A stretch of 41,706 nt of DNA from Hysterium pulicare CBS 123377 (taxonomy: Eukaryota; Ascomycota; Dothideomycetes; Hysteriales; Hysteriaceae), in assembly GCA_000467715.1 (NCBI GenBank), contig AJFK01000251.1, positions 1-41,706 of the forward strand, written 5' to 3'. Positions within the stretch are counted from its first letter, which is position 1. Each line of letters starts with the position of its first letter. The notes beneath the pieces are model-generated. The model was not told the origin of the DNA. It was given only the letters and a program-made list of their open reading frames with translations, and did no database searches. Shown here piece by piece: positions 1 through 41,706 of this stretch. A program made the translations under genes and the position numbers.

Positions 1-800
1 ATTTAAATTTTTATTTTAAAAAAATATTAAATAAAAATAATAAATATTTAATAATTATTAGCTAAAAAAAAATTAATATTATAAGTATACTTTTAAATAA
101 ATAAATTTTATTAATATATATTAAAAAAAAACTAATTTTAATAAAATTTAACTTTTATATTCTAGTTAACTTATATAATTAAGTTATTTTTTAACTTAGT
201 TAAGTATAATTAAAAATTTACTATAACTATATAATAGTATACTAAATTACTAGTAATTTAAAACTTAGAAAATAAAAAAATCTATTTTTTATCTTTAAAA
301 TATATTATATTATACTAATAGCTACTTTAATATATATAAAGTTTTAAAACTAAGTTATTTATATAAAATACCTATAAAACTAGCAAAGTTAGTATATATA
401 ATTATACCTATAAATACTAATAATATAGTATTTAAAAAAAAATTAGTAAATAAAAAATAGATTTAAGTAAGTATAATTAATCTATTGCTTAATAAAATAA
501 AAGCTACTTTTATAAGAATTATATAATAGAATAGAGAACTTACTAACTTTTTATTAATAGCTAAAGCTAAGAGTGCATTAATTTATAGAATAGGGTAGGT
601 TAAGATACTAGAAGAAGTTATTTTAGACTTGAAGGGTTTATAGATCTACTTTGAGCGGGTAATATAAGTATTTAAGATTTATTTTAAAGAATCAAAGCGA
701 AGCAAGTTTGTAGCAATATCTTATCGTATTAGCAAGATTCTAAGTAAATCCCTCACAACTACCTTTGAACCGTTTAGTTTAATGCTTCAAGTTGCTTTAT
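1..800. other. AT-rich gene-free block (left edge)
   Basis: The first roughly 550 bases are almost purely A and T, with many TA steps and long A runs. Composition rises gradually between about 580 and 800. No open frame of useful length and no recognisable domain is present. This is the look of an AT-isochore made by repeat-induced point mutation (RIP) in ascomycetes, usually on old transposon DNA. No element family can be named from what remains. Confidence 0.75.
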
Positions 801-820
801 TCTATTAAACTAGCTAACTG

Positions 821-1630
821 CTATATTCTTACTTGCCACGTATATTTTCCCCAAACAAACCAAGCTCTTCTGTACACGTCCTCTACACTTAGTTGCGGAA
901 ATCGATACTTCTCTAAATCATTACTGCCAACATAGTTCTTCACGTCGCTGATTGTTTCCGTTTGATCAGTGGGAAAGAATCCTGTCATTTCTTCATACTC
1001 GTAGACCATGAGAAACGACCCGTCAGAAACATCTGGCGTCGGTTGCACTGTTTCTCCTCCTTCCCCATTTGTTGCTGATCTAACGATGCTTTTATTGGTG
1101 ATGCCGTCAGGCCGTAGCTCCCAAGCTTCAGAGATGCTGACACCGGCTGGGCATGCGGTCCAGGTATGTGGAACCCCTGGAGCGATGGTGACAAGTGTCT
1201 TCGGTGGGATGACGTAGATTCTCCCATTTAGTTCGACAAGCGCTATGCCATTTAGCACGAGGATCCGTTCGGCCGTGAACTTTGGCTCTTTGGAGTCTCC
1301 AATCTGCTTTGATACTCCGATGGCGGCTGGAGAGGTGGAAGCTTGTGATATGTGTACGTGCCGGGGCAATCGTACCGATGTATCGAAATCAATGATGCCG
1401 AGTTGGCCGGAGAATCCATTGTGAGCATGTCCATGAAGGGAGTGAGACGACGACAAGGCGGGAGACGAGGGGTGCGGTCTTTGCACGCCAGCAAATAGTT
1501 CGTGTAGTGTTACAGGAATGCCGATAGAAGCGAAGGGAGATTTAGAATTCGCTGCGATAACGTGAATTATAGAGCTGTTGTTGTGGATGGGCAAGAGGAT
1601 ACCCGAATGGAAGTCGGAATGTGAAGGCAT
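821..1630 (-). CDS. Cupin-domain protein, function unknown
   Basis: Single-exon frame of about 270 aa. The frame is open further upstream (to 1822), but the Met at 1630 (MPSHSDFHSG) is a more natural start, since the upstream part is low-complexity and resembles nothing. A cupin core is visible: an HVH pair followed by a conserved Glu in AERILVLNG (motif 1), then the APGVPHTW segment (motif 2) with the third histidine. That gives the His-x-His/Glu/His metal site of RmlC-like cupins. Family members include dioxygenases, isomerases and non-catalytic binding proteins, so a ring-cleaving role in this cluster is possible but unproven. It is too short for a two-domain gentisate or homogentisate dioxygenase. 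The end is uncertain: GTAAGA just before the stop could be an intron donor. It lies beside the AT-rich edge, tail towards it. Confidence 0.7.
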   Translation of the reverse strand: MPSHSDFHSGILLPIHNNSSIIHVIAANSKSPFASIGIPVTLHELFAGVQRPHPSSPALSSSHSLHGHAHNGFSGQLGIIDFDTSVRLPRHVHISQASTSPAAIGVSKQIGDSKEPKFTAERILVLNGIALVELNGRIYVIPPKTLVTIAPGVPHTWTACPAGVSISEAWELRPDGITNKSIVRSATNGEGGETVQPTPDVSDGSFLMVYEYEEMTGFFPTDQTETISDVKNYVGSNDLEKYRFPQLSVEDVYRRAWFVWGKYTWQVRI

Positions 1631-2044
1631 TTGGGAGGGGGACACAAAATGGCGAATCGGCCAACTAGATGAAATCTGGTGATAGTTTCGACCGCTGTGA
1701 TTAGAAGAGCACAATTTAGACTGGTTCGTTGTAGAAGTGTGAAAGGGTAAACGGAACACTGCCGCTTTGACACAAACATGAATAAGAAAACAAGGAGGGG
1801 ATCGCGGAAAGGGGGCCATCATGCATACGGCAATGTGGGTTTAATTCGAGACACGGTTGCATTCCCACTTTCACCGCCGGATAGGGAAATTATCATTACA
1901 TCTTTAAGTCTTCATTCAGGCTATCATAGATACACCCGATGGTGGGCATTTGTACTCCCAAGGAAAAGACATCAACTGTTGTCCAATAAGAACACGAATG
2001 TTTGCTTGAATTTCCTATTGTAACTAATCGCCTTGCTTCACTGC
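1631..2044. other. Intergenic: cupin upstream region and ADH 3' region
   Basis: About 414 bases between the inferred cupin start and the stop of the alcohol dehydrogenase, both on the minus strand. The cupin frame stays open through part of it, but the peptide has no domain signature. Nothing else is recognised. Confidence 0.4.
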
Positions 2045-2995
2045 CTAAGTTGATGCATTTGGTTTAACATACATTCTCGCCTTAGCCTTACCGTCTGCTA
2101 AGCGTTTGATCGCACCATTTAAGTCACTAAATGGCACCTCTTCGATGTTGGGCACCAGCTTTCCGGTAGAAATCAAGTGGAAGATAGTGGGCAGCTCGGC
2201 CTTACGACCACCTAAAGAACCCCGGATTTCAATGTTCTTCATGACGATGAGTCCAGATGGAAGCTTCATCTCCGAATCATGCATGCCGACAAGAACAACA
2301 CGTCCCTCGCGCTTTACAGCGTTGATGGCCGCAAGCATAGTTGCATTTGCGCCAACGAAATCCAGTACGACGTCAAATGTGACATCCTTTGCTTCATCAA
2401 CGCTGGTGAAGCAGTCCTTGGCGCCGCTCTCTTTCGCTGCCGAGAATTTGCTTGCGTCGATGTCGAAGCCATAAACAGTGGCCCCCTGCAGGCAAGCAAT
2501 TCTCATGCCAACCATTCCCAGGCCGCCGAGTCCCACGACTGCGACAGTCATCGAGGAAACGACCTCGGCCGTTCCTACAACAGCGTGATATGCCGAGGCC
2601 ATTGCATCTACGGCAGTACATGCTTTTTCAAAGCTAAGGTCGTCCGGAAGAGGCACGATCGTGTGAACAGGAGTCACAGCATATTCGGCGAAGCCGCCAT
2701 CGAAGTCTAGGCCAATCGCAGTAGCTGGTGCAATCAGCGCTACACCAACTCTCTGACCCACGTGTAAATCCGTGACATCTGCTCCCAAGGCGGTAATTTG
2801 AGCCGAAACTTCATGACCCAGGGTAATTGGCCTTTTCTTGATCCATTGGGCTCCCGTCCCGTCTAGAATATGACAGTCCGAATGGCAGATTCCACATGCC
2901 TTAATTTGAATCTGTACCTCCCCAGCGGACGGTTGCGGGATTGGCACGTCTTGTAGTACGAGCTCGGAACCCCCATTCCATTGGTAAGCTTTCAT
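2045..2995 (-). CDS. Zinc-type alcohol dehydrogenase (MDR family)
   Basis: Single-exon protein of 316 aa starting MKAYQWNGG. The N-terminal GroES-like domain holds the catalytic-zinc motif GICHSDCH (Cys about residue 36) and GHE (about 61). The Rossmann half has GLGGLGMVGMRIA (about 150-165) for NAD(P) binding, then the usual GRVVLVG segment and a C-terminal catalytic tail. It should interconvert an alcohol and an aldehyde or ketone with NAD(P)H. The four-Cys structural-zinc lobe normally found between the GHE motif and the DGGFAEY segment is absent: the chain passes straight from VGQRVGVAL to GLDFDGGFAEY, which explains the short length. It is divergent to the MFS transporter across about 690 bp. 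In this cluster it could reduce the aldehyde made by the TPP decarboxylase; the substrate is not shown by the sequence. Confidence 0.85.
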   Translation of the reverse strand: MKAYQWNGGSELVLQDVPIPQPSAGEVQIQIKACGICHSDCHILDGTGAQWIKKRPITLGHEVSAQITALGADVTDLHVGQRVGVALIAPATAIGLDFDGGFAEYAVTPVHTIVPLPDDLSFEKACTAVDAMASAYHAVVGTAEVVSSMTVAVVGLGGLGMVGMRIACLQGATVYGFDIDASKFSAAKESGAKDCFTSVDEAKDVTFDVVLDFVGANATMLAAINAVKREGRVVLVGMHDSEMKLPSGLIVMKNIEIRGSLGGRKAELPTIFHLISTGKLVPNIEEVPFSDLNGAIKRLADGKAKARMYVKPNAST

Positions 2996-3687
2996 GTTGT
3001 AGTCGTTGGGATTCGCGTAATTTGTGAGAATTCGGTTTTGATGCTTGACGTACTTGAAGTGGAGAGATATTTGTCGTGGATAGCAAGAGGAGTATTCAAC
3101 GGACGCGTCCTTTTAAGTGCACAACTCGCGATCAGTTTCCTGACCACGTGAAACAACGTCCACCTTACTCAGACCCTGTGAGGTTGTTGGGTTGAAGCAA
3201 GAGAATGGGTGCACAGACCAGCACGCCCACACGGAGTAAACCCACATCAGCTCTCAACTCCGCACTCCGGTCGAGACCATGCGTGGCGCCCCAAATTACC
3301 GGCGATGAATAGCCGAGGCCATGGACTCCAACCCCAATAATCATGTCCGCAACAATACTCTTCGACCCAAAACAGATGAGAGGTTTGGTCTCGTTCTATT
3401 TCGTGGCGCTCAAGACGGAGCAAAATCGTCTAGGCCTGGGTGCACCACGGGCCTGGAAATGTGTCATTCCCAAATCTGGGGCCCCGCGTGGCTTGTTTAG
3501 ATCCACCCCCTGACTCCTCCCCTTACGCCACCACCTCGGTAGCGCCTGTCTGGGGTCGGTGATAAAGAGATGAAGGTCGTCAAGGCAATCCTATCCTGCT
3601 CGCCCTTCTTTTACTCGGCGTCACCAAACATCGGAGAATCCAACCCTCACACATCAAGTACCTCTAGTCGTTCGTCTATCTGCAGAC
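2996..3687. promoter_or_regulatory. Divergent promoter region, ADH / MFS transporter
   Basis: 692 bp shared by two genes transcribed away from each other. It contains a 10-bp palindrome GGACGCGTCC at 3101-3110 and a CGG-N10-CCG arrangement at 3300-3315. Neither matches a site I can name, so use as a regulatory site is inference from layout. Confidence 0.45.
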
Positions 3688-5475
3688 ATGCCTTACGGTA
3701 TTCTCGAGTACCACGGTCCACTGGAACACGTCCCGGGCACAGCGCAACTGGAAGAGGTCATCGAGGACACGATTCATCTCAAAAAGGGAGCTGGAAGAGA
3801 TGCTGATATCGTCCTTATCCCACAGCCGTCGAGCGATCCAAACGATCCTTTGAACTGGCCCCTTTGGCAGCGAGACTTGATACTGCTTCTCTATGGATAC
3901 TGCACCCTGATGTGTGTTGGAGGGTAAGTGCCAACCATGCATAAGGTCGAACAATCACTGACTACAAGCCAGCGTTGGACCTCTTCTTGCTGTCATCACC
4001 ATCCCAGTTCTCATGGAGTTTCACCTAAACTTTACCCAGGTGAACCTCCTCACTGGTTATCAACTCTGTGCTTGTGGATCGGTTGGTGTCTTGGTTTCTG
4101 CACTCTGCACCAAGTTTGGCAAGCGCCCATGGTTCCTGATTTCTATGCTGCTACTACTAGCGGGAACCCTCTGGTGCGGAGCTTCCACTTCATACAAAAC
4201 TATGCTCGGTGGCCGAGTAATCCAAGGCTTGGGTAGCGCTGTATTTGAATCCGTCACATTTGCTCTGATTGGCGACCTTTACTTTGTTCACGAGAGAGGT
4301 ACGCGTATGGCGTTCTACGTTGTATCCCAATCGGGGTTGCTACTTCTCCCTAGCTTGATTGCCGGGCAAATCGGGACGAATATGAACTGGAGATGGGTTT
4401 TCTGGTTTCTCGCAATCTGTCTTGGAGTTGGTTTAGTCGGAGTCACATTGTTCGGCTGCGAGACTGCCTATAACCGCAACGCAGTGTACAACATCGATAC
4501 TTCGGCAGAAGATGTAAGTTAACTGGCCCCAGCAATTGACAACGCTAATGGAAATGATCAGAACGTCCGAATCATTGAGGCACTCAAGGATACGTCTAAC
4601 CGTGTCGACAAAACTGACTTGGAACGAACAATAACTGTAACCACGGACAGGTCCATGACTAGAATGTCCTTTTGGAAAAGAATGAAACCATGGTCGACCA
4701 CCTACTCGGACGAGTCGCTCTTACGGATGATTATCCGACCATTTACGACTCTTGCAAATCCAATTATTGTATGGGCCATCTTCCTCATCGCCTTCTCTCA
4801 ACTTTGGAATGTTATCATCAATCTTCTCATTGCACAGCTCTTTGCAAGCCCGCCATACAACCTCAACACTGCTCAGCTTGGATATCTGTTCGTTGGGCCC
4901 ATGGTTGGTGGACTCGCTGGTTGTCTCCTTTGCGGTCTTATCTCTGACCCTCTTGTCAAATTTGTCAGCCGAAGGAACAACGGCATCTATGAGCCCGAGT
5001 TCCGCCTCATTCTTATGATTCTTGTGCCTGTCTTCTGTTCCCTTGGGTACTTCTTATTCGGAACCATGGTTGAGCAAGGCAAGAGTCCAGTAATCATGTC
5101 AGTGATCTGGGGTGTCGCGTTCGTCTCTGTCCAACTGACGTCTGCTTCTCTCGGAGCATACCTTGTGGATGCCTTTCGCGACGTAAGCGTTGAGATCTTT
5201 GTCGCAAGTATGGTCATAAAGAACTTTCTATTCTTTGGGTTTTCCTGTAAGTTCTTCCTACGACATGATCTCCAGTCTTAGCTCTTTTCATTCAGCTAAC
5301 ATTTCTGCTCGCAGTCTTCATGAGTGATTGGCTTGCAAGCTGGGGACCAGTCCGGACATTCAACCTAATTGGAGGGGTAATGCTTGCCTTATCGGCTTCA
5401 ACAATTCCAGTGTACGTATTTGGGAAAAGGGTCAGGGCTTGGTGGCGCATTCATGGCACATTTGTGAAAGCCTAA
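3688..5475 (+). CDS. MFS transporter (DHA1/polyspecific-type), 4 exons
   Basis: Model: 3688-3923, 3973-4513, 4562-5246, 5315-5475, giving 540 aa. All three introns are GT..AG (48-68 nt) and join in frame. The N-terminal cytosolic stretch carries DPNDPLNWP, a hallmark just before helix 1 of fungal DHA1-like major facilitator proteins. GRVIQGLGSA fits the conserved helix-4/motif C-side segment, and a long charged loop (about residues 255-320) separates the two six-helix halves. The protein should sit in the plasma membrane and move a small organic substrate by proton coupling; uptake of the cluster's substrate or export of a product are both possible. It is divergent from the alcohol dehydrogenase and convergent with the small FAH hydrolase. 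No defects seen. Confidence 0.9.
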
Positions 5476-5939
5476 GCTATGGGCCGGCTTGGGTTTGGTT
5501 GTGCGCGCAGATTCTATTGATTTCCTTTTTTTGGGGGTTGTCAATGCTTTCGAGATGGCACTTTGAAGTTATGTTTTGTTGGTATCAGCCCATCGCTTTT
5601 TGTAACTAGAAGATTGCATCCAAGCCCTTAAACTTACCGGAAAGATGAACATATTCTGCTGGGTTGATAGGCCCCACTTTGGCCAAACACGTGGGCTTAA
5701 TTCACAACGAATAATCCCTTTGATTGGGTCGTGATTCCTTGGGCTGCCTCTTCATGTCAATAGGCAGCAGCAATGCATGATGCACCTGAAGTACATAAGG
5801 TTAGCTCGTAAGTAGAGGCTACTTGGAGCAGGCAAATATCGGCTACATCTGGATCGAGATCTGACTAGCCTTGATTCTATGCTCTAGCAAAGTCTTGAAG
5901 AATATTTAGTAGAAATAGGTTCAAACCGCTAGTAGGGAT
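5476..5939. other. Convergent intergenic region, MFS / FAH-family hydrolase
   Basis: 464 bases between two convergent genes, holding their 3' ends. I see no further gene, repeat or RNA. Confidence 0.6.
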
Positions 5940-6909
5940 CTACGAGTCAAAAACCATCTTGTTCATGACCTTTCCCACATCCACAAGCTCCACCTCAACA
6001 ATGTCACCGTCTTTGAGGAACTTCTTCTGGAAGAAACCGACCCCGGATGGCGTCCCCGTCATGATCACAGTCCCCTTCCTCAGCGTCGTCCCACGAGATA
6101 AATGGGCAATTATCTGTCTCACGGACCAAATCATGTCACTCGTCCCCGTTTCCTGCCTGACTTCTCCGTTCACCCTTGTGACGAAATGGAGTTTCTGCGG
6201 GTCGGGTATGAGTTTTGGGGACCAGATCGCTGGCCCTATAGGAGCGAAGCCATCAAAGGACTTTGCATACCCAAATTGACCTCCGGACACATCTTTGAGC
6301 TGGTAATTCCGTGCCGACACATCATTCCCTGCGGTATATCCCAGTACGTAGTCTAAAGCTTCCGATTCAGTGACGTTCTTCGCGTCACGACCGATGACCA
6401 CGGTCAGTTCGCCTTCGAAATCTAGCATTGATTGAGCATCCGGATGAATGTGTATGTCGTCCGTAGGACCAGATAGCGCGTCGGCAGGTTTGGTAAAGAC
6501 TACTGGGTATTTCGGGACGGTAATCTGTAAAGAGGAATATTGTCAGAGCAGGTTGGGGAGAAAAACATCCAGCTCCTTCATCTAGGAGGAGAAATTCACC
6601 TTCGCTTCCGCGGCATGATGACCGTAATTCACACCAATACACTGGATGATACTTGTGCGCTCGATTGGACAGAGGAGCTGGTCAGCTATCAGTAGGGCCA
6701 TCCATAATCGGGAAAAAATGATCTCGCAAGTGTACCTTCTTGACAATGACCTCCTTCGATGACGCCCCATCTGCAGTCGCAAACCCTTCAGTAAGGTTCC
6801 CATCAAGCTTGGTGACTCGATATTGACCATCGCCGGCATCTTCTAAGAGGTTGCCGTAAGACGCGTGGCCTTGGGCGTCTTCATATCGTACAAGTCTGTC
6901 AAATGCCAT
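5940..6909 (-). CDS. FAH-family hydrolase/isomerase (acylpyruvase-like), 3 exons
   Basis: Exons on the minus strand: 6736-6909, 6600-6677, 5940-6524, giving 278 aa. The GT..AG introns are 58 and 75 nt. The C-terminal FAH domain begins around CIGVNYGHHAAEA (residues about 72-84). It has the metal ligands in DFEGELTVVIG (two Glu, about residue 120) and the Asp in YTAGNDVSARN (about 150), and ends with the typical IMTGTPSGVG segment. Relatives include acylpyruvase/oxaloacetate decarboxylase (FAHD1-type), fumarylpyruvate hydrolase and 2-hydroxyhepta-2,4-diene-1,7-dioate isomerase. All act on 2-oxo or enol acids formed after aromatic ring opening, using Mg2+ or Mn2+. With the phenol hydroxylase and VOC protein nearby, cleavage or tautomerisation of a ring-fission product is the likely job. 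Length and residues look intact. Confidence 0.88.
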
Positions 6910-7356
6910 ATTGCGGTAATTCTGTTCCAGCTAGTATAGCTTTTGGTATAGCAATGCCAAACTGTGAGCTGTGAGCGAAAAGTTTTGCTATGAATTAAGG
7001 TATCGGGACTCAAGTGAGCTAGACGCATAAACGGGGGGAATGACGACGCCGGTCTATTACCCGCCTACATCGCATTAGCTTACATCGGATCTCCCCCACA
7101 TTTCAGCCCTGGTGTGAATACTCCGATGGTGGGATAGCCGAGGGACCGAGCTGTGGCGTGCACTAGTGTTAGCCGCAGGGCAACAAGTGAAGAGACGTTC
7201 GCGGCTTAGTGTGCGACTGTTCGCTCGAGGCCGCCTCTTCTCAGCTCATCGGTAGATGTGTAGGAGGACTACACTTGCGTTCGACTGGTTAGGGTTTCAC
7301 TTCTGTACAGTTGTACAATATATTCTTTACATTCACTCTCTAAGGTATTAAACATG
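6910..7356. other. Intergenic: promoter of the small FAH gene, 3' end of the MHR regulator
   Basis: 447 bases between two minus-strand genes. It contains a CGG-N14-CCG arrangement at 7032-7051 about 120 bp upstream of the FAH-family start. No coding signal recognised. Confidence 0.4.
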
Positions 7357-9730
7357 TTAAAACGCAGCAAGGTTACCATATGCGACCCAACTATCAAGAA
7401 ATCGCATGGTTCGGTTCAGAAGACGCAAGTCCATCGCTTGCATGCCCCCACTGCCTGCCAGTCGAATCATACCTTGGTTACCGTGCGTATCAGTGTCGGG
7501 TCCTGAAGGACTGGAATTACTCTCGGTATTGGTTACCGTGGCGGCGTCATAACCAAGAATCTGCTGCACGTCACGAGCTAGAATACAGACGTCGCGTGCG
7601 CTCTGAAATCTTGGGGCAAGCCGCTTTGCAAACTCCAGGAGCTTTTCGACCTCTGGTGACCAATATGAGTTACTGGGTGTTTCTCCATTGGCCTCCTGAG
7701 CCAGCTCGGCTCGCTTTGGAAGGACAAGCTTATCGCAAGTGTCCCCGACTAGGCATGCAGTCATCGGTAAGATAGTCCAGGCAAGGCTGTTCGTGCCCTG
7801 TTAGCGTGCTATCTCATAGTAGTGCCGAAGTTGCAATGCCTTACATGGTCCCTGGGATAGCCTCCACCACTATGTCGGCCAACAGCCGCTCAACCACCCA
7901 AGCGACTTTCGCAGATGCATCTCGGAGTTTGGTTAGAGCGGCGCGCTGACACCGAGCCCATGGCTCCGGAGAAGTGGACAGGATCAGCTGATATAATGCT
8001 GCAATGCTTGAACTTACATGGCAACCAATTAGCGGGCGATGTCCAAATGTTGGTGGTACAAGCACTAGGAAGAACTCACTGGGTAATTATATATATGTGA
8101 TATGAGCGCATTCTGGCCATCATTTCCTCAGCCGCGGTTTTGTTCCGAATATTCCGTGCGCTCGTGCGCCTCCTGTTTTCATCATAATCCTTCAAGATTT
8201 CCAAGAGCTCCGACTCATGCTGCGCGGCTTGCATATATGTACGAAGGCACTCACGCAATTCTCTCCCTGTATCGGCACCTTCCTCGTTGAGTTCTTCTAC
8301 ACTCCCCATCTCCAAATCGGTGCCTTTCCATTGCCACTGGAAGAGCAGTGACCTCTGAGATCTCAAAATCGAATTCAAACGCTTACTCAACTTGCACAGA
8401 GTGACGAAATCGTCAATCATTATCGACTTTGCTTCCGGGCTTGCGAAATCATGAAAGAATAGTTCCGTCTGAAACTCGGCACGAAGATCCTCGGGGTCAC
8501 AGAGAGGGACTTCCTCGGTATGTAAGCGATACGGTCGCCTCATACAGTACGATATCAGAGTATTTCTGATGATGCAGCACCAAAAAAGGATTTCGTTGCG
8601 TCTGGTGGCCAAAGGCGTAGTCTGGGAGGATGATTTACGCATGAACTGCTTAGTGTGATAAGTGGCCCTATCAGACCAAACACTATTTATCGCAATATCC
8701 AGTTTTGGGCCACACCAAAGAGTTAAGAGAAGAGCAGTTTTAGCCAGAACAATTTCTCCTACTTCGGTTAAAGCTTGAAAGCGGGCGTGTTGATACATGG
8801 TCTGCGCGAATCGTCAGCGTCGAGACATTTGCCAAAGGAAAAGCTGAATTAACTGGGTTCTTACATCAAGCGATTGGTAATAATTCGATTGTGCTTCGTA
8901 TACGGTTTGAAAACCAGCGCGTTGGAGCTGCTCTTCATTGGCGTGCTAGTATAAGTTATTTTAGTGACGCAAGAGGCGTGGCATGGAATCTCGCAACGCG
9001 TATATAGACTTACAGCGAAAGCAACAAATATCATGGCATTGAACATAATCAGGGGAAACATCTGAAAGAAGTTCACGCCAAACTCCGAATACCACTCCCA
9101 GAATAGGTGTTCGTCAATGATGGGACAGAATGGGTGTACATGTTTGAAGTAAAGCGCAATCAGTTCGTCGCGCAGGGGGGCCGGGGGCGGGCGGTATAGA
9201 TCCTTTCCCACGCTGCAGAGAGGAAAGTCGTCGTCGGATTCGGCACAGGTTGAAGGGAAAAGGGCTGGAAGTGGGCCAAAATCGACACATTCTTGCATAG
9301 CGTGCATGGAATGTGATTGGACCGAGTTTGCCCAAAGAGATGCGTCGCCGTCGACGAAGATTTGATCCGGACTCAGAGCGGCTGGATCAATGACTACATA
9401 TCGACATATGTTAGGCTGGACCTCGAAGAAAAGCTTGGGGTATGGGCGGGATTTCCATCTTACTATCAGCTGACGATGAAGATGAGTTCAGCAGGGTGGC
9501 CCATGGCTCTTCGTTAGTCCACATAAATGGACCTGAAATCTCCTGATGCGCCTCCTGCTCTTGTCGTTAACGGACTGGAGAGGCGAGAGGGTTAGAAACA
9601 TTACCTGAGGGGGATGCTCGCCAGGCCAGTCGCGGAGTGGATCCTCGATACCACTTGAAGCCAGCTGGAGGATTTCTTCCATGTCCGTCTCCCCTACATA
9701 GCAGACATCAGGAGAGGCGGAAGTCGCCAT
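7357..9730 (-). CDS. Fungal MHR transcription-factor-like protein without a visible DNA-binding domain, 7 exons
   Basis: Exons: 9605-9730, 9464-9542, 9014-9393, 8865-8945, 8080-8801, about 7845-8012, 7357-7786, giving about 661 aa. The central part has the fungal_trans (MHR) signature: ALYFKHVHPFCPIIDEHLFW (about residues 132-151), then the helical core through TALLLTLWCG and a CQRAALTKL segment, as in cutinase-transcription-factor-like proteins. No Zn2Cys6 cluster is seen in the first 130 residues, and none in any frame upstream to 10200. The exon 5/6 junction is the weakest: a GTGAGT donor at 8079 pairs with an acceptor before 8012 or 8006. It could act as a partner or modulator of another regulator, or a DNA-binding exon may have been lost. 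It is divergent to the D-lactate dehydrogenase gene. Confidence 0.82.
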
Positions 9731-10320
9731 GGTTGCGGGCGGGGGATAAATACAATCTCCGCAGCAGATGTGTGGAGAGAATGATCATGAATGGTGTTTT
9801 GGGAGAGGATCGAATGAGAAGAAGGTGGTAAGGCAGACGATGATGGACAGACGGTGATGATGGAGATGGAGATGGAGATGGGAGAGGACGGTGACGATGG
9901 AGATGGAGATGGAGATGGAGATGGAGATGGAGTTGGGGTTGAGATGCGCCGGGGGTCTTGGGGGGCAAACGCGGGGTGAGTCTAGTCTGTTGTCTGGCCC
10001 GCTACCAGGGGTCACGCGGGGTTCATAGCGAACGCGGAAGCTAGCCGCGAAGAGCAAGGTCCGACTGGTAAGCTGCGGAAAACCCCCACACGCCGTAATG
10101 TTTTTCCGCCCGGGCTTGTCCTTTATCATGTATCTACGCCAGCCCGCTCTACTATTAGAATCATTTACTTTGCTGCGAGCATCCCCCATCTCCATCTGCT
10201 AAGGTTACTTTCCCGAAAGCCCTAATCTCGCCAGGCTTGGGTGGCCGCCGGGACTGCGGCGTGCGGCATCGCTGCCCCTTGCTCCCTTGAAATTGCCATT
10301 TCCCTCTTCATCGGAAAAAA
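9731..10320. promoter_or_regulatory. Divergent promoter region, MHR regulator / D-lactate dehydrogenase
   Basis: 590 bp between divergent starts. It holds the GGAGAT microsatellite (9856-9933) on the regulator side and a CGG-rich stretch (about 10239-10270) near the flavoprotein start, including CGGCGTG, the same 7-mer that forms the palindrome arm at 17282. Regulatory use is inferred from position only. Confidence 0.4.
9856..9933. repeat. GGAGAT hexanucleotide microsatellite (two runs)
   Basis: Two runs of the hexamer GGAGAT in different phases (about 9856-9881 and 9896-9932) are separated by a short imperfect stretch. The second run has about six perfect units. It lies 125-200 bp upstream of the MHR regulator start, probably in its promoter or 5' UTR. 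On the minus strand it reads as ATCTCC repeats. Confidence 0.9.
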
Positions 10321-12314
10321 ATGAAGGTCCTTCGCCGATCCTTGATGTCAATTAGCACCGTCTCCAGTCTGCCCTACTGTCGAGTGTGTTTTAGTAGAAG
10401 ATACGTATCTTTTGCCGGCAACAGTACTACCAATAGTGCACTACGGCGGCCTTGGTTTGTCCCAATAGCAGCTGCTGTCCTTGGCGGCACTACCACTGCC
10501 GCAGCTTTTATGTTCTTTTCGCCCCCTGCACGTGAATCTGCCACTGGATCTTCTGGGCTCCGCGTGCCTAGACGATACGCAGATGCACCGACAATGTTGG
10601 AGGTATGGCCCTGTGAATTGCAAACCGTATCAATACTCACGGTGAATAGGCTGTGAGGCGTATTGCAGAGGTGCTAGGCGAAGGCCGAGTTAGTATGGAC
10701 GAAGACGACATCGAAGAGCACGGTTACTCGGAGTGGTCAACGTCAAACACCAATGCAAGACCCGTTGCCATCGTCTGCCCGAAAAGCACTGAAGACGTCT
10801 CCCTGATCGCGAGGATATGCACGGAATACAGGGTTCCAATGGTGCCGTTCGGGGCTGGCTCAAGCGTCGAGGGCAATTTCAGTTCTCCGTTTTCGGGAAT
10901 TTGTATCGATTTATCTCAGATGAACCAGATCGTGGCGCTCCGTGAGGAGGATATGGACGTGACCGTTCAGCCGGGTGTCAATTGGATGGATCTGAACGCC
11001 TACCTCAAGCGCACTAATCTTTTCCTTCCTCTAGATCCCGGTCCAACCGCTCAAATTGGAGGCATGATTGCCACTAATTGCAGCGGTACCAATGCCATGA
11101 GGTACGGAACTATGAAAGACTGGGTCATCAATTTAACAGTCGTTCTAGCGGATGGTACAATCATAAAAACGCGGCGAAGGCCACGAAAGACCTCAGCAGG
11201 TTATAATCTGAATTCTCTCTTCACTGGCTCTGAAGGTACACTTGGAATAATTACTGAAGCTACTTTGAAACTTGCCATTGTACCAACAAACCGCTGTGTC
11301 ACCATTGCCAACTTCCCAACACTTAGAGACTCGGCGAGGGCGGCATCTAGAATGATGCGTGATGGTGTCCCACTGGACGCTTTGGAGTTGATGGACGAGG
11401 CTCAAATGAAGATCATAAATCAGAATGGCGGAGCCGGAGGAAGGCTATGGGCTGAGAAGCCGACTCTATTCTTGAAGTAATTTTCACACCACCTCTTCTC
11501 GAATAGTCTATAGCTAACCAATTGGTGCAGACTTTCGGGCACTCAACGCGCCATAGATGATTGCCTTACTCGCATTAGATATATCTCTATTACGAACAAT
11601 GGGGGAGGCTTTCACTTTGCTAATACAGAAGAGGAGATGGCCAACTTGTGGGCCGCAAGAAAAGATGCTCTGTGGAGTATGCTTGCAGTCCGACCTGATG
11701 GTACCGAAATTTGGTCGACAGATGTGGCAGTTCCACTATCTCGACTGGCTGACATGATAGGTGAGAAGTCCAAAAATAGAAATATTAGAATGTGTTACAT
11801 ACTAACAAAGGTTGTAGAGCTATCTAAAGAAGAATCAGGCAAGCTCGGACTGTTCTCGAGTGTATTAGGCCATGTAGGAGACGGAAACTTTCATCAAGCC
11901 GTAATGTACAACCCAGGAGAACCCGAACAGCAGAAAGCGGTTGAAAGGTTTGTTCACGACATGATGACGATGGCGCTTGGAATGGAAGGAACCGTTTCGG
12001 TAAGTCCTTGCGTATGTTCCGTCTGATCATGTCCATCTTGCTAACCCATAACGAAGGGGGAACATGGAATTGGTTTGGGAAAAAAGGTCGGTGGTTTCTC
12101 TCGTGATAGCCATGTAGGATGTGCTAACAGAGCGCAGAGTAGTTTAGTGGAAGAGCTTGGTCCAGTCACAATTGGGGTCATGAAGACGCTCAAGCGAAGC
12201 CTCGATCCACAGTAAGTTGATCTCTATTTTTTCGGACTGCCCGTGGTGAAGCTTACTGATGCATTCTCCTGTAGCTGGCTTATGAATCCTGGCAAGGTCT
12301 TCGACGAAACATAA
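10321..12314 (+). CDS. Mitochondrial D-lactate dehydrogenase (cytochrome)-type flavoprotein, 7 exons
   Basis: Exons: 10321-10602, 10650-11476, 11531-11760, 11818-11999, 12057-12086, 12138-12211, 12275-12314, giving 554 aa; exon 5 is only 30 nt. The N-terminus is rich in Arg/Ser (MKVLRRSLMSIS...) and followed by a hydrophobic segment near residues 42-65, as in Dld1-type proteins anchored in the inner mitochondrial membrane. The PCMH-type FAD domain has PFGAGSSVEGN and GGMIATNCSGTNAMRYG. The FAD-oxidase C domain has GHVGDGNFH (metal/substrate histidines) and GEHGIGLGKK. The expected reaction is D-lactate, or another D-2-hydroxy acid, to the 2-oxo acid with electrons to cytochrome c. Beside a pyruvate/phenylpyruvate-type decarboxylase it could feed 2-oxo acid to that enzyme. 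It is divergent from the MHR regulator. Confidence 0.92.
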
Positions 12315-13234
12315 ACAAACTAAGAGTGTCTCTGTTTGGTGGCTGTTCCCAAAGGATGTTTCCTGTCTCAGCCTTCATCGATTTTGTTCGGTGTTCTTGT
12401 TCAAAGGGTTTGTACAAGTTCAAAGACGTGTACTTATCAATCCAGTATGAAAAAAACATCCACGTTCTAAAAGTCAATTAATCTATCCGAAGTCTCAAGC
12501 TTGACTTAAGTTCTTAACGGGGTGTTTTCGCCCTTACTTCTTGATCGCTTGATTGTTAGCCAGAGGCGGTCGTTTGATTGAAAATTGGTTGATAATTGCA
12601 TTAAAAGTCACTCATTGAATCTTTGTAGTCACGTGAAGACGGTAAATCGCTTGTAGGCTTCAGTGTTACAGAAAGATGATTTCAGATTCTTAGCATAGCA
12701 ATATTTTCTAATACTTGAGTTATCTAAATTTCGCTAACTGGTATAACCAATCTGTAACGAAACAGAGAGTAAAGAGTGAGCAGTCTATTCCGACTTTTCT
12801 TTCTTCAGAATCATCCTGGGGTGACAATATTCGTACTCAGATATTCGCTTGAGGTCGATACTTGTTGCCCTCGCAGAAACCCCACATCTCTAGCCGACCC
12901 ACATGTGCGATGATCACATCCCAGATATCCATTCCGGCCGCCTATACGCCGAGATCAGATCCACATAGCGGAAATGGTTCCAGGTGGCCGCATGAAGGTT
13001 CTCAGGTGTCGCGTAGGTCCGCATGTTCCAGCCGTTAACTCCGATGGGGGCCCCAGATTTGAGCTAGCGCTTCGTAAAATAAACTTATATCTCGGATCGG
13101 AGTGCTGCGGTAAGTCTGTCTCCAAACTGGATCAAACAACGAACATTGGCTTCGTGTTCGCTCTTAAATAATTCTTTCCCTACGCTTCTCGCTTCCTGCC
13201 TACACATATAGAGTGTATTCAAGTCAATACGATC
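12315..13234. promoter_or_regulatory. Intergenic: 3' of D-LDH and promoter of fumarylacetoacetase
   Basis: 920 bases without a supported gene. The last part, upstream of 13235, is pyrimidine-rich, as in many fungal promoters and 5' UTRs, and holds a CGG-N11-CCG site at 12935-12951. No RNA gene or repeat recognised. Confidence 0.5.
12935..12951. promoter_or_regulatory. CGG-N11-CCG, candidate Zn2Cys6 site
   Basis: CGG and CCG half-sites are separated by exactly 11 bases, 284 bp upstream of the fumarylacetoacetase start. This is the spacing used by Gal4-type proteins. The spacer is not palindromic. By chance about ten such spacings are expected in a window of this size, so this is only a candidate. 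Confidence 0.3.
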
Positions 13235-14440
13235 ATGTTCGCAGATCACTTTTCTCTCTCCAATTTGCCATATGGAATTGCGAGCTCAGAGACGCACCCC
13301 AATCGCTCTATCGTCACGCGATTGAGAGATGATGTGATTTTCCTAGCTGATTTCATTAAAGAGGCCGGCTTTCTGAAGGATCTTTCGCCATCAACAGCGC
13401 AAGCAATTCGTCAGCCAACGCTGAATGATTTCGCCGCTCTGCCAAGTGCCGAGAGACAAGTATTCCGCTCGCTCTTGCAACGAATCTTGAATGAGCGAAA
13501 CGTGGAGACAGTGTCGAACTTGATTCAACCAATAGCCAATGTTAAGATGCACCTGCCGGTCAAGATCGGCGAATTCAGCGACTTCTCATGTTCCAAAGAG
13601 CATCAATACAACGCTAGCGAGGCAGGCTTAGGAACTCGGCGCCTTCCTCCGAGCTTCCTCAACTTTCCAACCGCGTACGCTGGAAGAGCGTCCTCGATCG
13701 TGGTCTCGGGTACACCAATCCGAAGACCGAAGGGACAGTATCGCAATAAGAATGGAGATGTAGTCTACGCGCCGACTCAAGCTCTTGACTACGAACTGGA
13801 ACTAGCCTGTGTGGTCGGCCTAGGTTCACAGAGAGGGGAGACTATACCAGCATCCCGGGCCAAGGATCACATCTTTGGCGTGGTGCTTTTGAATGACTGG
13901 AGTGCCCGTGATGTTCAGGGTTTTGAGATGATGCCGCTCGGCCCTTTCAGCAGCAAGAACTTTGGGACTTCTATATCGCCGTGGATTGTGACGGTTGAAG
14001 CCTTGGAGCCGTTTCGAGTTCCACTCGTCCCAAGAGATGTCCCAGTGGCGGAGTATCTGGCGGATGAAGAATCAAAGGCGTCGTACAATATCAGCCTCAG
14101 GGCGGAATTGGCAGTCGGTGGATCGACCACCACAATTTGTAAATCTACATTCCAATCCGTATACTGGAACTTCCAACATCTTGTGGCACATCAAACAGCC
14201 ACCGGTTGCGCGCTAAACAATGGAGACATCTTGGGTAGCGGAACGATTTCAGGATCCGACAGGGACTCTCTTGGGTGTTTGTTTGAACTTAGCAAGAATG
14301 GCAAAGAAACCTTCAGTCTACAAGGAGGAGGAATCCGAACATTTTTACAGGACGGTGATACAATACGGCTTACCGGGTATGCGGGAACAGAAAGTGACGG
14401 TGTTGGTTTTGGAGAATGTATTGGAATGGTTGTCTCGTGA
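13235..14440 (+). CDS. Fumarylacetoacetase (FAH), single exon
   Basis: 401 aa, unspliced. It has both parts of true fumarylacetoacetases: the N-terminal SH3-like domain (MFADHFSLSNLPYG) and the C-terminal FAH fold. The active-site region reads EFSDFSCSKEH, with the metal-binding Asp and the catalytic-base His. DYELELACVVG supplies two Glu ligands, NDWSARDVQ supplies an Asp, and the GSGTISG loop is kept. The family hydrolyses fumarylacetoacetate to fumarate and acetoacetate in tyrosine/phenylacetate/homogentisate breakdown, and some members take other 2,4-dioxo acids. It is slightly shorter than typical (about 420-430 aa). No homogentisate dioxygenase or maleylacetoacetate isomerase is visible in this window, so it may be a cluster paralogue with another acylpyruvate-like substrate. 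A CGG-N11-CCG site lies upstream. Confidence 0.92.
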   Translation: MFADHFSLSNLPYGIASSETHPNRSIVTRLRDDVIFLADFIKEAGFLKDLSPSTAQAIRQPTLNDFAALPSAERQVFRSLLQRILNERNVETVSNLIQPIANVKMHLPVKIGEFSDFSCSKEHQYNASEAGLGTRRLPPSFLNFPTAYAGRASSIVVSGTPIRRPKGQYRNKNGDVVYAPTQALDYELELACVVGLGSQRGETIPASRAKDHIFGVVLLNDWSARDVQGFEMMPLGPFSSKNFGTSISPWIVTVEALEPFRVPLVPRDVPVAEYLADEESKASYNISLRAELAVGGSTTTICKSTFQSVYWNFQHLVAHQTATGCALNNGDILGSGTISGSDRDSLGCLFELSKNGKETFSLQGGGIRTFLQDGDTIRLTGYAGTESDGVGFGECIGMVVS

Positions 14441-14902
14441 GTTAGAGGCTAAAATCGATGAGATGATTACTTTCGTCGATGTAGATATACCATATCCAAG
14501 TTGTTATTTTTGGTTGTTGTTTCCTTCAATGATGAATACTCAGCATGTGCATATATTGTCACATGTTGCAGAAATGGAGCGAGTGGGCCATGAAGACAGG
14601 CGATGTCAAGACCATTAAAGGAGAGCACAACTCGTTTTGGTAAACACACAAGAAGTCCTATAGAAGGAACAGTGGCTGAGGTCACGATTGAACTCTCGGC
14701 AAATCAAATTGGCCATCAACGGGATCGCGGTTTGCTCGGAAGCTTACACTGTTTGAGGCAATCCTAGTACAGTGAGAAGTTGTGCTCAAATGCCACTCAG
14801 ATATTCCAGACTCGATGTGCAACCGAAGTAATATCGTAGTATCTAATACCATAGCACCAATAGCGACCTTGGTATGCTCCATGTGCCAATGCTTTTTTTT
14901 CA
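14441..14902. other. Convergent intergenic region, fumarylacetoacetase / TPP decarboxylase
   Basis: 462 bases between convergent stops. Nothing recognised beyond the 3' ends. Confidence 0.5.
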
Positions 14903-17183
14903 TTAAGAATGCCCATTGAAAGTATCTCTATCCCTCGCACTGCTCTTCGAAGGTTGATTCTTTCCGGCGTTGATAATGTCAATCTGTGCTGCGAGTCTCC
15001 AAGGAACGTCCATCACGTCCATACATATTTCAAGAACCTAGAGGGCCCAATGAGTTGATAGTTCCTATTAATGGTTCCAGTGAATGGGGAGCCTAACCTG
15101 AATGGATTGAGGATGAGTAAATTCAGGCAGTCGAACGACATCCTCAAATTCTCTCTTAGTTTTAACAACTCGACTGCAGGCCTCTCCGTCTTTAGCCCCA
15201 AAAAAGTCGAGCATTTTCAGATGATTCCATGTAGCAATGTCATTGTAGGCTTTCCTAAGAGGTCAGCCGCTGCTTTCTTTATTCATGCTGGGTTCCGCGT
15301 CTTTTAGGACGAATTTGCAGGACTTTCGTGTATGAAAAGCAGAAAGGATATCTTACCTTCTTCCGGTCCATGGATGGCTCTCTCGATGGTGTAACCTTTA
15401 TTGTTGATTACCAGTCTGTCGTGGAGGTTAGAAGTCAGTCTCAAATCTCATCTGTAGTAAGACTGACATGATTATATTCTGTAGACGTTGTTTGATCATT
15501 GTGCCGATTTCCTGTACAGTCAACTGTAAGCTGCCGTCACCAACGGCGAGTACAATCCTGCCTTGTCGACCTTGCTCTCGCTGTGCAATAGCTGCTCCTA
15601 GACACGCAGGAACAGTATAGCCAATGCTGCCATAGTAAACTTGCGTCATATAAGTAATGCTCTCCGGTAGTTGAGCGTCGGGAAGGCCGAATTGAGCGGT
15701 GCCAGACTCGGCTATTAGGATGTCACCGGGGCGGAGAAATCGTCCGAGTCGTTTCCAAATCCAAGATTGGGTTATCTTGTCTGAGTTCAAGTCTCTAGGA
15801 GGCAGTGGTGAAGGAATAATGGGTGCGGAAGGACTTGGGAGTCTTGACTTATCGATCGCCTGAAGAAAAGCCGACAGAACTGTAAGGTTAGCCACTTATC
15901 TTTCGGCAATCATCAAGCATGCTCACATGATAAGAGTCTAGTATGTCGATAGACTGTGCCTGCGATTACGACATGGTGGGGATGAACCATTATCAGTTTT
16001 TCTTCTGAAATGTGCCGTGTAAAACCTCCAGTGTTAGAATCGGAGAGAAGGGGTCCAAGATTCATAACAACATCGCTGTCTCGCTCAACCGCTTCCCTTA
16101 CACCTACAGGAGAAACTTTTCCGTTATAAATTCCATGAAAGTAGGAATGTGTCTCATTAATGATTGATTTGCCCATTGAAGTTGCGAATGTTGGAAACTG
16201 TAGCACGTCGATGACCTGACGAGCAACATCAAGTGCAAGATGGCGTGCCACTAGAGCATCAATTAGAACCACGGGAGATTTGGCCGCATAAATCATGGAT
16301 AGAGCGGCAGAGACCGCAGCTGCTTCAACATCGCGATTTGATAAATATGTCAAGTCGATAGGAGTTGGCGGACTAGCGGGGACGGGTTGATGGACCATGT
16401 CCATAGGAACGAAGATGTATACAGGTAATGACTGTGCGTAACACTCCTGAATGACTCTCTAATCAACGAATCAGCGGGAAGCAAGATATTGTCGGTTCAG
16501 TTGAGAAGACAAACATCGATTTCGGAAGCTGCTGTCTTAACGTTGTCCAACCAGCAATGAGTTGTTCGAACGTGGCGCGAAATTTTCTCATAGACCTGTC
16601 CCAAATTAGCTTTATCGAGCTGAGATGTTCAGGACCCTGATTGACCTTATGATCTGGAGATGGTCCCAGGCAGTGATGTATCATAAGGTTATTTTCTTGT
16701 GCTGCCTTCGAAGTAGTACCGACGACATGTATGACTTTGACCTGCTCGGTATAGGCGCCCGCGATACCGTTGATGGCACTCAACTCGCCCACGCCCATTG
16801 TGGTAATAACTCGTACAGTAAGTCTTCATCTCCACTTTTGCACCACCGATATGACTTACGAACGCCGGGACAGCCTTTGATCCTGCAGTAGCCATCTGCG
16901 GCATAAGCAGCATTGAGCTCATTTGCATTTCCAACTTGGGTGCAACGTCAGTGTTGCCCTTGTATACAGCCCGACGATTGGGAACCATTACTCCATTCTA
17001 AACCATCGACGTTTTCAATGTAATCGAGAAGCTCTAGATTCATGTCGCCTGGAACGCCCATGATACTTCCTACGCCGACGTCGCGTATTCTGAGTGATAG
17101 AATTAGCTACACAGGCCGTCATTTTAGAAGTAGCCTTACTTCTGCCATAGTAATTGGCCGAGTGGAACTTCATTCTTGGACAT
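14903..17183 (-). CDS. Thiamine-diphosphate 2-oxoacid decarboxylase (pyruvate/phenylpyruvate decarboxylase family), 10 exons
   Basis: Exons: 17140-17183, 16992-17089, 16860-16934, 16646-16809, 16515-16595, 15927-16458, 15468-15879, 15357-15415, 15098-15249, 14903-15037, giving 583 aa. The protein matches the PDC family end to end: VPGDMNLELLDYIENVDG (Asp30), ANELNAAYAADGY (TPP Glu53), MGVGELSAINGIAG, the HH pair in MIHHCLG (residues 117-118), the ThDP motif GDGSLQLTVQEIG to INN, and YTIERAIHGPE with the catalytic Glu. Expected: non-oxidative decarboxylation of a 2-oxo acid (pyruvate, phenylpyruvate or indolepyruvate) to an aldehyde in the cytosol with Mg2+ and ThDP. Nine introns is many for this family. 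Two donors are weak (GTTTGT, GTCAAT) but give family-consistent junctions. It is divergent to the beta-lactamase-fold gene across a region with a perfect palindrome. Confidence 0.9.
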
Positions 17184-17708
17184 GTTCGCTAGATAAGTCG
17201 CTACCGTATCGTTCTCTTGCTATACAGACCTCTACGGAAGTCTGGCGTATAGTGGCTATTGAAGTACGGACATTAGATGGACGGCGTGGCACACGCCGAA
17301 CGAGATTCGGAATGATCCGTGGCACTCCAGCTCATGGCTATTCATGGCTTACAACATACGCACGGCGATGACGAGCCAAATGTGGGTGATGAATAACGCG
17401 AATGCGACGAACGTGTGGGGGAATTGCGGGTGGGGGACGAGTGGTCTCTAGGGAGTATCATTCCGCCCCGAGGGTAACCCCTCGATTGCACGTCGCCCTG
17501 ATCGCCAGGGAACTAGGTAGGATTCACCGTAATCAACCAGCGCTACGAGTACAACGCTCTCTACACTCCATTTCGTGGTTAATAGTACATTGAACGACCG
17601 AGTTTAACCAGAACTCTTCACCGCAGGAGAAGTCGTTGGCCTTCAGTATATTCGCAGTCCTAGTGTCTCCAAAGCAAACCCCAAGAAACCAAGGAAACCC
17701 ATTTCAAG
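17184..17708. promoter_or_regulatory. Divergent promoter region, TPP decarboxylase / esterase
   Basis: 525 bp between divergent starts, with the CGGCGTG-GCA-CACGCCG palindrome near its middle-left part. No convincing gene in it. Confidence 0.5.
17282..17298. promoter_or_regulatory. Perfect palindrome CGGCGTGGCACACGCCG, candidate Zn2Cys6 operator
   Basis: Two 7-bp arms (CGGCGTG and CACGCCG) are exact reverse complements around a 3-base spacer. Read as half-sites this is CGG-N11-CCG, the Gal4-type spacing. It lies about 100 bp upstream of the TPP decarboxylase start and about 410 bp upstream of the esterase start. The seven-base perfect arms make it stronger than the other site with the same spacing. 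The nearby regulator at 24-27 kb has a Zn2Cys6 cluster, a plausible binder (inference). Confidence 0.5.
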
Positions 17709-19046
17709 ATGCAGTCTCTACAAGAGTCGTTCGAAGCAGCCTGCTCCAAGGGGCAGATCCCAGGTGCTGTCCTCGCTGCAGCTGACAAGTCTGGAAAGTT
17801 GAATTATGCGAAGGCATTCGGCTTTAGCTCGCTGAAAGGGGAGAAGACTCCCCTCGAGACAGATGCACTCATGACGCTCGCGAGCTGCACAAAGCTTATC
17901 ACGGCGATTGCTGTGTTGCAGCTTGTGGAAAGTGGCCAGGTTTCACTTAACGACGACGTGGCGGACATTCTTCCGGAGCTTGCGAAACAAGAGATCTTGA
18001 CTGGTATGAAGGACGGAAAAGGCGTTTTGAAGAAGAGACAAAATCCAATCACTCTGCGGTATATCATCTTTTTCTTCCCCCTCAAAGCGATGCGCACATG
18101 AGTTCTAATTAGTGCATAGTCACCTTCTTACCCACTCGTCTGGCGTAGCCTATCCTTTCATGTCACCACTCTTGCAAGAATACAACGTCTCTCTCGGTAA
18201 ACCCGCCGTCTCCCACGCTCAAACCGTTTTACAAGGCTTTAGCGCACCTCTCGTGTTCGAGCCAGGCACATCCTGGACCTACAGTGCCGGTCTTGACTGG
18301 GTTGGTCTTCTTGTCTCTCGTGTGTCCGGAAAAGATCTAGAGACGTACTATCAAGAACATATTTTCGCTCCACTCGGTATCAAAGACATAACGTTCTGGC
18401 CAGAGAAGCAGCCGGACCTCGCGGCCCGGAGAGCTGACATATCATCTCGGGACCCGTCCGGCAAGGTCAGCGCATTCGATGGACCAAACATTGTCAGTGG
18501 AGCTACGGAGGAACTAGGCGGTCAAGGCCTCCACGCTTCTATGCCATCCTACCTCAAAGTACTTCGTAGCCTACTTGTCGATGATGAAAAGCTACTCAAA
18601 AAGGCGACGGTTGCTCAAATGTTCAAACCGCATCTCACAGAAGATAGTCGCAAGGTGCTTCAGGCAGAGTATGAAAAGCAGCCGAAGAGAGGTCCATGTA
18701 GCATTGGCCTGTTTCCGCCAGATGTAAGGTATGATTGGGGACTGAGCGGCTTGCTGACCACGCAGAATGTGGATAGAGACGGCCTACAGTGGAGAAGAGA
18801 GGGTTGTTTGAACTGGGGTGGGGTACTCAACTGCTTCTGGGTAAGTTTATCCACTCGATAATATAGGTTGAAGGGATTTAGCTCACCATCGCGATCGTGT
18901 CTATGTAGTTCCTTGATAGATCGGCGGGAGTGTGCGGCATCTATGGCACACAAATACTACCACCTGGCGACGAACCGACCAAGGAGATGACGGCTTTGTT
19001 CGAGAAAGCAATGTATAAAGAAGTTGCAAGCCAGGGCAGTTTGTGA
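17709..19046 (+). CDS. Beta-lactamase-fold serine esterase/transacylase (LovD/EstB type), 3 exons
   Basis: Exons: 17709-18058, 18120-18840, 18909-19046, giving 402 aa. The SxxK nucleophile motif is Ser59-Cys-Thr-Lys62 (LASCTKLITA), followed by the class-C-like HLLTHSSG segment and a Tyr in SWTYSAGLDWVG (about residue 180) that would complete the catalytic triad. Near the C-terminus the LNWGGVLNCFW stretch stands where LovD-like proteins have their third motif. No signal peptide, so probably cytosolic. Family members hydrolyse or transfer short acyl esters and occur in both secondary-metabolite and degradation clusters. Here it might release a phenol from an ester, or open a lactone, before ring hydroxylation; that is inference. 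It is divergent from the TPP decarboxylase. Confidence 0.88.
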
Positions 19047-19830
19047 ATCGTTCGAAGTGACGACCATATTGGTAGTGCAGGAAGTTAGTAGGGCAGGAAA
19101 ACGAAGAAAATAGACACGTATGATGAACTCTGGCAACGAGACGAGGGAACATGTCCAATCGAAAGCTGTCTGCCATGGGGCATATCTTTGTTGTAGTGAC
19201 CTAGGTTGGCGCCACGAATATAGCCTCTTTCAACCTTTCATTGCCGACTTTCTTGAGTCTCTGTGCTTTGGCATGCTCGTAAAGTGGATATTGATTTGTC
19301 TTGACTCGGTATTCCAAGCCCTTCTCTTGCATATGAAGGAAGCGTCAGAGTGCAAGACGCATGTCGTTGCCAGAGGCTTTCCACCTGCCAGCCTGGGCGC
19401 TCTGCAAGACGCTAGAGCTCGACGAAGACATACCTAGGCCCCTCTAGCTGGTGACAAGATGACTGCGGCGGCTTACAACATGAACTCTTGGGTAGGTGAG
19501 GGGGATAGGGAGATGGATAGGGAGATGGGTAGGGAGATGGGTAGGGAGATTCGGTCTCGGTCGCGGCAGTTTAGGTGGCATGGGCGAAACCCCACTTCCC
19601 CCTCGCGCCCCTCCATCCATCCTCGACGGCCCAGTTCCGTCACAAACGTCCGCTGCTTAATAACACATGCAACGTACCTAGGTAGCCGCGGTGCCTCCAG
19701 CATATTAATCGATTTCGAAGAGCGCCTTCATTCTTCTCAACCCCAGCATTAACATCACCCGTGCTACTTCTTCCTACCGATTCGATCAGATCATCTAGAC
19801 TTGCACAGAGTTCCCGAGACTGCCATCGCC
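19047..19830. other. Intergenic: promoter region of the VOC gene
   Basis: 784 bases without a supported gene. It contains the 12-bp minisatellite at 19504-19550 and a pyrimidine-rich run towards 19830. Frames crossing it show no domain. Confidence 0.5.
19504..19550. repeat. 12-bp minisatellite GATAGGGAGATG, about 4 copies
   Basis: Four head-to-tail units: two GATAGGGAGATG, one GGTAGGGAGATG, and a last GGTAGGGAGAT. It lies about 280 bp upstream of the VOC-protein start. The unit contains GGAGAT, the same hexamer as the microsatellite at 9856-9933. Confidence 0.9.
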
Positions 19831-20379
19831 ATGGCCGTTGACTTTGATTCACCGGGCGATACCGTCCTCAAGCCCGTCTCTCTCGCCCACATCTTTCTCC
19901 GGACGAACAAGTTCCAGGCCATGGTGGACTGGTACAAGAAGTTTCTCAATGCCGATGCACGCTACGAAACCAGCCGCATTGCCTTCCTTAGTTTTGACGA
20001 AGAACACCACCGGATCGCCATCTGCGCCGTACCAGGCACGGGCGAAAAGGTGAAGACGAGTGCCGGGCTTGAGCACATAGCCTTTGGATTCAAGACCCTG
20101 GATGACCTCGCCCTAGCATACCGTCAAAGGAAGAAGTTGGGAATGAATCCGTCATGGTGTGTCAACCACGGCATGACCATCTCGATATACTACGAGGATC
20201 CAGACGGCAATCAGCTCGAGACTCAGGTTGATACTTTTGACGATAACGATCAAGCGACAGCTTATATGGAGACGGAGGAGTTTAAAAAAAATCCAGTTGG
20301 CGTGGAATTTGATCCGGAGGAGCTGGTTCGTCGCCTGCAAGCTGGAGAGAGTCGAGATTCTATTAGGAAGCGCGGTTAG
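19831..20379 (+). CDS. VOC-superfamily protein, extradiol-dioxygenase/glyoxalase-like
   Basis: 182 aa, unspliced. The ATG at 19831 (GCCATGG context) is chosen; the frame is open upstream without a better Met. One vicinal-oxygen-chelate module pair spans residues about 14-135. Candidate metal ligands are His20 (SLAHIFL), His82 (LEHIAFGF) and Glu130 (DGNQLETQVD), the 2-His-1-carboxylate set of type I extradiol dioxygenases; His113 and Tyr residues before EDPDGN resemble the active-site side. Fungal homologues are often labelled biphenyl-2,3-diol 1,2-dioxygenase, but activity is rarely shown. It could cleave a catechol made by the nearby phenol hydroxylase, or isomerise a ring-opened product. 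At half the size of BphC it is comparable to single-module extradiol enzymes. Confidence 0.85.
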   Translation: MAVDFDSPGDTVLKPVSLAHIFLRTNKFQAMVDWYKKFLNADARYETSRIAFLSFDEEHHRIAICAVPGTGEKVKTSAGLEHIAFGFKTLDDLALAYRQRKKLGMNPSWCVNHGMTISIYYEDPDGNQLETQVDTFDDNDQATAYMETEEFKKNPVGVEFDPEELVRRLQAGESRDSIRKRG

Positions 20380-20763
20380 GATGGATCTTTTCAAAATTCT
20401 ATGATCAAAGATTTGGAGGTGGGAATGAAGCTTTTCGCTCTAGTGTACTTGGTTGCCATGTCATAAACGTCAAATTCAACAACAACTTGAGTTCATCGTT
20501 GAGTCTTTATTGCGTGTGTCAAAAGAAATAGTTCTTGCATTCGTCGTTGCTGACCTTACGATCTCATTAGACATCCTGCTACCACTTTCTCTTTGCGGTG
20601 TTCTAACATCCCGAAGCATTGAGAGATTCTCTTTCCCTTCTCGAGAGCCGTTTGTCCGAAAGCTTCTAATCATATCATCAACGACAAACTTTCCAAATCG
20701 CCCGTACATCTCCCATTGAGTGGCCGACTCCAGGGCACTCAAATATTTACTATAGGCTTTGAT
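20380..20763. other. Convergent intergenic region, VOC / CMD-like
   Basis: 384 bases between convergent genes. No gene, repeat or RNA recognised. Confidence 0.5.
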
Positions 20764-21682
20764 CTAAAACTCAATATCGTCCACTTTTGTAATCTCCCCA
20801 GTCTTGCAGTTAAACTGGCGAGCGATAGCTAATCCCAAGTCCTGAGCAAAGCGCGCGTCATCCAAGGTTCCTCCATGCCGGACAATACCTTTGGTGTGCC
20901 AGAGTGCTTGAGCGGGAGAGTTGTAGCAGGTCAGAAGAACGGTGTAGCAAATCTGCGTCTCGAGGGGAGATAGGATGGCATCCTCGCTCACATAGTGCTC
21001 GTATATAAGGGCAAGGCAGAACTCTAGCCGAAAAGATTGAGTTAGGAAGAGAGGGGCAAATGATGAGCGACAGGAATTTCGAGAAAGGCGGCTTACGGTT
21101 GTCCGTATGATACTTCAGGACCCTAGCCCGCATTTCCTCTGCCCCCGCTGGTGTCCAAAGGGTATCGAAATATTTCCGACCTCGTTCAACCCGTTTCTCG
21201 GTCTCTTCTTTCGAGCCCGCCTTTTCTGTCCTATGGTGTTTGACCTGGTCAGTCTTGCCTGCGCAACACATCCCCCTTCGCAGAATCTGATTGAGATGGG
21301 TGGGTGGTGGATTACCTAGGTCCATAAGTATCAATCTCTTCGTCCGGTAAGGTCTGATACAAAGGCCCCAATGCCTGCGCCGATCGAGGCACACCATAAA
21401 GGATAATGCCTTTTAGCACCGCTTCTTTGATCCTTCGCTGTACGAGTTTACGTTCTTCCATCGCAAGTCCTTCGGTGGCAAGGCGGTACAGCTCGGGCAT
21501 ATGTTGGCCTGCTTGAGCTGCCGCAAGGCCAACAGCCTTTGTACATCAGCAGCGACTCATTCAATTCGTATGTCTTGCTGAGAAGAAACCTCACAGACCG
21601 TGGCAATGTACCATCGAGCCGTCAAAAAATTGTCTTCTTCTTGGCGCCGGCGGAACGGGGTTAAAAAATCGAATGTCCCCAT
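20764..21682 (-). CDS. Carboxymuconolactone-decarboxylase/AhpD-like protein, 4 exons
   Basis: Exons: 21590-21682, 21316-21536, 21097-21230, 20764-21023, giving 235 aa. The start MGTFDFLTPFRRRQ is the only in-frame Met leading into exon 1. The exon 2/3 join uses an acceptor at 21231 that keeps the helical pattern DTYGPR-TEKAGSKEET. The all-helical body, with RRIKEAVLKGIILYGVPRSA in the first half and ETQICYTVLL to ALWHTKGIVRHGG in the second, is typical of fungal CMD-domain proteins. No CxxC redox pair of AhpD is present, so a decarboxylase/lactonase-like or unknown role is more likely than peroxidase reduction. CMD proteins act after ring cleavage in the 3-oxoadipate pathway. It is divergent from the phenol hydroxylase, which suggests co-expression. 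Confidence 0.78.
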
Positions 21683-22148
21683 GTTGGCAATTGTCGGAAG
21701 CTACATAGGTAGCTAGGCGGAGCAGAGGGCGTATTTGCTAGCCATATACCATGCATGTGAGCTTGAGCTATCCATAGATAGTCATGTGGGGGAAGGGCCA
21801 GGAACGAAGAGGCTCGGCAAAATAAACGGCAAAATAAACGAGTGCTATCGAGATATCGACATCGGGAAAACCCCACGAGACTTTCACTCAACCCTTGCGC
21901 TTCGGCTCGGCGGGGTATCTTCGAACCTAGGCCTTCTATGAGATGGAACCACCTGCACCTGATCAGTGCTCACAAGAGTGGATCCTGTATGCTCTGTCTT
22001 CTCCAGAGGCTCTCAAAGGCGATATCACATTCACTTTAGTCTTGAGCCTGGCAGCATTTATATTCTCGGCCCAGCTTCCATGAAATCGCGCGGCAGATTA
22101 GATTAGGAGACAATTACAGGACAATTTTGTTGATCGGGATCGAACATC
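21683..22148. promoter_or_regulatory. Divergent promoter region, CMD-like / phenol hydroxylase
   Basis: 466 bp between divergent starts. The notable element is the tandem CGGCAAAATAAA pair (21815-21838). Nothing coding is supported. Confidence 0.45.
21815..21838. repeat. Tandem 12-bp repeat CGGCAAAATAAA x2 in a divergent promoter
   Basis: Two perfect head-to-tail 12-mers, each starting with CGG, are followed by another CG. They lie about 130 bp from the CMD-like start and 310 bp from the hydroxylase start. Direct CGG repeats are a binding layout used by some Zn2Cys6 proteins; binding here is a guess. Confidence 0.6.
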
Positions 22149-24076
22149 ATGGCAGATGTAATCAGTGTTCCTGTGGTAATAGTGGGAGGAGGGTGTGAGT
22201 AGCCCCTACCGTGCCATACCAAAATTACTTTCTAACGTACCTGCCCATGGTCAAAAGCCTGTGGCCTCAACCTCTCATCATTTTTATCCAATCTCGGTGT
22301 CAAACATGTCCTCTTTGAGCGTCATCCAGGGACGTCGATTCTACCAAAGGCACACGTGATCAATCAACGGACAATGGAGATATTCCGTCAACATGGCATT
22401 GCGGAGGCTATCATAAAGGAGGGCACACCACCTAGGCAGATGAGCCAAATCGTCTGGCAGACCTCGTTGGGCGGAGATGGTCCTTTAGACCGAAAGGTCT
22501 ATGGAACTCACGACACATGGGGATGCAAGTTCGGTACCGAGAGATACACAATATACCAGTAGGTTCACTCCTGTACATCGAAATGACGGCGGCTGAGCAG
22601 CTATATTTTACTAGACGTGACGCTCCTCATATGCCATCCAACCTGCCGTTACTTCGTTCAGAGCCCATATTCCGTGCTATTGCGGAAGAGAGAAATCCGG
22701 GCAAGATACTATTTGGGCATACCGTAACCGATTTCAAAGATGAAGGGGATCATGTAATCGTTCACGTGGAAACCAGAGACGGAAAGAAGAGCACCTATCG
22801 TGCGGAATACGTTGTTGGGGCTGATGGCGGGAAGACGATTGGTCCTAAAATTGGGGTCGAAATGGAAGGCCCCAAGCAGCTTAGGAATGTTATATCGACT
22901 CATTTCAAGGCAGACCTGTCGCGATACTGGGATGACCGCACTTGTATTGCACACTTTGCCAATGCCGAAGGTGGTGCGCTTTTCCGCAGCGGTTCGATGC
23001 TTCCATTAGGACCGACGTGGGGACGGCATTCAGAGGAGTGGCAGATGCATTTCAGCACCAGAGTCGGTGACGCTCCGCTGTCCGAGAAAGACGCCTTGCC
23101 GCGGATTCGCCAACTCCTAAAGCTACCAGACCTCGACCTAGAGCTAATCAGCATTACCAACTGGGTCCAAGAGAGAGTTCTAGCAACGCACTACCAGAAG
23201 GGCCGCGTTTTCATCGGCGGAGATGCCGCTCATCGTCACCCACCTACTACGGGACTCGGGTTGAACACTGCAGTACAAGATGCACATAATCTAGCCTGGA
23301 AGTTGGCTTACGTGTTGAAGGGAAAAGCCTCCCCTAGCCTCCTTGATACATATGAGCCGGAGCGGCGCCCTATTGGGAGGCGAAACTGTGACTGGGCTTT
23401 CTTCACTTGGAAGAACCACGCCGTTATAAATGCTGCTGTTGGCCTCCAAGAAGGGCAGGTAGAATCTAACAGGCTACATTTGACCAGATTGTTTGACGAA
23501 GAATCCGAGATCGGGCAAGCAACGCGCGCAACCCTCCAGCATACCATCAACGGCCAGGTAATTGAGTTTGGTTCCCATGACATGGATCTGGGCTTTTTCT
23601 ATCCCAAAGGCTCTTTCGTCCCAGATGCCACCGAACCCCCTCTCTCGGATCCAACCCGTCAAAAGTATACGCCCACAACTAGACCCGGTCATCGTTTGCC
23701 ACACGCCTGGCTTGAACGTGAGGGGAATGTCTACTCTACCCACGACCTCGTAGGCCCAGAAGGCGACTTTCTTCTCATCACAGACCGACATGGCACCGCG
23801 TGGATTGACATCGCGAAAAAGGCATCCAAAGCACGGGGCGTTTGCCTCCGAGTGGCACAGATAACAGAGCCCTACAAAGGCGTGGAACCAGGTGAGTACC
23901 TCGACCCTGATGCGCACTGGTCACAGGTGAAAGGGATTGGGAAAGGTGGTGCTATTCTTGTTCGGCCGGACAACATTGTCGGGTGGCGCTCCGCTGGACC
24001 TGGAGAGTCCGATGGGCCTTTCAATGCATTCGACGAAATTTTCGATTCTCATGCCACTCTCAATGGAGATATATGA
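22149..24076 (+). CDS. FAD-dependent aromatic hydroxylase (TfdB / phenol 2-monooxygenase type), 3 exons
   Basis: Exons: 22149-22194, 22258-22558, 22615-24076, giving 602 aa. Group A flavoprotein hydroxylase: the FAD-binding GGGSCG motif is created across intron 1. It is followed by FERHPGTSILPKAHVINQRT and the GGDGPLDRK stretch very like bacterial 2,4-dichlorophenol 6-monooxygenase. The DG motif region is VVGADGGKTIGP and the second FAD motif is FIGGDAAHRHPPTTGLGLN. A thioredoxin-like C-terminal domain follows (about residues 430-602). Expected: NADPH- and O2-dependent ortho-hydroxylation of a substituted phenol, cytosolic. A product with vicinal hydroxyls would suit the VOC protein 1.8 kb away. 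It is divergent from the CMD-like gene. Intron 2 ends at ACTAG just before RDAPHMPSNLP, the family-consistent junction. Confidence 0.92.
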
Positions 24077-24291
24077 GGAACAACTTATGGAGATATAAGT
24101 CAAACTCTAAGGGCCCTTGGCTTCTGAAGTGATGTTTTGTTCCGTGAGAACATCGTGTCCCATTCATGTAGATTCGCTTAGCAATTTGAATAAAGTCTTG
24201 CGTTCATATAAAACCCTCAATTACGTTGCGAAACGCCCATCACGCATGGGCTGCTATATTACAGCATCTACCACAAGGCCCATGAATTCTT

Positions 24292-26851
24292 TCAGTAGTA
24301 CATAGAGCCATGATAGCAGAATTGGTCGAGCAGAGACGAGACGTAGCTCATATCATCGTCCTCGATCAGTATAGGGCGACTCTGACTGCCCGTGTCTTCT
24401 CCAGGTCCACGCTGCTTCTCAACGAGATGAAGAAACAGCTTAGCGAGCCACCAATAGTCGAATGCATGTCTAATAAAGCCCACCTTCTTGAGCTGTCTGG
24501 CAAACGTAGAGCTCTTATAGTCGTTCCACAGTTTCTCCCATCGGCCAAGGGCGCGATCGAGAGGGCCCATGGCGAGGGAGCCGACGTAGTTGGTACGAGT
24601 AGTCCAGATAATAGCGTGCAGCGCTGAAAATACGTCAGCCTTACTCTCGCTGTTTGTTTCAGTAGACGAGCCGACCATTGATGATTATGAAGTAGTGTAG
24701 GACTCCGAGGCCCCTCTTCAAGAGGAGCTCAGTCTCTGTGCCTAACTCCTCATTCAAGAACAAATTAAGCGTCCTACTCAGCGATGAAAGGCGGAAAGGT
24801 GCCTCATCCCGCATACTCTTGTAGCAGTCGATGCTACTCGTAGCAATGAAGGTTGCTTCGCAACACGGCATGTCTGCCGTTAGCTCCATAGGAACGAGTC
24901 TGAGAGGGTAGTTGTAGAAGACACAAAACATGGTGTCTATCGCAAAGATGTAATACATAAGACTAGGACTAAGTCAGTGCGTGCGAATAGCCGGTGACGG
25001 ATGCTATCCGTAACTGGACCGCAGTTCGAGATTACGTACCGAAGGCGCTCCTCATCCCCCGCGAATTGGTGCCAGTCAAAGGCAGGAGAGAGTCCCTGAC
25101 CAAGTTCGGCATAGAAAGGATTATGGGCGGTTGTCAATTGTGATACGCGAGCACTCTAGATACACGCGTAACCGCGCTTCAGCTTCCATTGTACAGCCTG
25201 CGTGGCCCGCTCAATGAACGAAAGGTAGGTGGGACGTACCGCTACTACGGAACTAAAACGTTCGCTCCGGATCCTATGGCGAGCCAACTCGGTGCCCTCC
25301 CAATTCTGAAAGAACACGAGGGAAAGCGCGGCTTGGATAGCTTGCAAGTGGCCCTCACAATTCTGAAAGAGTTCTTTCCGACAATGGCCCCTGCTGAGGT
25401 TCTCGAAGATTGGACTGCGGAACACATACTCCTCTGCAAGGTCAAGGAAGCTCCGTGCCGTCTGAATTGCATCTTCAGATGAAGAATACAAAGCCCCGGC
25501 TAGATGAATTACTAGGAGGAGGGGGAGTGATGCTGTATTTAAGTCAAAGGTTGGCCTGTGCACGAGGGGTAAATGGGGCCAGAAGTGATGAAAATAAGTC
25601 TGTGTGAAGGTCCGTAGATTTGACACGGTGAAGAATCTGTCGATATCCTCCATCTTCACGTTCGGTGCATGCACAGGATGTGTCTTAGGAAGCGTGATAT
25701 AGACATCGGCCAGTTGCATGACTAATTCACTGACACGAGCCTGGACAGAATCCGGCATTGGATCGCCTCCGGACGATATTGATCTCCCGTCGGCCAAGTC
25801 GGATTGGCGGTGAATGTCATCGGAGGGGGATGAATTCTGCCCGATCGGCTCGTTGCTCATCTGTAAAGCTCCTGACACGGCGTGGGACGACATGGGGTCC
25901 GCGAACGACATTTGCCTGGAGACGTCAAGTGCGTTGGGGCCCATGTAAAATGTTGTATTTGACGCACTTCCCGAAAAGTTGAGCATCGGTCGGAGATGGT
26001 TTATATCTAGATCACTGGCTGCACCGGCCAGAGGTCAAACCAGACTCGTTGGCGCAATTCAGATTCACTCACCTCTTCGCTCCGGTCGAAACACGCTTGT
26101 CGGCAGGTTGGCTGGCGTAGGCCTTGACGGCTTCGGGAGGGCCTCTGGAGGGCTACTGGAGTAGGCGAATATGTCGGGAAGCGTCCTCGATTCGGAGCTT
26201 ACGAAGTCGATCAGAAAGGGCACAGGGACCTTTTCCAACGGGAAGCGCAGCGACTCCTCTTGTGAAAGGTTGGGGGGGTTCTCGGGCGACATTGCCCCAA
26301 CGGGCTCGGAGAAGGAAGAGTCGGGCGAGGCTGTGGCAACGGACGGCGCAGCTGCAGCGAGTTGTAGGCGATCTCTGGCGCGAGGGTTTGGCTCGTCTGT
26401 GCTGCGTATACGACTCCACGAGCAGGTGGTTCTGCTGCTTGTGCACGTCTGGCAGGGCTGGTCCAGGTCGCAGGCGAGCTTGAAAGTCGCGCAACGATCG
26501 CATGCTTGTCTGCGGCGACCTCGTTTCTGGGGCCCAGGGAGAGGACGATCGCCCCTCAGCTTGCAGCTCTTGTAGTGTCGGCGTAGAATGTCTCTGGGGG
26601 GCATCGACCCGTGTCAGAGGCGCCATGAAAGGAAAGGCCAGCTACGTACCCACGGTGGTATTGAGAGTTGCAGAAGTCGCAGACGTAGAGCTTCTGCCCT
26701 TCATCTATGCGGGTGGGTTCAATATAGACAGCACTTCAAGGAGGAGACGATGGTACTGACGCTTCAGCTGATGGCGGCGCAAGTGATCGAGGCGCACGTA
26801 CTTAGCCGAGCACAGGCGGCAGGCGAACTGAGGTGCGGATGCATCCGTCAT
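24292..26851 (-). CDS. Transcription factor with two C2H2 fingers, a Zn2Cys6 cluster and an MHR domain, 7 exons
   Basis: Exons: 26761-26851, 26650-26704, 26073-26593, 25240-26006, 25040-25155, 24676-24962, 24292-24623, giving 722 aa. Finger 1: CRLCSAKYVRLDHLRRHQLK then His (C-x2-C-x12-H-x3-H), with its last His made by splicing. Finger 2: CDFCNSQYHRGDILRRHYKSC, which splits here as CDFC and RRHYKSC (ends in Cys). A Zn2Cys6 cluster follows at about residues 78-104: CDRCATFKLACD, then CQTC and TTC. The fungal_trans domain has TYFHHFWPHLPLVHRPTF and, later, AIDTMFCVFYN and LHAIIWTTRTNYVGSLA. The start at MTDASAPQ is preferred; the frame is open to 26980. The exon 6/7 donor (GTCGGC) is weak but family-consistent. 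This is the best candidate for pathway-specific regulator of the window. Confidence 0.88.
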
Positions 26852-27292
26852 TGCGCTCGAGGATATGGGAGAAGAGGAAGTCAGAAAGACAGGAAGACAG
26901 CAAGACAGGAAGACAGCAAGAAGGGTGGTTTGGGGAGGAGAGGCAAGGGATGGCGCTGTGCTGGGAGTGACGGCACACACTTGGGGGTTGAGGCTGGGCT
27001 GAGCCGCGCGGGGTGCCTTGGCTGGCAGGTTCGCTGCAAAAAGTGCGGGGAGGCGGGCTATCCAAGGCTCTCGCGCCCCTACCTACTCCCATCGCAGGTA
27101 GCCGACATGGGGCACAGGGCGCCGAAGCACCGCTGTAGGTAGGTAGGCAGCATTGGCTTGCACGAGACGCGCAGCAATACATCCATCATGCATCTTCATC
27201 TTCACCTTCGCCATCACCAGCACGTGAAGAGCTGGCCATTGTCATCCCATTCTTGCTATGCTATCTTGGCTACGTACATTCCACCTCCGAGT
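26852..27292. other. Intergenic: regulator promoter and P450 3' region
   Basis: 441 bases, mostly GC-rich with purine-rich tracts (AGACAGGAAGACAGCAAGAC near 26884-26925 is locally repetitive). No gene recognised. Confidence 0.4.
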
Positions 27293-29083
27293 TCAATAAA
27301 CTTCCTTCATGGCTTCTTGGCCGACGCGCTCAATCAGCTTGACATGTGCCGGACTGCGCGGCTTGATCTTGACATGGAAAGGAGGGTGTTTCCATTCCTC
27401 CCAGTTGGTGTTGAAGGTGTCGATCGGATGGTCCTGTGCCTGATGATTAACACGCATACTGGCACCGCTCCAGGGAGAACATGATAGCTTACCGCGTCTT
27501 GTTCGAAGTCGAAGCAATACACCAGGCATGCAACCGCAAGCCATACGTTGCTCTGCGCCACGTTGTACCCCACGCAAACTCGTCGACCTGCGATAGTTCA
27601 GATGGGAATGTACAGTCTCAGCCCTCTTTCACACACGTACCTGTTCCGAAGGACCAGTGTCCTTTCATTGGGTTATTCAGATCTCCATTCAGAAACCGCT
27701 CTGGCGTGAACGCCTCCGCATTTTCGTAGTCATCCTCGTTGAGCGCAAGGGCATATGCGTTCCATGTGAACTGTGTACCGGCAGGGAACCGGTATCCCTC
27801 ATACTCATCGTCCTGGGTTAGCATGTGCGGTACACCAGTTTGGATGAATGGCCGCCACCGCAGAAGCTCCTTCACTGCCGCAGTAATATAGGGTAACCTC
27901 TCTCGATCCGCCAGTGAAGGCAACCGTTCAGCATTGGCTCCGCATACCTCGTCCAGGTACACTCTCGCCGTCTTCGTCCACTCCGGATACACCGCGGCTG
28001 CTGCAGCCATTTGTGTGATGGCGTTGCGAGAGGTGTCGCTCCCAGCTTCGAGGAGTGTACTGAAGACAAAAAGCTTCTCTTCCTCGCCGATCTGGAATTC
28101 CTTCTTCTCCGCAGCTTTCAAAACGTCGACCGCGAAACAAGGTCGCGCCGTGCCATTCTCCATCTTCACAAGGAGCCTGTCGAGTTCGGTTTTGTAGATG
28201 CTGCAACGCACAAGGTTAGCTGTCAGTTTTCCCTTACAAAAGACCGAGTAAGAAGAATACTACATGCCTTATGGCTTTTTTGAAATACGCCTCTCCGGCG
28301 GGTCTCCACCACTGCAGAGGTTTGGGAAGCCGTGCCAACCAGGGGAACGAATCGCACATGTTTTTCATGGGGTTGAACAGATACGCTCCCAACTCCTCCA
28401 CCACGGCGAAGATGAGCTTTAGCTGAGGGTCATCGATGTCTGCGCGGCGGCCGAAAACAACACTCGTGATGACGGAGTTTGCAAACCTCTGGTTTGCTCT
28501 ATTGAACTTTTCCGGGGCTATCAGATAGTCATGCACGAGCTGTTTGGCCTCCAGTTCCTGGTAGGGTACAAACTTCGTTTCTGCCTGCCGCCCGTTCAGG
28601 ATGGAATGCATAATCTTCCGCTGATTGCGCCACCTGTCCGAGTGCGGCATTAGCAGCATACGTGCATCTCCAGACATCAACACCTGACACATGGGACGAT
28701 AAGGACGCGACGCATAGATGGCGGCTCGCTTCTCCATGAGGTCCTCCACGACGCGTGCCGAATTGAGGAACACCAAAGCCCTCCCTCCGAGGTAACAGGT
28801 GTACCTACAAAAGATTCGAATCAGCTACTGTACGGTGTAGATTCCGCAGACGGGCTGCAACGACGAGACAGTCTTACATTTCCCCGTACTTTTGAGCCAT
28901 TCGGACTCCCCACATACCCGCTGCAGGAAATGGGACTTGCAACGAGTTTCCAAGTATGGGCAGGCCAGGCACCACGTTTGGTAACTTGTATTTTCTGTTG
29001 AATCGGTACCTCGAAATGGCATATTGCAGAATGAAGACGGCCAAAGTACCCCAGAGGAGCATTGAAAATGGAATGGCAGCCAT
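27293..29083 (-). CDS. Cytochrome P450 monooxygenase, 5 exons
   Basis: Exons: 28878-29083, about 28268-28804, 27641-28200, 27493-27587, 27293-27439, giving 514 aa. An N-terminal membrane anchor (residues about 3-22) precedes the proline-rich hinge LPNVVPGLPILGN. The I-helix oxygen motif is AGSDTS, the K-helix ExxR is KELLRWRP, the PERF motif is FTPERFLNG, and the haem loop FGTGRRVCVG (Cys ligand) is assembled across an intron. Fold and spacing resemble the microsomal group that includes O-methylsterigmatocystin oxidoreductase and phenylacetate hydroxylase; the true subfamily needs a search. The intron 2 donor is odd: either a GC-AG intron (28201-28267) or a 37-nt GT-AG intron keeps the frame. 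It would act in the ER, probably with the FMO and SDR next door. Confidence 0.9.
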
Positions 29084-29957
29084 ATTCGAATGGGACTCAA
29101 GTTTCGAGTTGGTCAGTGAGTGCAGAGGTCACTGGAGAAAAGGCCTCTCGGTACGAGTCACAGGTATGAAACACGCGCAAGATTTCAAACGAAAAGACAA
29201 GACTAATCTATAGTGAAAGACGAGCCCTTCAGAGCCGGGAGTGCAATCAGGCCACTGGATTGAGGGTGCTACCTTGCCGAATATCGGGGAAGACTACCAT
29301 TCCCAGCAGTAGCCTTAGACAGAGTGAATGGGGTCGCGGAGAAAGGCTGGGGGGTAGTTCCAAAGCCAACAAGGCCGTCATGTGGGAATTTCCCCCGCAG
29401 AGACGTAGACGTGGGGTGAGGCCATATCCCCACCTCCAGTTATTGCTAAGCTTAGCCGAGGTCAAGCTTCAGGGCTGCAAGGGGCGTTTCAACAGTCCTG
29501 CAGGTGACTCCCGACCACCGAACCCTGATGGAGGGGACGGCTGAGCTTACTCGAGCAGTCCAAGGTTGCTTGATTGTAGGTCACATGACCCCACTTTTCG
29601 GTCCAGGAACTCGCATGCAAAGCATCGTCGTACTACTTCGGCAGAGCACTTAGGATAGGGTCAAATGGGCAGAAAGACTGTATATCGAAGATTGTGTATT
29701 TGGGCGGAAAATTAGCATCTGGTTTGGCTGCGTGCTGTGTGACAACGAGAAGCTCACTCCGTAAGGTTACCACTTCAATCGCTATCTTGCCAATGGTATT
29801 CTTGATTACATGACACATATCCTAAACTAAATTATAGCCAGTGCTGCAATTCCTCACGCGGTTCGACTTCTAAACCTCGGATATCACCAAGTCAATGAAC
29901 ATATGAATGGCGGCCATAGCAGTGATACGACAAGGACATCCATCTACTATCATCCCA
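29084..29957. promoter_or_regulatory. Intergenic: P450 promoter and FMO 3' region
   Basis: 874 bases between two minus-strand genes, a mix of moderately GC-rich and AT-rich sequence. No open frame shows a domain. The P450 promoter should lie in the part next to 29084. Confidence 0.45.
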
Positions 29958-32340
29958 TTACGAGAGCACAGCCTTGGTAGGCTTGTACTTGTATTGATGA
30001 CCCTCGTAGACGGGTAAAGGTGTACCCATTACCTTCGCCTTTACTTGAAGGGCAATAAACCGGCTGTAGAATCTTGCTTGGCCCACAGCACCTCCGATCA
30101 TCCAAAAGGCGGGGTCTGGAGGTGGGGAGTTAGAACGCATATGTTTGAAGAAGTACGGTGCATGTACTTACGCCCAGAGGGTTTGAAAGCGCCTTGCAGC
30201 TCCCCTTCGTCATTGAGACCCCAGAATTGATCCACTTGCCCAGCGACCTCATGGCCGAACATCTCGGCGACTAGGAGCTTCAAATTCCCAAGGAACCCAG
30301 TAGCAAAGACGATAACATCTGCTTTTAAGTGGTCGCCATTGGCAAACTCGAGGCCGTCCTCCGTGTAGCGGACTGGAAGGGAGTCGGCTTTCACCTTGAT
30401 CTATCACCCAATTCGTATTAGCGAATTCGAATAAAGTCTTTGAATAAGCAGGATAGATCGCGAGGATCACTAACCTGACCACGAGCAATCTTCTCCGAGG
30501 TGCCGACGTCCATGTAATGGCCCCCGAATCGCTCATACATAATGTACATCATATCTCCATAGCGATCCAGTTTGAAACCTGCCTTCTCGAGCGCGTCGAA
30601 TCGTGCGGGATCGTTACGTATTTTCCCGTGGAGAGTGAGCAGCGCTAGCAATCTACCGAGAGCTGTGGGCGCTGCAAAGAATATCCGATCTCCAAGCTCA
30701 GTCGGTAGGGTTGCGTTATACGCCCCTTTCAATCGTGTGTTAGAAGCCTTGTCTTCGGTTACCGAAACATAGACTTACTGTCATGGGTGCCTCTGTACAT
30801 GTCCATCGGGATGACAACTAAACGTATAGTATAAGCAAAAAGTGGGATATGATTTCCAACGAGACTTAGGGGTCATACAGGTCTTGTTTCGTTGTATCAT
30901 TGTCACTGACTTCATTCCAGCCTCAAGCATGTCATCCGCCACATCGTGACCTGGCCAGTTAGAAGAATTACGGCATTAAAGACGGACGGCTCTCACCTGT
31001 ATTTGCAGTTCCAACGACAACACCTCGTTTTCCAGCCCAATCTTTCGCAGATTTGTACTCGCCAGAGTGTAGAGTAATACCTTTAAAGACTTCCTGTGGC
31101 ACCGTGTTAATCTTTGTCTCGACGGAAGAGGAACCCAGTCTCACCCTGTTTTCATAAACTGGAATGATGGGAAATTGACATCCACTACCGACGGCGAACA
31201 CTACGTATGAAGATTTGAGCGTTTTCTCTTCGCCTTTCCGAAGGACTTTAAGGGTCCAGGACCCTTTTTCAGCATCCCATACTCCAGACTGGAGGGTTGT
31301 CGAGAGCATTACGTTCTATTCAGTCGTTAGTAACAAGAGATAAACTCCCTCTGACGGTTGATTTACGATGTCATATTTCTTAGCCCACTTCTTGTATCCT
31401 TCAGCCATATGGTTTTTGGTGAGCCACTCTGGATAGGTGTCGGGAAACGTCCGTTCGAATGGTAAATGGGCTTCGCAATGTTAGCCACTCCAGTAAGATA
31501 TTCATCAAGGAAGAATAACTCACCAAATTCTCTGATAGTGTGCACTATGGCCGTTAGTTTTGATGCACGGTTTGACGGTCAAGTAGGGTTTGACTCACAC
31601 TTTGTGGAGTCGTATCTCAGCTTCCAGTTATCTCCAACTTCGTCGTGTTTGTCCAGGATGACATAGGATACACCTAGCGCCTTGAGTCTCCCACCCACTC
31701 CCAAGCCAGCCTGACCACCTCCTACGACCACACAATCGTAGTCTTTTTCTGTGGTGGTGTGAGTGCCATTCGTCTGACTCAAGCCATTGACGCGGTCCCC
31801 GCCGTGGACTTGGCCGACATCGCTGTCACCATTCACGTCGTTTGTGCCATTCGTAAGCACTTCCTTTGGAGTTTCATTCACTGGAGCAAGCTCGTCACAG
31901 CTTGGCTGGCCCTTGATCCCTTCTAATATCGTCTTGAACACCCATATTTTCCACGTACCGTCCTGATCGGGAACGAGAGACATGAATCCACTGCAAGTGA
32001 GCCCCGGCGTGCCATTGGTTTCAAACTTAAAACCCATCTCGACCCACGAATGCGTCTGCACTCGAACAATATGAGGTTTTCCAGTAATGCTGAAAGAGGA
32101 TGGCTCATGTATCTTGCATATGTCGTGCCACGCGGCCGCAATTGTGTCGGCTCCATAGAACGTTCGCATCGACCCCGTAACGGCAAAATGGTCTCGCCAG
32201 ACCGCATCTTTACAAAAGTTCAGTGCGCTCAGACTTTCGAGGATCGGAGGCAACGCATTGGACAAAGCCTCGAGGTCTAGATATTCGGGGATGATGGCTG
32301 TAGGAAGCTCGACCGGTAGTTCTGGTAGACAGTAAACCAT
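29958..32340 (-). CDS. FAD-dependent monooxygenase (FMO-like) with N-terminal NTF2-like domain, 9 exons
   Basis: Exons: 31599-32340, 31524-31544, 31367-31470, 30997-31315, 30879-30950, 30779-30817, 30475-30725, 30172-30400, 29958-30115, giving 644 aa; exon 2 is a 21-nt microexon. Residues about 30-150 form a SnoaL/NTF2-like head (WRDHFAVTGSMRTFYG), then an Asn/Gly/Thr-rich linker. The FAD Rossmann motif is VVVGGGQAGLGVG (about 195-210). LHTIREFG-AHLPFERTFPDTYPEWL is assembled over three exons and split here between its two parts. The NADPH site is VVVGTANTGHDV, and ATGFLGN lies near the end. Fungal proteins of this build are annotated as flavin monooxygenases or 4-hydroxyacetophenone-type enzymes; hydroxylation or Baeyer-Villiger oxidation are both possible. 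It is divergent from the SDR gene. Confidence 0.9.
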
Positions 32341-33046
32341 GGTGCTTCAACTAGTATATTTGGGGTACAGTTCAGAGGGTAAGGAAAGAGAGCAATACAA
32401 CTTGACAAGACAAAACCAAAGATGTACAGTTCATGCAACATGAAAGCGTTTGGTATAGATAGTCATTGGAGTGCTTTGCAGTTCGGCATCCCGGCGTATT
32501 TGAAGGCCGGAGACCCGAAAAATCCGTGACGAGAAAGCCCACCGAGGAAATGGGTGGACTTTCTACGCGGAACGCCGGTCGAAGAATATTCCCTATGCAG
32601 GTCACGCCTCGGATTGACCGTTGGATCCAGGTTCTGTCAGACCCAACGAGCGTGCCTTTCCACACCCCACATTTTCTCGATCTCAAGCCTCATTAGCTTT
32701 ATTTTTGTGTTCATCGAGGAGAGTGAGCTTAGCGCCAACCGAAGTTCTCGTCGGTGATTGTTGCGCGTGTCGCTTGGTACGGCAAAATCCCACTTCATAT
32801 ATTCGTATGTGGGGTTTCGAGTGGGTTTAACCCAGCCACCATGACATTATACGCCTGCAAAAGCATGGCGTTTTCCCACCCGGAGTCGGAGAATGAGCTT
32901 TCTCCCTCGTGACCGACCGTCTAGCCGCTTACAAAAGTGGAGATACGGTCGATTCCGCGCTCCATTGTACATATACAGGAGAAGATGTACGATGGCTGAC
33001 CGTATCGACTATCAACACTCTTACAGACAAACACAAGACGTTCGCA
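32341..33046. promoter_or_regulatory. Divergent promoter region, FMO / SDR
   Basis: 706 bp between divergent starts. Two CGG-N4-CCG arrangements occur at 32484-32493 and 32568-32577, plus CGGAGTCGGA near 32882. The SDR frame is open upstream to 32909, but the Met at 33047 begins the conserved fold. Confidence 0.45.
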
Positions 33047-33929
33047 ATGGCTCAGAAGTTTGGAATTGTGACCGGCGGGGCATCAGGAATTGGCCTCGCA
33101 CTCACCAAGCACCTTCTGACACTCGGCTTTCGCGTCCTCGTAGCAGACATAGATGGCGAAAAGGCGTCGAAAGTCGCCAAAGAACTCGGCCCTAACGTGC
33201 TTCCGGTCCAGTGCGACGTCTCAAGCTGGGATTCTACGGCGGCGATGTTCAAGAAAGCTTTTGAATGGGGCGGCCACATCGACTTCTTCGCGGCCAATGC
33301 CGGTATCGCCGAGAAGGAGTCCTTGTATGCTCTTCCTGACGACCCAGAACCCCAGAAGCCTAACTTGTCAACAATCGAAACCGATCTTCTTTCTACCTTC
33401 TTCGGTTTGAAACTTTACAGGCACTACCTACGCAAAAGTGGCACGGGCAAAGGCGGGAGGATTGTCGCAACTTCCAGCATGGCTGGCATCTATCCAATGT
33501 TTGTTGCGCCCATATACGGCGCTGCCAAGCATGGAGTAAGTTGTTGACTGTTCAGTCTGTGGTACAAAGAGGCACAAGCAGCTTATACTTTCACAGATTG
33601 TCGGCCTTGTCCGAGCCTCGGCACGAAGGCTTCACAGTGAGGAGAAGATTACCTTCAACTGTATCTGCCCAGGACCTGTGGATACAGGTATCTCCCCGGG
33701 AATGCAGAAGCTGGTTCCGGATGAGCACATGACACCGATGGAGACGGTAATACAGGCATTCCACAAATACATCACCGAAGATGTCTTTGGCGAGGTAGCG
33801 GAATGCGCCGGCTCAGAAGTCTATCTGCGCGATCCACCTCCCTACTCATGCGATACCTCTCGTTTCTTGAATCAGGATATGCTCAAGCCTAAAAAGTTTG
33901 ATAGTTATTATGAGAAGGGGTCTCATTAG
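33047..33929 (+). CDS. Short-chain dehydrogenase/reductase (SDR), 2 exons
   Basis: Exons: 33047-33535 and 33597-33929, giving 273 aa. Classical SDR: cofactor motif TGGASGIG at residues about 9-16, NAG in AANAGIAE, catalytic Ser in TSSMAG, and YGAAK as the YxxxK pair, which falls just before the intron. VADIDG after strand 2 suggests NAD(H) preference (acidic residue). Overall it resembles 15-hydroxyprostaglandin-dehydrogenase-like fungal enzymes that oxidise or reduce a hydroxyl/keto group. The start is set at MAQKFGIVTGG. It pairs divergently with the FMO, so the two probably modify the same compound. No defects seen. Confidence 0.92.
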
Positions 33930-34660
33930 AGAGATTTTGTTATGTGTGTGTGTTCTCGAGGTTCCAGCTACCGTTTGGACAGCCGTGTCTTGGTTGTACG
34001 TCAGATATATATCCAAATTAGGCTTCTTCACTGTTACACATCTTCTATGAACTTAATCCTCTTACTCCGCCCTATTGCATCATCCTTATTAACCCCATCA
34101 TATATCCACGATTCGCGCACTCGTCTTCTCGTAGACACTATAGACTTTGTCCATCATTCCACATGCGGCCACAACTGCTATATTATGCTAGTTCAATGTT
34201 CACTCTTTATCTACAAAGCACAAACAAACTTTGCAAGGCTCAACAACAGCGATCTATACTTAGAAGATCCGCATAACGCAAGCCAGGTACCTTATTCTAG
34301 AGTTATTTAAGGGCATTGGCACTCCAGTCTTGACTATAGTCACGATACTGTGGTAGAACTGGCGGAAGTGCTATTCTTTATGTTATCGAATTATCACCAC
34401 AGTTGGCATGGAAGAATGACTGAGGGTTTACAAAGAGCCGGCCTGATAGCTTGGTCCTGAACCTTTTGGTTGCGGATTCACCTTCCATGCCCGACCCACT
34501 TGCATGTTTCGTCTCGGTCAAGACATATCATGGCCTTCCTTAGAGCTGTGAGATACTTTCAGTCTAGAACAACAATGAGCCAATGACTTCATCACATGCT
34601 GATGTATGTTTTAGGATTGACTACTGGCCACTTAACAAAACGAGTTTCAGGCTTTCCTAC
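33930..34660. other. Gene-poor stretch before the permease remnant
   Basis: About 730 bases after the SDR stop with falling GC content and no frame showing a domain. It may hold more of the decayed permease that is beyond recognition by eye. Confidence 0.4.
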
Positions 34661-34667
34661 GCAATTT

Positions 34668-35400
34668 TAATGTTTATGATGTGGTTATGACTAGGTAATG
34701 GTCTAATGGGGCTCGTGATGATAACGACCATCTCTTTTTGCGTTGCAGATACCCAGAAGGTCTTGAAAAGTCCGCTCACAGCTATTGGTGGTAACTAAGG
34801 TGTGTTTTGAGGGACCCCCAAGGTCAAGGTGTAGAATCAAAGTGCCTTAAATTTAGGTCTTCTATACCGCTACCGGTTCCGTTGGTAGAGCTACAGCTAT
34901 TGCCTGCGTCATGCTCATCGTTGGCATCTTTGCTTGCGTAGCTGTGGTTGCAACGAGTTCTCGCCAATTATTCGCCTTTGCTCGAGACAGAAGAGTCCAT
35001 TCGCCAGCTTTTTTAAGGCTGCAAGTCCATATGAACTTCCAGCATTCGTCAACCTGATAGCCCATACTTGTTCAGATATCACTACACTTAGCAATACCCC
35101 TTAACGACGTTTCAGGAACCAATGCTTTCGTTCATACTTATCTTTTCTCATATTAGGCTCTACAACCACCCACAACAGCATATGTCTCTCGGAAGTGCCT
35201 CCTTGATAACCTTATATATGATCTGTATTGGGTGCATTACTCTAAAACGAATTCGTGAAGATCCGCTATTATCATCAAAGCTCAACCTAGGCAGACGGGG
35301 TCTGCCTTTCAATACTATCTTAATGATCACATCGCTCTAGTATTATGTGTGGGGGTTGTTCCCACCTTTTCCTAATCCAAAACCGAAGGATATGCATCGG
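34668..35400 (+). pseudogene. Amino-acid permease (APC family) remnant, C-terminal half
   Basis: Scattered plus-strand pieces in several frames match one family in the right order: NGLMGLVMITTISFCVAD near 34696-34750, then FYTATGSVGRATAIACVML and VATSSRQLFAFARDRR at about 34860-34995, then ITLYMICIGCITLKRIRED and NLGRRGLPFN at about 35200-35310, and FPPFPNP near 35357-35378. These are the helix and loop signatures of fungal GABA/amino-acid permeases. Several stops and frame changes separate them, and the N-terminal half is not recognisable. The piece from 34862 looks best preserved. It is a dead host gene on the decaying right flank. Confidence 0.78.
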
Positions 35401-35733
35401 GCTGGTCTGACTTATAGGTTGGTGATGATTATCATAACCAGGCATCACTTTGTGAGGGGCTAGAAAGGTTTTACGTGAGACTGCTGCGTACAGTACGTCA
35501 AAAAGGGACATTAAGTACAGCGGCGAGGTGGCTGTGAGACATATGCAGCTTAATCTCCTTAGTTTCCTTCGCATGGCACGTATTGAAAAGCACATGATAC
35601 CCTGCCCTCGTTGAATTTTTGCAACTACCAATTCCACAACACTTCTAGTTGTTTCTTACATCATATCACCTGCGCATACCCTCGTCTATTCTTCCTGGTA
35701 CGGTCAATATGGATAACTACAAAAATCTCAAAA

Positions 35734-36925
35734 TTACCAGTTAAGCAGGAGGGCTTCAACTCCGAGTCCACCCGCAGTAGAAAGAGCGACGAACCAACAT
35801 CCATTCTTGAACCACCATTGACATTCTGAAGCATCGTTCAAGTTAACTGTACTAATCATCCAGAAAAGTATGGCTGCGGTGCATCCACATGGCATGCCGA
35901 AGCACGCCACCCCCATTCGTTGCAGCAGCCCGGTGGCAACTAACAATGCTACTTGGAGAGTACCTACTCCAGCCAGAAGTGTTATCGTCTTGTTCTTGAA
36001 AGTCACTGCCATACTCTTCACGCCGGCTTTTGCATCGTCTTCAACATCTTGCTGAGCATAGACGGTATCATATATTACGGTCCAGCAAACGTTGGCCAAG
36101 TGAAATGAGACCATGGCTAGTCTCTGTTCCCGAGTTTTCTCGTAATCATCTCTTGGCCCGGAGATGAAGGGGGCCTGGCTATCATGACCCATCGCTGCAA
36201 TTCCTAGAAGGAACCCTATAGCGACTTGAAAGAAGAGTTTGATTAAGCTCAACCACGCGTAAGCGGCGATTATATTTAAAGCTCTCATTCATGGTTGATT
36301 TCATTCAATGATGTAACGATGTTGCTTTGATTTTGCGTTGAGTTCTCATAGCGACTTGGAAGCCAAGGACTAGCTGGGGAAAGTCTGTAACGCGTTTCGC
36401 GAACGGATACAAAATGAGAAGCATTATGCTCGGAATCGCAACGAGTGTGAATTGAGGTTGCAGCTGAGACATGAAAAGGAGTGCAAAACTCGTCAACGCC
36501 GCGGTGAAGACGTGGCCTTGTGTTGGACTGATGGCACTGCGAGCAATGGGACGTAATCGGCAGCGACGGACCTTTCGGTCATATTCTCGGTCCACATTAT
36601 CATTTCAAGCACATGCTGCACCTCTCATAGACACGGTCCCCCCAAAGAGAATGATATTGTTTGTCAAAAGCTCGTAGGTTTGATTGTGATAATTGGCTCC
36701 TGGAAGAAGTCTCGCATAAAGGGTTCCGAACAGGTGAGGAAAATAGAAGAGATATATGCCAGTAGGTTTATCGATACGCATCAGCTCTCCATAGGGGACC
36801 CATGAAGCCGGAATACTGGAGAGGATTCCATTCAGAGGAGGCGAGTATTGCGGAAACTTCTCTTGCCCTCTGAGTCGAGATGCTGGCATAAGGGATGGCG
36901 TTGAATCAATCCGCATGCTTGACAT
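35734..36925 (-). pseudogene. UbiA-type aromatic prenyltransferase, disrupted
   Basis: The whole family outline is present: MSSMRIDSTPSL start, RIDKPTGIYLFYFPHLFGT, RGAACA-stop-NDNVDREYD (first Asp-rich motif), RPIARSAIS, and [17 protein letters not shown] (second Asp-rich motif), ending at 35734. Relatives attach a prenyl chain to an aromatic acid (ubiquinone or meroterpenoid pathways) inside a membrane. Two lesions are visible. A TGA (36603-36605 region) stands where the family has Trp before ND. A 130-bp insertion/duplication (36218-36347) bounded by 11-bp direct repeats shifts the frame within the FQVA segment. No GT..AG intron removes either lesion and keeps the conserved helix. The rest of the protein is well conserved, so loss looks recent, unless assembly or sequencing error is involved. 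Confidence 0.8.
36218..36358. repeat. 11-bp direct repeats ATAGCGACTTG flanking a 119-bp insert
   Basis: Copies at 36218-36228 and 36348-36358 (plus strand), extending to 15 bp with one mismatch. They bracket 119 bases inside the prenyltransferase pseudogene. In coding sense the second copy restores the family sequence (FQVA then IGFLLG), so the segment between them is extra. It could be a small insertion with target-site duplication or a slippage event. Terminal inverted repeats are weak at best. Confidence 0.75.
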
Positions 36926-37858
36926 GATAGATTAGGATTTAGGCTCAACATTAGCTTGTATAATAGTCTGAATTATAGTGACAATAAAATCGTGAGAAAC
37001 TTGGGGAACAGGAAAACATATAACGCTCTTACGAGGTCCTGCACGGAGTAGTACTCCGCCTTGTCTGTTGGTGATGTTGTGCCCGAATGAATTAATTCAC
37101 CGTCACTGAGGAGCTGAGTGGCGTTCGATTGCCGACCATTTGCGACCATGAATGCATTGCAGAGCGGCCTTTCGACCGTTTCAGGCAGGTGGTTAACCAG
37201 GGCTGTCAACAGTTGGTGGCAGGTTTTATTTGCCGTGCACATTTACAAGAGAGATTTTCTCATGCCACAGCCTTTATTGTTGCGGCCGCTTCAAGGATTA
37301 TGCCCACCATGAACGTCCGGAATCCTAAGACGTGCAGTGTTGCCAGTTGGTTCTAAAAATCTATGTACGGCGTCTTAACTATGCCTTCAAATCTCGCTTA
37401 CGACCTCGGCTGGCAGCTGTCAGCAGAGTGACAGCTACGGGACAGGTTGAAAGACCGAAAGCAGCGAGGCTTGTCGTTACAACCTCCAACAAGCCTGAGG
37501 CAGTCTTGCACGACCAACAAGAATCCTGGTCCCCACCAGGATGCGCCAACAATCTCATGTATGCTGTGCCTTGCAGGATCCTGATGTCGGGCCTTGATAT
37601 TTGATCCTGGAATCGGTATATCGCATCCTGGTGGGGAAGGATTTGCAGTTGGTGGCACAGCTCGTACTCCTCAGAACGCCTACTGCAGCCCAAAGTTTCA
37701 AGTTTGATGCCTTACTATATGCAATCACACCCTCTGCCGCTACCAGCACTGAGAGCTGGAATTGCAGAAATGTCTTTCGGGATAACTACTCGGATTCACC
37801 TCGTTTGTAGTCTACCACTTCAGATAGCAACCTGCACACTTGCATAACACCCGCCACG
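36926..37858. other. Gene-poor stretch between prenyltransferase remnant and O-methyltransferase
   Basis: About 930 bases. Minus-strand frames at 36973-37242 (89 aa) and 37379-37749 (two overlapping frames) are longer than expected in AT-leaning DNA but show no domain I know. They could be worn gene remnants. I cannot assign a gene here. Confidence 0.35.
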
Positions 37859-39326
37859 ATGCAGACCACAATCAACTTAATTGCGAAGATGAAATTGCTA
37901 GCCGATGATCCCCCGGAAGAAGTTCTCAGGGACGGTTCCATTCGACGCGAGTTGAGAGAGTCCGCGAAGAACCTTAGTATAGCGATGGAAGCGTCTGGCG
38001 ACACCGTTCATCGTCTTAGTAGTACAGTGAGTACTTACCCAGCTCGATCATAAATCACTTGAACCTTTCGCCGCCTACTCGAATTATCAAACTTTGAATG
38101 TTTTCTTGATGTACTGACACCGACATCGCTTATATTAGGCCTTACAATCTACAATGGCTCGTATTGGAACGGAAAGCAAGCTTTTCGAAGTTCTCGCCCA
38201 TGCTACAAGACCTATGGGTAGCTCTGAACTGGCGGAAAAGACAGGTTTTGATCCTGCACTGCTAAGTATGGCTCCCCACCACAAATATCCGGGTCTTCGT
38301 GCTTTCTAACCTGCTTCTAGAGCGACTTCTACGTTATTATCAGTCCTTTCGCATGCTGATTGAAGTTGATGAAGATAGCTTCATGCCCTCGAATGTGACA
38401 AGAGCGCTGACGCCTCCACACAGTTCTGGGATCGATTATTTGTGAGTGACAAGATTCAATATAATTGCGCGCCTAAACTAACAAAATTCATTTCAGTTTC
38501 GAACTGATTAATCCAGCATTCCGAGCGATGCCTGAGTACTTGCGAAAGAATGGATATAAAAATCCCACCGATCCTAATGATGCGCCTTGGCAACTGGGCC
38601 ATGCTACTGCTGAACCTCCTTTCTCTTTCCTTCAAAGTCATCCAACAGAGTTCGGCTACTTCATCGAGTGGATGGGGCAGCAGCGAGCTGGTCTGCCCAT
38701 TTGGCTTGATTCATTCCCGTTCAAGGAAATGGTTGCTACGAGTACCACGCCTGAGACTATTCTCTTCGTTGATGTAGGGGGAGCAGGTGGCCATCAATGC
38801 ATTGCTTTGAGAGAACGGTATCCTGAAGTGAAAGGCAGAGTGATCCTCCAGGATACACCACAAGTGATCTCATCCGTCAAACCTACGCATAACATCGAAG
38901 CAATGATTTACGATTTCTACACGCCTCAACCAGTCAAAGGTCAGTGACACGTTTTGAGATCCTAGAGTTCTGATCACCCCAAGCAACTACTAAAACATCA
39001 TAGGTGCTCGCGCATACTACATGCGGAATATCATGCACGACTGGCCCGATGAGAAATGTCGATCGATTCTTCGGAACACAATGGAAGCAATGACCAAAGA
39101 CTCTTTGATCCTTATTGACGAAATGGTTCTACCAGAGACTGGTAGTCCATGGCGCGCTACGCAACTTGACATGGCTATGTTATGTTGCCTTGCGGCCAAG
39201 GAACGGTCAGAGAAGGATTGGTATGATCTAATTAGCTCCGTTGGATTGGAGATTCTAGATATCTACAGATATACGGAGGAATGCGCCGATTGTGTTATTG
39301 TTGCGAAGCCTCAAGGACTCAACTAG
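37859..39326 (+). CDS. SAM-dependent O-methyltransferase (family 2, PF00891 type), 5 exons
   Basis: Exons: 37859-38026, 38139-38265, 38321-38441, 38497-38939, 39004-39326, giving 393 aa. The N-terminal helical dimerisation part includes STMARIGTESKLFEVLAH. The SAM-binding glycine motif is FVDVGGAGGHQCIALRERYP (about residue 215), the QDTPQVI segment follows, and the catalytic-base His sits in YYMRNIMHDWPDEKC (about 300). The C-terminal VGLEILDIYRY is typical. Such fungal enzymes methylate phenolic hydroxyls of polyketides or other aromatics. It is the only gene on the right flank that still looks whole, lying between a broken prenyltransferase and a broken oxidase. All four introns are GT..AG (54-112 nt). 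Confidence 0.9.
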
Positions 39327-40370
39327 TTGATCGAAACCTCTCTCAGACGTTTATTCATTAACAGCACATCATCATTCGGTTTCTTATATACCGTAATTTA
39401 TCAATGCAAATAACATTCTCTATGTCATTTTAAATGACTAAAGTACATCATCTGCTTTAGATGTTCAATCCTACCCATGAAATAAAGGACAGTGTTAAAT
39501 TGTTTTAACAAATCTGTGACAGGTCGACGTAGTAGCACTCCCACCCGGGATGTGGTCTTCCTATGTACTGGACTTTTATTGCATTGTATTAAAATCTAAT
39601 TAGTTGACAATTGAAGTTAGAGATGGCCCGAAATCACGATAGGTCTCTTATCACCGGAATCAATTAAGATTATAGATCGCAGGTCCACTCGTGATCCCTC
39701 CTTACCCCCATATCGATGTTTTAATGGGCCCTCAATAGCCCGTCACAGCAGTTGTGTATGACCAAAATTGCATTCCCACTGTACTGCAAGCGCAAGATAT
39801 TAGAGTTGAGGTTGGCCGGACTTCTACTCTCACTTTTAGTGCTGACTGTGTTCTCAGGTTTTACTTTGCCTTGTATACCTCGTGAGCAGAGTAAGAGTTC
39901 GGTTAATCGACAATTTGAATTCCAGACGTTTGGTGTTGCTTAACATCCATGGACTATCGCAGTCAGCCCCCGCATTTGCCTCAATTTTAAGTTAGGATCT
40001 AATTACTCCGGAAACCTCGCCACAGCCTTGCATAAGATTGGACTTTGCCTCTCGGCATTCATACTTAATTTGATTTTCTAATTGCCTTTTCAATATCGGA
40101 CATGTTATCCCTCAAGCGGTGAACAACTCCTAACTCATTAATAACCATCATGTGGGGAGTAGAAAGAAAGGGGGTTATATGGAATTTCTTTGGATTATAT
40201 GTAAGATAGAAGCCTCTTTTCCGGGACTATATGCCTCAGCTAGCATATCTTATTACCACTGGTTGCATCGATTGTGGCAAAAGCACGAAATACGTTTCTG
40301 ATATTAAAGCACCTTACGCTGATCTATCTTAGGGCTTGGTGGCATCGGATCTCGTACCATTAGCAAAATC
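39327..40370. other. Gene-poor stretch before the oxidase remnant
   Basis: 1044 AT-leaning bases. A 63-aa plus frame at 39752-39943 has a hydrophobic segment but no family resemblance and is not called a gene. Confidence 0.4.
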
Positions 40371-41364
40371 ATGTCATGGGCCAAGACACTCTTTCGTACT
40401 ATCCTTTCAGGGGCAACTCTCCCTTCACGGAACATCACGAACCTTACGCCTTCAGGTACCGTTGATAATGTGGGGACGAATAATTTGTCACTAAACCCTG
40501 TACGTCTGTTAACGGCGATCTCTGGCTCTTTCTACTTGCTGATATGCTACTAGCCTCGTCTCGGATTGACTCGTGACGTTCCAGATCCTTTAGGTCCACC
40601 ACCTGTAACAGGCGTTTTTCGCCGCTATACCTTTGATATCAGCAGAGGTTATAGATCTCCAGATGGCCTCAACAAGAGTCTCATTCTCGTCAACGGAGAG
40701 TACCCTGGTCCCACCATCGAAGCATATTGGGGAGATGTTATATTAGTGACAGTAATAAACAATATTGACAACCCAAAGGAAGCGGCTGCGATACACTGGC
40801 ATGGATTTCCTCAGCAATCTACTCCCTTTTATGATGGTGTACCTTCTGTACATCAGTGTCCGATTCCTCTAGATTTATCGTTCACTTATACATTCAAGGC
40901 AGAAATATTCGGTACAACATAGTATCATAGCCATTACAGTGCGCAATACATCGATGGGTTATTTGGTCCACTTATCATCTACGGGTAAGTATCATTCTCT
41001 CACTAACATTAAATCTCACTCAATTATAACAAATGCCACATAGCCCTAAGATTGCAGATTACGATGCTGATCTTGGGCCAATCACCCTTGTGAGTAAATT
41101 ATAAAACTATTCTGATAATCAAAAGCAGTACTAACTCAGCAACAGGTCGACTACACACATACAGAGTATTTGAACTACCTCCTCCGTGTATACGGCATCC
41201 CACCTACTTTTTTGCCTATCGAAAACAATCTCATTAACGGCAAAATGACATACAACTTCAGCTTAGAGAACATGGACCGAGGATGCAATTCAAATGAATC
41301 GATTTCAGTATTCAGGTTTCGTGCGATAGATAAGGCGCCATGCAGTGCAATATTCACTAGCTAA
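40371..41364 (+). pseudogene. Multicopper oxidase (laccase-type), disrupted and truncated
   Basis: Pieces in order: possible start exon 40371-40499, then 40554-40984, 41044-41089, and 41146-41364, with GT..AG junctions that keep the frame. The first cupredoxin domain is clear: VNGEYPGPTIEAYWGD, the copper motif AAIHWHGF, GVPSVHQCPI, then YHSHYSAQY and GLFGPLIIYG. The Trp normally before YHSH is replaced by TAG (about 40921-40923). The second domain starts (ENNLINGKMTYNFS) but breaks off near 41364, with no third domain and no C-terminal copper site before the AT-rich edge. Laccase-type enzymes oxidise phenols outside the cell or in pigment and meroterpenoid clusters. It is dead as it stands. 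Confidence 0.82.
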
Positions 41365-41706
41365 GCTTTCTAAGCATTGCTAGTCGAAGCTTGAGCTGAT
41401 TGGAAACGGGCCGAATGTAGAGTGTGCAGTAGTAGAGGGATTTTGTGAATCCTTGTTCGGCTAGATTGAGTAGCTATTGTTATTAGCTAATCTGCACCTA
41501 AAATTGCCCTTTACACGCTACTAAGGAACCTTTATTTTAAAAGAATTATTATTAGCATAATTATACTAAAAAACTTTAAAGTTTTATTAGATTATAGAAC
41601 TTTTTTTATATTATTAGCTACTCTAGATTAGTAAAAAGCGTTAGTAATTATACTAAGCACTATATAATACTAAGCTTTAATAATTAATACTATAATATTA
41701 TATATT
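41365..41706. other. Transition into AT-rich block (right edge)
   Basis: After the truncated oxidase, composition falls quickly; from about 41480 to the end it is nearly all A and T, mirroring the left edge. No coding signal. Probably the start of another RIP-type AT-isochore. Confidence 0.7.

Follow-up and report, generated by a model that had tools for sequence, protein, structure and literature searches.

On balance, we lean towards reading the core of a gene cluster in Hysterium pulicare CBS 123377 as a fungal version of the bacterial three-enzyme ring-opening module, which consists of a hydroxylase, a type I extradiol dioxygenase and one or more FAH-fold hydrolases. The cluster spans positions 5940-24076 of contig AJFK01000251.1 (assembly GCA_000467715.1), of which positions 1-41,706 were analysed (the window, 41,706 nucleotides). 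The gene models, the families to which they belong, the active-site residues and the co-location of the same families in bacteria were established directly.

Genes of the cluster

Gene models were predicted ab initio, with splice sites scored by a home-made program that was trained on the same window, and families were assigned by Pfam, NCBIfam and PDB sequence searches with these models. The gene at 22149-24076 (+ strand; exons 22149-22194, 22258-22558 and 22615-24076, hence two introns) encodes a TfdB-type (group A FAD) phenol hydroxylase of 602 amino acids, and the gene model and its Pfam and PDB relatives agree with this earlier assignment. The protein matched PF01494 (E 1.2e-87) and PF21274 (E 9.8e-14), and has the hallmarks of a group A FAD hydroxylase: an FAD_binding_3 domain, a C-terminal domain, and the GxGxxG, DG and GD motifs (GxGxxG at 13, GADG at 184 and GDAAHRHPPTTG at 318). 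A single exon at 19831-20379 (+ strand) encodes a VOC-fold type I extradiol dioxygenase-like protein of 182 amino acids. The two FAH-fold hydrolases are indeed of different kinds, one of FAHD type (5940-6909, - strand, 3 exons, 278 amino acids; PF01557 E 2.4e-67, 227.1 bits) and one of full-length fumarylacetoacetase type (13235-14440, + strand, single exon, 401 amino acids). The FAHD gene lies 13 kb from the VOC gene, with five other genes in between, which counts against a three-enzyme module.

Three further enzymes had been named correctly in the initial annotation. The FAD-linked D-2-hydroxyacid (D-lactate-type) dehydrogenase (10321-12314, + strand, 556 amino acids; PF02913, PF01565) has a 'probable D-lactate dehydrogenase' as its closest relative in the PDB (E 3.9e-107). 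The pyruvate/2-oxoacid decarboxylase (14903-17183, - strand, 583 amino acids, modelled with 10 exons) carries PF02776, PF00205 and PF02775, and resembles the branched-chain-2-oxoacid decarboxylase 9axw (E 1.1e-137) and the pyruvate decarboxylase 1qpb (E 3.6e-137). The SxxK esterase is a LovD-like serine esterase/acyltransferase of the class C beta-lactamase fold (17709-19046, + strand, 402 amino acids; PF00144 E 6.3e-49) with SCTK at position 59. Its closest solved relatives are the 'Transesterase' 4lcm (E 1.3e-84), which we take to be LovD, and Pc15g00720 (E 7.1e-78).

A CMD-like protein had also been proposed, at 20764-21682 (- strand, 232 amino acids), and this family assignment was rejected. 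The model, of which the exons may be imperfect, gave no Pfam match at E<=1, the CMD domain included, and no NCBIfam match at E<=0.01. Its PDB matches were weak and unrelated, and the protein had no match at E<=0.01 among 72,556 plasmid records. Of the 18-kb pathway suggested earlier, the idea of a core of hydroxylase, extradiol dioxygenase and FAH-fold enzyme was strengthened and the CMD member went unsupported; proximity is all that links the other three enzymes to this core. The 18 kb may not form one pathway, and the D-lactate-dehydrogenase-like, pyruvate-decarboxylase-like and LovD-like proteins are putative members of it at most.

An MFS transporter (3688-5475, + strand, 540 amino acids; PF07690 E 1.1e-33) possibly serves the cluster, to which a zinc alcohol dehydrogenase (2045-2995, - strand, 316 amino acids; PF00107, PF08240) may also belong. 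A probable fungal regulator was called by eye at 7357-9784 (- strand), in a rough model with unsure exon borders and no Pfam match. The model of a transcription factor with a Fungal_trans domain (24292-26851, - strand; PF04082 E 1.2e-13) is likewise rough, and its upstream frames contain Zn2Cys6-like and C2H2-like stretches, recognised by eye from their cysteine motifs. According to Pfam, the right half of the window contains P450, FMO, UbiA-type, O-methyltransferase and multicopper oxidase genes.

The active site of the VOC protein

The metal triad H20/H82/E130 was found exactly where it had been placed before, and it pairs with H153, H214 and E265 of XylE from plasmid pWW0. Furthermore, H60, H113 and Y120 pair with H199, H246 and Y255 of XylE. 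All six residues correspond one-to-one and in the same order in a MAFFT alignment, and the printed hhalign pairing agrees on reading. We take the first three XylE residues to be metal ligands and the other three to be catalytic residues. XylE is a protein of 307 amino acids with two halves, whereas the fungal protein has 182 amino acids and is 28% identical over 107 aligned columns. The extradiol signature PS00082 matched at 111-130, and PF00903 scored 46 bits against a cut-off of 20.6. Among the NCBIfam dioxygenase models, those for BphC and catechol 2,3-dioxygenase matched best, over their catalytic halves, with scores far below their cut-offs (27.8 of 366.45 and 23.2 of 320.2 bits, respectively). 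The structure model (pLDDT 82.9) and a Foldseek search recovered the VOC fold. Elsewhere in the 37.2 Mb genome, the next-best VOC match was 34% identical.

All six residues were kept in 28 of the 31 aligned rows, which comprised the fungal protein and its relatives; the other three rows were divergent and had neither neighbour family. Left out of this alignment were the fragment L019, then L055 and L070, which duplicate the loci L012 and L015, and also L078 and L079; the neighbour labels of the rows were assigned by hand from the locus annotations. The six residues were also invariant in an 11-row alignment that includes L012 and L015. These residue patterns suggest that the VOC protein is a one-domain type I extradiol dioxygenase, with ring cleavage as its presumed activity.

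Co-location of the three families in bacteria

Among 46 VOC loci from 32 bacterial genomes, at least 24 had an FAH-fold gene within 5 kb (0.53 expected), 11 had a TfdB-type gene within this distance (0.15 expected), and at least 10 had both, where the expected counts assume uniform placement. The loci were pooled from searches at different E limits (1e-10, 1e-20 and 1e-15), with the L019 genome left out, and the prevalence in two of the genome sets counts the centre genome, which had been chosen for carrying the VOC gene. Of 40 VOC loci found on plasmids, 13 were fetched as a non-random draw (H1, H5-H14, H23 and H30; the unannotated H2-H4 were skipped). Both partners were present in nine of these stretches and an FAH-fold gene alone in two more. 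The reciprocal search gave a matching picture: when 169 plasmid records were ranked by their TfdB match, the gene was part of a VOC-FAH operon in the first two (R. koreensis and Rhodococcus USK10, both 50% identical to the fungal hydroxylase), and three of the four strongest TfdB matches from the 32 genomes likewise lie in VOC-FAH loci. Counting against the module, 13 of the 27 bacterial proteins that keep all six residues had no TfdB-type or FAH-fold gene in the stretch that was fetched; several of these proteins are encoded on short contigs. The association of the VOC, FAH-fold and TfdB families in bacteria is more than chance, far above the uniform-placement expectation. With the six-residue match to XylE, this recurrence supports the earlier comparison of the hydroxylase, extradiol and FAH genes with bacterial routes, for a protein that is predicted to cleave rings; the CMD member drops out of that comparison.

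The sequence records of Rhodococcus koreensis R85, Rhodococcus sp. USK10 and R. rhodochrous pNit contain the same three families close together, at 46-50% (TfdB), 40-45% (VOC) and 35-38% (FAHD) identity to the fungal proteins; over all bacterial counterparts beside VOC relatives, the FAHD identity was 32-43%. The R. koreensis and R. rhodochrous loci additionally have an annotated acetoacetate-CoA ligase and malonic semialdehyde reductase, and several bacterial VOC-FAH-TfdB loci are neighboured by CoA-ligase, oxoacid oxidoreductase or transporter genes. In contrast to the Rhodococcus loci, the fungal cluster has an extra full-length FAH, the FAD-linked D-2-hydroxyacid dehydrogenase, the decarboxylase, the LovD-like esterase, introns and fungal regulators.

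Alternative readings and a candidate pathway

We considered whether the VOC protein could be a glyoxalase, epimerase or thiol transferase that has retained dioxygenase-like residues by chance. Fosfomycin-resistance (Fos-family) models in NCBIfam score as high as the dioxygenase models, and FosA was the best Foldseek match, so that the Foldseek ranking, which recovered the fold with FosA first, was set aside as a test of function. However, the six XylE residues go beyond the metal triad, FosB and glyoxalase I have no histidines at positions 60 and 113 in the printed alignments, and aromatic hydroxylases often adjoin the bacterial relatives, which together make such a function improbable. We assign a similarly small probability to the idea that the neighbours are mostly unrelated, with only some of the three core genes forming a unit and ordinary metabolism adjacent by chance. 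D-lactate dehydrogenases and pyruvate decarboxylases are widespread types of enzymes, close relatives of both fungal proteins are found in the PDB, and the FAHD, dehydrogenase, FAH, decarboxylase and esterase genes are in mixed orientation with a regulator in between. Against this stand the repeated occurrence of the three families together in bacteria and a second TfdB-FAHD pair in the same genome (contig C17, around 20.5-29.5 kb), of which the matched parts are about 2.1 kb apart and the FAHD is 72% identical over 199 amino acids.

More weight, within the range of the unlikely, goes to tailoring or self-detoxification enzymes that belong to a secondary-metabolite pathway and would act on the fungus's own polyketide or meroterpenoid rather than on plant phenolics for carbon. 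The oxidative, UbiA-type and methyltransferase genes in the right half of the window and the LovD-like esterase are in line with such a role. So are relatives of the TfdB-type protein (43-48% identity) in Streptomyces clusters, where VOC and FAH-fold genes are absent from the stretch fetched and some clusters carry a type III PKS and a prenyltransferase. These and other relatives without a VOC gene led us to drop the TfdB gene alone as a diagnostic. Yet the gene models scanned, which cover part of the window, include no PKS, NRPS or terpene synthase, and the setting of the bacterial loci amid CoA-ligase, oxoacid oxidoreductase and transporter genes suits catabolism. A homogentisate- or gentisate-type variant with FAH in its usual role is the least probable of these alternatives, and its homogentisate form was rejected. 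The cluster FAH does exceed the fumarylacetoacetase cut-off (TIGR01266, 402.1 bits against 375.3) and keeps the catalytic core, but Tyr128 and Arg142 of FAH 1qqj, presumably pocket residues of the mouse enzyme, are replaced by S and L. Both are retained in another FAH of the same genome, encoded on contig C447 at a distance of about 2 kb from an HgmA match. The absence of intradiol and homogentisate dioxygenases from the locus was likewise borne out, as PF00775 and PF04209 matched the genome only on other contigs.

Returning to the extradiol module, we infer its activity, metal, substrate and order of steps, as well as the roles of the remaining genes, as follows. The TfdB-type FAD monooxygenase would hydroxylate the position adjoining an existing phenol hydroxyl, after which the VOC dioxygenase would use O2 and a metal bound to the protein, probably Fe(II), to cleave the ring beside the new diol. 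One or both FAH-fold enzymes would then process the cleavage product, most likely by a C-C cut of a 1,3-diketone. By standard chemistry, meta-cleavage would give a 2,4-dioxo acid from rings that carry another hydroxyl in the meta position relative to the attacked hydroxyl. Because a 2,4-dioxo acid suits such an FAH-fold hydrolase, resorcinol- or phloroglucinol-type rings are likely substrates. The best curated and solved relatives of the FAHD protein are a diketo-acid hydrolase and HpaG/HpcE-type models. Since the latter are isomerase/decarboxylases of meta-cleavage pathways, the protein may have another function than diketone hydrolysis, and a resorcinol-type substrate does not follow of necessity; the protein scored below every NCBIfam equivalog cut-off (best 175.3 of 500 and 167.7 of 276.4). 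Among resorcinol- and phloroglucinol-type rings, the flavonoid A-ring is one possible substrate, and isoflavone A-rings and stilbene-derived or orcinol-type phenols are further candidates.

Two bacterial pathways offer a comparison. As described in passages of PMC10755750 and PMC11303751, in the fde naringenin pathway of Herbaspirillum seropedicae the FAD monooxygenase FdeE hydroxylates the A-ring and the dioxygenase FdeC is involved in cleavage; a lactone occurs as an intermediate, and the ring is putatively lost as oxaloacetate. The isoflavone cluster ifc of Variovorax V35 comprises the FAD monooxygenase IfcA, the glyoxalase-family IfcB and two cupins, of which the IfcD cupins act on a pyranone, according to portions of PMC11069340; the term 'fumarylacetoacetate' is absent from the main text of that paper. 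The fungus likewise combines an FAD monooxygenase (22149-24076) and a glyoxalase-family dioxygenase-like protein (19831-20379) in one cluster, a likeness at the level of gene families and published descriptions. A possible counterpart of the ifc cupins is a cupin-like gene of the window (829-1630), a weak match for which the AraC_binding and Cupin_2 Pfam scores are both sub-threshold. An 8-hydroxylated flavonoid A-ring would yield oxaloacetate (or pyruvate and CO2) and an aryl-oxo-delta-lactone; such a lactone has been described for H. seropedicae, with a mass match in P. rubens (excerpts of PMC10755750). Two FAH-fold enzymes would suit two successive cuts, the LovD-like esterase could open the lactone, and the dehydrogenase and decarboxylase could handle the hydroxy and oxo acids.

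A bolder proposal, which we regard as doubtful, is that the cluster is of the kind missing for complete meta-cleavage of flavonoids or polyphenols in fungi, a counterpart of fde and ifc. Its core would have passed between actinobacteria and fungi and been remodelled by the addition of a second FAH-fold hydrolase, the FAD-linked D-2-hydroxyacid dehydrogenase and the LovD-like lactone-opening esterase. The claim of horizontal transfer was set aside: the 50% identity of the TfdB-type protein to hydroxylases on two Rhodococcus plasmids is suggestive, but the partner hydroxylases do not form one clade and the fungal row is weakly placed in a 17-row tree.

Among the matches listed in the open-licence PMC literature, we found no published fungal meta-cleavage or fungal cluster of this kind. 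The genes for fungal naringenin breakdown are not known according to passages of PMC10755750, and the excerpts of a transcriptomics paper on naringenin (PMC4440368) contain no passage on fde genes. The flavin monooxygenase RgF8H of Rhodotorula glutinis hydroxylates flavonoids at C8, and its authors suggest that a similar gene arrangement may exist; sections of that paper (PMC9422121) mention no ring-cleavage gene or cluster. The fungal dioxygenase CDO3 is reported to cleave rings in vitro, with the complete pathway unresolved (parts of PMC8896014). CDO3 is a class III, DOPA-4,5-dioxygenase-like enzyme and belongs to a fold family other than VOC. Because the same source, in the parts covered, calls meta-cleavage uncharacterised in fungi, the H. 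pulicare cluster offers concrete genes to test. With all residues of a type I extradiol active site and the partner families known from bacteria at one fungal locus, it becomes directly testable which genes and which substrate are involved, and whether soil bacteria and fungi have this carbon route in common.

Gene content of the cluster

The window is contig C196 of the assembly (37.2 Mb, 596 contigs), and its gene build is fungal. Gene models came from a small gene finder made for this window, followed by hand refinement, and families were assigned by Pfam, NCBIfam and PDB sequence searches. On the plus strand lie genes for an MFS transporter (3688-5475), a D-lactate-type FAD dehydrogenase (10321-12314), a fumarylacetoacetase-type hydrolase (FAH; 13235-14440), a LovD-like SxxK esterase (17709-19046), a VOC protein (19831-20379) and a TfdB-type hydroxylase (22149-24076). 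The minus strand carries a cupin-like gene (829-1630), a zinc alcohol dehydrogenase (2045-2995), an FAHD-type hydrolase (5940-6909), a probable regulator (7357-9784), a pyruvate/2-oxoacid decarboxylase (14903-17183), a 232-aa protein (20764-21682) and a transcription factor (24292-26851, the right-hand end approximate). A TCCATC-rich run of short repeats, seen as low-complexity translations, lies upstream of the dehydrogenase gene (9840-9990), and C2H2-like and Zn2Cys6-like motifs were noted by eye in frames upstream of the transcription factor. To the right of the cluster (27293-41394), P450, FMO, SDR, UbiA-type, O-methyltransferase and multicopper oxidase genes may form a separate secondary-metabolite cluster.

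The searches recovered every enzyme family named in the initial annotation except one. For the 232-aa protein, which had been called CMD-like, searches of Pfam, NCBIfam, PDB and the plasmid records were negative or gave unrelated matches; errors in its exon model may be part of the reason. The annotation had seen no intradiol, homogentisate or gentisate dioxygenase in the cluster; intradiol and HgmA domains matched other contigs only.

Elsewhere in the genome the VOC protein has no close paralogue; its next best match (34% identity) comes from contig C74, which has three VOC matches of 28-34% identity within 2.4 kb (18685-21094). Relatives of the TfdB-type hydroxylase show 36-40% identity over long stretches. 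On contig C17, an FAHD relative (72% identity over 199 aa) and a TfdB relative have matched parts separated by about 2.1 kb. This second TfdB-FAHD pair (C17:25521-29099) is possibly a second, related catabolic locus.

Active sites of the VOC protein and the FAH

The catalytic half of XylE, the catechol 2,3-dioxygenase of plasmid pWW0, was added as a reference to a 31-row alignment of VOC relatives. The metal triad reported earlier (H20, H82, E130) aligned with identical XylE residues. This proves little, because glyoxalases and fosfomycin enzymes share the triad. The identity extends to six positions, however: H20, H60, H82, H113, Y120 and E130 match H153, H199, H214, H246, Y255 and E265 of XylE (checked in the pWW0 sequence), which are its metal ligands and catalytic residues. 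With hhalign, a profile of the VOC relatives aligned to the same region of XylE (28% identity over 107 columns), and by our own reading the printed alignment contains the same six pairs. The extradiol signature pattern matched at residues 111-130. All six residues are kept in 28 of the 31 rows, the fungal row included; the other three (L028, L029 and L069) are divergent and have no TfdB-type or FAH-fold match in the retrieved stretch.

A fosfomycin-type or glyoxalase-type protein has to be weighed against this reading. The NCBIfam Fos models score the VOC protein as well as the dioxygenase models do, and the first Foldseek match of its structure model (mean pLDDT 82.9) is FosA. Yet the printed FosB and glyoxalase I alignments show no histidine at either position 60 or position 113. 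By its active site, we take the VOC protein as a predicted type I extradiol dioxygenase. Against the curated NCBIfam models of BphC and catechol 2,3-dioxygenase it scores far under the cut-offs, and we take its putative subfamily to be neither of these.

The cluster FAH retains the catalytic-core residues aligned to D126, H133, E199, E201, D233 and K253 of mouse FAH 1qqj, but has S and L in place of the pocket residues Y128 and R142. Because Y and R are kept in the FAH that contig C447 encodes about 2 kb away from an HgmA match, the cluster FAH may act on another substrate.

Bacterial counterparts

Among bacterial and archaeal genomes, one scan gave 11 VOC relatives, ten of them at 38-45% identity over most of the protein, and 40 plasmid records contained a VOC match. 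Thirteen of these plasmid loci were retrieved (H1, H5-H14, H23 and H30): nine had both TfdB-type and FAH-fold genes in the retrieved stretch (L020, L022-L026, L075, L078, L079), two an FAH-fold gene without a TfdB-type gene (L021, L027) and two neither (L028, L029). Rhodococcus koreensis and Rhodococcus USK10 carry the VOC, FAH-fold and TfdB-type genes consecutively, with hydroxylases 50% identical to the fungal TfdB.

Co-location was quantified for every VOC match of three genome searches (46 loci in 32 genomes) by using the TfdB and FAHD proteins of the fungus as queries against the same genomes and comparing coordinates. An FAH-fold gene lay within 5 kb of the VOC gene at no fewer than 24 loci, against 0.53 expected under uniform placement, and a TfdB-type gene at 11, against 0.15; both did so at a minimum of 10 loci. 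The VOC family is rare, occurring in 6 of 399 genomes of one order (E<=1e-20) and 18 of 387 of another (E<=1e-15), each count including a centre genome picked for having the gene. In reverse searches, VOC-FAH operons contained the top two TfdB rows of 169 plasmid records and, within the 32 genomes, three of the four highest-ranking TfdB matches. Other observations speak against the link: of the 27 bacterial rows in which all six residues are kept, 13 lack both partners in the retrieved stretch (several on short contigs), TfdB relatives of 43-48% identity occur in Streptomyces clusters without VOC or FAH-fold genes in the retrieved stretch, and the partner hydroxylases are not a single clade.

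Two plasmid loci come from plant-associated bacteria. The grapevine-associated plasmid pRvVAR031a of Agrobacterium vitis (L079) has, alongside its VOC relative, an FAD hydroxylase, two genes of the FAH family and three with a carboxymuconolactone decarboxylase family annotation. In the peanut-root isolate Bradyrhizobium guangxiense (p53363; L078), a more distant VOC relative (25.6%) is flanked by a carotenoid-oxygenase-family gene on one side and an FAH gene on the other, with an FAD oxidoreductase gene nearby; this set would suit a candidate stilbene-degradation locus.

Proposed pathway

Ortho-hydroxylation followed by extradiol cleavage would yield a 2-oxo acid. On rings with a second hydroxyl meta to the first (resorcinol or phloroglucinol type), the product would be a 2,4-dioxo acid, which would be a natural substrate of an FAH-fold hydrolase. 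This scheme is not forced: besides a 2,4-diketo-sugar-acid hydrolase, FAHD has among its curated relatives isomerase/decarboxylases of the HpaG/HpcE type, which take part in the meta-cleavage of different rings. In our own derivation from standard chemistry, C8-C8a cleavage of an 8-hydroxylated flavonoid A-ring would give a 2,4-dioxo acid joined to an oxo-lactone; hydrolysis would then free oxaloacetate, or pyruvate and CO2, leaving a 5-aryl-3-oxo-delta-lactone. These products agree with the lactone and putative oxaloacetate loss in Herbaspirillum seropedicae and with masses in P. rubens, as given in the retrieved text of PMC10755750. On paper the pathway also has room for the dehydrogenase, decarboxylase, alcohol dehydrogenase and esterase, as putative members.

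Each enzyme family of the cluster is already known, as is this kind of pathway in bacteria, through fde in Herbaspirillum and, according to an excerpt of PMC11069340, ifc in Variovorax. Among the open-licence literature matches listed, no fungal cluster of this composition was found. Extradiol dioxygenases are described as less common in fungi in the accessible portion of PMC12388069. The retrieved text of PMC10755750 states that complete degradation of the flavonoid scaffold had until then been reported from bacteria only, and that a syntenic cluster was not found in P. rubens. The core H. pulicare genes are likely to constitute a module; the pathway that they would form is putative, as is its substrate.
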